From positions 434,001 through 498,000 of the forward strand of contig VLTN01000013.1 of assembly GCA_008330645.1 (NCBI GenBank): a DNA stretch of 64,000 bases, written 5' to 3'. Every line of letters starts with the position of its first letter. The stretch's first letter is position 1. Shown one piece after another: positions 1-64,000 of this stretch. The notes beneath the pieces were generated by a model, which did not search any database, was not told where the DNA came from, and saw nothing but the letters and a program-made list of their open reading frames with translations. Both the position numbers and the translations under genes were made by a program. The stretch is from Cafeteria roenbergensis (taxonomy: Eukaryota > Sar > Bigyra > Bicosoecida > Cafeteriaceae).

Positions 1-65
1 CGGACGGGAGGGAGGGGAGAATGGGTGGTTGCGGGCAGAAGGAACCCATGTTCGAGGGGGGTTGT

Positions 66-3000
66 TCATGCGGCTCCGGGGGTGGAGAGCTGCACGAGCT
101 CGGCGCCCTCCTCCTTCTCGCCCGATCCCTTGCTGGAGATGGGGGCCTCGGGGCGAGCGTGGAAGCCGAAGCGGAGGGCGAGCTCGTCGTCGGCGTCAAA
201 GATGGGGATGGCGCGGGAGATCCAGCCGACAGGGAGGGAGGTCGCCCCCATGAGGATGCACATGCCCCACTGGGCGGGCGTCAGCGCGGTGGTGAGCATC
301 AGGTCTCCGCCGAACTCGACGATGATGACCTGGCCGACGATGATGAGGAAAATGACGAAGAGAGCCATCTTGGACTCGAGGAGGCCGTGGAAGATGTTGA
401 TCTCGTCGTGGATCTTGCGGGCGTGCAGCTTGGCGAAGAGCTGGAGCCACACGAACATGTTGAAGATGCTGGTCAGGTGCGCGCGCTGGCCGAACTGTCC
501 GGGCTCGAGGAAGAAGAGCGCGTTGGCGGCGGTTTCGTCGAAGGTGAGGAAGAGGACGAGGAAGATCTGCCAGATGGAGTTGACCGCAATCTGCTTCACC
601 ATGATGCGGGTGATGAGGGACGCGCGGCCCTGGGGGGCCTGGAGGAGCAGGGAGTCGGAGGGGGGCTCCGTGGCGAGGGCGAGGGCGGCGGCCGAGTCCA
701 TGAGGAGGTTGATCCAGAGCAGCTGGGACACGGACAGGGGGAAGGCGGAGGTGTCGCCCTCGTTGGCGCCCGACACCACAAAGGTGACGGTGAGAGCCAC
801 GACGTTGATGGTGAGCTGGAGGACGAGGAACTTGCGGATGTTCTCGATCACGGAGCGGCCCCAGCGGACGGCGCGGACGATGGAGGCGAAGTTGTCGTCG
901 AGGATGACCACCTTGGAGGCCTCCTTGGCCACCTCGGTGCCGGCGATGCCCATGGCGAGCCCGACGTGGGCGGCCTTGAGGGCGGGGGCGTCGTTGGAGC
1001 CGTCGCCAGTCACGGCGACGATGTCGTTGAGGAGCTTGAGGGTGTTCACCAGGAGGAGCTTGTCGGTGGGGCTGGAGCGGGCGAGCACGGCGAGGTAGGG
1101 CACGAGGCGGACGCGCTCCTTGAGAGACAGCGCGCGGAACTCCTTGCCCTCCATGGACACGAGGCCATCGCGGTCCACCATGGTGGTGCTCGGGCGGCTC
1201 TCGGCGGGGGCCTCCTCGGCCCCCTGGTTCATCTTCTCCGGGTCCACGCCCACCTTGCGGGCTGCGGCGACGGGGTCGTCCAGGACCACCTCCACCACGC
1301 TGGGGCCGGCGCGGCTGCTGATCACCTCGTCGATTGCGTCCATGGCGGGGAGCAGCGGCACCTCCACGACGGCCTTCTGCTCCTCCTCGCTGAGGTGGTC
1401 CACCGCCGGCAGGATCCCGCACTCGCGAGCGATGAAGCGGGCGGTGCGGATGTTGTCGCCGGTGCACATGCGAACGCGGATTCCGGCGCTGCGGCAGTTG
1501 GCCACGGCGCGGGGCACCTCCGGGCGCACGGGGTCCTTGATGCCCACGATGCCCACGAGCACCAGGCCGTCCTCGAGGCGCTCGATGGCCTTGTGGTACG
1601 CGGCGTCGCGATCCTCCCCAGAGGCGTCGTTGGCGCACGGGAGCTCGTCCTCGGCCAGCCCGCGCACGCAGACGGCCAGCGCGCGCAGCCCGGTGTCGGC
1701 GAGGCGCGCGATGGAGCGGCGGATGCGGTCGTGGCCGGCATCGTCGAGGGCGGCGGCGGCGCCGGTGGAGGCCAGCTCGTGGGAGCACAGGTCGGCCAGC
1801 GTCTCGGCGGCACCCTTGACCAGCACCACGGCGGCGGCGTCCTCTGCAACGGCATCAGTCGCGGCCATGGTGTCGGTGGTGGACCCGCCGGTGCCGGCGG
1901 CGCTCGCGTCCGCGACGGCGGATGCCGCCTCGAACTCGGCGATGGAGCCCATGGCCACGGCGCTCGCCGCCCGCCACGCGTCGCCGGAGTAGACCGTGGT
2001 CATGCGCTTGCGCGCGGAGGAGAAGTTGAAGCGGAAGAGGTACTCGCCAGCGGCGTTGCGGATGTGCTGGAAGACGCTGCCGTGCGAGGTGCGCAGGGCG
2101 TGGACCATGGCGCACTCGGTCTTGTTGTCGCGGAACACGGGGCGGTCGAGGGCGTCGAGCTTGCTGTCGTAGTCGGGCGCGGTGGCCTTGCCGGGGGCAG
2201 CGGGGTCGTCCACGGGGACCTGGTACTCCACCACAGCGTCGCTGTTGAGGAGGATTGCGCTGTCCATGACGGCGATGGCGGCGCGGGCAGACTCGGTGGT
2301 GGTGGCGGTGGCGGACGGGGTGGCGTCGGCGCCGGCGGCAGCTGCGGCGGCGTCTCCGGCAGCGATGGCGTCGGGGGCGCCAGACTCGGCCGACGCGATG
2401 ACGTCGGCCGACGTCGGGAGGGAGGTGGTGCCGTAGGTGACGCCGGGGAGGCGCCGCTCCCCGTCGAAGGCGCGGCGGAAGAGGCGGCCGCCGACGAGGG
2501 ACGCGATGACTGTCATCTTGTTCTCGGTGAGGGTGCCCGTCTTGTCGGAGCAGATGGCCGTCGCGCTGCCCATGGTCTCGCAGGACTGGAGCTCGCGGAC
2601 GAGGGTCTGGTCGGCGATCATGGAGCGCATGGAGAAGGCCAGGGAGATGGTCACGGCGAGGGGCAGGCCCTCGGGGACGGCGACGACGACGATGGTGATG
2701 GCGATGACGAACGCACCGAGGATGCGGTTGACGACGGTGTTGGTGTCGTCCAGGTTGGGGCCGGAGGCGAAGAACACCGCGACGAGGAGAATGAAGGTGG
2801 CGGCGCCGAAGCCCATGCCAACGTAGCCGATGAGCTTGGCGAGAGAGTCGAGCTTGGCCTGCAGCGGGGTCGGGGGGGACTCCTGGTCGACGAGGGCCTT
2901 GACGATGCGCCCGTACTCGGTGTCGACGCCGGTGGTGAGCACCAGCGCGTGGCCGGCGCCCTCCTCCAGCATGGACCCGCCCACCATGAACGGGTCCTTG

Positions 3001-4559
3001 GCCGTCTTGGTCAGCTGGGCAGACTCGCCCGTGATGGAAGCCTCAGACACCTTGAGGCCGTCGCCGGAAATGACCGCGCAGTCGCACGGGAGCACCTCGC
3101 CGGCGCGAAGCACGAGGATGTCGCCCACCACGACGTCGTAGATGACGCAGTCCTGCTCGACGCCTCCTCGGATCACGCGCACGTTGCGCTTGGCGTTGGT
3201 TGCCGCGAGGGCCACGAACTCGCGGTCCTGCAGCCAGTTCACGATGGACGTTACCGCGGACACAACCACCACCGCGAAGAGGATGCCGATGCCCTGCACC
3301 CAGTCCTCCTGGCTGCAGACCGGCGGGCGAAACGGGCCAGGGGCAGGGAGCGGAGGACGCGGGGCGGTGGCGGAATCGGAGCCAAAAGCTGTGTGTGTGT
3401 GTGTGTGCGCGCGCGCACCAAGAAGCCAGAAACCCGGCTCTCGCCGCGGCTGCAGCGGAAGAATGGCGCGCGCGCTCTCACCGGCGGGAGATGAAGATGC
3501 CGAAGATGATCGTGATGCACGCCGCCACGATGAGGATGATCAAGGTCAGGTCCTGCGCGCAGCCAGGAGGCGAGCGGAAGGTTCAGGGGGACACGGGGCG
3601 CTCGGGGCATTCCGCAGCTTCGGCAACGCTCTCGGGGAAAGAGCGAAGGGGACGTCGCTTCGCTCGATTGAAGAAACGTCGCCACGCTCCCGGCCCGTTT
3701 CGGCGGCACGGGGCCGCTGGGGTGCGCTCCCGAGCCCGGGGACGAGAATCGGTGCCAGCCAGGGACCGTCGCGAACAGGCAGGGGCGGCGGGGGCGCGCG
3801 GGGCGGCGGAGGGGGGAGGGGGCGGCGCTGGGAAGGAGCGCTTCGCAACTGCAATCGAGGCGAGCAGTGCTGTGTGTTCCGACGTCGCTGCGGCTGCGCC
3901 TTGGGAGGCAGCCGGCCGCGGCGACCGCCTCCCCCCCCCCCCGCCCTGGCCCGCAGGCACGCGCGGACCGCGGATCGCTTCCGCACGGCGGCCCCCAGCT
4001 GGCTTCAGCTGCAGCGATGCCGCAGTCGGAGCTGTGCCGGCCGGGCGAGTGCCCGGAATCGGCCCCGCGAGTGCACCGCGCGCGCGCAAGATTGGCACGC
4101 CCCCGGCGGCGCGGGGCACGCGAGCAGCAAGCCCCGCCACGCCCGACAGCGAGGCACGGGGGCGCTTGGGTGTTCGGGGGCCGACAGCAGCCCGCGCCCG
4201 GGCCGAACGTCACTGCATCAGCGACCTGGCTGGCCTCGGAGTCGTTGGCTGGCACGCGCCCCCCCCGCCCCAGCCATGGCCTGCCTGCTCGGCGCGCAGC
4301 CCTCGCCCTGGCCGCTCGCAGAGATCACGGGGCTCACCCATAGGGCGTCGATGAGGTGCTGCAGGAAGTTCCGCGTCTTGCGCTCGGGCAGGTGGTTGGA
4401 GCCGTAGGTCTCTCGCGCCTGCCTGACGCTCGCGTCGTCCTTGTAGCCGAGCTTCACGCTGGAGCCCAGGGCCTTGGCGATGCCCTTGACGCCCCCCACC
4501 TTCTCGAGGTCGGCGACCTCGCGGTTCTTGGCGAGGTTCCCAAGCACGGACTTCTCCAT
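66..4559 (-). CDS. Plasma-membrane-type Ca2+ P-type ATPase (type IIB, PMCA-like), three exons
   Basis: This gene encodes an ATP-driven pump that most likely exports Ca2+ from the cytosol across the plasma or a vacuolar membrane. The model joins 4559-4338, 3552-3482 and 3312-66 and gives 1,179 residues; both donors are GTGAG and both acceptors CAG, and the joins restore helix M1-M2 (ALW/DLTLIILIVAACITII, then ISRR/QEDWVQGIGILF). Visible motifs are the actuator TGES, the phosphorylated Asp354 in CSDKTGTLTENKM, the hinge TGDGSNDAPALKAAHVG, and M6 with NLLMDSAAALALATEP, which is the PMCA pattern. The N-terminal cation-ATPase segment begins at the ATG 4559 (MEKSVLGNLAKN). A Ser/Ala/Thr-rich insertion in the nucleotide-binding region (about 2200-2400) makes it longer than usual. 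I see no clear C-terminal calmodulin-binding helix. Exon 2 is only 71 nt. It lies head to tail upstream-to-downstream with the next ATPase. Family assignment is secure; the ion is inferred from the family. Confidence 0.93.
3313..3481 (-). other. Intron 2 of the PMCA-like gene, with a TG/CG alternating tract
   Basis: The 169-nt intron runs from a GTGAGA donor at 3481 to a CAG acceptor at 3313. It carries a purine-pyrimidine alternating tract, (TG)n followed by (CG)n, at about 3390-3416, which is the type of sequence that can adopt Z-DNA. The longer first intron (4337-3553, 785 nt) carries a run of ten C at about 3932-3941 and nothing I recognise as a gene. Confidence 0.75.
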
Positions 4560-5151
4560 GGCGGCCTGGAGGGTCGCGGAGTGCCCTGTCCGGTTGCTGC
4601 GGACCGCGCGAGGCCGCCCACCGTGCAGAGCGCTGGGTCATTTCCGCTGCGCGCGCCGGCGCAGCCAGCCTGCCCAGCGGATGCCACGGCGGCCGCAGCG
4701 AGGCAGCTGTTTCGCAGGGCGTCCTGCCGCAGCGGCCCAACGCGGGGCCGGGGGGGCTGGCGGTCCGGACCTGGGGAGGGAGCGGGGCGTTCACTGCGTC
4801 GAGGTGTCACCTGAGCATCTCATGGGCGCGTGCCTCCAGGCCCGCCCAACGGCGTGTGCCTCGCGCATCGCGTGCGCCGGGTGGCCCAATTCTGCGGCAT
4901 AGACTGCTCGCGCTTCCTCGTGCTGCAGCTGAGCGGCGTGGAGGCTCTGGCCGGCGCGATGGGCGGTAGTTGGGGAGGGGCCGGGCTCAGTGACGCTTCC
5001 TCAGGTGCGGGAGTCGCGGCAGGCCAACGCGATTCTTGGGACGCGTCGCACGCGCGTGCGAAATGGAAAGACGCGCGACCACCCAACGCAATTCACGCAC
5101 GCTTGTGAAAACACCAAAGCAAACGGATTCCGCGCAGCCCAGGCGCCGGGC
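4560..5151. other. Intergenic, 592 bp, between the two ATPase genes
   Basis: This stretch lies between the stop of the second ATPase (5152) and the start codon of the first (4559), both on the minus strand. It must hold the 3' end of one and the promoter of the other. Several short open frames cross it on both strands, but none resembles a known protein. I see no RNA gene or TATA-like element. Confidence 0.5.
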
Positions 5152-8100
5152 TCAGAAGTCGGGGGTGTGGGACGGTGCAGCGGCTCCCTCGACGCGGCAG
5201 ACGTGGTGGCGGACTCGGCGCAGCTCTGTGCGCATCTCCGCGAGCATGCTGCGAACGCCCTCCCACCTCGTTTGCTCCTGCACCTCCACGGCATAGCGTG
5301 CCTTGAGGAACTCGTCCACGCAGAGCGTGAGGAAGGGACCGAACGCCAGCGCGATGAGCCACTGGGGCCAGCCGATGGGCTGGAACCCCATGACGTCCGA
5401 GCTGACGCCCGGCACCAGCAGCAGGATGAGCGCAACAGTCGTCGATGCCACGACTGCGCCCAGGAGCGCGCGGTTCGACGCCCACGCGTGCCACATCGGC
5501 GCGGTGTGCGAGCGCACGCTGAACCCGCGCATCAGCTCGGCGAAGACGATGGCCACGAACACCATGGTGCGCGCCTCCTTGAAGCCCTTGAGGCCGCACT
5601 CGGTGGCGTCGCGCTGGGCCCAGTTGCCGTTGTAGTCGAGGTAGGTGCAGGTCGCCTGGCCGGGCGCAGACGTCGCCATTGCCTGGAGGTCCCCTGCGAG
5701 CACCGTGCCGCCGGTCTGCAGGACCAGGCCGACGATGAAGCACGCCACGGCGCCGGCTGCGAGCGTGAAGGAGTGCCCCAGAATGGCCGTGAACATGCGG
5801 CCGTGAAGGATGCGCTGCTTGCGCGGCCTGGGCGCCCGCTCCATGACGTCCTCGGCGGCGGGCTCCACGCTCAGGCTGATGGCGGGCATGGTGTCCACCA
5901 GCACGTTGATGACGAGGATGGAGAGGGGCTTGAGCAGGATGGGCAGGCCGGCCGCCACGCAGATGAGGATGGCGGTCACCTGGGAGATGTTGGTCCCCAG
6001 CAGGTACTGCAGGAAGCTGGTGATGTTGGCGTACAGCTGGCGGCCCTTGCTGACGGCCTTGGCGATGGTGGCGAAGCTGTCGTCCAGGAGCACCAGGTCC
6101 GACGCCCCCTTGGCCACCTCGGTGCCAGCAATGCCCATGGCGATGCCGATGTCCGCCTTGCTCAGGGCAGGCGCGTCGTTCACGCCGTCGCCAGTCATGG
6201 CCACGACCTCGCCCTGCCGCTGCAAGGAGCGCACGATCATGAGCTTGTCGAGGGGCTGCGCGCGCGCAAACACGTTGACGCGGCTGGTCATCTCGTCCAG
6301 GTCCGCGTTGGACTTGTACACGGACTCGTCCACGGCGTCCTGCCCGTCCCGCAGCTCACGGCAGTCCGTGCTCGCCTCGGCCGCGTCGTCCCCGATGCCG
6401 AGGATTCCCACCGACTTGGCGATGGCGACGGCCGTGTCGACGTGGTCGCCGGTGATCATGATGGTCCGGATGCCCGCCTCGCGCGTGGCCTGCACGGCGG
6501 GGGGGACCTCGGGGCGGTGCGGGTCGATGGAGGCCACGAGGCCGAGCAGCACCAGGCCGCTGCTCCGCGGCAGGCCGCCGATGTCAGCGAGCGCGGACAC
6601 CCCGGTCGCGCGCTGCAGGTCCACGTCCTCGGCCGCGGCGCCAGCGGCGGCAGCCGCCGCCGCGGAGCGCGCCGGCGTCGCCGGGCCGTCGTCCTCGCCC
6701 AGGATGATGCGCAACTTGTCTCCCGCCGGCATGTCGCCGGTGCCGAAGGGCTCGGGTCCCGGGAGCACGCGGACCGCCACTGCGATGACGCGGAGGGCCT
6801 GGCCGCTGAAGCGGTGCAGCGCGTCCGCCACGCGCGCGCGGGCGGCGCCAGTCATGGGCCCGGCGCGGAGGCCCTTGCCGTCGGGGACGGCAATGTGGGA
6901 GCAGAGGGGCATGAGCACGTCCGGGGCGCCCTTGACGTGGGCGAGCAGCGTGGACGGCGCCGACGGCGACAGCGGCGAGGCCACGTCCTCCTCGCCGTGC
7001 GCCGGCCCCCCCGCGGCGGAGGCGGATGCGTCCCCAGCAAGGCAGGCGAGGGAGGCGCAGGCCCGCTCCAGCGGGGTCTCCGCCGTGGCGATGGCGGCCG
7101 CGCGGCCGGTGGGGAGAGCGGACACCGTGGCCATCATCTTGCGGCTGGAGGAGAAGGGCACGTCCGGGGAGTGTGCCTCGGCGGCCTTGGCGGCGGACTT
7201 GATGGCACGCATGCACGGCATGGCCGTCCTCATCGGGTCGGGAACGATTCCGGCCTTGCCGGCCGCCAGCAGGAGCGGCGCCTCCGAGGCGTTGCCCTCG
7301 CACAAGAAGGAGTAGCCGCCCTCGGCCAGGGCGCGGACCTGGGGCGCGGTGCGCATGCCCACGGGGCCAAACGCGCCGGACTCGCCGTCGTCGCCGGACC
7401 CCGCGGCGGGCTTGGCGTCCTTGGCGAAGCGGGACACGAGCATCTTGGCGGTCGAGTTGATGGTCACGGACCCGAGGAGCGCAAGCATCGCGGGCGTCGT
7501 GCCCCCGGCGATGGGCGTGCCGTCGCTGGTGGTGAAGGTCCCGACGGGAGCGTCGCTCTTGCCGGTGATGTCGACTTCGCCGGCGCCCGCGACGAAGGCC
7601 TTTACGGCAGTCTGGCGGTTCTGAGTCAGCGTGCCCGTCTTGTCGGAGCAGATGACCGTCGTGGCGCCCAGGGTCTCGACGGAAGGGAGGCGGCGCACCA
7701 GCGCGTTCTGCTTGGCCATGGCGTGGGTTCCGAGGGCGAGGGCGATGGTCACGCAGAGGGGGAGGCCCTCGGGGATGGCGCTGACGGCAAGGGACACGGC
7801 GACGAGGACCATCTGAACGGCGGGGGGGTTGTCGGGGTGCTCGGGGTCGCGGTAGTCGCGCAGGACGCCGATGATGAACACTGCGATGCAGGCGGTCAGG
7901 GCCGTCGCGCTGATCGCGAGCCCCAGGTGGTGGAGCTGCAGCTGCAGCGGGGTGCGCTTGCCGGTGTCGCACAGCTGGCGGCAGCAGGTGTTGCGGGCGC
8001 AGCACCCGCCCGAGCTCGCAGGCTTGGAGGAGGCGGAGGACCCGCCGTCGGACTTTGCGCTCTTGGCCTCGGACTGCGACGCCGCGTTGAGGCTCTGCGC

Positions 8101-9237
8101 GATGCGGCCGACGCGGGTCTCCATACCGATGGCGAACACGACGACGCGCGCCACGCCGCTCAGCACCGTGCACGACATGAAGACCTCGTTGCGCGGGGTC
8201 AGGGCCTCGTCGGTCGGGGAGGGCGGGGACGCCGACTTGCCCACAGCGCGGGCCTCGCCCGTCAGCAGGGACTCGTCGACGGACACATCAGCGGCGGTCA
8301 CGACCAGGCAGTCGGCCGGCACAACGTCTCCCGTCTCGAGCAGGACGAGGTCGCCGACCACGAGGCTGCTGGTGTCCACCACCTGCTCCTTGCCGGCGCG
8401 AATGACGCGGCTGGTGGGCTTGGCCAGGCCCTTGAGCGCTGCCAGGGCTTGGTTGGCACCGTGCTCGGTTGCCACCGAGATGGTTGCGTTGAGCACGACA
8501 ATGATGATGACCGCCACGCCCTCGACGACCTGCGAGAAGCAGCGGAACAGTGGGGCGCAGCGCTCGACCGGGCAGAGGCAAGCGCGCGCGCGCGCGCCGC
8601 AAGCGCCCCGCCGGCTGCGGCGCGCTCTCCAGCCCGCCGGAACAAAGCAGGAAAAGGGGGGCGGGGGTGCGGCGCCCCCACGGCGTTCGCAAGCGGAGGA
8701 GGGCGCGGGAGGGCGTGACGGCACGCCAGCGACCCGAGCGCTGCCAGGTGGTTTGCGTCACACGCCTTGCCAGCCTACCACATTCGCGTGCCGTCGAGCG
8801 TTGCCCGCGCTGCGCGCCCTCCAGTGCGCGCGGCCAGGGCTCACCTCTCCCAGGGCGAACGAGGCGATGCATGCTGCCACCAGGAGCAGGATGATGACGT
8901 TCAAGAACTGCTGGGCGAAGAGGATGAGGATGCCGGGGGGCGGGTCCTCGCGGAGCTCGTTTTTGCCGTCGCGCTCCAGCCGCGCTGCGGCCTCGGCGTC
9001 CGAAAGCCCGGAGCGGATGTCCGTTTTGAGCTCGGCAAGCGCGGCGATCAGTGTTGAGCTGCTCAGGTGGCGGCCGCGGACGTCGCTTTCCGAGGCGCGG
9101 CGGGAAGCCTCGATCACCTTGGCCGAATCGGCGATGCGGAGCTGCGTGACGGCATCCTCGCCGCTTTGCGCTGTGTCGCCCGTGCCGTGGCCCAGCCCCG
9201 CCGCGAAGATGGAGTTTCCAATGCTGTGAGAAGCCAT
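5152..9237 (-). CDS. Type II P-type cation-transporting ATPase, two exons
   Basis: A second ion pump of the P2 family. The model joins 9237-8845 and 8529-5152 (1,256 residues); the 315-nt intron has a GTGAGC donor and CAG acceptor and the junction reads ASFALGE/VVEGVAVIII, continuous M1-M2 helices as in SERCA and PMR1 pumps. The N-terminal cation-ATPase domain precedes it (LSSSTLIAALAELKTDIRSG). Motifs are TGEA in the actuator, Asp427 in CSDKTGTLTQNRQ, and TGDGVNDAPALSKADIG. M4 is AIPEGLP, M5 is LLGTNISQV and M6 is NVLVDTMPAISLSVEP, so the M5 Asn and M6 Asn and Asp are kept but the SERCA M5 Glu position is Gln. That leaves Ca2+, Mn2+ or Na+ (IID/ENA-like) all possible. A Cys cluster (CCARNTCC) lies in the loop before M3, and a long Ala/Ser-rich insertion sits in the N domain. 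Confidence 0.9.
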
Positions 9238-9771
9238 GTGGCGGGCCCTTTGTAGCCCGGGGGTTTGTGGAGTGCTGGCTGCGGCCGCGAACAAGCTGGT
9301 TGAAGCTGCGCTCGTGCTCTGCGGGAGGCACGCGCCCAGCCGGTGGGAGACGTTCGCGTGCTGTCCCCCCCCGCCCTGTGCATGGGCCAGGAAGCGTGCC
9401 AGCCGGGGGCGCGTGCCCGCGCATTGGCGGGCGCAACCTCGGCACACGCTGCGCCGCGCACGCCCGGCCCGGGCACGCGTGCAGCTGGTGATTGGGGCGG
9501 CGACAGCCCCTGCGAGCGGCCAAGGGCACGTGGCTGAAGACAGCAGGCGGGGCGGAATGTGCTGCCAGCCTTGCGCTGCGCCAAGCCGCGCAGCTCGTGT
9601 AGGCTGCGCCTCAGCTCCGCGGCTTCCGTGGCCCACGAGGCGCTTGCGAGCGCGAGTGCACCGGAACGGGGCGGCCATGGCGATGCTCGCAGCGCGGCTT
9701 GCCCGTGGGCTATTGGCGTGTGTTTCCTGGCGTCACGCGTGCAGCCTCGGCACGCAGGCACGCAGCGCGAT
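9238..9771. other. Intergenic, 534 bp
   Basis: The stretch separates the stop of the giant kinase frame (9772) from the start codon of the second ATPase (9237), both on the minus strand. It should contain the ATPase promoter and the kinase 3' end. I see no convincing gene, repeat or RNA in it. Confidence 0.5.
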
Positions 9772-12700
9772 TCAGTCCTGGAACCAGGCGTGGCCCAGCG
9801 CCTGCTGGGCCCGCATGCGCTGCTTGGGATCAACCGCCAGGAGCCTGCTGCACAGGTCCTTGCATGCCTCCGAGACGCCCAGCCAGCCGCGGTCAGGGAA
9901 TTCGAGCTTGTGCGTCAGGCAGCGCGTCGGCGGCCTGAACGGGGGGTAGCCCGCGACCATCTCGTAGAGAATGACCCCAACCGCCCACATGTCGATGGAG
10001 GGAGAGTATGGCTGCCGGGTGAGCACCTCGGGCGCGATGTAGCCCGCTGTGCCCAGCACGGCCTCGAACGGGACTAGCCGGACGTCACCCGTCACCCGGT
10101 AGTATCGCGCGTCCCTGGCCGGCCGCGCGTGACCAAAGTCGCACAGCTTCACGCTTTCGAATTGGCGAGAGCGGTTCGCACCGGCGGCGGGCTTGGCCGC
10201 CGTGGCTGCTGCGCTTCCGGAAGCCCCGCTTGCCGGGGCAGAGGGCGCGGAGGCAACCGGCCGGCGCTGGAGCAGGATGTTCTCGGGCTTGAGGTCCGCG
10301 TGCAGGATGTCCTTGCCGTGGAGGTACGCCAGCGCGTCCAGGAGCTGCTCGGTGACGCGCCTTGCTGTTGCCTCGCTCATCAGCCCGTCGCGCGCGGCCG
10401 GTGGCAGGGGCTTGCCGGACCTGCCGCGCCCCGCGCCCTCTGCACCCGCGGGCGCGCTAGACGCCGAAGAGCCTCCCTCAGACTGCAGGCGGCGCCTCGC
10501 CTTGGCTACATGGAGGCGCTCTGCCTTGAGGTGCTGGTGCAGCGTGCCGCCGTTCACCCGCTCCAGCACCAAGTACGCAAAGGCGTCGTCCTCGAACGCG
10601 TCCCACAGCCGGACAATGCGGCGGTGGCGCAGGCTGCGGTGGATGCTCACTTCGCGCAGCACGCAGTGCCGCTCCTCGGCCGTGGTCAGATACCGCTTGC
10701 GAATGCACTTGATGGCGCACGCGCCGCGGCCGCCAGACGACGCGCCGCCCGTGCTTGCCCCGCCCGACGCCGCGACCGTGTCTCCTCCCGCCGCGCCAGC
10801 GAGCGGGGAGCTCCGTCTCTTGCCGAACCGCACGATGGCGTAGCCCCCGTCGCCCACGCGCTCGCCGAGCTCGTAGGCGTCTTCCACTCGCCGAATGGGC
10901 ACGCTGCTCCCGTCCGGGCCCGCCACGAGCGGCACGACGCCCAGCCACGGCACAGCCCGAGAGCTCTTCCACTTCCCCGCCGCGGCGGCGGCGCCTGCGC
11001 GCCCGGTTGCGCCCTCGGCCGCAGCTGCGGCCGCCGCGGCCGCCGCGGCCCCAAACCCCTGCGGGCGCCCTGCCGCTAGGGCGTGGCCTCCCGCGCCGTG
11101 CCCAGGCCCAGCCCCTGCGCCTGCGCCGGCAGCGCCGCCTGTGCCCGCCCCCTGCGCTGCGGCGCCAGCCCCGGCGCCGGGCTGGCCCGGCCTCGCCCCG
11201 ACCGGCCCAGCTGCTGAGCCAGCCGTGGCCGCCGCGTCGTGCGCGCCCGCTAGCCTCGCCCTAATTGCTGCCGTCGGGGGCACGGACACGCGCCACGCCT
11301 GGTTGCGCCTGAGGGTGATGCTGTGGCTTGCCCCGCCGATGGTCACGTCCACGTACCGCAGCCCGCCAAAGGCTCGCGCCGCCGCCCGGTTGCCCGCGGC
11401 GAGGGACTCGGCTGCGGCGAGGCGCGCGCGCTCCCAGGCGCGGTAGCGCGCGATGGCAGGGGTCACGGTGAGCCCGCCCACCGGCGCTGCCGTTTCGCCG
11501 CGGCCGTAGCCGAAGTCGTAGGCGAGCGTGGGCGGGGGGGGGGCGTGGGTGTGGCCAGGAGCACGGCCGGCGGCTTCTGCCGCGGCGGCCGCCGCTGCGT
11601 CTGCCGGGGTTGCCGCTGCGGCCCGGCTCGAGCGGTCCCCGTCCGCAAGGAGAGGCGAGGGTGCCGATGCCGTGCCCGGGTGGGTCGCGTGCCTGGCGAT
11701 GAGGCGCGGCGCGGCCGCCAGGGAGGACGGGTCGAAGGGAGCGGCGCGGGGCCTGCCTGCCACTGCCATGCTGGATGGCAGAGTGGTCGGGGCGCCAGAG
11801 GTGGCGCCAGAAGTGGCCGGTGACACTGCAACCGCAGCAGCCGCGGCTGCGGCAGCAGCCCTGCCGGCCCAGGCTGCAGCTGTGGCAGCGTCAGCCACGT
11901 CGAGAGCCGCGCTGGCCGCGGACGGCCCGGTCGAAGTCGCCACGGACATCGCAGCAGCTGCTGCTGCGGCCGCCTCGGCAGCAGCTGCGGCCGCCGCGGC
12001 GGCGCCCCCTGACGCGGCTGCGGTTCCGTCCTGGGTCGGCATCGCCGCTGCCGCGGCCGCAGTCAGCCAGGCTCGGTGCGTGCGCTCCGACTGCACCGCC
12101 GCCGCGAGCTTTGGTGCTGCCGCGATTGCCTGGCCGGCCAGGTGCTGCGTGGCTCCCTCGCGCAGCTGGAACCGCGTGGGACTGGGCGTGCTGCTCGAAA
12201 CCGGCGCACCAGAGGCCGAGGGGGTGGCAGCCCCGTCCGCGGAGTGCGCTTCCGGGCTGGCAGCGGGCGAGGTGGAACCGCTGCCTGCCGCCGATGCGGG
12301 AAGCCCGGCGGCACACCCCTGCCCTCCCTCTGCGTCCCCGCCGCAGGAACCGCTTGCACTGCCGCCGGAAGCCTGTGCGATGTCGCGCGCCGGTTGCGGG
12401 GTCTGGGCGGTTTCCCGGGGACCCGCAAGCGAGGAGGACCGAGGCGCCTGGTCCGGAGCCACGGCCGATGCGGCCGCCACGGTCGCTGGCGCGGCACTGG
12501 CCGGTGCGCCCGCCTCGCCAGCATTGAGCGCCGTGGCCCCGTTGCCGATATCGGCAGGGCCGGGCCCGTCGTGGTGGACGTGCGCAGGCAGTGCCCCCGC
12601 AGGCGGCATGATGGACAGCGGCGGCGGCAGCGAGCCCCCCGGCCGGCCGTCGGCCCGGGCACGCCACCCTGCCGGCCTGTGAGGCGGCGAGCGGTGGTGC

Positions 12701-15700
12701 CTCCTGCCGCGGCCAATGGTCACCAGGGTGTACGCTCGCATGGGCGTGGCTTCGATGTCCGCCGCGGCGTCGTCGTCCGAGCCCCCGTCCAGGGAATCGA
12801 GGCCGTAGAGCGAGCCCGCGTCCGCCTCGGCGTCGAGGGCCCCGTGGAACGCTCCCGGGGTGACCAACGCAGAGACTGAGCCGGCGCCGCCTCCCGCCGC
12901 CCGCCCCCACGCGCTGCCGGCGCTCCTCCCGCCCAGACTGGCCGCGCCCACGCCCTCGGCGCCCCCGAAGCGGCTGCCTCCCGCCCCGGAGCTCGCAGCT
13001 GCGGCCAGCACGAAGAGGTCTGCCTCGTCCTCGAAGCGGGCGCCCGAAGCGCCCCCGCCGGCGCCCGCCTCTCCCCTCCCGCCAGCGGCTCCCCTGGCGG
13101 CAGCGGCAGGCGGTCTCCCGGCAACGGACCGCGCCCCTGCGGCCAACGCGCTTTCCCGCTGGGGCGTGACCGGCAGCTGCGAGGCCAGGCCCATCGACAC
13201 CCCTCCCCCAGAGCGCCACCGAGTCGCTCTGTCCACCCCGCCCGAGTCGGCTCGCCCGCCGGAAGTTGCGGTGCTGCGGGCCCTGAGGCCGCCGAGACGA
13301 GACACCGCGAGAGACGTAGACGCGGCGCGCCCGCCGCTGAGCGACCCCTCTTGCCACGCCGCGTCGCTCATGTGGCGGCCGCGAGGGCCCCTGGCCGCGC
13401 CGCCGCCAAGGCCAGCACCGAGGCCCGCTCCGCCAGCCCTCACGCCAGATCCCATCCCGCCACAGGCTCCTGCGCCGCCCCCGGTACGGACCGCGGGTGC
13501 CACCCGCTCGCGCCGGGACGCCGGGGCCACGGTGCGGGCCCTGTCCCGCTGGCGCTGCGGGGGACCCCTGGGCTCCGTGCGGGCCGACGAGAAGGCCCCA
13601 ACAGACACCAGTCGAGAAGCGGGCGCTGGCCCCACTCCGCCGGCGCCCGCTGCGTGGCGCCGCCCGTGGTGGCGAGCGCTGCTGTGGCCGTGGCGGCCGT
13701 GGCGGCCGTGGTGGTGCTGGGCCCTGTGCGGATGTGAGCCCCAGCCCTCTGCGGCCGGTTGGCCGGGGTCGGCCAGCCCGGCGCGCGCGGCGTCGTCCCC
13801 GGTCCAGCTGTCGGGCAGCAGACCCACATCGCCGCCAGCGGCAGGTCCCACGAACTCTGCCGAGGCCGGCGCGGGCGCAGGGACAGCGGCTTCCAGGCCT
13901 GGTGTTGGGGGCGAAGCCGCGGGGCGACGGCCACGGATCGACACGACCGTCGCTGCGGAGCCACGGCGCGAGTGCGGCTGCCGTGGTGGGGCGCTGAGGG
14001 ACGTGTCGTCGCTCCTGTTGCCAAGGCTGTCACCCTGGGACAACTCCCGGCCGTGGCGGCGGGCGCCCCGGGCGACGGCTTGGCCGGGCACCAGCACTGG
14101 ACCGCTGCACTCTCCGCCTGCGGCAGGTGTACCGGCAGCGCCGTGCTCGCTCTCTGCCGCAGAGCCCTGCCCGGATATCGCGCCCTCGAGCATGTCCGCC
14201 CTGGCCACCTCAGCTCCAGCCGCGTCGACGGCCGGCGCCGTCAGGTCGACGACCGCCAGGTGGCCCCCGCTGCCCGCCGCTCTGTGTCCCGGGCCTGGCT
14301 GCTGGGCCCTGCCGGCGAGGGCTTTGGCAAGCTCGCCCGCGGGCGATATCGCGTCGGCGGAATGTGCCGCGGACAGGAGCGAGGCTGCAGGCGGCTGCCC
14401 AGCGGCGAGCACGCGGCCGGCTGACGCCTTGCGCAGCCTGCGCGGCTGCAGCATCGCCATGGGGACGTCGCCTCCGATGTGAAGTCCACCAGCGTCGTGG
14501 TCCAGGTCCTCCTCGCCGTCGTCGTGGTCGTCGTCTTGGTGGAGGTCGTGGTGGTCGTGGCGGCGGCGGCGGTGCTGGTGCTGGTGCTGATGTTGATGCT
14601 GGGAGTGCTGGCGGTGTCTGTGGCTGTGATCGTGGTCGTGCGACCTCGCTGGCTCCCTCGCGCCGCCGCCAATGCTGCTGGCGCCCTGGCCGACGCCTTG
14701 CCTGCGAGTTCCCGACCCCGCCCCAAGCGACCTCTGCCGCGAGCCCGAGCTGCCACCGCCGGCGACGGAACGACCCCCCGTTCCAGTCTGCGAGCGGGCG
14801 CTGCGGCCGGCGGAAGGACGCAGCGGGGGCGACTGCGACGTGGCGCCAGGCAGTCCCGCAAAGACGCCGGCCAAGCGGTTGCCTTGAGCGGAATCTGGCG
14901 CGGACGCCGTCGAGGCGCCATCGGCCGTGCTGCAGCCGCGACCGCCGCTTGCCTGGCGCTCTCCCGCAACACGCTGAGGTGTGCCGTGCCGCGCCTCTGC
15001 CCCGGCCGCTGCTTGCGCCCTTGCCGCCGCGGCGTCAGCCTGGGCAAGACGAAGGCCGCTCGCCAGCGCCGCGTCCGCCGCCGACAGATCCAGCCCCGCC
15101 AACGACCCCCCCGAGCCAGACCCGCGCGGCGACGCATCCCCCAGCGCGGCGAGTGCTGCGATGGAGGCGGGGCCGGCCCCGGTCCGGGCAGCCTCAGCCC
15201 GCCAGCTGAGGGCGGGGCCTCCCCTGCCCGTGGACGACGGACTGCTCCCCAGAGCCCCGCTGGCTGCGCCCCTGCCGCCCAGCGCTGAGCCCAGGATGCC
15301 GTGCCGGGGAAACATGCCTGGCTCGGCGCCGGGCAGGGCCACGTGGGGCGCAGCGTCGATGCTGAGTGAGCGACTTCTGCGCATCGCCCGACCGGGGCTG
15401 CCTCCGCTGCCGGTCAGCGGAGGCCCTGATGCAAAGGAGAGCTCGTCAGGGGGGGTGTGGGGCGCTCCTGGGGGCCCAAGCGCCAGAGCCGCAGGGTCCG
15501 AGCCCGGGAAGGCCGAGGACATGGGGTGCGACGACGGCGACGCCCCGACGGCTGCCAGCGCTGCTCGAAGCGACGGCGACACGTGGCTTGCGAGGGGCGG
15601 GGGCGCCAGCGCCGACGCCGAGCCCGTGACGAAACCGGCGGCCGAGGCGGGGGCGCCGCAGGGAAACGACCCGTTTCCGGACGACGCACGGCGTTGAAGC

Positions 15701-17193
15701 TGCCGGCGCTGGCGCTGGTGCTGTTCGTTGCTGTCGAGGGTGGGCGCTGCCCAGCCGTGCGACGGGGATGACCGTCTGAGCGACGCTGGGGAGCGCGGCG
15801 GCAAGGCCTGCCCAGCTGTTCGCGGGGACGGAGGCGTGGCTCTGCCGAGGTCAGGCATCGTCGCATCTGGGTCGGCCGGCGCGCTGGATGCAGCTCGGCC
15901 ATGATCGGTCGCTGACCGGGGATGGGACCCGATGCCAGCGACGGCCGTGAGGCTGCAGCCGCGGCCGTCCGAGGGGCCGGCCAGCTGGGCACGGGAGGAC
16001 GAGCCCTCCGGCGCGCTGAAGGGATGCGAATCAGCGACGGCGAGGCCGGGAGGGGCTTGATGGGCGGGTGCCCCGGCCTGGCGGGGGCCACTGGTCCGGC
16101 CGGCGGCCTGCTTGGCTGTGGCCGGGGGTGCGCTGGCGCCGCTGGGGCCGGCAGACAAGTGAGGACCGGCTGCTGCGACCGCCGCATGCGCTGCTGGTTT
16201 TGCTGTTGCTGGTACCGACGCCGAAACCGTCGCTGGTTGCAGAGGAGTGCCCGCTTGCGCTGAGGCACGGCTGGAGAACGCCCCGACCGCGACAGACATC
16301 TCGGTGGGAGAGGGGCGGCCTAGGCGCGACGGCGACACTGGGGTGCGCACGCGACCTGCAGTTGCTGCTGCCGCCGCCGCATCGACGTCGGACGTTGCCG
16401 CGGGGCTCCGTTCGCAGCAGGCCCAGCGCTCGTCCTTGGGGCTGCTGCATGCAACGCCGGAGGCGCGGCCGCTGCCGGCACCGCTGTCGCCCGACTCGTC
16501 ACGCGGCAGGCTCGGAGCTTGCGTCCACACACGGATCCCGTTGACCACCGTCGGCCTTCGCCTGGGGGGGGGCTGCTTCGGCCTCCCCGGCCCTGCTCTG
16601 CCCGCGGCTTGCTCATCGGCGCTTTCCCCCCTGCCCCCGGCTTCGCGGCTCCGAGGGTGGGCCGGCCCGGGCAAGCCCCCTGGTGCCGCGCTGCCGCAGC
16701 GGGAAACGGGCTGCGTTGCAGGGCGGCCGCCAGCGGCCCGGCCGGGAGCCGAGCCGGCCCGGGCGGCGTGAGCGCCTCCCCGCGCCAGGGAGAGCCTGTG
16801 CAGTGCCGAATAGATGCCGGGAGTCGAGTGGAAGGTGCCAGTCATGGGGTGCTGCCTGAGAGCGCGCTGCTTGAGGTACATGCCGATGGTAATCAGCGAG
16901 CCTTGGTGGTATTTCCAAGCCCCGCCCGACGGGGGCGCGTAGTGGAAGGCCCCGACGAGGGGGTTGCGGGCGCTCAGAATCCCCCCCGCAGGCATGAGTC
17001 GCAGCGTGCTGGATCCGTCATCGGGCGGTCGAGCGGGCGCAGTTTGCCGGCTGCCCCGAGCCTGAGTTGGGGGCTTGAGCGGCTGGGCAGTGGGCGCCTC
17101 GGGATGGGGCGCGACGCCCGTCCGTTGTGCCTCCTGCTCCCGTGCCGCAAGCGCCATCAGGGGCCCGCTCGCGCGCGGGAGAACCGAGGCCAT
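9772..17193 (-). CDS. Giant serine/threonine protein kinase with low-complexity N-terminal region
   Basis: The uninterrupted frame from the first ATG (17193) gives 2,473 residues; the frame is open above this but has no earlier ATG, so an upstream exon is possible. The last ~365 residues (about 2107-2470) are a eukaryotic protein kinase domain: Gly-loop VGDGGYAIVRFG, Lys2162 in ACAIKCIRK, catalytic HADLKPEN (Asp2300), Asp2352 in DFGHARP, GTAGYIAPEV and DMWAVGVILYEM. The HAD in place of HRD, the AGYIAPEV segment and the C-lobe resemble the CaMK group. The rest is Ala/Gly/Ser/Pro-rich and mostly disordered, with a His/Asp/Gln-rich run (about 14480-14650) and poly-Ala runs (about 11830-12060). 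Two short ordered-looking patches occur, RYVDVTIGGASHSITLRR and MRAYTLVTIGRG. The kinase call is firm. The coding status of the whole N-terminal region is less sure because stops are rare at this GC content. Confidence 0.8.
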   Translation of the reverse strand: MASVLPRASGPLMALAAREQEAQRTGVAPHPEAPTAQPLKPPTQARGSRQTAPARPPDDGSSTLRLMPAGGILSARNPLVGAFHYAPPSGGAWKYHQGSLITIGMYLKQRALRQHPMTGTFHSTPGIYSALHRLSLARGGAHAARAGSAPGRAAGGRPATQPVSRCGSAAPGGLPGPAHPRSREAGGRGESADEQAAGRAGPGRPKQPPPRRRPTVVNGIRVWTQAPSLPRDESGDSGAGSGRASGVACSSPKDERWACCERSPAATSDVDAAAAAATAGRVRTPVSPSRLGRPSPTEMSVAVGAFSSRASAQAGTPLQPATVSASVPATAKPAAHAAVAAAGPHLSAGPSGASAPPATAKQAAGRTSGPRQAGAPAHQAPPGLAVADSHPFSAPEGSSSRAQLAGPSDGRGCSLTAVAGIGSHPRSATDHGRAASSAPADPDATMPDLGRATPPSPRTAGQALPPRSPASLRRSSPSHGWAAPTLDSNEQHQRQRRQLQRRASSGNGSFPCGAPASAAGFVTGSASALAPPPLASHVSPSLRAALAAVGASPSSHPMSSAFPGSDPAALALGPPGAPHTPPDELSFASGPPLTGSGGSPGRAMRRSRSLSIDAAPHVALPGAEPGMFPRHGILGSALGGRGAASGALGSSPSSTGRGGPALSWRAEAARTGAGPASIAALAALGDASPRGSGSGGSLAGLDLSAADAALASGLRLAQADAAAARAQAAAGAEARHGTPQRVAGERQASGGRGCSTADGASTASAPDSAQGNRLAGVFAGLPGATSQSPPLRPSAGRSARSQTGTGGRSVAGGGSSGSRQRSLGAGSGTRRQGVGQGASSIGGGAREPARSHDHDHSHRHRQHSQHQHQHQHQHRRRRHDHHDLHQDDDHDDGEEDLDHDAGGLHIGGDVPMAMLQPRRLRKASAGRVLAAGQPPAASLLSAAHSADAISPAGELAKALAGRAQQPGPGHRAAGSGGHLAVVDLTAPAVDAAGAEVARADMLEGAISGQGSAAESEHGAAGTPAAGGECSGPVLVPGQAVARGARRHGRELSQGDSLGNRSDDTSLSAPPRQPHSRRGSAATVVSIRGRRPAASPPTPGLEAAVPAPAPASAEFVGPAAGGDVGLLPDSWTGDDAARAGLADPGQPAAEGWGSHPHRAQHHHGRHGRHGHSSARHHGRRHAAGAGGVGPAPASRLVSVGAFSSARTEPRGPPQRQRDRARTVAPASRRERVAPAVRTGGGAGACGGMGSGVRAGGAGLGAGLGGGAARGPRGRHMSDAAWQEGSLSGGRAASTSLAVSRLGGLRARSTATSGGRADSGGVDRATRWRSGGGVSMGLASQLPVTPQRESALAAGARSVAGRPPAAAARGAAGGRGEAGAGGGASGARFEDEADLFVLAAAASSGAGGSRFGGAEGVGAASLGGRSAGSAWGRAAGGGAGSVSALVTPGAFHGALDAEADAGSLYGLDSLDGGSDDDAAADIEATPMRAYTLVTIGRGRRHHRSPPHRPAGWRARADGRPGGSLPPPLSIMPPAGALPAHVHHDGPGPADIGNGATALNAGEAGAPASAAPATVAAASAVAPDQAPRSSSLAGPRETAQTPQPARDIAQASGGSASGSCGGDAEGGQGCAAGLPASAAGSGSTSPAASPEAHSADGAATPSASGAPVSSSTPSPTRFQLREGATQHLAGQAIAAAPKLAAAVQSERTHRAWLTAAAAAAMPTQDGTAAASGGAAAAAAAAAEAAAAAAAAMSVATSTGPSAASAALDVADAATAAAWAGRAAAAAAAAAVAVSPATSGATSGAPTTLPSSMAVAGRPRAAPFDPSSLAAAPRLIARHATHPGTASAPSPLLADGDRSSRAAAATPADAAAAAAAEAAGRAPGHTHAPPPPTLAYDFGYGRGETAAPVGGLTVTPAIARYRAWERARLAAAESLAAGNRAAARAFGGLRYVDVTIGGASHSITLRRNQAWRVSVPPTAAIRARLAGAHDAAATAGSAAGPVGARPGQPGAGAGAAAQGAGTGGAAGAGAGAGPGHGAGGHALAAGRPQGFGAAAAAAAAAAAEGATGRAGAAAAAGKWKSSRAVPWLGVVPLVAGPDGSSVPIRRVEDAYELGERVGDGGYAIVRFGKRRSSPLAGAAGGDTVAASGGASTGGASSGGRGACAIKCIRKRYLTTAEERHCVLREVSIHRSLRHRRIVRLWDAFEDDAFAYLVLERVNGGTLHQHLKAERLHVAKARRRLQSEGGSSASSAPAGAEGAGRGRSGKPLPPAARDGLMSEATARRVTEQLLDALAYLHGKDILHADLKPENILLQRRPVASAPSAPASGASGSAAATAAKPAAGANRSRQFESVKLCDFGHARPARDARYYRVTGDVRLVPFEAVLGTAGYIAPEVLTRQPYSPSIDMWAVGVILYEMVAGYPPFRPPTRCLTHKLEFPDRGWLGVSEACKDLCSRLLAVDPKQRMRAQQALGHAWFQD
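14480..14650 (-). repeat. His/Asp/Gln-rich coding repeat in the giant kinase
   Basis: Imperfect CAC/CAT/GAC/CAG triplet repeats encode an alternating His-Asp then His-Gln run (HDHDHSHRHRQHSQHQHQHQ and onward) followed by an Asp/Glu-rich tail. Such runs often bind divalent metals, but that is inference. Triplet slippage would make this stretch length-polymorphic. Confidence 0.7.
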
Positions 17194-17955
17194 GGCGGGG
17201 GCGACACTGCTGCTGTCGCGCGGATCGAGCCACGAGGCCGCCCGGAGGCCGCCAGGCGCCCCCACTCGCGGGGGTGCGCGGCTGGGTGCACCGGCAGCAC
17301 GGGGCTCTCGCGAATATGGTCCACGGGGGGCGGCAGCCTCGCGAGGGGGGGCGGGAGGCGAGGGAGTTTCGGTGGCGATGACCTGGCGAGAGAGCTGGGC
17401 CGATTGACTCTGCCGTGCAGTCGGCGGCCGTAATAATGGCCCCGAACTCCGACTTCAACTATGCGTTCGCGCGTGATCGGCCGCTGACCGCTGGGTGGCC
17501 GCGGCAGTCGCGAGGGACGCGACCCTCAGGCTGCAGCAACCGTGCCACATTCTCGTGCATGCAGCGCTTTGCGCCGGTGCTGAGCGGGAAGAGGGGAGAG
17601 GGGGCGCGCGCGGGGGGCTCCGGCCCCCATGCCGGCCCCCGGCGGCGAGCGCAATGCAGCAACGCCGCGAAGGGCGCGATCGTCGTTAAACTCCAGCGAG
17701 CCAGCACGAGTGGCGACAGCGACGCCGCACCGAGCTCGCCCTGAGGCGCAGCCGGGGGCCCTCCCTCTAGATAGCTGCCCCTTCCGAACGATGCGCGACC
17801 CTCGCCCTGCTCGTCCGCGGCGCCGGCGGAGGAACAGCGCCGGCGCAAGAACAATCAGCAGCCGCTCTGCCTTCGGCGAGGCAACCCGGCCACTCCTCGG
17901 CACTCACAGCCCTGTCGCCCGAGCTGCGAAGCGCAAGGGCGACAGCGAGCGAGCC
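17194..17955. other. Divergent intergenic region, 762 bp
   Basis: This region lies between the start of the minus-strand giant kinase and the likely start of the plus-strand MscS gene, so it should hold two promoters or a shared one. The MscS reading frame is already open from an ATG at 17629 and has another at 17788, so part of it could be coding. I see no other gene. Confidence 0.45.
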
Positions 17956-20900
17956 ATGACCAGCATCGAGATGTCCTCGATCCCTGGGTTTGCGGTGGAG
18001 CGCGCAGTGCTGCAGCTGGACGACGAGGTGCCGAGCTCACGGGTGCTTGCGGAGTGGCTTGGCGTGCGCGCGGCGTGGCGCAAGCGCTCGCGCACCGCGG
18101 CGCGGCTACTCGAAGAAGGCGGCCGAGTGTGCTGCTGCACACTGTCCTGCTGCGGGCGCGTGGTCATCACGCCGTCTGGCATCGACGACGATGAGGACGA
18201 GGAGGAAACGAGCGGCGACGACGACGGCATGAGCGGCTCGGCATCCGATGGCGACGGCGAAATGACCACCGGCCGCGCGCGTGGAGATACCCAGGATGGC
18301 TTGCAGGAGCCCGGCGCCGCAATGCCGGCCGGAGGGGTGGCGGCCATGTCGCCCAGAGGCTCAGCGCAGGCCAGCCAGCGGCGACCCCGCTCCGCCAGCA
18401 AGACGAGGCCCGCCCAGCCCTGCTGCAAGTGCCACGTGCCGAGATACTGCAGACCCGCGGTTTGCCTGACGGCCGTCCGAAAGTGGCTTGGTCAAGTCAT
18501 GGGGGCCATCTTTGGCGCGCTGCGATGGTTCGTGATGGCGGCTCTTTTCGTTGCCGCCGGCATGCTCGCTGTGCTGATCGACGGCAGCGGGTTTCTGGAC
18601 GCGCTTGCCATCACGGGCTCAAGCGGGACCGCCTCAACGCTGACCCTGGCGGGCGCCCCGCTTGCGTCGTGGTGCTTCTTCGCCGCCGCCTGCACGATTG
18701 CAGTGCCCCCGCTCCGCTTCCTCGCGCTCATCGGCGTGGGCATGGTGAACTTTTGCATCCCCCGGCGATGGACTGCGGCCCGCCTCTACGTTGTGACTGC
18801 CCGCGGCCCCGTGTGGCGCGTAGCCTGGACGGTCCTGTTTCCGTTCTTGTGGTCAGCAATTGTTGGCGAGCCCATCTTCCCCAACATCCGCCTCCGAATC
18901 ACCCTCGTCCTGGCTGCCGCAGCGATCCTTGAGGGGGCAATTTCCGTTTCCCTGCGCGCGTACCGCCAGGCGGCCCACCTAGCGGCGTTCCAGTCCAAAG
19001 TGGACGCGCTGCAGACGCGGCTGCGAGCCTTTCAGGCGCTGACGCTGCTGGCGTCCAGCGTGGCAGCTGCGCGCCGCCGGTTCCACCTTCTCTTCCCCGG
19101 CCGCGCAGCCACGCTGGCTGCGGCCATGGCCAAGGGCGACGGCAAGCTCCCGTCCGGACCCGGGGCGGCCGGCATGGCCAGCCGCTTCGGCCTGCGCGCG
19201 CCGCACCCGCTGTCGCCCGTCAAGGAGGGAAGCGCCGTGGCGCCAGCCGGAGTGGGCGAGGCAGTCGGCCTTGACCTGGGCGCCAGCGCTGACGGCGAGG
19301 TATTCACACAGCTGCATGGCGCGGCAGGCGGCCGCACGGACCACACCGCGGCTCGCCCCCTGCCCGTGAGCACGGGCCGTGGCTCCGCCGGCCTTCGCCT
19401 GCTCGAGATGCCGCGCTCCCTCGCGGATATGGTCGTAGCCCCGCCCACGAACGCCCCCGCCTCCTTCAACGGGGAGCTCATCGGTGGCACGTCCTCGGGA
19501 ATCCTGGGCCAGACCAGCTCCGCCTTTGGAGGGCGGCCCTCCCACAGGGACACCCCGGCTCGCTCCCACAGCTTCACGGGCGGCCGCAGGGGCATGGACC
19601 TCGCTGCGGGCCGCTCCTCGCAGGCCGAGGACGGCCCAACGTTCCTCCGCACCGCTCCCTTCGGCGCCCACGGAGACCACGGCAGTGGCCACTCTGGGCC
19701 TCACCACGCAAGCTCCACCGGCCGCCGCGCCAGCGAGGCCGACATCGAGTCCTCCAAGGGCCGCGGCTCCTCGGGCCGCGAGTGGACCTTCGTCCCCTCG
19801 GCGGCGGAGCTGCGTTGGTCGTCGGCATCGCTCGCCGCAGTTGCGGAGGCGATTGTGTTTGCGGGACCCAAGGGCGCTGCTCGCCGCGCCGAGATGCGCG
19901 ACCGCTGGGGCTGGATGGACATGGCGGCCAGGGCGGACAAGGAGGCGGTGGCCAACCCGACGGCGCTCGACGACCTCGTCATGGGGCTGGCCTCCACCAG
20001 CGACGGAGACGACAGCAGCGTCAGCAGCAGCGAGGGCAGCGGCGGCAACAGCGACGACGACGGAGTGGCGCGGGGCCGTGCTGCGGTGAGCGACGCGACC
20101 ATGCTCGCCGCGGCTCGGGCGGCGGCAGCCGACTTGGGCGTGCACCTCCCAGCATCCGCAGACGCGGCGGACAAGACCGGGTCCGGGAACGCGGCAGCTA
20201 CCGCAGCCGCAGCGGCTGCCAGCGGCGGTGACGCCGCCAACGGAGGAGTGGGCTCGGGTCCTTCGCTGGCAGCCATGCTGGGACTGCGCCGCGGCGGCAA
20301 AGGCGGCGCCGGCAGCGTCGCCTCCGGCGCCATCCCCCTCTTCGCGGTCAAGGGCGTCGCTCCCGCCACTGCGAGCAAGTCCGCCACCCCCGTGCGCGGT
20401 GTGGGCGTCTCGGGCGGATCCGCGGCGCTCCCTCAGCCCACGCTGGTGGGCGCGCTCTCCACCCGCGCGGCGCGAAAGGTGATGTTTGAGGCCTTCTCAC
20501 ACCTCGACTACAAGCGCAGCGGGCGCGTGACCGTCGAGATGATGGCGTCAAGGCTCGGCGTGCCTGCCCACGCCGCGGCGGAAATTTTTCACCAAGTCGC
20601 CTCCGTGCCGACGGAGGCGCTGTCCAAGCGCGACTTTGCGGCGGCGGGAGCCAAGCTCGTGCACGACTTGCGGGCGCTGGGCCGCACAGTGGAGGACTTT
20701 GGGGCGGTTGCGACGGCCGTGCGCCTCGCCGCGCTGGGCGTGTGGGCGGTGGTCGTGCTCTTTGTGGGGCTGTGGGCCTTCCAGGTGAGCCTGCTGGACG
20801 TGGTGGTGCCTTTCGGCCTCATGTTCACCTCGCTCGGGTTCGCGGCCGGCGAGCCTGCAAAGGTCTTCTTCAACGGTCTCTTCGTGCTCACTGCGTACGC

Positions 20901-22305
20901 CCCGTTCGAGGTCGGGGACCGCGTCTCCATCAACGGCATGCGCGTGATGACCGTGACCAAGATCGGCGTGGTGTCCACGTGGTACCGCACCGTGTCCGGC
21001 CGCGAGATGATGCTGTCCAACCACACCCTGCTCCTGGCCAACGTTGAGAACTACTCCCGGTGCAAGGCGGCCAACGTGGAGATCCTCTTCACGATCGGCT
21101 TCCGCACCACGCCGAGGCAGTTCGACGCCTTCGTCGAGACCGTGGTGGCGTACGCGAACGGCCTTCCAACGCGCTGGGAGGAGGACAGCGTCGACGTGAT
21201 GATCAAGGACGGCAGCGGCGTCGACAGCAAGCTGAACTTCGTCATTTGGCTCACCCACCGCCGGGGCTGGAACGAGAGCTTGGAGGTGCTGACTGACGCG
21301 TCTCGCGCCACCATGTTCTTCATTCAGGCGATGCAGCGGCTTGGCATCGAGTACGTGTCCAGCGCTCAGCCTGTCATGCTCAAGGTGGAGGATGCGAAGC
21401 TTCGCCAAGCCGCCGCAATGGTGGCGGCCGCCGCGCACGGTGGCCACGCTGGAGCCAGGCTCCACGCCGCGGACGACAGCTTCGTGGCCGCTGCTGAGGC
21501 GGCAGAGGGAGCGGCGGAGAAGTCGGGCAGAGCAGGGAGCGCCGGCAGGGAGCGCCGGGCAAGCCTCACTCGCGCCGGCGGCAGCCGCGCCATCGGGGCG
21601 CGCCGCGGCAGTTTCGGGGCGCTGAGTGGCTCAGGAGCAGACGCAGGCGCGGCGTCTGCAGCGCTCGCCGGGGCCTTCTCCGCCACCCCTGGACCCATGA
21701 CGCCGCCGGCTGCGGAGAGCAAGTCGCTGGGCCGACGGGCCGACTCTGGGCGCATCACGGCCACAAAGACGTCTCGAGGACACGCTCATGCTGCGTCCGG
21801 GGGCAGCGACGGCCTGCTGGGCGAGGGCCTTCGCCGCACCGGAAGCGAGGGCAGGTCGCTGGCTGCCTTGAAAAGGCAGGAGCCGCTTCACAAGCGCAGC
21901 TCGCGCGTTGCTGGGCTGGGGGGCGCGCCCCACAGGAGCACCAGGCATGCCAACGACGGGGCCGCGAGCCAGGGGACAGTTGCGGGAAACCCGAACATGG
22001 TGAACGAGTGGGACTTTGGAGGCAGCCTGTACCGCCCGGAGCCAATCGATTTGGCGGCATGGGCCAGGAGGGGGACGGGCGGCGGCCACAGCCCCTGCGG
22101 GGACACCCGCACCGTGGACGAGGCGCGCGTCAAGGGCTTCGATCCCAAGGACTTTGCGGCCTCCTTTGAGCCGCCGAGGCTCGGTGCCGTGGGCAAGCTC
22201 GCCGCGTCCGGAACCTACGACGAGCGCCTCGCAGCAAACAGGCTACGCAAGCGCAATGCCATGGCAGCGGCGGCCGCTGCGCATGGCGTGCACGGCAAGC
22301 GTTGA
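17956..22305 (+). CDS. MscS-family mechanosensitive ion channel with long intracellular extensions
   Basis: Likely a membrane-tension-gated channel. From the ATG at 17956 (MTSIEMSSIPGF) it has 1,449 residues; in-frame ATGs at 17629 and 17788 would add up to 109 Arg/Ala-rich residues that look untranslated. Hydrophobic helices lie at about 18500-18960 (WFVMAALFVAAGMLAVLI and three more), then a ~480-residue Ser/Gly/Ala-rich cytosolic loop. A degenerate EF-hand-like segment (HLDYKRSGRVTVEMM, about 20500) precedes the pore helix and the MscS beta domain (about 20730-21380), recognised by FEVGDRVSINGMRV, STWYRTVSGREMMLSNH and LFTIGF. This layout, with loop, EF-like segment and MscS core, matches the algal and plant MSL type rather than bacterial MscS. 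The last ~300 residues are Ala/Gly/Ser-rich. No intron is needed. It converges on the minus-strand gene at 22535. Confidence 0.9.
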   Translation: MTSIEMSSIPGFAVERAVLQLDDEVPSSRVLAEWLGVRAAWRKRSRTAARLLEEGGRVCCCTLSCCGRVVITPSGIDDDEDEEETSGDDDGMSGSASDGDGEMTTGRARGDTQDGLQEPGAAMPAGGVAAMSPRGSAQASQRRPRSASKTRPAQPCCKCHVPRYCRPAVCLTAVRKWLGQVMGAIFGALRWFVMAALFVAAGMLAVLIDGSGFLDALAITGSSGTASTLTLAGAPLASWCFFAAACTIAVPPLRFLALIGVGMVNFCIPRRWTAARLYVVTARGPVWRVAWTVLFPFLWSAIVGEPIFPNIRLRITLVLAAAAILEGAISVSLRAYRQAAHLAAFQSKVDALQTRLRAFQALTLLASSVAAARRRFHLLFPGRAATLAAAMAKGDGKLPSGPGAAGMASRFGLRAPHPLSPVKEGSAVAPAGVGEAVGLDLGASADGEVFTQLHGAAGGRTDHTAARPLPVSTGRGSAGLRLLEMPRSLADMVVAPPTNAPASFNGELIGGTSSGILGQTSSAFGGRPSHRDTPARSHSFTGGRRGMDLAAGRSSQAEDGPTFLRTAPFGAHGDHGSGHSGPHHASSTGRRASEADIESSKGRGSSGREWTFVPSAAELRWSSASLAAVAEAIVFAGPKGAARRAEMRDRWGWMDMAARADKEAVANPTALDDLVMGLASTSDGDDSSVSSSEGSGGNSDDDGVARGRAAVSDATMLAAARAAAADLGVHLPASADAADKTGSGNAAATAAAAAASGGDAANGGVGSGPSLAAMLGLRRGGKGGAGSVASGAIPLFAVKGVAPATASKSATPVRGVGVSGGSAALPQPTLVGALSTRAARKVMFEAFSHLDYKRSGRVTVEMMASRLGVPAHAAAEIFHQVASVPTEALSKRDFAAAGAKLVHDLRALGRTVEDFGAVATAVRLAALGVWAVVVLFVGLWAFQVSLLDVVVPFGLMFTSLGFAAGEPAKVFFNGLFVLTAYAPFEVGDRVSINGMRVMTVTKIGVVSTWYRTVSGREMMLSNHTLLLANVENYSRCKAANVEILFTIGFRTTPRQFDAFVETVVAYANGLPTRWEEDSVDVMIKDGSGVDSKLNFVIWLTHRRGWNESLEVLTDASRATMFFIQAMQRLGIEYVSSAQPVMLKVEDAKLRQAAAMVAAAAHGGHAGARLHAADDSFVAAAEAAEGAAEKSGRAGSAGRERRASLTRAGGSRAIGARRGSFGALSGSGADAGAASAALAGAFSATPGPMTPPAAESKSLGRRADSGRITATKTSRGHAHAASGGSDGLLGEGLRRTGSEGRSLAALKRQEPLHKRSSRVAGLGGAPHRSTRHANDGAASQGTVAGNPNMVNEWDFGGSLYRPEPIDLAAWARRGTGGGHSPCGDTRTVDEARVKGFDPKDFAASFEPPRLGAVGKLAASGTYDERLAANRLRKRNAMAAAAAAHGVHGKR

Positions 22306-22534
22306 TTGGGTGGGTGTGCGTGTCTGAGCGTGCGAGTGAAGCCGGGTTGCAGAGGGGAAGGGAGGAGCAGCGAGCATGCACGCAAAGCCACTCACTTCGA
22401 CCGGACCACAATGATGGCATGCCCCCGCACACCTCAAATGAGGCAAATGCTTCCCGAAAGACCAGCACCCGGGAGAGGCGAGGAGGGGGGCGCGGGACAA
22501 CGCGGCGGCGCCGCATGCCGGCAGTTGCATGTGC

Positions 22535-23053
22535 TCAAGGCATTGTGATGGCGAAGGGGTTGAGGGACGGTTCTGCCCCGGAGAAGACGACGCTGACTGC
22601 GCCAAGGGCGGACACCAAGTGCATGGCGCCGTGTGCGAAGGCAGCAGGCCCGCCGTAGGGATGGCCGCAGACCGCGCGGTCTTCGCAGTGGCATTTGTGT
22701 CCGAGCTTCCACAGAACGAAGCAGCCCGCCCCCGAGAACCATGTCAAGAGGCACCCCGTGGAAAAGGCCGTGATAGCCAAGTGGAAGAAGAGCAGTGTCG
22801 CGAGAGTTTGGTCCAGAAGAGCGAACTGAGCGCTCTCGCTGTTCACGTGGTACAGAAACGAAGTAATCGCAACCAGCACCGAGTGCGCCGCAATGACGTA
22901 CCAGCCTTCCAGAAACAGGATCGCAGCGGCCACGAGAAACGCGACGTTCGTCCCAATGATCCAGTCCCGCGCCATTCGGGCCTCGGCGGCTTCACTCGCA
23001 GCTGATGACGCGCCGGAAGCGCGCACCACCGATGCACGAGGCTTTTGCGGCAT
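22535..23053 (-). CDS. Short multipass membrane protein with CREST hydrolase signature
   Basis: The frame from the ATG at 23053 (MPQKPRASVV) encodes 172 residues with about five hydrophobic segments. It carries S65xxxH69 (SFLYH), D81 (LLDQ) and H141xxxH145 (HGAMH) in the order that defines the CREST superfamily (alkaline ceramidases, PAQR receptors, Per1, TMEM8/myomaker), whose Ser/His/Asp/His/His set binds zinc in ceramidases and PAQR proteins. Spacing resembles the small TMEM8-like members more than ceramidases. Usual family members have seven helices, so this is short. A Cys/His-rich loop (HKCHCEDRAVCGH) lies just before the last helix. The function could be lipid amidase or hydrolase, but the substrate cannot be told. 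I am confident of the gene and moderately so of the superfamily. Confidence 0.72.
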   Translation of the reverse strand: MPQKPRASVVRASGASSAASEAAEARMARDWIIGTNVAFLVAAAILFLEGWYVIAAHSVLVAITSFLYHVNSESAQFALLDQTLATLLFFHLAITAFSTGCLLTWFSGAGCFVLWKLGHKCHCEDRAVCGHPYGGPAAFAHGAMHLVSALGAVSVVFSGAEPSLNPFAITMP

Positions 23054-23369
23054 CGCCACGCTCCCGTTAGGAACGGCCACACGCAAACGAAATGCAACAC
23101 GAAAGGCAGTGAGTTCCCGGGGCCTTGCCCTCCGGGGAAGCTCAACCGCGGCAAAGTCAGGTGCGTGTACGGAGCATTTGGTTTGCCGCAGGCCAAAAAG
23201 AATCTATCACAAACGGGCAAATATATCGGTCGGCAACCAAACACGGTCGCTGTGCAAAGCTCGCAAACTCAATCCGCATGGCGAAGAGACAAGTGCAGCT
23301 GTGAGCTGAACCAACAGCTGGAACTGTCTGGTGAACATACTTGTTGCAGGCCTCCCGCCCTCAAGGAAG
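23054..23369. other. Intergenic, 316 bp, relatively AT-rich
   Basis: The stretch lies between the CREST-like gene start and the stop of the left giant surface-protein gene, both minus strand. It is noticeably less GC-rich than its surroundings and includes a TATA-like element at about 23219-23228. No coding sequence is apparent. Confidence 0.5.
23219..23228 (-). promoter_or_regulatory. TATA-like element upstream of the CREST-like gene
   Basis: On the minus strand the sequence reads CGATATATTTGC, about 170 bp upstream of the ATG at 23053. An AT-only octamer is unusual in this GC-rich DNA. A similar element (CATATATTG) lies about 140 bp upstream of the carboxylesterase start. The role as a core promoter is inference. 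Confidence 0.35.
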
Positions 23370-26300
23370 TCACGGCGAGGGGGAGGCAGACGGCGGGTCG
23401 GTTGCAGTCTCAAGCAGGCCGTCTGGCGCCGTCCTCCTGCGGGAAACCGTGGCCTGGCGCTCCTTCGCCAGGTTCTCCGCCCCAACCGCGCCACGTGGCT
23501 TGACGCGAAGCAGCGCAGTCGACGCCGCGAAGATCGACGCCCGCAGCGCCTTCAGCCGCTTGGGCGCCCGACGCGCCCCACCGTCGCCCGCCGCGCCCGA
23601 GTCCTCTCCCACGGCCGGAGCAACCGGCGCCGACGGTCCCCGGCCGCGCGCCGCCCGGAGCGATGCCATGCGACGGTCCTCGTCCTCGTGCACCGCCTCG
23701 CAGGCCGGCCACCAGGGCGGAACCGAGCCCAGCGCCTTGCCCGGGGCATCAGCGGCGCCGCACCCGCACACGCGCCCGCAGCAAGCAGCGCCGCGCCGCA
23801 CCACCCCCGCGGCCCCCTCCCCGCCCGCGGCCTCCTCGCCCGACCCCTCAAGCGCCACCGCCCAGGCGAACGGAAGCGCGGACACTCCCACGAGCACACC
23901 GAGGACGCACACCGCCACGACGGCTCCCAGCACGCTCGCGATGGCCTCCGTCCCTGCCCCGCCCACCGCGTCCAGCAGCCCCACGCCCGACCCCAGCGCT
24001 GCCGTGCGCTCCGCCTGGCTCGAGGCCTGGCTCGCCGCCTCGAGGCTCTCGGCCGTCGCGCTCCCCGCCGTCCCCGCTCCGTCACGGGCCCACCACGACA
24101 GCAGCAGCATCCCGTCCACCACCGCCGCCCCAGCAAGCGCGAACGCAGCCATGGCGTCCACCGACGGCATGCCCGGCAGCCTCGCCCTCGCCGCCCTCGC
24201 GCGGTCGTTGTCCAGCGTCAGGCTGGCCGGGTCGGACACCTCCTCGGGTGACAGTCCGGCCTGGGACGGCCCGGCAGCCACAGCCGCCACAGCCGACGCC
24301 TCGGACGCCGGCAAGATGCCCATGTCGGCGCGCATCGCCTTGCGAACCAGATCCTGTCGGGCCTGGCCCACGCTGAAGCCGGACGAGCCGCCACGCGGCC
24401 GGGGCCGACGGCCGGCCAGCGGGTTGGCAGTGCCGGAGAAGGACCCATGCAGCGGCGACAGCGACGGGCCAGGCAGCGCTGCTCGCTCCTTGCCTGCCCC
24501 CGAGGCGCCGGGCCTCGACTGGCCGCCCGGGCTCGTCGATGCGTCCTCCTCCGCGTCGTGGGCAGCCGTGGCCGCCGCCTCCTGCAGCACTCGGCCTGTC
24601 AGCCACTGACCGAACTCCAGCGACGAGCGAGCCGGCGGCCGGGCCTCCAGCACCGCGCTACGGGCCGCGCTCTCGGCGGCCAGCAGCACCGTTTCGGCGC
24701 TGATCCGCGGCATCTGTGACAGCCGCCGATCGCAGTGGCCTCGCGCCGCCGCAGCCCCGTAGAGCAAAAACAGAACCGCGCACGCCAGCGTGAACTGCGA
24801 CGACGGCCCCACCATGCCAACGCCAGCCGATGCCGCCAGCAGCCGCAGCACGAACCACCACACCACGTCCCGCACGCCCGCACTCAGTGCACGCGCCGCA
24901 TTCGGCTTGCTCCGGTGCACTGTCAGCGCCCACGCCGGCCACGTCAGCGTGAAGGCCGCCGGCACCCCGCGGCGAAACAGCACCGTCCCCTGAGTCACCG
25001 ACACCGCCGCGCCTGTGCGACCGCTCAGCAGCGACCCCACCGGCGGCGATGCCGCCCCCACCGGGCTCGCCCCTGCCACCGGGCTGCTCGACCCGGACGC
25101 CAGCACGCCCGGCGCGCCCCGGCCCGGAGGCGCGAACGAGGGCGACGTCCCGACCTCATCGCCCACAGCGCGACCGGGCACTCGCCGCGCACCCGCGGAA
25201 AACGACACGTGCCGCGGCTCAACCTTGGCAGACGCCGCCACAGCGCTCGCAGCCCACCTCCCCACAACCACGAGCACCACGAGCCCGGTCGCCGCCCAGG
25301 CCGCCGCAACGAAGGGCGCCGCTGCCAGCACCGTGCTCACCTCGTCCCCACTGGACCAGCCCGCGGGCACGTTCGTGGCCAGCTGCAGCACCACGCGCGA
25401 CGACGACGCCGCACTGCCCGAGCCGCCAGGACCGCCCGACAGCGCGGGCTCAACTGACGACCCGTCCGACTCGGGCAGCGCAATGGCCGCCGAGTACTGC
25501 ACCGCGACCGTCACGCTCCGAGGCAGCGACAGCAGCGACCATACCCCCGCCCCGGCGACCAGGAACCGCGCCAGCGACGGCGCCGCCACTGCGCCGGGCA
25601 CCGGGGCATCGCGCGGGTTCGTCCTCGCCGCCCACCAGACAACCGCCCCGCGCGTCGCAAGCCACGCCAGCACCCCGCACGCCGGCCCCACCGCCGCCAC
25701 GCACAGCACAGGCCAGCCCAGGCCCGTCAGCGCGAAGGAGTCCGCCGGCGACACCCCGCCCAGCAACCAGCACGCCGCCTCGTGCGTCGTCACAGGCACG
25801 CCGAACCCCACCACCTCCGCTGCCAGCCGAAGCCAGCGCACGAGCCACGGGCTCGCGCCGGGCTGGGCGTCCACCGCGAAGGCGAGCACCTGAGCGGCCG
25901 CCACCGCGTGCAGCGCCACCGACGCGCGGGCGGCCAGCGACGCCGGACGGGCCAGCGCCAGGACCAGCCGCCGGGCCTCGCGGCGGATCACGCCCACCGC
26001 GGCCGCCGTGGGCGCCAGGCGCCACGACTGCCCCGACCCCGACCCGCCCGCCTCGGGCGAGCACGCGGCCTTGGCAGCACACGCCGCCTCCGCGGCCAGC
26101 GCCTCGGCGCTTGCTGCGATGCCCTCGCCCTGGCCCTCCTCGGACAGACTCCGCACATCCACGATGCCGGTCACCACATCCGCAGCCGGAGCCGCGCCCC
26201 ACGCCCACAGCGTCGTCAGCCACACCGCCCACACCAGGCCCACCACGCTCGCCACCATGAACACCGCGCCCTCGTCGGACGCGCACTCCACGCACGGCGC

Positions 26301-29300
26301 TCGCACTCCCGCCGTCACAGGCGAGTGCGCGTAGCCTGCCCAGCACTCGCCGCACAGCGGCCCGCTGTGGCCCTCAGAGCACACGCCCTCCACGCCGGTC
26401 ACCACCAAGCCGCCCCCGCCAGCGCCCGCAGCGTCGCCATCCGACTCGCCCTCGGGAACCATCCGGCCCGCGTCGTCCGGCGACATGGACCCCGTGAACT
26501 CGCACGCGCCAGACAGCGGGCAGGGGTGCAGCCGCGTGCCATACCCGCTCGCATCCGCACTCTGCAGCGCCCGGCCGCTGCCGGCGCGCTGGGGCTCTGC
26601 GCTGCCCGTGCGAGCCGAGAGCGAGCCTGCACCCGCCTCGGACCCCGCCGACGCGCCCTCGCTGTCCGACACAGTCTCCACCCACCAGCCTGGGAGCGCG
26701 AACAGCACGCCACCCTCGCAGTGGGCGCCGCGCGGCGGACACGCCAAGCACTCACGCGCGCCCGGCCCGGCGTAGCTCCCGGACGGACACACGCGGCACA
26801 CACGCGACACCGAGTCCAGCGTCGGCGACTCGCTCACCGACCCTCGCGGGCAGCGCTCGCACAGCCCGAACAACAGCTCGGCCACCCGCGAAGAGCCAGA
26901 GCCCCGACGCCACGGCGACAGCACGCCAGCCGCCGCCGCCGCGCCCAGCCCCGCCCGGCCGCTCGCCGCCTGTGCCGCCGAGGACAGCACCGCACGCACC
27001 AGCGTCGCGTTGCTCGTCAGGCCGTGCCCCGCCGCGCACCCGCACAGCGCCGACCCCGCAGACAGCGCCGACAAGCGACTCGACGCGCTGCAGTTCGCCG
27101 CCGGAATGGACACCGACACGTCCACGCCGGACCGCCACACCGATGACTCGCTCCCCGACGACGACCCGCCTGCGGCGTCGCTGCTGCCCGCCGCACTGCT
27201 GCCCGCCGCGCCCGATGCAGCCGCCGCGCTCTCAACCGTCAGTGACACCCGCACACTCCCCGACCGAGACGCCGACACCGACACTGCGAAGCCGAGCACG
27301 CCAAGCGACTCGGCCGGCGGCACTCCCCCGCTGCCCATGCTCGGCACCACGGACCCTGGCGGCGACCACGAGGCGAGCTCCGCCAGCGCGCCCGACTGGG
27401 TTCCGTGCTCCTCCCCCGTCCCCACCGCAATCGACGATGCCACCTCCCCGCCCCGGAGCAGCACCCCCGTCACCGACGCCGATGCCCCGGAGGACGCCGC
27501 CCCGCCCGCCGCGCTCCGCACCACGCTCGCGGACACTCGGGCACGACCCCCAAACGGAGACAGCGACGACGCCAACACGCCCGCTGCGCTCTGGTTCACC
27601 ACCGCCACCAGCCGGGCCACGCCGTACGCATCGCGCGGCACCACGACCACAGCCGCGTCCTCAGACGACACGAACGGCACCTCGCCCTCGCCCGCCACTG
27701 ACACAGACTCGCCCGCCGACGAAGACGACGCGGACCACTGCGCCGAGGACGACGCGCCCGCCGACGAGCCCAGCGCCATCGCAGCCTGCACAAGACCCGT
27801 CAGCGACAGGTCCGGCCCAGACACCAGCGCAACGCGGTCCGGGCCATCCTCCCCATCCCCGGCCGCACGCGCCGCGGAGCTGGGCGGGACCACCACCAGG
27901 GTGCGCGACGGCGACGCTCCGCCGGTGGATGGCAGCGCCCGCACCTCGATCTGCCGAATCTCGGGCGCCCGGCGAGCCGCGCCACCCACCGCCTCCTCCA
28001 GCTGGAACCCAACCGTCGCCACGGCGCTGAACAGCGACGGCACACCCGAAGACACCGCGGCCGGCATCGTCTGTGCGCTGTACTGCCCCGATAGCAACAG
28101 CTCCAGCGACGATCCCGGCGCGAGCACCGGCGCCCCAGACGAGTCCCGCTTCACCACACCCGTCACATCGTCCACCGCCACCGCGAGCCACGACGGGAGG
28201 CCACGCGACGCCTCCGCGAAGTCCAGCGCAGCGCCGAGTGCCGCCATCGCCCCGGCCGCATCGCCGCCCGCGCTGCCGCCACAGGCCCCCGCACTCGCAT
28301 TGGCCCCGCCACTGCTCGCTGCAAACGACGCGAACGCCGAGGCCTCGTCCACACGCCCCCCTCGAACGCCCACACGCGGCTCAAGCGCGCCGCGCTGCCG
28401 CCCAGGTTCGACACCCGCACGCGCTGCAGCAGCTCGGACGACGGCACAGCCCCCGACGATAACACCGCCGCCAGCGCCGACCGGTCTCGCACCGCGCCGA
28501 GCGGCGCCCCGCCTGCCAGGCGCCGGGTCAGCGACGACGAGTTGGCCACCAGCGCAGCGGCCGCGAACGGCGTCAGACGCCCGCCCGAACCCAGCGACGA
28601 CGGCGACCAGCCTCCGCCCCACTCAGGCCACAGCTGGCGCGACACGCCCGACGACGGGCACACTCCCAGCGCAGTCAGGCGCAGCGTCCACGGCACGACC
28701 ACCCGAGATCCCGGCAGCAGCGGGTCCGCCGCCGCGACCGCCACGCCCGTTGAGTACGTCGCAGGTGGCAGCGCGTCCAGCCCAGATACCGACAGGTCCA
28801 GCGACAGCGACGCCGACCCGGCGAGCGACCCGCACGCCACATCGCGCGACGCATTGGCCCATGCAGTGATGCCCGTCCCGCTCGCCAGCGCCGCGTCCAC
28901 AACCGCCGTGTCGCACTGCGCGCTGCTCCGGTTCGCCTCGTCCCACGCCTCGATGGCCGGGAGCGCCGACCCCGCGCCCAGGCCCAGTGCCTCACGACTC
29001 TGCGCCGCCGACCAGTCGAACGACGCCCAGCACGCGGGCTCCGACAGTGCCACCGCCCACTTCACCGACGAGCTCCCCTCGTTGCTCCCGACCAGCTGAC
29101 CCACACGAGCAGCTCCTGTCGCGTTGCCCACCCCCTCGCCGGACAGCAGCCGCCCGCGGCGGTTCGGCGGCGACGATGGCGCGGCTACGGGCGACGGAGA
29201 CACGCCCCCTCCCGAGGCGAGCGCTGACGACGCCAAGTTCACCGTGCGGTCCACCGAGGCCGGGAAGACCCGCAGCGACGGCAGCACCACCGCCAGCCCC

Positions 29301-32300
29301 AGCAGCAGCGCCGGCGCATCGCTCTGCACGCCAAGCGCCCCGCACGACAACGACAGCGCCTGCACAGACACCGCGGTCTCCAGCACCGACCAGTGGCCGC
29401 CCAGCCCTCCAGCCAGGCCCGGCCCCGCCGCAGCAGCCTCCGACGCCAGCACGGCCGCCTCGGACGCGCCTCGCGCCCGAGCTCGAGCCAGGACCCCGCC
29501 CGCATCCACACCCCCGCCCACGCCCGGAACCAGCGACTCCAGCCCGCCGAAGCACACGCGCACGGTCTGACTCCGCTCCTCGCTCGCCGCACCCGCACCC
29601 GCACCGATCGACACGTCGTCCACCGTCACCCACACGCGGGCCTGGCCCGTGGGCTCCGCAGCCGCGCCCGGTGCCCCGCACAGCCCAGCCGCGGTCACGG
29701 ACGACGCGTCCATCTCGAACAGCGCGTCGCCCGTGACGTCCAGCAGCACCGGCGCCCAGCTCACGTTGCCGGCCACCGACGCAAGCACCGCCTGGGCCGC
29801 ACACACCGTCAGCCGCCCGCCCGCTCCCGTGTCGAGGAACAGCGACCCCGCAGGCGCCGAGCGCCGGTCAGTGGCAGGCGGCAGCGACGCAGCTGCGCCG
29901 GACGCAGCCGACATGGCCGCCGCGGCCGACCGCAAAGACGACAGGCCCGCTGCGGCGAACACCGGCGCCGGAAGCACGCGCACTGGCTCGGCGAGCCCCT
30001 CTTGGCGAGACACCCGGTCGTCCTCGGCGCGGCGCTCCTCCTCCGTCAGCGGCGCGCTCGACGCCGACGCGGACGCCCCGGGCGAGGGCACAGGCGACCG
30101 GGTCGGACTCGGAGACTCGCGCCGCTTCCAAGGCGTCGGGGTCGATGACGGGGTCGGCGTGTGCGATGGCGACGCCGTCAGCGTGGCGGTCGTCGACGAC
30201 GACGGCGTGGCGGCGGCCGACCGCGTCGTCGAGGGCGTGGGCGTGCTGGACGACGACGGCACCGGCTGGTACTCAGGCCGCCCCCGAAGCGCCACCAGCA
30301 CCACGGACCCCACGGTCCCCGGCCCCACCGGCGGCCGGTCGTCGTCCGGCCGGCCGAGCGCCAGCACGAACGTCGTCCGGTTCGGGCCCAGCGGCGCCGC
30401 CAGCGTCTGCTCGAACGGCCCCGTCGGAAGCAGCGCCAAAGCCGACCCGAAGCCGTCGTTCGGCTTGAGCGGCGAGTACCCGCCGATGGACGACGACATC
30501 ACGCGGGTCACGCCCCGCGCCGCCTGGCCCTCGCCGCGAAGCCACACCACCCACACGCACGCCGAGTCGGACGAGGTCGTCGACGCCAGACCGCGCCCGC
30601 GCCCGCGCCTGCGCCGGCGATCCGCGACCGACTGCGCCGCTGCGCACGACACCGAGCCCGCCACAGCATCCTGAAAGCCGTCGCCGTCGATGTCCCCCGG
30701 GAGCGCGAGCGACGTGCCCACTCCCATCGCGTCCGCCTCGGCCGGAAGTGCGATCAGCGTGGGGCTCTCCAGCGCACCCGAGCTGCCCACCGCCGCGACT
30801 GCCAAGTGCCCGCCGCCACGGCCTGGCGCCCCGGCCACCACCAGCCAGCGCTCAGTCGTGGCGGCCGCACGCGACGGGCCGGACCCCCACAGCGATGCCG
30901 TCGCGGCCAGCGCGTTCCCGAGCTTCTCCGCCGACCCGTCGCCCAGCGGCAGCCCCGCCCCGCTCAGCAGCACGCGCGACGACAGCACGTCCCCGTCGGG
31001 CCTGACGTCCAGCGCCATCACCTGCCCCGCCGACCCCGACAGCGCGAGCGACCCCACCAGCACAGACGCAGCCGACACCGACACCACTCCACCCGCAGAC
31101 AGCCCCTGCGACGGGGGCATCGCGAGCACCGATGCGCCGAAGAACTGCGCGCTCCCCGCAGGCCGCGACAGCCGCGAGAACTGCAGCAGGTACGGCACCC
31201 CGCCCGGGCTGTCCACACCCACCCACGCCGCGTACACGCTCGAGACCTCGAACAGCCCCATCGCGACCAGCGTCACGCGCATCGCCGACCCCGGGAGCTC
31301 GCCACGCGTCGACGACACGTCCACGGCCGACAGCGACACCTGCGAGGCCTCCACCTCGGGCCAACCGATCAGCGCCTGGGCGCGCGCCGTGCCGTTGATC
31401 ACCGCCAGCACCCGAAGGCTCGGACCAGACGACGCCGACGACAGCGAGCGGCGGGGCGCGGGCGGGGCACCGGACGGCGATGCGGACGCTGATGGCGTGG
31501 GCGCCAGGCCGTGGCTCCCGGCCGACGGGCTCAGCAGAGCGATGAACGGCCGCGCGAGGCCGGCAGCAGAGCCGGCGGTGAACCCCGCCACAGCGACGTC
31601 CCCACCCCACCCGTCCCAGTCCACGTCGCCCAGATGGGCCACGGCGGTGCCGAACCGCGCGCCCTCGCTCACGCCCACGCCGCAGCACGGCGCCGCGAAG
31701 ACGGGACCGCCAACGGTGGACACCTCCGCCCCGGCGACACCCGGGGAGGGCGTCGCCGTGGGTGTGGGGACAGCCGTTGCGGCCGTTGGGGTCGTGGAGG
31801 CAGTCGGCGAAGCAGTCACGGATGCCTTGGGGGAGGTGGTGGCTGTCGGCGAAGCAGTCACGGATGCCGTGTGGGAGGCTGTGGGTGTGGACGTCGATGA
31901 GGGAGCTGGGAAGCGCGATGAGCTTGAGGTCGGAGTCGCGGAGCTGCTGGGGCTTGCTGTGGGCGCAGTGGAGACTGAAGGAAGCGTCGCTGGAGATGGA
32001 GAAGCGGACGGTGAAGGGGTGACAGGTCCGGCAGACACGGTTTGCCACTGAAATCCAGTTGCGTTGAGCATCACAGGCGTCATGAACGGCGGGGATGCAC
32101 CCTGAGGGTTTGCAACCGTCATTAGGGCCACAGAGACCGCCGTTGCCTCACCCTCAAACAGTTTTGTTGCTGCTTGTGGGATCATCACCTGTGCAAGCAC
32201 CCGAATGCAAACAATGTCGGATTCTGCAAAGCCGGCAGGCAGCCTGCTTCCTTGTCCTTGGATCTGAAGCAAGCCAGTTGTCGCTCCGAGAAAATCCACG

Positions 32301-34033
32301 CACTTGCGGATGCTGCGGCCGTGCTTAGGGTCACGCAAATTGACCCCGCCGCGTGCAAGGCCGGCAAGCATCGTTGCATTGAGGCGTGTTCGGTTCTGTT
32401 CCCAGGCTTCTGGCGCTGGTCCCTCGCTGCCGTAGCCGAAGTCTTCACTTGCCACAGCTGCCATGAGATCGATCCAGTCCACTTCTTGCGGAAGTGACTC
32501 GGGTCCGCTTGCAGATTTTGACGCAAAAAAGCTGCCGTTCGGTTGAAGAAATGCAACGGCGTAGTCCAAGGTTACATACGCATAGCCTTCTGGCCGACGG
32601 CCTGCCAGGGTGTCCGGAACGAAATCTCCTAACTGGACCATTGGAATAAGCAGATCAGCCTCTGACGCATTGTGGACCCGAACCAAGTCCTTGGGGTCCG
32701 CTACTGCTACATCCAGCACGCCAGAGCTCAATGTTGTCACGTGGGCTCCCGTCGGCACTGCAATTGCTCGAATTGCTGGCGGCGTCCGAGAGTGAGAGGA
32801 GCTGCATTCTCGGGATGCGACATTTGAACCGCGAAGCGCAAGGTCAGCACCCTCAACCGGCAATGGCCCTTGACCAGCCTGGGGGAACATGCGGGTCCCT
32901 GATACGAACACCTTGCTGCGTTTGGACACTGTCAGCTTGGCTTTTCGAGCTCTGACCATAGAATATGGTGAAAGTGTCCTCGAGTCCGAAGCATCCGAAC
33001 TTGGGGCTCCCAGGTAATCGATTCCCGTCGAGGCTTTCGCAACTGTGAGCGCGCCAGTGACGAGCATGCTGCCTGAAGAAGTGACTGCAGTGACGCGGCC
33101 GGCCTCGGGGGACCTCATCAGGCCGTCTTCCAAGATCTGGGCACCCACGTCATGCACCTCCGACCACGGCGCAGCCATCAGGGCCGAACCCCCTGCAACC
33201 ACCAAGTGGCGGGCTCGGGCCGAGGCAAGCATGTCCTCCGCCTCCACGGTCGTCGTCCCGTCCGCACCAAGGGTGGTCGTGTTGCCCGCCACCAGCGGCT
33301 CGCCAGCCGGGAGCATCACGGGGGGCAGCAGGGGCGGCGGCCGGCCGGCCGCTAGGGCTGCGGCTTGAGCCAGCCGTAGCTGCTCCAGCGTTGGCGTGTA
33401 ACTGGTGACGGACGTTGTGAACTCCTCGACGATTGCAAAACTCGATCCAAAGCCAGCAAGGCTAGCAGAATACACCGCGTGAGACTGACTCCTTCCTATG
33501 TGCGCGGTGGACGGCGAGTATGGCCCGAGGTTGAAGCCGAGAGCCTCCGCCTCCCGCCAGCGCGGGTCGGCAACCGGAAACACGCGCAGCTGCCGAAGCG
33601 CCGTCCCGATGAACAGCGGCGAGCACGCCGTCCGGCCCGGAGCGCCCGCGCTCATGTTCATGTTCCCCGGCAGCAGCACGCGCCACTCGCCCTCTGTCAC
33701 CGCGGCCTGGGCGAGCGCTTGCGGCGCGAGTCCGATCGAGCTGAGTCCGTCGGGGCGGCCGACCACGCCCCCGCCGCAGCCGTGCGCGAACGAGGCGGCG
33801 GCAGCAGCCATGAGGCTCGATGATCCATCGAACACGGCGGGGGCCGGGCAGGCGGCGCTCCAATGACTGCGGCCGTCCGGCGAGGAGGTTGGCTCGGCGG
33901 CCTCGGAACGCCTGCGAGGTGGCATCGCTCGCCCTCCAGAGCTCCAAAGCACGTCCATGCCCCGGCGGGCTCCGCCCTCCACTGAACAGCCAAACACGAG
34001 AACCAGGGCGGCAGCCAAGAATCTTCTGGCCAT
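23370..34033 (-). CDS. Giant surface protein, left tandem copy, frame split by one base
   Basis: This is the left paralog of a tandem pair. The N-terminal part (34033 to about 28360) starts at MARRFLAAALVLVFG, a clear signal peptide. It continues through an ectodomain, a Ser/Thr/Pro stalk (about 31760-31990), FG-GAP-like integrin repeats (GDVDWDGWGGDVAVAG, GDIDGDGFQDAVAGS, NDGFGSALALLPTG) and a second Ser/Thr/Pro stretch (about 30070-30270). The C-terminal part (about 28360 to 23370) holds a Cys-rich segment (CERCPRG to CSEGHSGPLCGECWAGY, about 26300-26870) and about eight hydrophobic helices. The two frames meet at a C tract (28356-28361) of six C, where the right copy has seven. All else across the junction is collinear with the right copy, so this is a real frameshift or a base-calling error. 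The function is unknown; adhesion or recognition at the cell surface is inferred from the architecture. Confidence 0.8.
23447..31830. repeat. Left member of an ~8.4-kb near-identical tandem duplication
   Basis: This block aligns without gaps, except for one C at 28361, to 34747-43131, offset by 11,300 and then 11,301 bp. By eye I count about 50 differences, roughly 99.4% identity. They are concentrated in the first 1.5 kb and sparse elsewhere; for example 25063 to about 26710 looks identical. The left border falls four codons before the genes' C-terminal ends diverge. The right border falls in the first Ser/Thr/Pro stalk. Confidence 0.9.
31835..33120 (-). other. Divergent ectodomain segment V2 of the left copy, low GC
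   Basis: This coding segment of the left surface protein has only scattered similarity to the matching part of the right copy (43135-44280). Shared residues are patterns such as NLRDP, a Pro-Asn-Gly hairpin (LQPNGSFF against LHPNGTYV) and DWIDL against DWLDL, so it is a distant homologue rather than unrelated sequence. Its base composition is close to 55% GC by eye, well below the roughly 75% of the flanks. It may come from a different family member by recombination. Confidence 0.65.
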
Positions 34034-34690
34034 GCTCAGGTGCGCCTAACGAACGAGAATGATTGATTGCGACCGCAGCGCCAAAGTGATTCGCCCGCGT
34101 TGCGCTGAGGGTCTCGCACCTCGCCGAAGACAATGAAGGCACCGAACTGGCTGACAGCCTCTGAAGCACTTGAGGCCACGCTGGCGTCAGCCTTGTGCGT
34201 CCGAGGTGCGCGACGCTTGCTGGAACTCGAGGCTCTGTACTTGTCAATCAGTCGCCATGGAGTGACAAGAGCAGAGTTGATAATGAGGACAGTTCGTGAG
34301 CTCAGACCAACATGCTCCACTGTCTGGGTTCGAAGCATGCGCCACTGCCGCGGAGCACCAGCGGATGCAACAAGGAGCGGGACTCTGGTCCCAAAGCACG
34401 ATCAGTTGGCATGAACCCCCATGCTGAATGAAAGCAGTTCATAAAATCCTGGCTGCATTGGTTCGAACCGCAAAGCAATCCAGGGGCCGCAGCCACAGGC
34501 CCGCCAGTGCGAAACACACAAACAGTGCAACTCCACGGCAGGGGAGGAACCCAAAGCGCCGAGCCTCCGCTGTCACGGTTTGACACGAGTCGGAGTGGAA
34601 CGGAGCAGATATACAAAACAGCACACACTGCAAGACAGTCCAGGTCACAAGGTGCGACAGTGTCCAGCTAAACACAAACCGATGCCATAA
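34034..34690. other. Spacer between the two giant surface-protein genes, 657 bp
   Basis: The spacer contains the promoter of the left copy and the 3' end of the right copy. It is less GC-rich than the genes. It shows no similarity by eye to the sequence downstream of the left copy, so the duplication did not include it, or it has diverged. Short open frames here do not resemble proteins. Confidence 0.5.
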
Positions 34691-37600
34691 TCAGCCGATC
34701 GCGGCGACATCCGCCGAGCTTGCATCAGGCACTCGGCGACGAGACACCGTGGCCTGGCGCTCCTTCGCCAGGTTCTCCGCCCCAACCGCGCCACGCGGCT
34801 TGGCGCGAAGCAGCGCAGTCGACGCCGCGAAGATCGACGCCCGCAGTGCCTTCAGCCGCTTGGGCGCCCGACGCGCCCCACCGTCGCCCGCCGCGCCCGA
34901 GTCCTCTCCCACGGCCGGAGCAACCGGCGCCGACGGGCCCCGGCCGCGCGCCGCCCGGAGCGATGCCATGCGACGGTCCTCGTCCTCGTGCACCGCCTCG
35001 CAGGCCGGCCACCAGGGCGGAACCGAGCCCGGCGCCTTGCCCGGGGCATCAGCGGCGCCGCACCCGCACACGCGCCCGCAGCAAGCAGCGCCGCGCCGCA
35101 CCACCCCCGCGGCCCCCTCCCCGTCCGCGGCCTCCTCGCCCGACCCCTCAAGCGCCACCGCCCAGGCGAACGGAAGCGCGGACACTCCCACGAGCACACC
35201 GAGGACGCACACCGCCACGACGGCTCCCAGCACGCTCGCGATGGCCTCCGTCCCTGCCCCGCCCACCGCGTCCAGCAGCCCCACGCCCGACCCCAGCGCT
35301 GCCGTGCGCTCCGCCTGGCTCGAGGCCTGGCTCGCCGCCTCGAGGCTCTCGGCCGTCGCGCTCCCCGCCGTCCCCGCTCCGTCACGGGCCCACCACGACA
35401 GCAGCAGCATCCCGTCCACCACCGCCGCTCCAGCCAGCGCGAACGCAGCCATGGCGTCCACCGACGGCATGCCCGGCAGCCTCGCCCTCGCCGCCCTCGC
35501 GCGGTCGTTGTCCAGCGTCAGGCTGGCCGGGTCGGACACCTCCTCGGGTGACAGTCCGGCCTGGGACGGCCCGGCAGCCACAGCCGCCACAGCCGACGCC
35601 TCGGACACCGGCAAGATGCCCATGTCGGCGCGCATCGCCTTGCGAACCAGATCCTGTCGGGCCTGGCCCACGCTGAAGCCAGACGAGCCGCCACGCGACC
35701 GGGGCCGACGGCCGGCCAGCGGGTTGGCAGTGCCGGAGAAGGACCCATGCAGCGGCGACAGCGACGGGCCAGGCAGCGCTGCTCGCTCTTTGCCTGCCCC
35801 CGAGGCGCCGGGCCTCGACTGGCCGCCCGGGCTCGTCGATGCGTCCTCCTCCGCGTCGTGGGCAGCCGTGGCCGCCGCCTCCTGCAGCACTCGGCCTGTC
35901 AGCCACTGACCAAACTCCAGCGACGAGCGAGCCGGCGGCCGGGCCTCCAGCACCGCGCCACGGGCCGCGCTCTCGGCGGCCAGCAGCACCGTTTCGGCGC
36001 CGATCCGCGGCATCTGTGACAGCCGCCGATCGCAGTGGCCCCGCGCCGCCGCAGCCCCGTAGAGCAAAAACAGAACCGCGCACGCCAGCGTGAACTGCGA
36101 CGACGGCCCCACCATGCCAACGCCAGCCGATGCCGCCAGCAGCCGCAGCACGAACCACCACACCACGTCCCGCACGCCCGCACTCAGTGCACGCGCCGCA
36201 TTCGGCTTGCTCCGGTGCACTGTCAGCGCCCACGCCGGCCACGTCAGCGTGAAGGCCGCCGGCACCCCGCGGCGAAACAGCACCGTCCCCTGAGTCACCG
36301 ACACCGCCGCGCCTGTGCGACCGCTCAGCAGCGACCCCACCGGCGGCGATGCCGCCCCGACCGGGCTCGCCCCTGCCACCGGGCTGCTCGACCCGGACGC
36401 CAGCACGCCCGGCGCGCCCCGGCCCGGAGGCGCGAACGAGGGCGACGTCCCGACCTCATCGCCCACAGCGCGACCGGGCACTCGCCGCGCACCCGCGGAA
36501 AACGACACGTGCCGCGGCTCAACCTTGGCAGACGCCGCCACAGCGCTCGCAGCCCACCTCCCCACAACCACGAGCACCACGAGCCCGGTCGCCGCCCAGG
36601 CCGCCGCAACGAAGGGCGCCGCTGCCAGCACCGTGCTCACCTCGTCCCCACTGGACCAGCCCGCGGGCACGTTCGTGGCCAGCTGCAGCACCACGCGCGA
36701 CGACGACGCCGCACTGCCCGAGCCGCCAGGACCGCCCGACAGCGCGGGCTCAACTGACGACCCGTCCGACTCGGGCAGCGCAATGGCCGCCGAGTACTGC
36801 ACCGCGACCGTCACGCTCCGAGGCAGCGACAGCAGCGACCATACCCCCGCCCCGGCGACCAGGAACCGCGCCAGCGACGGCGCCGCCACTGCGCCGGGCA
36901 CCGGGGCATCGCGCGGGTTCGTCCTCGCCGCCCACCAGACAACCGCCCCGCGCGTCGCAAGCCACGCCAGCACCCCGCACGCCGGCCCCACCGCCGCCAC
37001 GCACAGCACAGGCCAGCCCAGGCCCGTCAGCGCGAAGGAGTCCGCCGGCGACACCCCGCCCAGCAACCAGCACGCCGCCTCGTGCGTCGTCACAGGCACG
37101 CCGAACCCCACCACCTCCGCTGCCAGCCGAAGCCAGCGCACGAGCCACGGGCTCGCGCCGGGCTGGGCGTCCACCGCGAAGGCGAGCACCTGAGCGGCCG
37201 CCACCGCGTGCAGCGCCACCGACGCGCGGGCGGCCAGCGACGCCGGACGGGCCAGCGCCAGGACCAGCCGCCGGGCCTCGCGGCGGATCACGCCCACCGC
37301 GGCCGCCGTGGGCGCCAGGCGCCACGACTGCCCCGACCCCGACCCGCCCGCCTCGGGCGAGCACGCGGCCTTGGCAGCACACGCCGCCTCCGCGGCCAGC
37401 GCCTCGGCGCTTGCTGCGATGCCCTCGCCCTGGCCCTCCTCGGACAGACTCCGCACATCCACGATGCCGGTCACCACATCCGCAGCCGGAGCCGCGCCCC
37501 ACGCCCACAGCGTCGTCAGCCACACCGCCCACACCAGGCCCACCACGCTCGCCACCATGAACACCGCGCCCTCGTCGGACGCGCACTCCACGCACGGCGC

Positions 37601-40600
37601 TCGCACTCCCGCCGTCACAGGCGAGTGCGCGTAGCCTGCCCAGCACTCGCCGCACAGCGGCCCGCTGTGGCCCTCAGAGCACACGCCCTCCACGCCGGTC
37701 ACCACCAAGCCGCCCCCGCCAGCGCCCGCAGCGTCGCCATCCGACTCGCCCTCGGGAACCATCCGGCCCGCGTCGTCCGGCGACATGGACCCCGTGAACT
37801 CGCACGCGCCAGACAGCGGGCAGGGGTGCAGCCGCGTGCCATACCCGCTCGCATCCGCACTCTGCAGCGCCCGGCCGCTGCCGGCGCGCTGGGGCTCTGC
37901 GCTGCCCGTGCGAGCCGAGAGCGAGCCTGCACCCGCCTCGGACCCCGCCGACGCGCCCTCGCTGTCCGACACAGTCTCCACCCACCAGCCTGGGAGCGCG
38001 AACAGCACGCCGCCCTCGCAGTGGGCGCCGCGCGGCGGACACGCCAAGCACTCACGCGCGCCCGGCCCGGCGTAGCTCCCGGACGGACACACGCGGCACA
38101 CACGCGACACCGAGTCCAGCGTCGGCGACTCGCTCACCGACCCTCGCGGGCAGCGCTCGCACAGCCCGAACAACAGCTCGGCCACCCGCGAAGAGCCAGA
38201 GCCCCGACGCCACGGCGACAGCACGCCAGCCGCCGCCGCCGCGCCCAGCCCCGCCCGGCCGCTCGCCGCCTGTGCCGCCGAGGACAGCACCGCGCGCACC
38301 AGCGTCGCGTTGCTCGTCAGGCCGTGCCCCGCCGCGCACCCGCACAGCGCCGACCCCGCAGACAGCGCCGACAAGCGACTCGACGCGCTGCAGTTCGCCG
38401 CCGGAATGGACACCGACACGTCCACGCCGGACCGCCACACCGATGACTCGCTCCCCGACGACGACCCGCCGGCGGCGTCGCTGCTGCCCGCCGCACTGCT
38501 GCCCGCCGCGCCCGATGCAGCCGCCGCGCTCTCAACCGTCAGTGACACCCGCACACTCCCCGACCGAGACGCCGACACCGACACTGCGAAGCCGAGCACG
38601 CCAAGCGACTCGGCCGGCGGCACTCCCCCGCCGCCCATGCTCGGCGCCACGGACCCTGGCGGCGACCACGAGGCGAGCTCCGCCAGCGCGCCCGACTGGG
38701 TTCCGTGCTCCTCCCCCGTCCCCACCGCAATCGACGATGCCACCTCCCCGCCCCGGAGCAGCACCCCCGTCACAGACGCCGATGCCCCGGAGGACGCCGC
38801 CCCGCCCGCCGCGCTCCGCACCACGCTCGCGGACACTCGGGCACGACCCCCAAACGGAGACAGCGACGACGCCGACACGCCCGCTGCGCTCTGGTTCACC
38901 ACCGCCACCAGCCGGGCCACGCCGTACGCATCGCGCGGCACCACGACCACAGCCGCGTCCTCAGACGACACGAACGGCACCTCGCCCTCGCCCGCCACTG
39001 ACACAGACTCGCCCGCCGACGAAGACGACGCGGACCACTGCGCCGAGGACGACGCGCCCGCCGACGAGCCCAGCGCCATCGCAGCCTGCACAAGACCCGT
39101 CAGCGACAGGTCCGGCCCAGACACCAGCGCAACGCGGTCCGGGCCGTCCTCCCCATCCCCGGCCGCACGCGCCGCGGAGCTGGGCGGGACCACCACCAGG
39201 GTGCGCGACGGCGACGCTCCGCCGGTGGATGGCAGCGCCCGCACCTCGATCTGCCGAATCTCGGGCGCCCGGCGAGCCGCGCCACCCACCGCCTCCTCCA
39301 GCTGGAACCCAACCGTCGCCACGGCGCTGAACAGCGACGGCACACCCGAAGACACCGCGGCCGGCATCGTCTGTGCGCTGTACTGCCCCGATAGCAACAG
39401 CTCCAGCGACGATCCCGGCGCGAGCACCGGCGCCCCAGACGAGTCCCGCTTCACCACACCCGTCACATCGTCCACCGCCACCGCGAGCCACGACGGGAGG
39501 CCACGCGACGCCTCCGCGAAGTCCAGCGCAGCGCCGAGTGCCGCCATCGCCCCGGCCGCATCGCCGCCCGCGCTGCCGCCACAGGCCCCCGCACTCGCAT
39601 TGGCCCCGCCACTGCTCGCTGCAAACGACGCGAACGCCGAGGCCTCGTCCACACGCCCCCCCTCGAACGCCCACACGCGGCTCAAGCGCGCCGCGCTGCC
39701 GCCCAGGTTCGACACCCGCACGCGCTGCAGCAGCTCGGACGACGGCACAGCCCCCGACGACAACACCGCCGCCAGCGCCGACCGGTCTCGCACCGCGCCG
39801 AGCGGCGCCCCGCCTGCCAGGCGCCGGGTCAGCGACGACGAGTTGGCCACCAGCGCAGCGGCCGCGAACGGCGTCAGACGCCCGCCCGAACCCAGCGACG
39901 ACGGCGACCAGCCTCCGCCCCACTCAGGCCACAGCTGGCGCGACACGCCCGACGACGGGCACACTCCCAGCGCAGTCAGGCGCAGCGTCCACGGCACGAC
40001 CACCCGAGATCCCGGCAGCAGCGGGTCCGCCGCCGCGACCGCCACGCCCGTTGAGTACGTCGCAGGTGGCAGCGCGTCCAGCCCAGACACCGACAGGTCC
40101 AGCGACAGCGACGCCGACCCGGCGAGCGACCCGCACGCCACATTGCGCGACGCATTGGCCCATGCAGCGATGCCCGTCCCGCTCGCCAGCGCCGCGTCCA
40201 CAACCGCCGTGTCGCACTGCGCGCTGCTCCGGTTCGCCTCGTCCCACGCCTCGATGGCCGGGAGCGCCGACCCCGCGCCCAGGCCCAGTGCCTCACGACT
40301 CTGCGCCGCCGACCAGTCGAACGACGCCCAGCACGCGGGCTCCGACAGTGCCACCGCCCACTTCACCGACGAGCTCCCCTCGTTGCTCCCGACCAGCTGA
40401 CCCACACGAGCAGCCCCGGTCGCGTTGCCCACCCCCTCGCCGGACAGCAGCCGCCCGCGGCGGCCCGGCGGCGACGATGGCGCGGCTACGTGCGACGGAG
40501 ACACGCCCCCTCCCGAGGCGAGCGCTGACGACGCCAAGTTCACCGTGCGGTCCACCGAGGCCGGGAAGACCCGCAGCGACGGCAGCACCACCGCCAGCCC

Positions 40601-43600
40601 CAGCAGCAGCGCCGGCGCATCGCTCTGCACGCCAAGCGCCCCGCACGACAACGACAGCGCCTGCACAGACACCGCGGTCTCCAGCACAGACCAGTGGCCG
40701 CCCAGCCCTCCAGCCAGGCCCGGCCCCGCCGCAGCAGCCTCCGACGCCAGCACGGCCGCCTCGGACGCGCCTCGCGCCCGAGCTCGAGCCAGGACCCCGC
40801 CCGCATCCACACCCCCGCCCACGCCCGGAACCAGCGACTCCAGCCCGCCGAAGCACACGCGCATGGTCTGACTCCGCTCCTCGCTCGCCGCACCCGCACC
40901 CGCACCGATCGACACGTCGTCCACCGTCACCCACACGCGAGCCTGGCCCGTGGGCCCCGCAGCCGCGCCCGGTGCCCCGCACAGCCCAGCCGCGGTCACG
41001 GACGACGCGTCCATCTCGAACAGCGCGTCGCCCGTGACGTCCAGCAGCACCGGCGCCCAGCTCACGTTGCCGGCCACCGACGCAAGCACCGCCTGGGCCG
41101 CACACACCGTCAGCCGCCCGCCCGCTCCCGTGTCGAGGAACAGCGACCCCGCAGGCGCCGAGCGCCGGTCAGTGGCAGGCGGCAGCGACGCAGCTGCGCC
41201 GGACGCAGCCGACATGGCCGCCGCGGCCGACCGCAAAGACGACAGGCCCGCTGCGGCGAACACCGGCGCCGGAAGCACGCGCACTGGCTCGGCGAGCCCC
41301 TCTTGGCGAGACACCCGGTCGTCCTCGGCGCGGCGCTCCTCCTCCGTCAGCGGCGCGCTCGACGCCGACGCGGACGCCCCGGGCGAGGGCACAGGCGACC
41401 GGGTCGGACTCGGAGACTCGCGCCGCTTCCACGGCGTCGGGGTCGACGACGGGGTCGGCGTGTGCGATGGCGACGCCGTCAGCGTGGCGGTCGTCGACGA
41501 CGACGGCGTGGCGGCGGCCGACCGCGTCGTCGAGGGCGTGGGCGTGCTGGACGACGACGGCACCGGCTGGTACTCAGGCCGCCCCCGAAGCGCCACCAGC
41601 ACCACGGACCCCACGGTCCCCGGCCCCACCGGCGGCCGGTCGTCGTCCGGCCGGCCGAGCGCCAGCACGAACGTCGTCCGGTTCGGGCCCAGCGGCGCCG
41701 CCAGCGTCTGCTCGAACGGTCCCGTCGGAAGCAGCGCCAAAGCCGACCCGAAGCCGTCGTTCGGCTTGAGCGGCGAGTACCCGCCGATGGACGACGACAT
41801 CACGCGGGTCACGCCCCGCGCCGCCTGGCCCTCGCCGCGAAGCCACACCACCCACACGCACGCCGAGTCGGACGAGGTCGTCGACGCCAGACCGCGCCCG
41901 CGCCCGCGCCTGCGCCGGCGATCCGCGACCGACTGCGCCGCTGCGCACGACACCGAGCCCGCCACGGCATCCTGAAAGCCGTCGCCGTCGATGTCCCCCG
42001 GGAGCGCGAGCGACGTGCCCACTCCCATCGCGTCCGCCTCGGCCGGAAGTGCGATCAGCGTGGGGCTCTCCAGCGCACCCGAGCTGCCCACCGCCGCGAC
42101 TGCCAAGTGCCCGCCGCCACGGCCTGGCGCCCCGGCCACCACCAGCCAGCGCTCAGTCGTGGCGGCCGCACGCGACGGGCCGGACCCCAACAGCGATGCC
42201 GTCGCGGCCAGCGCGTTCCCGAGCTTCTCCGCCGACCCGTCGCCCAGCGGCAGCCCCGCCCCGCTCAGCAGCACGCGCGACGACAGCACGTCCCCGTCGG
42301 GCCTGACGTCCAGCGCCATCACCTGCCCCGCCGACCCCGACAGCGCGAGCGACCCCACCAGCACAGACGCAGCCGACACCGACACCACTCCACCCGCAGA
42401 CAGCCCCTGCGACGGGGGCATCGCGAGCACCGATGCGCCGAAGAACTGCGCGCTCCCCGCAGGCCGCGACAGCCGCGAGAACTGCAGCAGGTACGGCACC
42501 CCGCCCGGGCTGTCCACACCCACCCACGCCGCGTACACGCTCGAGACCTCGAACAGCCCCATCGCGACCAGCGTCACGCGCATCGCCGACCCCGGGAGCT
42601 CGCCACGCGTCGACGACACGTCCACGGCCGACAGCGACACCTGCGAGGCCTCCACCTCGGGCCAGCCGATCAGCGCCTGGGCGCGCGCCGTGCCGTTGAT
42701 CACCGCCAGCACCCGAAGGCTCGGACCCGACGACGCCGACGACAGCGAGCGGCGGGGCGCGGGCGGGGCACCGGACGGCGATGCGGACGCTGATGGCGTG
42801 GGCGCCAGGCCGTGGCTCCCGGCCGACGGGCCCAGCAGAGCGATGAACGGCCGCGCGAGGCCGGCAGCAGAGCCGGCGGTGAACCCCGCCACAGCGACGT
42901 CCCCACCCCACCCGTCCCAGTCCACGTCGCCCAGATGGGCCACGGCGGTGCCGAACCGCGCGCCCTCGCTCACGCCCACGCCGCAGCACGGCGCCGCGAA
43001 GACGGGACCGCCCACGGTGGACACCTCCGCCCCGGCGACACCCGGGGAGGGCGTCGCCGTGGGTGTGGGGACGGCCGTTGCGGCCGTTGGGGTCGTGGAG
43101 GCAGTCGGCGAAGCAGTCACGGATGCCGTGGGGGAGGCCGAGGGTGTGGACGTCGACGTGAGCGTCGGCGAGGGCGTTGCACTCGGCGTCGGTGCCGCAG
43201 AGGGACTCTGGCTCGGGGCAACTTGCGAAGTTGTCAACGCAATGCTTGAGACAAGGCCATGGTCGCGTCCTCTTCCTGCGGAGTTGTGGGTCGCGACTTG
43301 GACGCTGGTGTTTGCCACAACCAGGCCGCTGCCAAAGAGCTCGTCGACGGCCCGGGGGACTTTGACCTGAACGAGAAGCCGGTAACACAGCACGTCGTCT
43401 AGTACGGAGCCGGGGGGAAGACGGGTGAATGACCCAGAAGCACTTCCAAGGTTCAAACCACTGCCGAATAGCTGCCTGCAGGGCTGCAGCGACGGCCCGA
43501 CCCGAGGGTCCCGCAGGTTCAATCCGCCCCGAGCGAAGCCTGTTGTCTGTGTGGCGTTCATCTCCGTCCCGTTGGACGCCCATACCTGCGGCATGGTTGC

Positions 43601-45202
43601 AATCAGGCCATCGTCTTCGGTGAAGAAGCTGAGGCGAAGCGACAGGTCCAGCCAGTCGACGTCATCAGGGATGGCGTCCGCGCCCCTCAGGGTCGGAGAT
43701 GTCACGTAGGTGCCGTTGGGGTGCAGGAACACAATGCCGACGTCCAAAAGAGCGTAGAACCAGCCGTCGGCTCGGTTGCCAGCCGCAACGGGCGACAGCG
43801 TGTCTGCAAGCTGCACGGTCGGAAGAAAGACGTCCCACGGCGTTGCATCGGCTCGCGTGCCAAAGTCTGCTGCATCTGACGCTGCTGCGAGCCCCCCGCG
43901 CCCAGACACGTAGGCTTGGAAGTGTGGCGATGTAAACACAGCCGCTCTGGTGCGTGGCGGCCCTGATCGCGCAGTCCCGGCACACTCTGTCGTCGCCAGC
44001 GCCGCCCCACGACCAGCCACATCCCCCCCATCCCCGCCCCCAGTCGTCGCCCCTGCACCGCCCAGCCACGGCCGCCCGCGCGTCCCTCCGAGCACCACCC
44101 GCGCGCCTCGTGACACGACAAGCCGTCCCCGTGTGCGCTCGAAAGCCTCGCCAGTCCACGTTGCCGTCGGGTCCGTAGACAGCGGAAGCGCCCCCGATGT
44201 CGGGGAGTCGCGCGCCACCGTCAGCGCGCCCACCCGCAGCGAGCTGGAGGCGGGGACCACTGCCATGACGCGGCCTGGTGGCGGCGATCTGGCCAAGCCG
44301 TCTTCCAAGATCTGGGCACCCAAGTCGTGCACCTCCGACCACGGTGCAGCCATCAGAGCCGCACCCCCTGCAACCACCAAGTGGCGGGCTCGGGCCGAGG
44401 CAAGCATGTCCTCCGCCTCCACGGCCGTCGTCCCGTCCGCACCAAGCGTGGTCGTGTTGCCCGCCACCAACGGCTCGCCGGCCGGGAGCATCACGGGGGG
44501 CAGCAGGGGCGGCGGCCGGCCGGCAGCCAGGGCCGTGGCTTGAGCCAGCCGCAGCTCCTCCAGCGTCGGGCTGAACGTGGGAATCTCCACGACCTGCTCG
44601 TCGCCAATGTCAAGCCGCGCTTGCCCGTCAAAGACAGCCACAGTCTCCACCATCTGCGCACGGGAGTAGCCGAGCGTGCCCGTGAACCCGGGCTCGGGGT
44701 CCGTCCCAAGGGCCCGGTCCTCCGCCTCTCGCCAGCGCGGGTCGGCAACCGGAAACACGCGCAGCTGCCGAAGCGCCGTCCCGATGAACAGCGGCGAGCA
44801 CGCCGTCCGGCCCGGAGCGCCCGCGCTCATGTTCATGTTCCCAGGCAGCAGCACGCGCCACTCGCCCTCCGTCACCGCGGCCTGGGCGAGCGCTTGCGGA
44901 GCGAGTCCGATCGAGCTGAGTCCGTCGGGGCGGCCGACCACGCCCCCGCCGCAGCCGTGCGCGAACGATGCGGCGGCAGCAGCCATGAGGCTCGACGATC
45001 CATCGAACACGGCGGGGGCCGGGCAGGCGGCGCTCCAGTGGCCTGGGCTTGGCAGATTCGAGACGGCTTCTGCCAGCTTTCTGCGAGTCCCGTCGTTCCT
45101 AACTCCGGTGCTGTGGTCTATAGCAGCGCTTGCGACACACAGGAGGAGTGCCCACGTCGTCAAGATCGCCTTCGCGTCGAGCTTCCGGGATTTTTTGCCC
45201 AT
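34691..45202 (-). CDS. Giant surface protein, right tandem copy, intact
   Basis: An intact intronless frame of 3,503 residues from the ATG at 45202 (MGKKSRKLDAKAILTTWALL); the next 15 residues complete a signal peptide. Ectodomain block A (GHWSAACPAPAVFDG) is followed by variable and conserved blocks and then a Ser/Thr/Pro stalk near residue 700. FG-GAP-like repeats lie at about 750, 1075 and 1155. A second Ser/Thr/Pro stretch lies near 1250, then long Ser/Ala-rich beta-type regions. A Cys-rich segment at about 2350-2530 resembles GCC2/GCC3 or EGF-like repeats of protist receptors. About eight helices lie between 2540 and 3350, ending in a cytosolic tail with VSRRRVPDASSADVAAIG. Many NxT/S sites suggest N-glycosylation. 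I know no named family with this order of parts. A surface adhesion, recognition or sensing role is inference. Confidence 0.87.
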   Translation of the reverse strand: MGKKSRKLDAKAILTTWALLLCVASAAIDHSTGVRNDGTRRKLAEAVSNLPSPGHWSAACPAPAVFDGSSSLMAAAAASFAHGCGGGVVGRPDGLSSIGLAPQALAQAAVTEGEWRVLLPGNMNMSAGAPGRTACSPLFIGTALRQLRVFPVADPRWREAEDRALGTDPEPGFTGTLGYSRAQMVETVAVFDGQARLDIGDEQVVEIPTFSPTLEELRLAQATALAAGRPPPLLPPVMLPAGEPLVAGNTTTLGADGTTAVEAEDMLASARARHLVVAGGAALMAAPWSEVHDLGAQILEDGLARSPPPGRVMAVVPASSSLRVGALTVARDSPTSGALPLSTDPTATWTGEAFERTRGRLVVSRGARVVLGGTRGRPWLGGAGATTGGGDGGDVAGRGAALATTECAGTARSGPPRTRAAVFTSPHFQAYVSGRGGLAAASDAADFGTRADATPWDVFLPTVQLADTLSPVAAGNRADGWFYALLDVGIVFLHPNGTYVTSPTLRGADAIPDDVDWLDLSLRLSFFTEDDGLIATMPQVWASNGTEMNATQTTGFARGGLNLRDPRVGPSLQPCRQLFGSGLNLGSASGSFTRLPPGSVLDDVLCYRLLVQVKVPRAVDELFGSGLVVANTSVQVATHNSAGRGRDHGLVSSIALTTSQVAPSQSPSAAPTPSATPSPTLTSTSTPSASPTASVTASPTASTTPTAATAVPTPTATPSPGVAGAEVSTVGGPVFAAPCCGVGVSEGARFGTAVAHLGDVDWDGWGGDVAVAGFTAGSAAGLARPFIALLGPSAGSHGLAPTPSASASPSGAPPAPRRSLSSASSGPSLRVLAVINGTARAQALIGWPEVEASQVSLSAVDVSSTRGELPGSAMRVTLVAMGLFEVSSVYAAWVGVDSPGGVPYLLQFSRLSRPAGSAQFFGASVLAMPPSQGLSAGGVVSVSAASVLVGSLALSGSAGQVMALDVRPDGDVLSSRVLLSGAGLPLGDGSAEKLGNALAATASLLGSGPSRAAATTERWLVVAGAPGRGGGHLAVAAVGSSGALESPTLIALPAEADAMGVGTSLALPGDIDGDGFQDAVAGSVSCAAAQSVADRRRRRGRGRGLASTTSSDSACVWVVWLRGEGQAARGVTRVMSSSIGGYSPLKPNDGFGSALALLPTGPFEQTLAAPLGPNRTTFVLALGRPDDDRPPVGPGTVGSVVLVALRGRPEYQPVPSSSSTPTPSTTRSAAATPSSSTTATLTASPSHTPTPSSTPTPWKRRESPSPTRSPVPSPGASASASSAPLTEEERRAEDDRVSRQEGLAEPVRVLPAPVFAAAGLSSLRSAAAAMSAASGAAASLPPATDRRSAPAGSLFLDTGAGGRLTVCAAQAVLASVAGNVSWAPVLLDVTGDALFEMDASSVTAAGLCGAPGAAAGPTGQARVWVTVDDVSIGAGAGAASEERSQTMRVCFGGLESLVPGVGGGVDAGGVLARARARGASEAAVLASEAAAAGPGLAGGLGGHWSVLETAVSVQALSLSCGALGVQSDAPALLLGLAVVLPSLRVFPASVDRTVNLASSALASGGGVSPSHVAAPSSPPGRRGRLLSGEGVGNATGAARVGQLVGSNEGSSSVKWAVALSEPACWASFDWSAAQSREALGLGAGSALPAIEAWDEANRSSAQCDTAVVDAALASGTGIAAWANASRNVACGSLAGSASLSLDLSVSGLDALPPATYSTGVAVAAADPLLPGSRVVVPWTLRLTALGVCPSSGVSRQLWPEWGGGWSPSSLGSGGRLTPFAAAALVANSSSLTRRLAGGAPLGAVRDRSALAAVLSSGAVPSSELLQRVRVSNLGGSAARLSRVWAFEGGRVDEASAFASFAASSGGANASAGACGGSAGGDAAGAMAALGAALDFAEASRGLPSWLAVAVDDVTGVVKRDSSGAPVLAPGSSLELLLSGQYSAQTMPAAVSSGVPSLFSAVATVGFQLEEAVGGAARRAPEIRQIEVRALPSTGGASPSRTLVVVPPSSAARAAGDGEDGPDRVALVSGPDLSLTGLVQAAMALGSSAGASSSAQWSASSSSAGESVSVAGEGEVPFVSSEDAAVVVVPRDAYGVARLVAVVNQSAAGVSASSLSPFGGRARVSASVVRSAAGGAASSGASASVTGVLLRGGEVASSIAVGTGEEHGTQSGALAELASWSPPGSVAPSMGGGGVPPAESLGVLGFAVSVSASRSGSVRVSLTVESAAAASGAAGSSAAGSSDAAGGSSSGSESSVWRSGVDVSVSIPAANCSASSRLSALSAGSALCGCAAGHGLTSNATLVRAVLSSAAQAASGRAGLGAAAAAGVLSPWRRGSGSSRVAELLFGLCERCPRGSVSESPTLDSVSRVCRVCPSGSYAGPGARECLACPPRGAHCEGGVLFALPGWWVETVSDSEGASAGSEAGAGSLSARTGSAEPQRAGSGRALQSADASGYGTRLHPCPLSGACEFTGSMSPDDAGRMVPEGESDGDAAGAGGGGLVVTGVEGVCSEGHSGPLCGECWAGYAHSPVTAGVRAPCVECASDEGAVFMVASVVGLVWAVWLTTLWAWGAAPAADVVTGIVDVRSLSEEGQGEGIAASAEALAAEAACAAKAACSPEAGGSGSGQSWRLAPTAAAVGVIRREARRLVLALARPASLAARASVALHAVAAAQVLAFAVDAQPGASPWLVRWLRLAAEVVGFGVPVTTHEAACWLLGGVSPADSFALTGLGWPVLCVAAVGPACGVLAWLATRGAVVWWAARTNPRDAPVPGAVAAPSLARFLVAGAGVWSLLSLPRSVTVAVQYSAAIALPESDGSSVEPALSGGPGGSGSAASSSRVVLQLATNVPAGWSSGDEVSTVLAAAPFVAAAWAATGLVVLVVVGRWAASAVAASAKVEPRHVSFSAGARRVPGRAVGDEVGTSPSFAPPGRGAPGVLASGSSSPVAGASPVGAASPPVGSLLSGRTGAAVSVTQGTVLFRRGVPAAFTLTWPAWALTVHRSKPNAARALSAGVRDVVWWFVLRLLAASAGVGMVGPSSQFTLACAVLFLLYGAAAARGHCDRRLSQMPRIGAETVLLAAESAARGAVLEARPPARSSLEFGQWLTGRVLQEAAATAAHDAEEDASTSPGGQSRPGASGAGKERAALPGPSLSPLHGSFSGTANPLAGRRPRSRGGSSGFSVGQARQDLVRKAMRADMGILPVSEASAVAAVAAGPSQAGLSPEEVSDPASLTLDNDRARAARARLPGMPSVDAMAAFALAGAAVVDGMLLLSWWARDGAGTAGSATAESLEAASQASSQAERTAALGSGVGLLDAVGGAGTEAIASVLGAVVAVCVLGVLVGVSALPFAWAVALEGSGEEAADGEGAAGVVRRGAACCGRVCGCGAADAPGKAPGSVPPWWPACEAVHEDEDRRMASLRAARGRGPSAPVAPAVGEDSGAAGDGGARRAPKRLKALRASIFAASTALLRAKPRGAVGAENLAKERQATVSRRRVPDASSADVAAIG
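34747..43131. repeat. Right member of the ~8.4-kb near-identical tandem duplication
   Basis: This is the partner of 23447-31830, in direct orientation. It has the seven-C tract (39656-39662) that keeps the reading frame open. It covers everything from the first Ser/Thr/Pro stalk to the cytosolic tail, so the stalk, FG-GAP, Cys-rich and membrane parts are shared while the N-terminal head differs. Confidence 0.9.
43135..44280 (-). other. Divergent ectodomain segment V2 of the right copy
   Basis: This segment matches the position of 31835-33120 in the left copy but differs in nearly every codon. It ends at the shared motif ILEDGLxRSP, where identity to the left copy resumes. It has its own Gly-rich insertion (GGAGATTGGGDGGDVAGRG). 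Confidence 0.7.
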
Positions 45203-45613
45203 CACGCCTTCCCTTGCCGGCGGGAGGCGCAATGAGCAACTGAGCGTTTCGTTACCCTGCTTCCACACCGCTACAGCAGCGCCCAGCAGCTGCAGGCTGG
45301 CCTGCCGCAGCCCCTAGCAACGAAGCAGGCACTGATCTGACTTCGCCTTCACGCTCGAGGTGAGCCGAACGCGAGGAGCTGGTCGCTGCGGCGCGCTCAG
45401 AGTGAGTTGCGGAACGCAGAAGGCAGGGTTGTCGTGACCGGCTCTGCCAACCTCAACAAGTGCAAAAAAAAGCCCCACATTCCCGGGCTGACGGCTGCGC
45501 GCGCGATGCGTGTCCTTCTCTTCAAGGATGCGGCCGGGAGAAGGGAGCGCCAGGGTGAGCGGTCGAGATGCGAGCTGTTTTCGTCGTCGCAAGCCCTGTT
45601 CCCGCAGGTTGAC
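45203..45613. other. Divergent intergenic region, 411 bp
   Basis: The region lies between the right surface-protein gene (minus) and uroporphyrinogen-III synthase (plus) and should hold both promoters. The synthase frame is open through most of it, with an in-frame ATG at 45506 (MRVLLFKDAAG) that resembles known synthase N-termini. A GTGAGC to CAG pair at about 45557-45607 is a possible small intron. Confidence 0.45.
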
Positions 45614-46567
45614 ATGCCGAGTGTGCTGCTGGCACCGCGCGCGCCGCTTGTTCGCGCAGACGACTACGTCTCGGCGTTCCAGGGGGCTTTCCCAGGTGCC
45701 AATGTGCAATGCGTACCGGTTCTGAGCATCGGACCGACTGCTGGGTCGGAGGCAGTCCTTGTGGCGGAGCTGGAGGGAATGGGAACGCAGGACTTGCTCG
45801 CGCTCACAAGCCAGCACGCAGCAGCAGCCGTCAGCAGGGCGGTCGCCTCGTCGGAGCGCGCCCGCACTGCGGTGGAGAGCGCTGGGGCCGACGGGCGCGT
45901 ATTCGCCGTGGGAGCAAAAACGGCCCAGTCACTGCCGGCCGGGGTGCTGGCAACCGGCCTCTCGGCTGGCACGGGAGGCGTGCTTGCCGCCCACATCGCC
46001 AGCAAGGCGAGAGGAGAGGGAGCGAGTGCACAGCTGGGTGGACGTGTTCTGTACCCTTGCGGTGAGACACGGCGCCCTGAACTCGAGACGGCACTTGCCG
46101 AGGCCGACGTTGAAGTGGTGCCCGTGCCTGTGTACGCCAGCACGCAGCGCTCCCCGGAGGCGATTCAAGCCGACTTGGACGCGGCTCTGGCCGACTTTGA
46201 TTCGCTGTCGGGCCTGGGCTCTTCTCGCCACGGGGCTGAGGCTGCAGCCGCTCCAGGAGGTGTGACAAGAGGCTCGCTACTGCCCGCGGGCGCTCCAGCT
46301 GCTGCGGCTGCGGGCATGCCGCGAGCTGCCACAGTTATGTGCTTCTTCTCGCCGCGGGGGGCGGAGGCCGCGTTTCGGACAGCCCTTGTCGCCCGGTTGC
46401 GCTCGGAGGGCGCAAGCTGCGGCGTTGTTTGGGCTGCCATTGGCACGACCACGGCCAAAGCACTCGAGCGCAGAGATGTCGCCAGGGTCGTGGTCGCGCC
46501 GGCGCCAGGCCCCGCTGAGCTAGCTGGTGCTGTTGCCGCCGCACTGTCACGAGAGTCTGCGGCTTGA
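45614..46567 (+). CDS. hemD: Uroporphyrinogen-III synthase
   Basis: The enzyme closes and inverts hydroxymethylbilane to uroporphyrinogen III, the fourth step of tetrapyrrole (heme) synthesis. From the ATG at 45614 (MPSVLLAPRAPLVRADDY) it has 317 residues, slightly longer than the usual 250-290 because of an Ala/Gly-rich insert between its two lobes (about 46200-46320). The recognisable parts are PVLSIGPTAG, the lobe-1 segment LLALTSQHAAAAV, FAVGAKTAQSL, the RVLYPCGETRRPEL linker, VPVYAST, FFSPRGAEAAF and AAIGTTTAKALERR, all in family order. Sequence identity in this family is always low, so the order of these motifs carries the call. An alternative start at 45506 is discussed with the upstream region. 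No plastid or mitochondrial targeting peptide is obvious from the chosen start. Confidence 0.85.
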   Translation: MPSVLLAPRAPLVRADDYVSAFQGAFPGANVQCVPVLSIGPTAGSEAVLVAELEGMGTQDLLALTSQHAAAAVSRAVASSERARTAVESAGADGRVFAVGAKTAQSLPAGVLATGLSAGTGGVLAAHIASKARGEGASAQLGGRVLYPCGETRRPELETALAEADVEVVPVPVYASTQRSPEAIQADLDAALADFDSLSGLGSSRHGAEAAAAPGGVTRGSLLPAGAPAAAAAGMPRAATVMCFFSPRGAEAAFRTALVARLRSEGASCGVVWAAIGTTTAKALERRDVARVVVAPAPGPAELAGAVAAALSRESAA

Positions 46568-46893
46568 TCCTAGAGGTCCTCGCTTAATGCAAAACGGAAG
46601 GCCTGCCCCGGCCATGCTGGCACGATCCCCATGCAACTGCCGGTGGCAACCGTATGCGGCCCCGGCTCAACTGTGAATGCGTGTGTTCGCGTGTGTGTGT
46701 GTGTGTGTGTGTGTTTGCGTGCTTGTGCGCCGCTTGTAATCACGCTTCGTCTGCCCGGGTGTGATGGTGTAGCACCAGGTACCAGTCGCGACCGCTCTGA
46801 AGCCCGACATCACGCTCCAGCGCGCACACTGCGGGGCTTCCGTCGCCCACTGATTCGTGCATCACCGTGTCACGAGCACCGGGGCCGACATTG
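46568..46893. other. Convergent intergenic region with a (GT)n tract, 326 bp
   Basis: Two genes converge here, the synthase from the left and the carboxylesterase from the right. A GT dinucleotide repeat runs at about 46681-46715, with about twelve uninterrupted units from 46691. No gene is seen. The repeat is a likely length-polymorphic marker. Confidence 0.6.
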
Positions 46894-48648
46894 CTAGTTG
46901 GACCACCAGAACCGCTCATCGAACCCCAGCGAAGACCAGAGGGTGCAAATGTCCTCACGTAGCTGCCTAGTGGGCACGGCAACGCCACCGTCCGTCACGT
47001 TCACGGCCGTGTAGCAGCTGGGAGACGCCAGGCCGCCGGGGCACCCCGCGCCCGCGACCTGCCACCCCTCTGACGAACTCAGCGCCCCGTCCCGCGTGAA
47101 GTTGCCAAAGACCTCTGCGATGGCGTCGCGCAGCAGCGTGTCGCGGTGCTCCGGCTGGTACGCCGGCTTGCCCCGCCCCGCGCTCCACAGGTCCCAGTGC
47201 CCGAGGCCCGCCAGAATGTCCAGCGAGTGAAACGCGTACCGCGGCTGGTAGGTGGCGTCGAAGCCCCACACGGGGTGGGTGGGCCGAGCCGACACATACA
47301 TCTGGTACACAGCTGGCGCGGGGTCCCCCGCCTCCGCTGCGGCCTTGGCGAAGCCTCTGCTGGCATCCGCCACCACGCTCACGGAGGCACACGTCTGGCC
47401 GTAGTCTGTCATGATGGAGTCGTAAACAAGCTGGGCGGGGGCGCCAGTCGCCTTGCCATCGTCGTACCCGTACGCACGGCGCACCTCGGCGCCGGTGCCC
47501 GCCCCCCAGGCGTCCAGCGACGCGTCCGTGAGGGCTTCAAAAGCCGCGGCGTCCATCCCAGACACGACCCTTCCCGGTTGGGCGTCCGCCTCCTCGGCGA
47601 GCGAGCTCACGATGAACGGCATGGGGTTGGTGCCCTTCCGCAGCGCGTCCCGCAGCGGCGCCGTCACGAGCTCGCCGTCCACGATGGCGATGCCCTGGTA
47701 GGCCATGCCGCGGGGGTCCTTGGCCGCCTCGGGCGGCGGGAGCGACCACAGAGCCTTGACTGTGTTCCACGACGCGGGCACTGCGGCCTGCACTTCCAAC
47801 GCCGACAGGTTCCTCAGACAGGCCACCACGCCGGCGGGAGTCGAGCGCGGGCCGTGGGGCTGGGCGTCGCACCCGAGGGCCTTGGCGATGGGAACATTCT
47901 GGGACTCTGCCTCGCGCAGCCCCATGGTGAGGTTGGCGGAGCCGCTCAGGCTGATGGCCCGCGAGAAGGTCCCGCGGGCGAGCGGCGCCGCGAGGAGGGC
48001 GAACACGCTGGTGCCGCCGCTGGACTGCCCGAAGAAGGTGACGCGGGAGCGGTCCGCCCCCAGCGCCGCCGCGTTGGTCTGCACCCACCGGAGGGCCTCC
48101 AGCTGGTCCCAGAACCCGAAGTTTCCGGACACGCCGGACGGCGCCTCGGCGGAGAGCTCGCGCAGCGCAAGGAAGCCAAACAGGTTCACGCGGTAGTTCA
48201 TCGACACGATGACGTGGCCAGTTCGCTCGGCGAGCCAGGCCATGTCGTACGACGAGGAGCGGCCGTCCGTGAGGTCGCCGCCGTAGCTGTACACCATCAC
48301 CGGGCGGCCCGCGCCGCCCTCCTGGGAGCCCCAGCTGGGAATCCACGCGTTGATGAACAAGCAGTCCTCGGCCCCGCCCTGGTTGAACTGGCCGGACTGC
48401 ATGCAGTCGTCGCCAAACTTGCTTGCGTTCCATACGCTGGGTGCCCAGCACCCGCCGCCCTCCCGCAGCGACACGGTCTTGGCGAACCGCAGGTCGCCCA
48501 GAGGTGGCATCGCGTACGGGATGCCCTTGAACGCCGCGACGCCTGTGGACGCGTTGAGCACGCCTTCGGCGCGTCCGCAGTCCAGCTTCAACAGCGGGCC
48601 GCCTGCCGCGCTTGCCGCGAGGAGCAGCACCGAGACGAGGCCGAGCAT
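46894..48648 (-). CDS. Secreted type-B carboxylesterase (cholinesterase-like fold)
   Basis: An alpha/beta hydrolase of 584 residues that probably cleaves carboxylic esters outside the cell or in a vacuole. The ATG at 48648 begins MLGLVSVLLLAASAAGG, a signal peptide. Family marks are GIPYAMPPLGDLRF, EDCLFINAW (the carboxylesterase type-B signature), NYRVNLFGFL, NFGFWDQLEALRWVQ and the nucleophile motif FGQSSGG with Ser209. A Glu of SSLAEEAD near residue 352 and His474 in YAFHSLDI fit the acid and base of the triad. The oxyanion-hole segment reads YSYGGDL, so the third Gly of the usual GGG is Asp. Paired Cys (GDDCM to AEDCLF, and late Cys) fit extracellular disulfides. Substrate unknown. Confidence 0.9.
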   Translation of the reverse strand: MLGLVSVLLLAASAAGGPLLKLDCGRAEGVLNASTGVAAFKGIPYAMPPLGDLRFAKTVSLREGGGCWAPSVWNASKFGDDCMQSGQFNQGGAEDCLFINAWIPSWGSQEGGAGRPVMVYSYGGDLTDGRSSSYDMAWLAERTGHVIVSMNYRVNLFGFLALRELSAEAPSGVSGNFGFWDQLEALRWVQTNAAALGADRSRVTFFGQSSGGTSVFALLAAPLARGTFSRAISLSGSANLTMGLREAESQNVPIAKALGCDAQPHGPRSTPAGVVACLRNLSALEVQAAVPASWNTVKALWSLPPPEAAKDPRGMAYQGIAIVDGELVTAPLRDALRKGTNPMPFIVSSLAEEADAQPGRVVSGMDAAAFEALTDASLDAWGAGTGAEVRRAYGYDDGKATGAPAQLVYDSIMTDYGQTCASVSVVADASRGFAKAAAEAGDPAPAVYQMYVSARPTHPVWGFDATYQPRYAFHSLDILAGLGHWDLWSAGRGKPAYQPEHRDTLLRDAIAEVFGNFTRDGALSSSEGWQVAGAGCPGGLASPSCYTAVNVTDGGVAVPTRQLREDICTLWSSLGFDERFWWSN

Positions 48649-48783
48649 GGAAACCACACGCGTGCGTGCGAGCACCTTTTGCAGCCGATGTGAAGGGGGG
48701 TGGGGGAGGGCTTTCGCCTGCCCGCGCGCTGCTGCGCCCTTTCGGAGTGCGGGAGCTGCAAGTTGAAGGATGCTTGCGACGAT

Positions 48784-48792
48784 GGCAATATA
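48784..48792 (-). promoter_or_regulatory. TATA-like element upstream of the carboxylesterase gene
   Basis: The minus strand reads CATATATTGC about 140 bp upstream of the carboxylesterase ATG. It stands out in GC-rich DNA and resembles the element at 23219-23228. Core promoter function is inferred. Confidence 0.35.
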
Positions 48793-48887
48793 TGACCACT
48801 GCTCGCGTGCTGGAGCGCGCAACTTGCTCGGGGCGTTGAGCCCGCGGAACGGATACGCTCGCCGGTGGCGCGGCCCTGACCGCAACG

Positions 48888-50138
48888 CTACGTCACGTCC
48901 ACAAGCTCGGGACCCTCCCCCCCCGTCGCGCGCGCGGAGGTGGCTTGCCACCAGACGAGCAGCGATGCCACGCAAACCAAGGCCAGCCCTCCGGACGCGA
49001 CCAGGATCCCAGCCTCCGCCCACGTGTCGCCGGCGTTGCTGATGGCAACGCCAGCGCCCCCCAGGTGCCCCGGGAAGGACCTCTCGGCGAGTGAGACCGA
49101 CGCGCCCGCCAGCAGCAGGGCCGCCCCTCCGAGCAGCAGGGCGGCCGGTGTCCACCGGCGCGCCTTGCTCACCAGGGCCACGGTCCACCCGCACCGCGCA
49201 AGCCTCCTGTCGACCCGCGCCGCCCTGCCCCTGGGCACTTCTGTGGCTGCCGCGGCCAGCAGGCGCAGGCCCAGCGCGCCCCATGCCCCCGCGAACGCGA
49301 GGCTGCGGCAGCGGCCCGCCACGAAGAGCCAGCCGAAGAGGGCGTCGTCGGAGGACCGGGCCAGCGCGGGCAGCTTGCGCGCCGCGTCTGTGGTCCCAGC
49401 CAGGCCGCCGTCGCAGAGCGCCTTCCAGTCGCTGCACGCTTCTGGCATGGCGAGCGCGTTGGTCGGTGAGAGGCGCCGCCACGCGGCCACAGCGGCGGGG
49501 ACTGCACGGTACTGGAGGAACGTGCTGCAAATGGCCGTCTCGGCCACGTCAAGCACGGCCGCGACGCAGATGCAGGTGAGCGTCACCATCATCACACGGT
49601 CAGACACGACCCAGCTGCAGCTCGCCAGCATGCGCCGAGCAGGGCTTTCCGAGCCCGACCGGGAGACGGGCACCGCGGCAAGCATGGAGAGCATCACGGC
49701 GGCCCCAGCCGTGGCCACGGTGTACCCCACCATGAGCAGGTGGTCCCGGCTGTTCACGCGCAGGAGGGCCTTGGCCTGCTGGATCCCGGCCATCGCCTGC
49801 GCCTCCCCGCCGACGCTGGCCGTCCACTCTCGGCCTGCTGGCGTGCCGGAGGATAGCCCCAGACCGAGCGCGGCGCCGACGTCCGCAGGGCTCCGGGCGT
49901 GGGTCATCAGCACCACCGCCGTCGAAAACCCGCGCGCTCGCTCTGCGTCCAGGGGGGGCAACGGGGCGCCGATGCTCCACATCGCCGAGGCCATGACGCC
50001 CAGCCCTGCGGCACACGCCAGCGCGGCAAACTCAATGCACCTGAGCCACTTCCGGGGCGTGCGCGGCGGTGCTGGGGGCTCTGGCGCACGGCCGCCCGCA
50101 GCAAGTCGCCTTGCGGGCCCGGCGCCGGGCTGGTGCAT
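48888..50138 (-). CDS. Multipass membrane protein of unknown function
   Basis: From the ATG at 50138 (MHQPGAGPARRLAAGG) the frame encodes 416 residues. After a Pro/Arg-rich N-terminus there are about six hydrophobic helices, for example FAALACAAGLGVMASAMW, MVGYTVATAGAAVMLSML, VTLTCICVAAVLDVAETAI, GALGLRLLAAAATEV, LLLGGAALLLAGASVSLAE and GLALVCVASLLVWW. The short segment between helices 3 and 4 contains three Cys-bearing patches (PEACSDWKALCDGG) that could form lumenal disulfides. I do not recognise the family. It sits head to tail between Mad2 and the carboxylesterase, with 239 bp to the latter. Confidence 0.6.
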   Translation of the reverse strand: MHQPGAGPARRLAAGGRAPEPPAPPRTPRKWLRCIEFAALACAAGLGVMASAMWSIGAPLPPLDAERARGFSTAVVLMTHARSPADVGAALGLGLSSGTPAGREWTASVGGEAQAMAGIQQAKALLRVNSRDHLLMVGYTVATAGAAVMLSMLAAVPVSRSGSESPARRMLASCSWVVSDRVMMVTLTCICVAAVLDVAETAICSTFLQYRAVPAAVAAWRRLSPTNALAMPEACSDWKALCDGGLAGTTDAARKLPALARSSDDALFGWLFVAGRCRSLAFAGAWGALGLRLLAAAATEVPRGRAARVDRRLARCGWTVALVSKARRWTPAALLLGGAALLLAGASVSLAERSFPGHLGGAGVAISNAGDTWAEAGILVASGGLALVCVASLLVWWQATSARATGGEGPELVDVT

Positions 50139-50500
50139 TGCGCTCCCGAGCCGCGAGAACGGGCGTGCGCCGGCTTGCGCTTCCTTGCGCTGTCTGTGCC
50201 GACAGCCTCGGCACCAGCGGGGCTGCCTTGGGGCTATGCGGCGCGCCTGCAGAGCAGCAAGGCCCCTAGGCGCGTGTGCAGAGTTCGAGAGCGTGGCGTG
50301 GTGGATGGGCGCGCAGGCGGGGCCGGTCTCCGGCGAAACAGGAGAGTTGAGAACAACGAAAGCACACACGAAGCAGGATGAAGAGGGGGGCGGGGGGAAG
50401 AAGGAGGAGCGCACCCCGCGTGCGCGGCAGTGGAGCCTGGCCGCTGTTGCAAGCGGCCCGACCGGCCACCCTTCCCCGCAAAGGCAGGCGTGGGTTCCCC
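50139..50500. other. Intergenic, 362 bp
   Basis: The stretch lies between the Mad2 stop and the start of the unknown membrane protein, both minus strand. It contains a G-rich run at about 50386-50408. No gene is apparent. Confidence 0.5.
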
Positions 50501-51560
50501 TCAGATGTCCTCGTCGTCCCCTCGGCGATACGACACGGCGGCCGAGACCTTGTGCACGCGCGTGGTGAAGGAGCGCAGCTGCATGTCCTCGCCGTCCTTG
50601 ATGTAGCGCGGATCCGAGTCTTCCCACGCGCGGGGCACCACAGCGTCGGGGTCGGTGTACACGAGCAGGTCGAACGCGCACGGCTCCGAGAGCAGGGGCA
50701 GGAAAGACACCGAGGCGGTGATCTGGCGGATGATTCCCGCGATCTCCTGCTGAATCTCCTTTAGCGGCTTGTCGCTGCTCTTGCTGCGGGGCGCCCAGAC
50801 GCAGGCGAGCGTGGGCAGAAGCGGGGATCGTTGGCAAGAGCGAGAGAGAGAAAGAGAAAGAAAGCAGGGGTGAGGGGCGAAGGAGGCTGGCGCAGGGGTT
50901 GGAGGTGCTGCTGACCCCCGCAGCGAGGCAGGAGGGAGGCCCCCTCGCTCCCGCGCTGGACAGGCCCGCTGGCTGCCACCGACGAGAAGCGCAAGCGTCG
51001 CGCCAGCTCAGCGGGCGCAACAGCTACGTGCTCACCCCCCCGTGACCGCGGCCTTGTCCGGACTGATGTTGAACACCCAGCGCTCCAGAGTCTCGCCGCT
51101 GTCAGCTCCGGTGATGACGACAACGAGCTTTTGGACCTTGCCCTCCAGCAGCCACCCGGAGATTTGCGTCAGCACATGCGAGAGGTAGCTCTTCAGGCCC
51201 TCGTCGGTGGAGACGAGCATCGGGAGGCCATACTTGGCCACCTTGTCGAAAGTCTCGGGAGGGTAAATGCCTCGCTGGAACAAAATAGAGTTGATTGCGA
51301 AGCCAAAGAACTCCGTCACGATCTCAACACTCCCCTTGAGAGTGATGACGCTCCGCGTCGCAGTCTCCGTCGCGGCGGCGGCCTGCGGGGGCAGCGGTGG
51401 CGGCAAACCACGCGGGGCATCCCAGATTCGGCGTGCGGCCCGTTTGCCCGCTTGGGCCAGCGGCGACTGCACTGCGCAAGCAGCGCAACGCCGGTGCCCG
51501 AGCAGAGGGCGGCCCCGCAAATCGCCCACCGAGCTGCCCGGCTGCGCTCGGCCTCACCAT
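50501..51560 (-). CDS. MAD2: Mitotic spindle assembly checkpoint protein Mad2 (HORMA domain), three exons
   Basis: Mad2 binds Mad1 and Cdc20 at unattached kinetochores and delays anaphase. The model joins 51560-51558, 51382-51036 and 50783-50501 to give 210 residues (human Mad2 has 205). Family blocks appear in order: TLKGSVEIVTEFFGFAINS, FQRGIYPPETF, KYGLPMLVSTDE, VQKLVVVITGADSGE, LERWVFNISPDKAA, then after the second intron KSSDKPLKEIQQEI, QITASVSFLPLL, FDLLVYTDPDAVVP and LRSFTTRVHKVSAAVSY, the mobile safety-belt region. Introns are 175 and 252 nt with GTGAG donors. Exon 1 contributes only the ATG codon: the sequence reads ATG/GTGAGG and the acceptor is followed by GCC GCC GCC GCG. The internal junction is phase 2 and restores VTGGKSSD. 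Confidence 0.93.
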
Positions 51561-52117
51561 GGCGTCCGGGGTGAAAGCCGGGCGGCGCCGGCGTCACTTG
51601 GAGCGGCCAGGGACGACAATGCCCCGCGGTGCTCTGCCGGGTTTGGTTTGCGCCCGGCCGGCGCCGCCTCGTGCGCCCGAAGCCAACAGAAGGAAGCGCG
51701 AGGCACATTCGAGCCCCTGCGCACACACGCGCGCGTTCGCGTCTTTCGCGCGAGCGCTGCGTTCTCCCGCTCTGTTGCGCGAGGGAACGGGCAAGCTTGC
51801 GCACATCGCGGGCTCTCCCGCGCAGCGCCGGCCTTTGCGGCGGGGCAGCGCGTGGGCAAGGAGTGTTCCGAGGCAGGACGAGCGAGAGAGTGATTGGCAT
51901 GGCGTGCGGCGCAGGACGGTGTGAGAGCGGACGGATGCGAAGCTCGCGACTTCATTGGGATTTGATTGCAACTACCCAGCAACCGCATACGCCTGGGGTG
52001 ACCCGCCGACCATGGAGGGCCGCAGGCAAGCCGTGCTTCACTCGACCCCACCTCGTCCGGGGGAGGAGCGCGGTCGCGGAAGAGGGAAACGTGCCACCGA
52101 GCGGGGCATGTCCGCAC
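51561..52117. other. Intergenic, 557 bp
   Basis: The stretch separates the Mad2 start (51560) from the stop of S-adenosylhomocysteine hydrolase (52118), both minus strand. It should carry the Mad2 promoter. Open frames on the plus strand are compositional; none resembles a known protein. Confidence 0.5.
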
Positions 52118-52511
52118 TCAGTAACGGTAGGTCTCCGGCTTGTAGGGGCCCTCAACCTTGACGTTGATGTAGTCCGCCTGCTCCTTGGAGAGCTCGGTGA
52201 GCTCAGCGCCGAGCTTCTCGAGGTGGAGGCGGGCGACCTTCTCGTCGAGGTGCTTGGGGAGCACGTACACCTTGCCGTGCTCGTACGCGCCAGTGCCGCG
52301 CTTGGTCCAGAGCTCGATCTGGGCGAGGGTCTGGTTGGTGAAGGAGGCGGACATCACGAACGACGGGTGGCCGGTGGCGCAGCCGAGGTTGAGGAGGCGG
52401 CCCTCGGCGAGGATGATCACGCCGCGGCCGGTGTCCGGGAAGACGAAGCGGTCCACCTGGGGCTTGATGTTCTCGCGCACGATGCCGGGGAAGCCCTCGA
52501 CGCCGGCCATG

Positions 52512-52542
<31 letters not shown>

Positions 52543-54001
52543 CCACGATGGCGTTGTTCTTCATCTTGTGCATGGAGTCCACGGTGATGATGTCCTTGTT
52601 GCCGGTGGTGGTGATGAAGATGTCGGCCTCGGCCACGACGCTCTCGAGGCGGAGCACGCGGAAGCCCTCCATGCACGCCTGCAGGGCGCAGATGGGGTCG
52701 ACCTCGGTCACGTACACGACGCAGCCGGCGGCCTTGAGGGCCTGGGCGCAGCCCTTTCCGACGTCGCCGAAGCCGGCCACGACGGCGCGCTTGCCGGCGA
52801 GCATGACGTCGGTGGCGCGCATGATGCCGTCCGGGAGGGAGTGCTTGCAGCCGTAGAGGTTGTCGAACTTGGACTTGGTGACGGAGTCGTTCACGTTGAT
52901 GCCGGGGAAGAGCAGCTCGCCGTTCTTGGCCATCTGGATGAGGCGGTGCACGCCGGTGGTGGTCTCCTCGGACACACCCACGCAGCGGGCGGCGATGTCG
53001 CGCCACTTGTGCGGGGTCTTGGGGAGCTCCCGGGCGATGATGGTGAGGATGAGCTTGAACTCGGCGTTGGTGGTGGAAGAGGGGTCCGGCAGGGTGCCGT
53101 CCTTCTCGTACGCCTTCTCGGCCTTGACGCCCTCGTGGATGAGGAGGGTCATGTCACCGCCGTCGTCGACGATGATGTCCATGCCGGTGCCCTTCTCGTC
53201 GGCCTCGGGCCAGGTCACGGCGTTGAGGGTGCACTCCCAGTACTCCTCGAGGGACTCGCCCTTCCAGGCGAACACGGCCGAGGTGCCGGCGGCGGCGACG
53301 GCGGCGGCGGCGTGGTCCTGGGTGGAGAAGATGTTGCACGAGCACCAGCGCAGGTCGGCGCCGAGGTGGTGCAGGGTCTCGATGAGGACGGCGGTCTGCA
53401 CGGTCATGTGCAGGGAGCCGGAGATGCGGGCGCCGGCGAGGGGCTTGGAGTCGCCGGCCTCGGCTCGGCAGGCCATGAGGCCGGGCATCTCAACCTCGGC
53501 GAGGTTGATCTCCTTGCGGCCGAAGTCCGCGAGGGTGATGTCCCTGACCTTGGATCCGGCACCGGTGGAAGCTGCGGGCATCAATGGATGAGGCGGGGCG
53601 GGCGCGGGGGCGTTTGGCGGCCGGCGTGGCAAGCGCGCCACCGAGGAACAGTGCCCACCTTGCCGCCGGCAGGGACGTCACACGGAGTGAAGGGCGCGCA
53701 GTCTCGGCCGACAGCCGGCCAGCGGACCTGGCCCCTGCCGGGCAGGCCCAAGGCATTCGCGACGGGCTTCGCGGCGGGGGGGAGGGAACGGCGCTCGCCC
53801 GCGGCGTGGGACCGCCCCGCGCAAGCTCCCGCGCGCTTGGCGCCACGAGATCTGGCGGCAACGTCCCACTCGCCCGCGCGCCAAGCCAGCGCCGCGACCC
53901 TGGCGCAGCGCGTCCGCCCCGCGCGACCGCGCCGCTGCACTCGCGCCGCGTGGCGCCTGCACTGGGGGGCAGCGGCAGGACTCACCAGCTGCGGCGGCCA
54001 T
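52118..54001 (-). CDS. AHCY: S-adenosylhomocysteine hydrolase, probably with a 16-nt first coding exon
   Basis: The enzyme splits S-adenosylhomocysteine into adenosine and homocysteine using bound NAD+, keeping the methyl cycle running in the cytosol. The preferred model joins 54001-53986 and 53571-52118 (489 residues): ATG GCC GCC GCA GCT G, GTGAGT donor, 414-nt intron, CCGCAG acceptor with a TTGAT branch-like site just before it, giving [16 protein letters not shown]. An intronless start at 53581 ([10 protein letters not shown], 487 residues) is also possible. Motifs are [59 protein letters not shown], the NAD site [19 protein letters not shown] and the C-terminal KPETYRY that reaches the neighbour's NAD. 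It carries the ~40-residue insert (TWPEADEKG to [11 protein letters not shown]) found in plant, protist and many bacterial enzymes. It is divergent from the MAP kinase, 219 bp away. Confidence 0.95.
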
Positions 54002-54220
54002 GATTCCTCCTTTGCGTTGCAATGCGCGAGTGCGACTTCGGGCACTTTGCCGGCAGAGGATCCGGGGTCTGCCAACTCATTTGCCGCCTGACTATGGCCG
54101 ATGTCCTGCCGCCAGTCGTGCGGCAGAGCCATAGTTGGCCCAGAGTTGGGAGCCGGGCCAGCGTTTCTGCGGCGCTCTCGGATGACGTTTCCGCTGCACT
54201 TGCGCGGCGACCCGGCTGCA
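54002..54220. promoter_or_regulatory. Short divergent promoter region between AHCY and the MAP kinase
   Basis: Only 219 bp separate the probable first ATG of the hydrolase (minus) from the likely kinase start (plus). Both promoters must lie here, so a bidirectional promoter is likely. If the kinase begins at 54182 or 54101 the space is smaller still. No TATA-like element is visible. Confidence 0.5.
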
Positions 54221-57200
54221 ATGGCAGTGGAGGCGTCCCATGGGCGCTCGTTCTACCAGGTGAAGGTCTCCCACGAGACCATGTACATCGACAAACGCTA
54301 CCAGAAGCTCTCCTACATTGGAGGGGGCGCGTATGGCTTCGTGTGCGCCGCCACGGACACGGTGAGCGCTCGCGCGCGAACCTCGGCCTCCGACTCGGAC
54401 GGTAGCCCTCGCCTCCCCGGCCGGCGGCGCGGCCGCCATGTCGGCGGCGCGGCCGCCACGGCCCTGGCTGTAGCCGCAGGTGTCGGAGCGGCGTGCTGCA
54501 GCGGCCCCAGAGGCGTGCCCGGGGGGGGCGGGCCAAGCTTGGCTGCCAATTGGCACCCCCCGCCCCGTCGCTGGCTCCCTCGCTCGGCGCACCGGCGCCG
54601 CCGGCGCCAGGGGGCCGCCGTGCCACGGCGCGCACGGCGGCCTGCCCACGACCGGCGCGCGCGCCCAGCGCAGGGCCCCGAGGCGCCAGGGCGGGCGTGC
54701 CCCCTGCGCGATGCGCCCTGTCGCAATGCGGCGCCAGTTGCGCTCGTCCCGGCGACGAGCCTTTCGCCGCTTGCCCGCGGCTGGAAGCCTCGGCCGGCTC
54801 CCCACCCGGCCGACCGGACGTTGCTGTTGCGCCCCTCTCCTGGGGCCGCTCTTCAGCGCGAGTCCCGCCCCCGCCCACGGGCTGTCACCGCTCGCCGCGA
54901 CTCTGTGCCACTGCTTGCCGAGCACTGCCCGCAGGTCAGCAAGCGCCGCGTGGCCATCAAGAAGATCAGGGACGTCTTTCGCGACCTGGTTGACGGCAAG
55001 CGCATTCTTCGCGAAATCAAGCTGCTCCGCCACTTGGGCGGCCACCAGGTGCGTCTGCGCGCGCGCGCGCGCCCTTCAGTTGCGACGCCCGTAGCCGGCA
55101 GCGCGCCTGCCTCGCGGCCCCCACCGCCCCCCCTCCGCCCTCCGCCTCGGCCTCGGCCGCGAAGCGCGTCTGCCGTGCCCGTTGCCACCTGCCGCGTGCT
55201 CCTCGCGGCGCGCTGCCATGCGGCCTCTCTGTTGTTGCCTCTCGCACCTTGAAACTCAACGCCGCGCACAGAACATCATTTGGATCCTGGACATCATGGT
55301 CTACCCCAACAGCACCAACTTCCGCGACCTCTACATCGTCACGGACCTAATGGATACCGACCTCTCGCACATCATCTCCTCCCGTCAGACGCTGAGCGAC
55401 TCCCACATCAAGTACTTCCTGTACCAGATCCTGCGCGGCCTCAAGTACGTGCACTCCGCCGGGGTGCTTCACAGGTGAGCCCGGCGCGCGGCCTGAATGT
55501 GGCACCGCCATTCACTACCCGGACCCCCCTCCGGAGGGCGCTTTCTCGGCGTCGACGGCGGACCCGCCCGCGAGCGCGCCCCTTTCCCCGCCGGCCCGCC
55601 TGTCCCTGGCGCCCGACCACGCGCTTGTGCACCCCCCCTCCCTCCCTCACTCCCTCACTCCCTCACTCCCTCACTCCCTCCCACCCTCCCTCCCTTGAAC
55701 CAACTGGTGGCCACTGCAGAGACCTCAAGCCCCAGAACGTGCTGGTCAACGCCAACTGCGAGCTGGTCGTTTGTGACTTTGGCCTGGCCCGCGCCATCGG
55801 CCGCCGCGTTGACGAGCCCTCCGACGAGAGCGCCGCGGAAGCCGCCGCCGCGGGGGGCGAGGGCGACCTCACCTCGTACGTGGTCACCCGCTGGTACCGC
55901 GCCCCCGAGCTCCTCTGCGGGGCCGGCATGTACGACGCCGCAGTGGACATCTGGGCTGTCGGGTGCATCCTCGCCGAGATCCTCGGCCGCCGCGCGCCCT
56001 TCCCCGGCCGCAACTTTAACCACATGATCCAGCTCATCGTTGACTGCCTCGGGAGCCCAACGGAGGAGTCCATGTGGTTCATCCGCAGCGAGCGCGTCCG
56101 CCGCGCCATTCGCAAGCACGCCGACCGCAAGCCCGTGGACTTCCGGCGCCTCTACCCCCACGCCAACCCTCAGGCCCTCGACCTCCTGCGCCACATGCTG
56201 GTGTTCGACCCCTCCAAGCGCATCAGCGTCGTGGAGGCCCTCGCGCACCCCTACCTCTCGGACTACCACTATCCGGACGACGAGCCCGTGGCGCCCTCGG
56301 TGGTTGAGTTCCCGTTTGACAAGATGGGCGCGCTCTCCAAGGCCTTCCTGCAGGCCAAGATGGTGGAGGAGATGCTGTCCCACGCTGCCGAGATGAAGGA
56401 CAAGCCGCCTCCGGGCGCGCGCGTGCCTGTGGCTGCGCCTGCGCCGGCAGACGGCGCTGCTGCCGAGGGCGACGCCGGCGCGGACGCAGACGCGGACGCC
56501 GCCGCCACCGCCGCAGGTGCTGCGTCTGCCGCGACCGCGGCAGAGGACGCCAAGGCGCGCGCCGCTGCCGAGGCAGAGGAGGCTCGCAAGCGCAAGGAGG
56601 AGGACGCCGCTCGCGCCCGCGCGGCCGAGGCCGTCGCCGCCCAGGCGGAGCGCGCCCTGGCCGACCAGCGCCGCGAAGAGGAGCGCCGGGCCGCCCTGGA
56701 CGCAGAGCGACGCCGCTCGCTCATGGGCGCCATGGGGGGCATGGGCGGGTCGGACGCGAAGCCCCAGCCCGTGGCGGCGGACGCGATGCCTCAGGCGGCT
56801 GCGCCCGCGCCGGCACCTCCCCTGCCGGCCTCGAGGCCGTCCGGCCAGGGAACGAGCCAGCCAGCCCACCAGCACGCGCGCCCGGCCGTGCATGGGGCCC
56901 ACGGCGTGAGCGCCGACGCTGCCGCTGGGTTCGACCCCTCCTCCGGGACCGGCCGCCTCTCGGGCGGGCTCGACGGGCCGCTGACCGCCTCCGAGGTGGA
57001 GGCCAAGATCAACGCCCGCGTGCTGGCCTCAGAGGTGCGCACTGCAGAGGCCGTGCGCCAGGCCATCGCGGAGGCCCTCAAGCCGGTCATCGAGCGCATC
57101 GAGCGCCTTGAGAAGGCCGTGGACGCCGTCGCGGGCGGGAGGCCGCAGCCGGCCGCCGCCGCCGCAGAGTCCGGCGCCGGAGCGGGCGGCGTCAGTTTCG

Positions 57201-57349
57201 GCCAGGCCGCCTCGCCTGGCGCTCGCGTGCCCCCCCGCATCCGCTCGTTCCACAAGGACGACCACGTGCGTTTCCCCGGCGTCCACGAGGGCGGGCACAA
57301 GCCCTACCCGACGACGCCAGTGCCCAAGCCCGCCGGCGGGCACGCCTGA
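54221..57349 (+). CDS. Mitogen-activated protein kinase with TSY activation loop and long C-terminal tail, four exons
   Basis: A CMGC-group Ser/Thr kinase. The model joins 54221-54361, 54935-55048, 55272-55474 and 55720-57349 (695 residues); introns are 573, 223 and 245 nt, with donors GTGAGC, GTGCGT and GTGAGC. Visible parts are [16 protein letters not shown] (Gly loop), Lys56 in [36 protein letters not shown] (Asp154), Asp172 in [11 protein letters not shown]204-S205-Y206 followed by [12 protein letters not shown], the MAPK segment [21 protein letters not shown], and [18 protein letters not shown]. The loop between DFG and TSY has about twenty extra residues rich in Ala/Glu/Ser. The tail (from about 385) is an Ala/Glu/Arg-rich helical stretch that may form a coiled coil, followed by Pro/Ala-rich disorder and a second helix near 57000-57130. 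In-frame ATGs at 54101 and 54182 are alternative starts. Confidence 0.93.
55641..55690 (+). repeat. (TCCCTCAC)n tandem repeat in MAP kinase intron 3
   Basis: Four to five copies of an eight-base pyrimidine-rich unit lie just upstream of the 3' splice site at 55719. The repeat probably doubles as the polypyrimidine tract of the intron. It is likely to vary in length between strains. Confidence 0.75.
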
Positions 57350-57975
57350 GCGCGCCGGCTTGCGCCTGAGGTTTGCCCCTCCTCTCTGCGTGTCGAGGCC
57401 CGTCGCTGCGTGCCCTGCATGTGAGTGTGCTTCCCTGGGCCGGCTGGACCTGTGTTCTCACATCCGAACCATCGCTGCGTGCAGACGCGGCATCCGCTCT
57501 CAGACGGCGTCTCCGCCTCGCGAAACTCCGCCAGGCAACGCGTCGGTCCGCGCGCCCCGCGCAGAAGGCGCACTCGCGCTCACGCGCGCCGCGCGCGTGT
57601 GTGAGCTTGCGCGTCCCCACGCGCGGCTGCGCGCGGAGCTGTCTTGCGCTGAACGACGCGCGTCGCAGCGCCGCCGGGCGCGGCCGTCCGCGAGGCTGGA
57701 AATTGTTCGGTGTGTCTGCAGAGCACGGCGCCTTCGGCTCGTCGATGGCCCGCCACGCAAACGGCACTCCCCCGGAGCCGCACGTCGGTGCCCGGGACCA
57801 AACTCCGCCGCGGTCGCTGCGAACGTGCAACCTGGCGGCGCCTCGCGCAAGGAGCGAGCCGGACGAGCCCTGGCTAGCGGCGACATCGACCGCGAACGCA
57901 ATTGCTGAGCCAGGCTTGCCGTTTTCCGGCTCGGCGCTCGTCGCCGCAGCCGCTGCGAGGCCTGCGAGGGGCGGC
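57350..57975. other. Intergenic, 626 bp
   Basis: The stretch lies between the MAP kinase stop and the cytochrome b5-like start, both plus strand. The cytochrome frame is open through most of it, with an in-frame ATG at 57745, but the encoded residues have no recognisable pattern. I see no RNA gene. Confidence 0.45.
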
Positions 57976-58401
57976 ATGGACACCGCTCCGGAGCCTGGGG
58001 TGGAGGCCGAACCAGTGGTTGTCCCTGCAAAGGTTGTGGGGGCGGAGCCCACGCCCGGGGCTGAGGGCGCGGAAGCACGCGCCGAGGCGAAGGCCGCCAG
58101 CGCGCCGGTTGCCAAGATGGACACAAGGCCGCTCTTGGGAACCCGGCACACTGCGTTTTCGCTGGAGGAGGTTGCAAAGCACTCCTCGCCGGACGACTGC
58201 TGGCTGGTTGCCCATGGGATCGTCTACGACGTGACGGAGTACATCTCCCGACACCCGGGCGGCACCAAGGCCATCACGCGGCATGGCGGCATGGTTTGCG
58301 ACGAGGACTTTGACTTCCACAGCCCCCAGGCGCAGAGAAAAGCGTGGTCCCGCTACTCCATTGGATACGTCCCGTCCGAGCGCACCTGCGCGGTGATGTG
58401 A
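57976..58401 (+). CDS. Cytochrome b5-domain protein with a C-terminal CaaX box
   Basis: The frame from the ATG at 57976 (MDTAPEPGVEAE) encodes 141 residues. An Ala/Glu/Pro-rich N-terminus (1-57) precedes a cytochrome b5-like heme domain (about 58-133): FSLEEVAKHSSPDDCWLVAH, YDVTEYISRHPGG with His93, and DFDFHS with His115 as the second axial ligand. The domain therefore should bind heme and shuttle electrons to desaturases, hydroxylases or P450s, as in this family. There is no transmembrane tail anchor. Instead the protein ends with Cys138-Ala-Val-Met, a consensus CaaX box whose final Met favours farnesyltransferase. Lipid anchoring through this Cys is inference. An upstream in-frame ATG at 57745 would add 77 unremarkable residues. 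Confidence 0.87.
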   Translation: MDTAPEPGVEAEPVVVPAKVVGAEPTPGAEGAEARAEAKAASAPVAKMDTRPLLGTRHTAFSLEEVAKHSSPDDCWLVAHGIVYDVTEYISRHPGGTKAITRHGGMVCDEDFDFHSPQAQRKAWSRYSIGYVPSERTCAVM

Positions 58402-58622
58402 ACCCAGCTGATGGGCGGCTGACTCGCTTGCATTTTGCTGTGCATCTGCCTTGCAATTCGGCGCGGGGGTCGGCGCCAGAAGCGCCGGCCGCCCGCCGCG
58501 CAGCGCCCTGCGAGCCCGGGTTGGCACTCTGGGGGAGTCGGCTGCGCGCCCGCCGCGCAAGTGTTTGCGGTGCGGCGGCAAGCGTCCCCCGTGTTGTGTG
58601 GTTGTTTTTGCCTCGGCCAACC

Positions 58623-58628
58623 TTTATT
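58623..58628 (-). terminator. Candidate poly(A) signal AATAAA for the mitochondrial carrier gene
   Basis: The minus strand reads TAAATAAAGG about 75 nt downstream of the carrier stop codon (58701). The canonical hexamer in such GC-rich DNA, at the expected place and strand, supports use as a polyadenylation signal. I noticed no comparable hexamer after the other genes, though I could not search exhaustively. Confidence 0.55.
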
Positions 58629-58700
58629 TAGCGCAGCACAAGTCCGAGCAAGCCAAGCTCCCGCAATGCGGCGGGCACGCGCCCTTCCGGCGCAAGCCCT

Positions 58701-59933
58701 TCACGCACGATGCGCCTCGCCGAGCATCGTTGCAAACATGGGCCTGAACGCCTCGTAGGCCGTGAGCGTGATGGCAGAGGCGGGAACCACCCGCAGCAAG
58801 TTGGCGCTGTAGCCCCGGTAGAACCCGATGGGCCCCTCGCGCCTGCGGCTCGGTGACATAGGTGTGCAAAGGCGGTCCACCACGGCAGGAGAGAGCATTG
58901 CTTGCAGCGCGGCCACGGCTGCGCACGCCTCGCAAGGCCGAACTGTTCGCACACGCGCGTCTGCAACTCGTGCTCTCTCTCACCGGAATGCGTCCATGGC
59001 ACAGTCAATAACGCCCCTGAACTTGGAGCCGCGGACCTGGATCCTGCTCTTGATCACCTGGTACGGGTACGTAACGGTGGTGGCGAGCACCTTGGACGCA
59101 GCGCCGATCGCAAAGTGCCAGAGCGGCGCCAGCCCGGCTGGCACCTCGATGCGCCTGAGCTCCTCGTACACCGCGAACTGCACTGCGCCGTGGGAGGTGA
59201 GGAGCAGTGCTGGGCCAACGCCCCTGTACAGGCCGGTCCAGCCCTCCTGCCTGACGATGCTGCGGAACGCATCTGCGCCGGCGAGGAGCGCATCGGTGCG
59301 CAGGAGAGGGGGTTCGGCGGCGGTGGCAGTGACTACGGTGCGACGGAAAGTGGCGAGGCAAGGGCGTGAATAACGCCTCAAGGCGCCGGTGGGCGGCGGG
59401 GGCACGGCAAGGCGGAGCCTGCCAGGCCGAGGTGGCGCGCCGGGCTCACCAACCATGCCGCTGTACGGGGCGGGCGACCCAGGCGAGTGGGCTGCCAGCT
59501 GGAGCTGCAGCCTGGTCTTCACAAGCCACACGGGGTTGGTGAACATGACGGTGGCGCAGCCCGAGGCCATCGCGCACGCCATGTGGGCCGCCGGCCCCAG
59601 CTTCGCGGCGTCTCCGTCTGCCGAAGATGCAGCCCACACGCGGGCCTTGGCCTTGAGCCGCTCGTAAAAGAAAAAGTACAGCCCCCACGAGAGCCCGGAG
59701 CCAGCCATGCCGGGCACGACACCCTTGTAAAAGCCCCGCAAGCCTTCTTCTTTGAGAATCAGCCTGGCGGCATGGACGATGCCCTTGTACCGCTGGTGGT
59801 GGCTCCCTGAGCCCGCATCACCGAACGCCACGTGCTGCACCTGCAAGCGGACCTTGATGAGGTCGATGGGGTGCAGTGCCGCCGTCGATGTGATGCCGCC
59901 GGCGAGGCCTGCCAACAGCCCAGAGTCGGGCAT
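58701..59933 (-). CDS. Mitochondrial carrier family protein, folate/FAD-carrier-like, three exons
   Basis: An SLC25 inner-membrane carrier. The model joins 59933-59450, 59272-58984 and 58842-58701 for 304 residues, the normal family size; introns are 177 and 141 nt, both with GTGAG donors, and the joins restore YSGMVDAFRSIVRQEGW and AFRREGPIGFYRGY. Three ~100-residue repeats are present with signatures HPIDLIKVRLQ, NPVWLVKTRLQ and YPYQVIKSRIQ. The Trp in the second signature and YPYQV in the third are typical of the SLC25A32/Flx1 branch (folate, FAD) and its NAD-carrier relatives, so the substrate is probably a cofactor of that kind rather than a keto acid or ADP/ATP. The third repeat ends with NLLRVVPASAITLTAYE, also like SLC25A32. 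Exact substrate is inferred. It is head to tail with the RPAP3-like gene. Confidence 0.9.
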
Positions 59934-60814
59934 CGCGAGAAGGCACGCCCGGTCGCAAAGGCGACAATCAGCGAGGCGGGAGCAGGCTCACACAACCGTG
60001 CCAGCCGTCGAATCGGCTGGGGCTGCGAACCGGCGCCTGCGGACGCGTCCGCGAGCGAGTGCTCCACGCTTCGCCACGGCGAGAGCGCAACTGCCTGAAG
60101 CACGAGCAAAGTGGCTCCCAGCGAAGCGGGCGTGCGTCCGAGGGGGCGCACTCCTGTCCTTGTGTCTTTTTCCTTCTCCCTAGCGAGCCTCGCCAGTGGG
60201 CCTGCGGCTGCCCTGCGCCACGGCGCGCTGGCGCGACGGGAAAGCTGCCACGCAAGAACTCCCGCGGCAGAGCCAGATTCCGACACGTAGTCCAGTCCGA
60301 CTCAGGCCGCAGTTGAAGCTCCCAGGTCGCATGGAGCTGCAGGAGGGAGCTGACTCGTCCTGCCGGCGGAGTCTGTGTTGCTTGCTGCGCCTGGAGGCTG
60401 CATCCTGGTCAAGGCCGCCGGTGCGCATGCGGTCAACACCCCTCCCTGCAAACTTTGCATTGAAAATCACGAAAGATCTCAAGACTGCAAGACTCGTATC
60501 CATTTGGTGCGCGTCGTGCCTATGCGCGGGTACCGGACGGATTCAAACCGCCAGCCATGATCGACGAGAGTGGCGCGAGATCGGCTCAGCGGTTCTGCAG
60601 GCAAAAACAATTTCAATTCCTGCTGTGATATCCTATTTTGTTTTGAGAGATTGCTTAAAGAGTCGCATCCCACATTCGTCTCGCAAAGTGAAGGGCGGAC
60701 ACAGGACCCCGTTGCACCAGGCTTCGCCAAGCCATGCAACGAGGTTGGGTTGCGTGCGTGTGAGAAGCACAGCCAGCAAGGGACAGAGAGCGTGTTGGGC
60801 CGCTTGATGTTGCG
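59934..60814. other. Intergenic, 881 bp, right part AT-rich
   Basis: The stretch lies between the carrier start and the stop of the RPAP3-like gene, both minus strand. From about 60430 to 60790 the composition drops to near 50% GC, including TATCCTATTTTGTTTTGAGA. A hairpin with a seven-base loop near 60526-60545 resembles a tRNA T-arm but no complete tRNA can be built. No coding sequence is recognised. Confidence 0.5.
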
Positions 60815-63645
60815 TCACGCAAGTGCAAACGCCTTGCGGACTTTCACGCACGCCTTGGGCAGCACGGCGGCGTCAACCGCAGCGTTCAGCACGGTCCGAG
60901 CGCGCGCAAGATCGTCCTCACCAAGAAGGCTAGTGAGCATCGCAAAGCCACGCGCCCCTGCCAGGTCCCTCAGGATCCTGATCGCCACCTTTGGCCTGCT
61001 GGGTGCTGCGACCGCCAGGCCATGCAGCGCAGTCTCGAGCGCCGCGAGCTCGAGCTCCCTCCTTCGGAACATTCCTTTGAGTGCAGTCGCGTCCACGCTC
61101 TCCAGGAAGGCGGCCACGTCCGCCCACGACCCTGTCCCGTCGTCTGCCCGACGCTGGAGCAAGTCCAGACCCCGCTCGAGCTCGGCGCCATCGGCCGGCG
61201 GCGGAGGCAAGCGGGAGGCTGCAACTGCCCTGGATGCAAGCTCCACTGCCTCCCGGGCCTTTTCGGGCGACAACCCACCGGCAGCGGCAACGAAGCGCGG
61301 TGCCTTGGCAGGCGTGGACGGCTTTGCTGCTGCTGCTGCGGGCGCGGCAGACGCGAGGGAAGGTGCGGAGGGCCCGCCGGCGGACGCGGCCGACGCAGCT
61401 GCTGCAGGGGCCGGGGGGGCAGCCGCTGCATGGCCGGCCTCCTCAGCCCGCCGAGCCAGTGCTGCCGACGGCGCCTCGTCGGCCGCCGCCGCCTCCAGAG
61501 CGCCACCCGCCGCCGCTGCGGCCTTCGCCACAGGCGCCGCTGCCTGTGGCTGTGCTTGCGCTGGTTCGCCCTCGCTTGCCAGGCCAGCCGCTGCCGCTGC
61601 CGCTCGCAGCTCCTCCAGCCCCATCTCCTCGATCTGCTCGCCAGCGGGAAGGACCTTGGCGTCCACGTCCACCTCCCCTCCCGCCACGGCCATGAGCGCC
61701 TCGTTGTACGCCTCCCGCGCCTTCGTTTGCCCTTGGTCGATCGCAAGCACCGTTTGAAGCACCCCCAGAGCCTCGTCCGGGCGGCCCACCCGAAGCAGAG
61801 CCAATCCTTCCCGGTAGAGGCACTTGACCACAAGCGGCCGACAGAGTGACCCTGCACCCGACGTCAGCGGCAGTCCGTGGGGGTGGGCCGCAGAGCCGTC
61901 AGAGTCGAGCGCCGCAGCGTCGTCGGCAGAGCGGAAGCCGACCAATGCGCTCGCTGCCTTGGCGTGCAGAGCCGCGGCGGCAGGCCGGCCCAGCGACAGC
62001 AGAGCGTTGGCCAGGTTGGCTCGGGCAGGTAGGAAGTGGGGGTCCGCGCGGGCAGAGTCACGAAACCGCTGCTCGGCAGTGGCCTTGTCTCCAGATGCCC
62101 AGGCGGAGTTTCCTGCGGACTTGAGCGACTCCGCGACCAGGCGACGCAGCGCAGGCACGTCGTACACCGGCGGCGTCTGCTTGGCCGCAGGAGCCAGGGG
62201 CGCAGGTGCCGTCGAAGCTTGCGCGGGCACCGTGCGCGGCGCAACAGAAGCAGCCGCCGTCGCCGCCGCCGCAGGCTCCGTCACTCCCTGCTTCTGGTCG
62301 TCGTCGTCGTCCTCATCCTCCTCATGGATTGCCAGCGCAATGGCACCGCCAGAAGAACCGTGTGCCGCCCCGTCAGTCGTGGCGGCAGCGGCGGCCGTCG
62401 CGTCCGCCTCGTCCTCGTCCTCGTCCTCCTCCTCGATTGCCAGTGCAATGGCACCGCCTCCAGCGCCGGCGCCAGGCTTGGGTCCGGTTCCACCGGAAGC
62501 AGCTGCCTCGGCAGCGCCGCCATCGTCCTCGTCGTCAGAGTCCTCCTCCTCAATGGCCAGCGCAATCGCCGCCCCCGCACTGCCAGCACCAGCACCAGCA
62601 CCAGCACCAGCACCCAGCACCAGCACCAGCACCAGCACCAGCACCAGCACCAGCACCAGCGCCAACGACGCCCGCCTCGTCATCGGTGCTGGCGTCGTCG
62701 CCTTTGCCCTCCTTGCTCTCAGCCTCCGCGGAGCTGGAGCCCGCGCTGCCCCGCCCTGCGGACGCGGCTGCGCCCGCTGACTCGGGGGGCGGGGGGACAC
62801 GACCAGCCAGAATCTCCGGCGCCGCGTCACCCTCCTGCTTGCGGAACGCCGCCTCGGCCTTGGAGAGGAGGGCCTTGAACGCTGAGGCCCCCTCGTCGGC
62901 AGCGAGGCCCCTCCTGCAGTCAGCGACGGCCCCCCAGGCACGGCCGCGGGCCAGCCGCGCCTTGGCTCGACGGAGCCAGGCCTTGGAGAGGGGCTTGGCG
63001 GCGCCGGCCCGGCCCGCGCTCACGGCAGCCTGGAACACGGCCACGGCGCTGTCAGCGTCCTGCTCCGCCGCGGCAAAGCGTTTCAGCTGCAGGTTCGCCT
63101 GCGCCCGGTTCGAGGCCACGGTCGCCGCCAGCTCTGCCACAGCGTGCCCCACCCCAACCCCCGCCCCCGCCCCCGCCCCCGCAGGAGACCCAGACGCGGG
63201 GCCGGCCGCGGCCGCGAGACTGGCCATGCCGGGCCCGAAGCCAAGGAAGGCCATGGCTCTGCCGTAGGACAGGGCTGCCGCCTCTGCCTCGCCGACCCGG
63301 AAGGATTCGTTGCCCTTGTTGCGCTCGTTCTCGGCGGCGGCGCGCCGCTCGGCGTCGCTCATTGCGGCAGGATCAAGGGACTCTGGGAGCTTCAGCGACT
63401 GCAGCAAGCGGCGGCGCTGCGCGTCAGCGCGGGAGGCAGCAGCCGCAGTCGCCGGCGCAGCTGGCTCGGTTGTCCTTGCTGCTGCTGCTGCTGCGGCGGC
63501 GGCGGCCGCCTCCTCTGCAGCGGACAGCTGACGGTCCGCCTCTGCGTCGGTCCAGCGTCCGTAGGCCTCAGAGAAGGGCAGCGCTTTGGGGTCCGTCATG
63601 CCCTCTCCGCGGCGCGCGATGCCGGCGGACGCCACGGAAGCGGCT

Positions 63646-63677
<32 letters not shown>

Positions 63678-64000
63678 ATCAGCAGCGGCGGCGCCAGTTC
63701 CCGGAGCAGCGGCCGATCGGGCCGCGTGCGAGGGGAGGTGGTGGCCTCTGGGGGGCGGGAGGCGCGAGCGGCCCGCGGTCGCGCCGGTGTGGGTCCCGAC
63801 GGCGGGCAGCCGCTGCTCCTGCGGCTGCGAAGAGGGTCCCTCCGGCCGCTTCGCCTGGCGCTGCGCCCGGACCCAGTCCTCAAGCTCGGCCTTGGCGCCG
63901 GCCACCTCAGCAGCGCTGGCGCCGCGCGTCCGAGCGAGGTAGAGGGCCCGCTTGTCGGCGGGCAGGACGGCGACGAGCCTGTCCTCAGTGGCTCGCTCCA
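60815..64000 (-). CDS. RPAP3/SPAG1-like TPR protein (R2TP complex), 5'-partial, frame split at a microsatellite
   Basis: RPAP3 proteins bridge HSP90 and HSP70 to the RUVBL1/2-PIH1D1 (R2TP) machinery that assembles RNA polymerases, snoRNPs and PIKK kinases. The frame is open to the window edge, so the N-terminus is missing; ELEDWVRAQRQ resembles the early RPAP3 segment. A first TPR set (NERNKGNESFRVGEAEAAAL and following, about 63370-62840), a second (ESLKSAGNSAWASGDKATAE, about 62150-61740) and a C-terminal RPAP3_C helical domain (WADVAAFLESVDATALKGMF to RGFAMLTSLL, about 61140-60880) are in family order. Between the TPR sets are three acidic repeats and an AGCACC microsatellite. One extra C in the microsatellite (about 62613-62615) shifts the frame; the upstream frame ends at 62550 and the downstream one is open from 62941. 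A sequencing slip or a real mutation are both possible. Confidence 0.82.
62296..62571 (-). repeat. Three acidic coding repeats with an AIALAI core in the RPAP3-like protein
   Basis: Three units read GAAIALAIEEEDSDDEDD (about 62571-62521), GGAIALAIEEEDEDEDEA (about 62452-62401) and GGAIALAIHEEDEDDDDD (about 62347-62296). Each has a short hydrophobic core followed by an acidic run. The first contains DSDDED, a CK2-type site resembling the phospho-motif that the PIH domain of PIH1D1 binds in TELO2. Spacers between units are Ala/Gly/Pro-rich. Confidence 0.75.
62583..62664. repeat. (AGCACC)n microsatellite
   Basis: Hexamer repeats, about thirteen units, encode alternating Gly-Ala in the intended frame on the minus strand. 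One unit has an additional C at about 62613-62615, which breaks the reading frame of the RPAP3-like gene. Confidence 0.85.
63649..63676. repeat. (GGC)n triplet run encoding poly-Ala
   Basis: About nine uninterrupted GGC triplets encode a poly-Ala stretch on the minus strand near the N-terminal side of the RPAP3-like protein. It is a simple sequence repeat with expected length variation. Confidence 0.7.

Follow-up and report, generated by a model that had tools for sequence, protein, structure and literature searches.

A tandem pair of giant putative surface-receptor genes in Cafeteria with diverged head segments on near-identical bodies

Two giant genes arranged in tandem in the genome of Cafeteria roenbergensis (now called C. 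burkhardae) form a mosaic in which old and recent divergence alternate, with the last switch falling inside the first P/S/T-rich stalk of the encoded protein. From these comparisons, the pair probably represents two paralogous giant surface receptors or adhesins whose bodies would have been homogenised by gene conversion while their head segments stayed diverse. An earlier note on this DNA had described two copies of a gene; the tandem pair is indeed there, but that description misses its main feature, the diverged head segments on a near-identical body.

Alternating divergence along the gene pair

The genome comprises 36,303,456 bases in 167 contigs (GC ~70%), and the pair lies on contig C13 within the window analysed here (the whole stretch of 64,000 nucleotides). 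The list of open reading frames and a blastn comparison of the window with itself place both copies on the minus strand in direct orientation, in agreement with the earlier note. That note had also given both copies as a ~10.5-kb intronless gene. Copy B is indeed a single open frame, but copy A is not: the latter is split into two overlapping frames that separate near 28362, in a G run whose length is one base off relative to copy B. The same parts are found in both copies, in copy A spread over its two frames. The features are as follows.

34691-45202, minus strand: copy B, single open frame of ~3,500 codons (ATG at 45202, stop at 34691)
Start at 45268, minus strand: upstream start option for copy B (GTG) in the ORF list, giving 3,525 codons
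45119-45175, minus strand: N-terminal hydrophobic stretch, signal-peptide-like by hydropathy
44719-45037, minus strand: island 1 in the copy B head, matching copy A 33544-33862 at 98.1% (blastn)
44567-44718, minus strand: diverged part of the copy B head, with one window of 30 codons that is 17% identical in amino acids
44294-44566, minus strand: island 2 in the copy B head, matching copy A 33119-33391 at 94.1% (blastn)
43138-44293, minus strand: main diverged part of the copy B head (copy A counterpart ~31837-33118)
43043-43213, minus strand: first stalk of copy B, P/S/T-rich, residues ~686-742, containing the head-to-body switch
34740-43137, minus strand: near-identical body of copy B, matching copy A 23440-31836 at 99.38%
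42911-42931, minus strand: FG-GAP-type calcium loop 1, residues 780-786
41978-41998, minus strand: FG-GAP-type calcium loop 2, residues 1091-1097
41351-41566, minus strand: second stalk of copy B, P/S/T-rich, residues ~1235-1306
38399-41350, minus strand: middle region of the ectodomain, without a Pfam match
37583-38398, minus strand: Cys-rich segment with a GCC2/DUF7630-like module, residues 2291-2562, directly before the first C-terminal membrane helix
35159-37582, minus strand: polytopic membrane region, ~eight hydrophobic peaks (hydropathy)
34694-35158, minus strand: C-terminal tail, presumably cytosolic, final residues not alike between the copies
23370-34033, minus strand: copy A, whole, two overlapping frames
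28163-34033, minus strand: first frame of copy A, from the head into the middle region; 1,956 codons, ATG start
23370-28622, minus strand: second frame of copy A (middle, Cys-rich and membrane parts, tail), 1,750 codons
23440-31836, minus strand: near-identical body of copy A (blastn)

The DNA identity profile along the pair shows sharp steps. The bodies align over 8,398 bp at 99.38% identity with one gap (dS ~0.015, 99.3% amino-acid identity). In the heads, blastn of the window against itself is limited to three matches: 319 bp (98.1%), 273 bp (94.1%) and 74 bp where head and body join. From residue 327 (counted from the ATG) to residue ~684, dS was saturated or above 1 in 13 of 13 windows of 30 codons, with amino-acid identities of 27-43% in 12 windows and 52% in one. 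Identities were similarly low in two N-terminal windows (26% and 37%) and lowest, at 17%, in a single window lying between the two islands. By the same measure the islands themselves are recent, with dS of 0.04-0.14 overall (0.04-0.09 in island 1, and 0.13-0.14 in the two central windows of island 2).

One account of this arrangement is a plain recent partial tandem duplication that set a young body beside an older paralogous head, with neither continuing exchange nor selection for variety. One gap and 0.6% differences across 8.4 kb would suit such a single recent event, but two separate near-identical islands sit in the diverged head and require more than one event, so a single partial duplication is insufficient. 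A near-identical stretch with old divergence on both sides also links two other contigs (C19 and C37, discussed below), and on this evidence we consider the account rather unlikely. Repeated gene conversion or unequal exchange is the simplest explanation of the mosaic.

Long open frames are in themselves little proof of a gene in this DNA, because GC is ~75% and frames of more than 1,000 codons occupy both strands of one stretch elsewhere in the window. The 51 body mismatches between the copies (in 8,396 bp) comprise 31 synonymous and 20 nonsynonymous changes, an excess of synonymous changes over the ~29% expected (p = 2.9e-6). Since one antisense frame almost equals this count (29/51), the excess alone does not fix the strand; taken with the protein features, it is evidence for a coding gene. 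Three other frames in the window carry recognizable domains: a 2,497-codon frame near the pair (9772-17265, minus) ends in a protein kinase domain (Pkinase, 5.8e-52), a 1,558-codon frame (17629-22305, plus) has a mechanosensitive-channel beta domain (9.8e-8), and a Carboxylesterase domain (3.9e-69) at 46894-49530 (minus) adjoins copy B.

Parts of the encoded protein

Copy B opens with a signal-peptide-like start, after which come the head and a P/S/T stalk that is probably glycosylated. An FG-GAP-type region, another stalk and an extended middle region follow, and next are the GCC2/DUF7630-like Cys-rich module and a run of about eight membrane helices. As the earlier note had reported, a Cys cluster and two P/S/T-rich stretches are present; P/S/T content peaks at residues 1201-1300 (54%) and 701-800 (39%), and 18 N-glycosylation sequons are dispersed along the chain. 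Hydropathy likewise agrees with the signal peptide and roughly eight membrane helices claimed there, with a scan of copy B giving eight C-terminal peaks (two overlapping end windows taken as one). Because the same scan was also positive at four sites in the ectodomain (residues 900, 958, 1544 and 1554), the number of helices is approximate.

Nothing in the copy B protein exceeded a Pfam cut-off. The best matches below cut-off were to DUF7630 (PF24633; 16.9 bits against a curated cut-off of 27 bits, E = 0.0073), an ELAPOR1-type TNFR domain (E = 0.79), an ephrin-receptor-like domain (E = 1.1) and FG-GAP_3 (E = 2.1). For the FG-GAP-type region, loops of the form GD[VILA]DxDG occur at residues 780 and 1091, and among 20,000 shuffled versions of the protein none contained two such loops (the pattern was composed after viewing the sequence). 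With C19/C37 profiles of the FG-GAP repeats and of the whole propeller, the matches were confined to short segments around the two loops and scored 0.7-3.8 bits, and by whole score copy B fell outside the best six of 301 sequences in both tests (copy B plus 300 locally shuffled copies of it). Of the FG-GAP-like repeats of the earlier note, two calcium loops are thus clear, and a complete, propeller-forming set of repeats stays putative. Structure prediction, also proposed there, produced no usable fold for the head and FG-GAP region (mean pLDDT 26.7) or for the Cys-rich and membrane region (mean pLDDT 34.4).

FG-GAP-type calcium loops are a feature that the pair shares with integrin alpha chains. 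Integrin alpha has a single C-terminal membrane helix. The pair differs in its ~eight hydrophobic peaks, its stalks, its Cys-rich module and in having only two clear loops, and we rejected an identity as an integrin alpha chain on the number of hydrophobic peaks.

The Cys-rich part has relatives among other giant genes of this genome. A profile from six relatives scored it at 20.0 bits, ranking it first of 501 sequences (the best of 500 locally shuffled controls reached 5.9 bits). Its Cys pattern of the DUF7630 type and its position before the first C-terminal membrane helix match those of the relatives. The motif CxxG[YHF]xGxxCxxCxxG[YFW], composed after viewing the sequences, lies in this stretch, appeared in 0 of 20,000 shuffles and, among the frames searched, is also found in giant frames on contigs C17, C4, C12 and C55. 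Alignment by hhalign of the pair's C-terminal part, which includes the Cys-rich module, was strongest against C4/C12 (E = 9.7e-5, probability 58%) and weak against C17/C55 (E = 0.0038), the TIG group (0.077) and C37 (0.082).

When 202 sequences, copy B among them, were searched with a profile of the whole Cys-plus-membrane part, there was nothing to report, whereas the shorter Cys-rich profile did match. Membrane helices 2-3 of the pair ranked 678 of 1,001, no better than shuffles, and a phage search found nothing matching the C-terminal 1,236 residues. Homology of the membrane region to TRP channels (PF06011) was considered and is unsupported, with no match at E up to 10.

Relatives and other giant genes of the genome

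Head and middle DNA of the pair (middle-region query 38399-41400) was found nowhere else in the genome than these two places, bar two weak stalk matches. These two, on C37 and C124, cover query residues 628-706, which are stalk, and were rejected as family members; a weak Cys-rich match on C8, by contrast, has a Cys pattern that marks it, judged by eye, as a true relative. At E up to 0.001, the genome holds at least 22 matches to FG-GAP, at least 20 to DUF7630, at least 16 to PF06011 and at least 144 to TIG (150 of 250 TIG candidates scored). Frames of at least 2,000 codons with at least one of these four domains make up 54 combinations of contig and frame length among the matches listed, a number in which allelic copies are possibly counted twice and from which the C13 pair is absent. 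TIG matches also lie in open frames of 16,961 and 13,593 codons (C8:604033 and C3:687783-712196).

Giant frames on C4, C12, C17 and C55 resemble the pair in being single long frames with a large ectodomain and the Cys motif ahead of a membrane region, though blastp found no similarity between them and the pair at E 1e-5. C4 and C12 have weak DUF7630 matches in Pfam; the scanned stretches of C17 and C55 had none at E up to 0.1. Among the matches listed, C4 is the sole frame with all four domains; in Pfam it shows FG-GAP (3.8e-9), eight TIG stretches (2.1e-61), TRP (1.1e-5) and DUF7630 (4.5e-4), the last two below cut-off, with DUF7630 above cut-off in the genome profile search. The FG-GAP, TIG and sub-cut-off TRP matches of C4 are absent or only weak in the pair. 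Likewise, frames on C4 and C7 carry a DUF7630 match followed by a match to PF06011 TRP-like channels, which the pair does not; with a TRP-like membrane part, C4 and C7 would be receptor-channels. The earlier note had found no named counterpart for the protein, which is only partly correct: the Cys-rich module resembles DUF7630, and many giant frames with FG-GAP, TIG, DUF7630 or TRP-like matches exist in the same genome.

We made four further gene comparisons, picked from the FG-GAP and DUF7630 matches and so not a random sample. Three have a diverged 5' part followed by a near-identical part (one of them mildly), and one lacks the step. In the C17 pair, dS is saturated or above 1 in the first ~190 compared codons, after which a 9.46-kb match runs at 98.9% identity; this match stops ~0.4 kb short of the frame ends, so that divergence returns in the tail and is not confined to the head. 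Between C19 copy 1 and C37, which lie on different contigs, the heads have ~44% amino-acid identity and dS of 0.64-1.75. A near-identical stretch then begins at the stalk end and extends over 17 windows of 60 codons (90-100% identity, dS 0-0.21, at most 0.1 in 14 of the 17), beyond which dS is 0.49 in a transition window and 0.28-1.16 in 14 windows. The step is milder between C67 and C83, with DNA identity of 79.8% upstream and 96-97% downstream. In the tandem pair on C19 the step is missing, the heads agreeing at 98.5% across 917 residues.

Two observations concern the make-up of these genes. At C19:176001-206000, the stalk of the tandem giant genes holds a long P/S/T repeat array with 114-bp spacing that differs between the copies. 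The upstream part of the C67/C83 giant frames is cadherin-repeat-like by eye; TIG, a match to DUF7630 and a number of hydrophobic helices lie downstream.

Frame breaks recur in duplicated giant genes: besides the one in copy A, C17 copy 1 is broken by an in-frame stop between two frames (91913-91915) and C19 copy 1 at ~192-193 kb. These breaks may be polishing errors or real decay, and they raise the question of assembly errors. Haplotypes or paralogues could have been misplaced in tandem, with the details of the mosaic arising as polishing artefacts. The position of copy A's break in a G run would fit this, as would two points from PMC6972860, that the organism appears diploid and that the assembly derives from PacBio (45x for strain BVI) and Illumina reads. 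However, neither the stretch between the copies nor their outer flanks are duplicated, the heads are diverged beyond what polishing would create, and a comparable pattern occurs in C17 and in C19/C37. We therefore hold an assembly effect to be highly improbable.

Possible roles in recognition

Diverged heads on a near-identical body are a pattern known from recognition receptors, and it appears to be present in some other giant genes here. If the pair does encode receptors or adhesins, the outer head would bind a ligand, which may be bacterial prey, conspecific cells or both. The shared body, including the stalks and the middle region, may act as a spacer that holds the head off the membrane, the Cys-rich module may form a rigid base, and the polytopic part would anchor the protein and possibly signal. 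Gene conversion or unequal exchange would homogenise the bodies, and head differences (dS saturated, in one strain) may persist because they are relevant to recognition. This agrees with the earlier note in so far as a giant, multi-part receptor or adhesin is the best reading; the recognition of prey, mates or self that it also suggested is something we infer.

In design, the nearest analogue by published descriptions is the MTA/MTB system of Tetrahymena, a likeness that carries no claim of membership or homology. According to PMC3608545 and PMC10901506, Tetrahymena thermophila MTA has a shared membrane exon (99.6%), a specific region with an average amino-acid identity of 42% (38-47%), a Cys-rich GFR domain and five helices. 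As described there, both systems thus combine a specific extracellular part of ~40% identity with a near-identical part that carries a Cys-rich domain and membrane helices. MTA and MTB differ in being head-to-head gene pairs with five helices and programmed somatic joining, whereas the Cafeteria pair is in tandem with ~eight helices.

This likeness raises the alternative that the pair is a self/non-self or mating-type locus, the diverged heads being the specificity segments and the body, with its Cys-rich and membrane parts, the shared half, as in MTA/MTB. The MTA figures are close to those of the pair (99.3% in the body, mostly 26-43% in the diverged windows). Yet the copies follow one another on the same strand and not head to head, and a similar step in other giant genes is more in keeping with a receptor repertoire than with a single mating locus. 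Moreover, PMC6972860 describes the species as having no known sexual cycle. We regard a mating-type locus as distinctly improbable.

More tentatively, the receptor reading might extend to a genome-wide repertoire in which stalks serve as joints, bodies are gene-converted even between contigs, and heads are kept or swapped. Such a repertoire could possibly serve prey, kin or mate recognition, in a manner like the Tetrahymena mating types but without homology to them.

We rate the pair as belonging among the giant modular surface proteins of protists, with an unusually clear head/body mosaic. A literature search covering mostly titles and abstract openings gave no account of this gene pair or of head-swapped giant Cafeteria receptors. 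If the receptor reading is true, the pair would provide concrete candidates for the recognition of prey or of its own kind in a bacterivorous marine flagellate, and a clear case, outside ciliates and animals, of concerted evolution of receptor bodies with head diversity preserved. The species is culturable and four strains have been sequenced, making the idea directly testable by comparing heads and bodies across strains.
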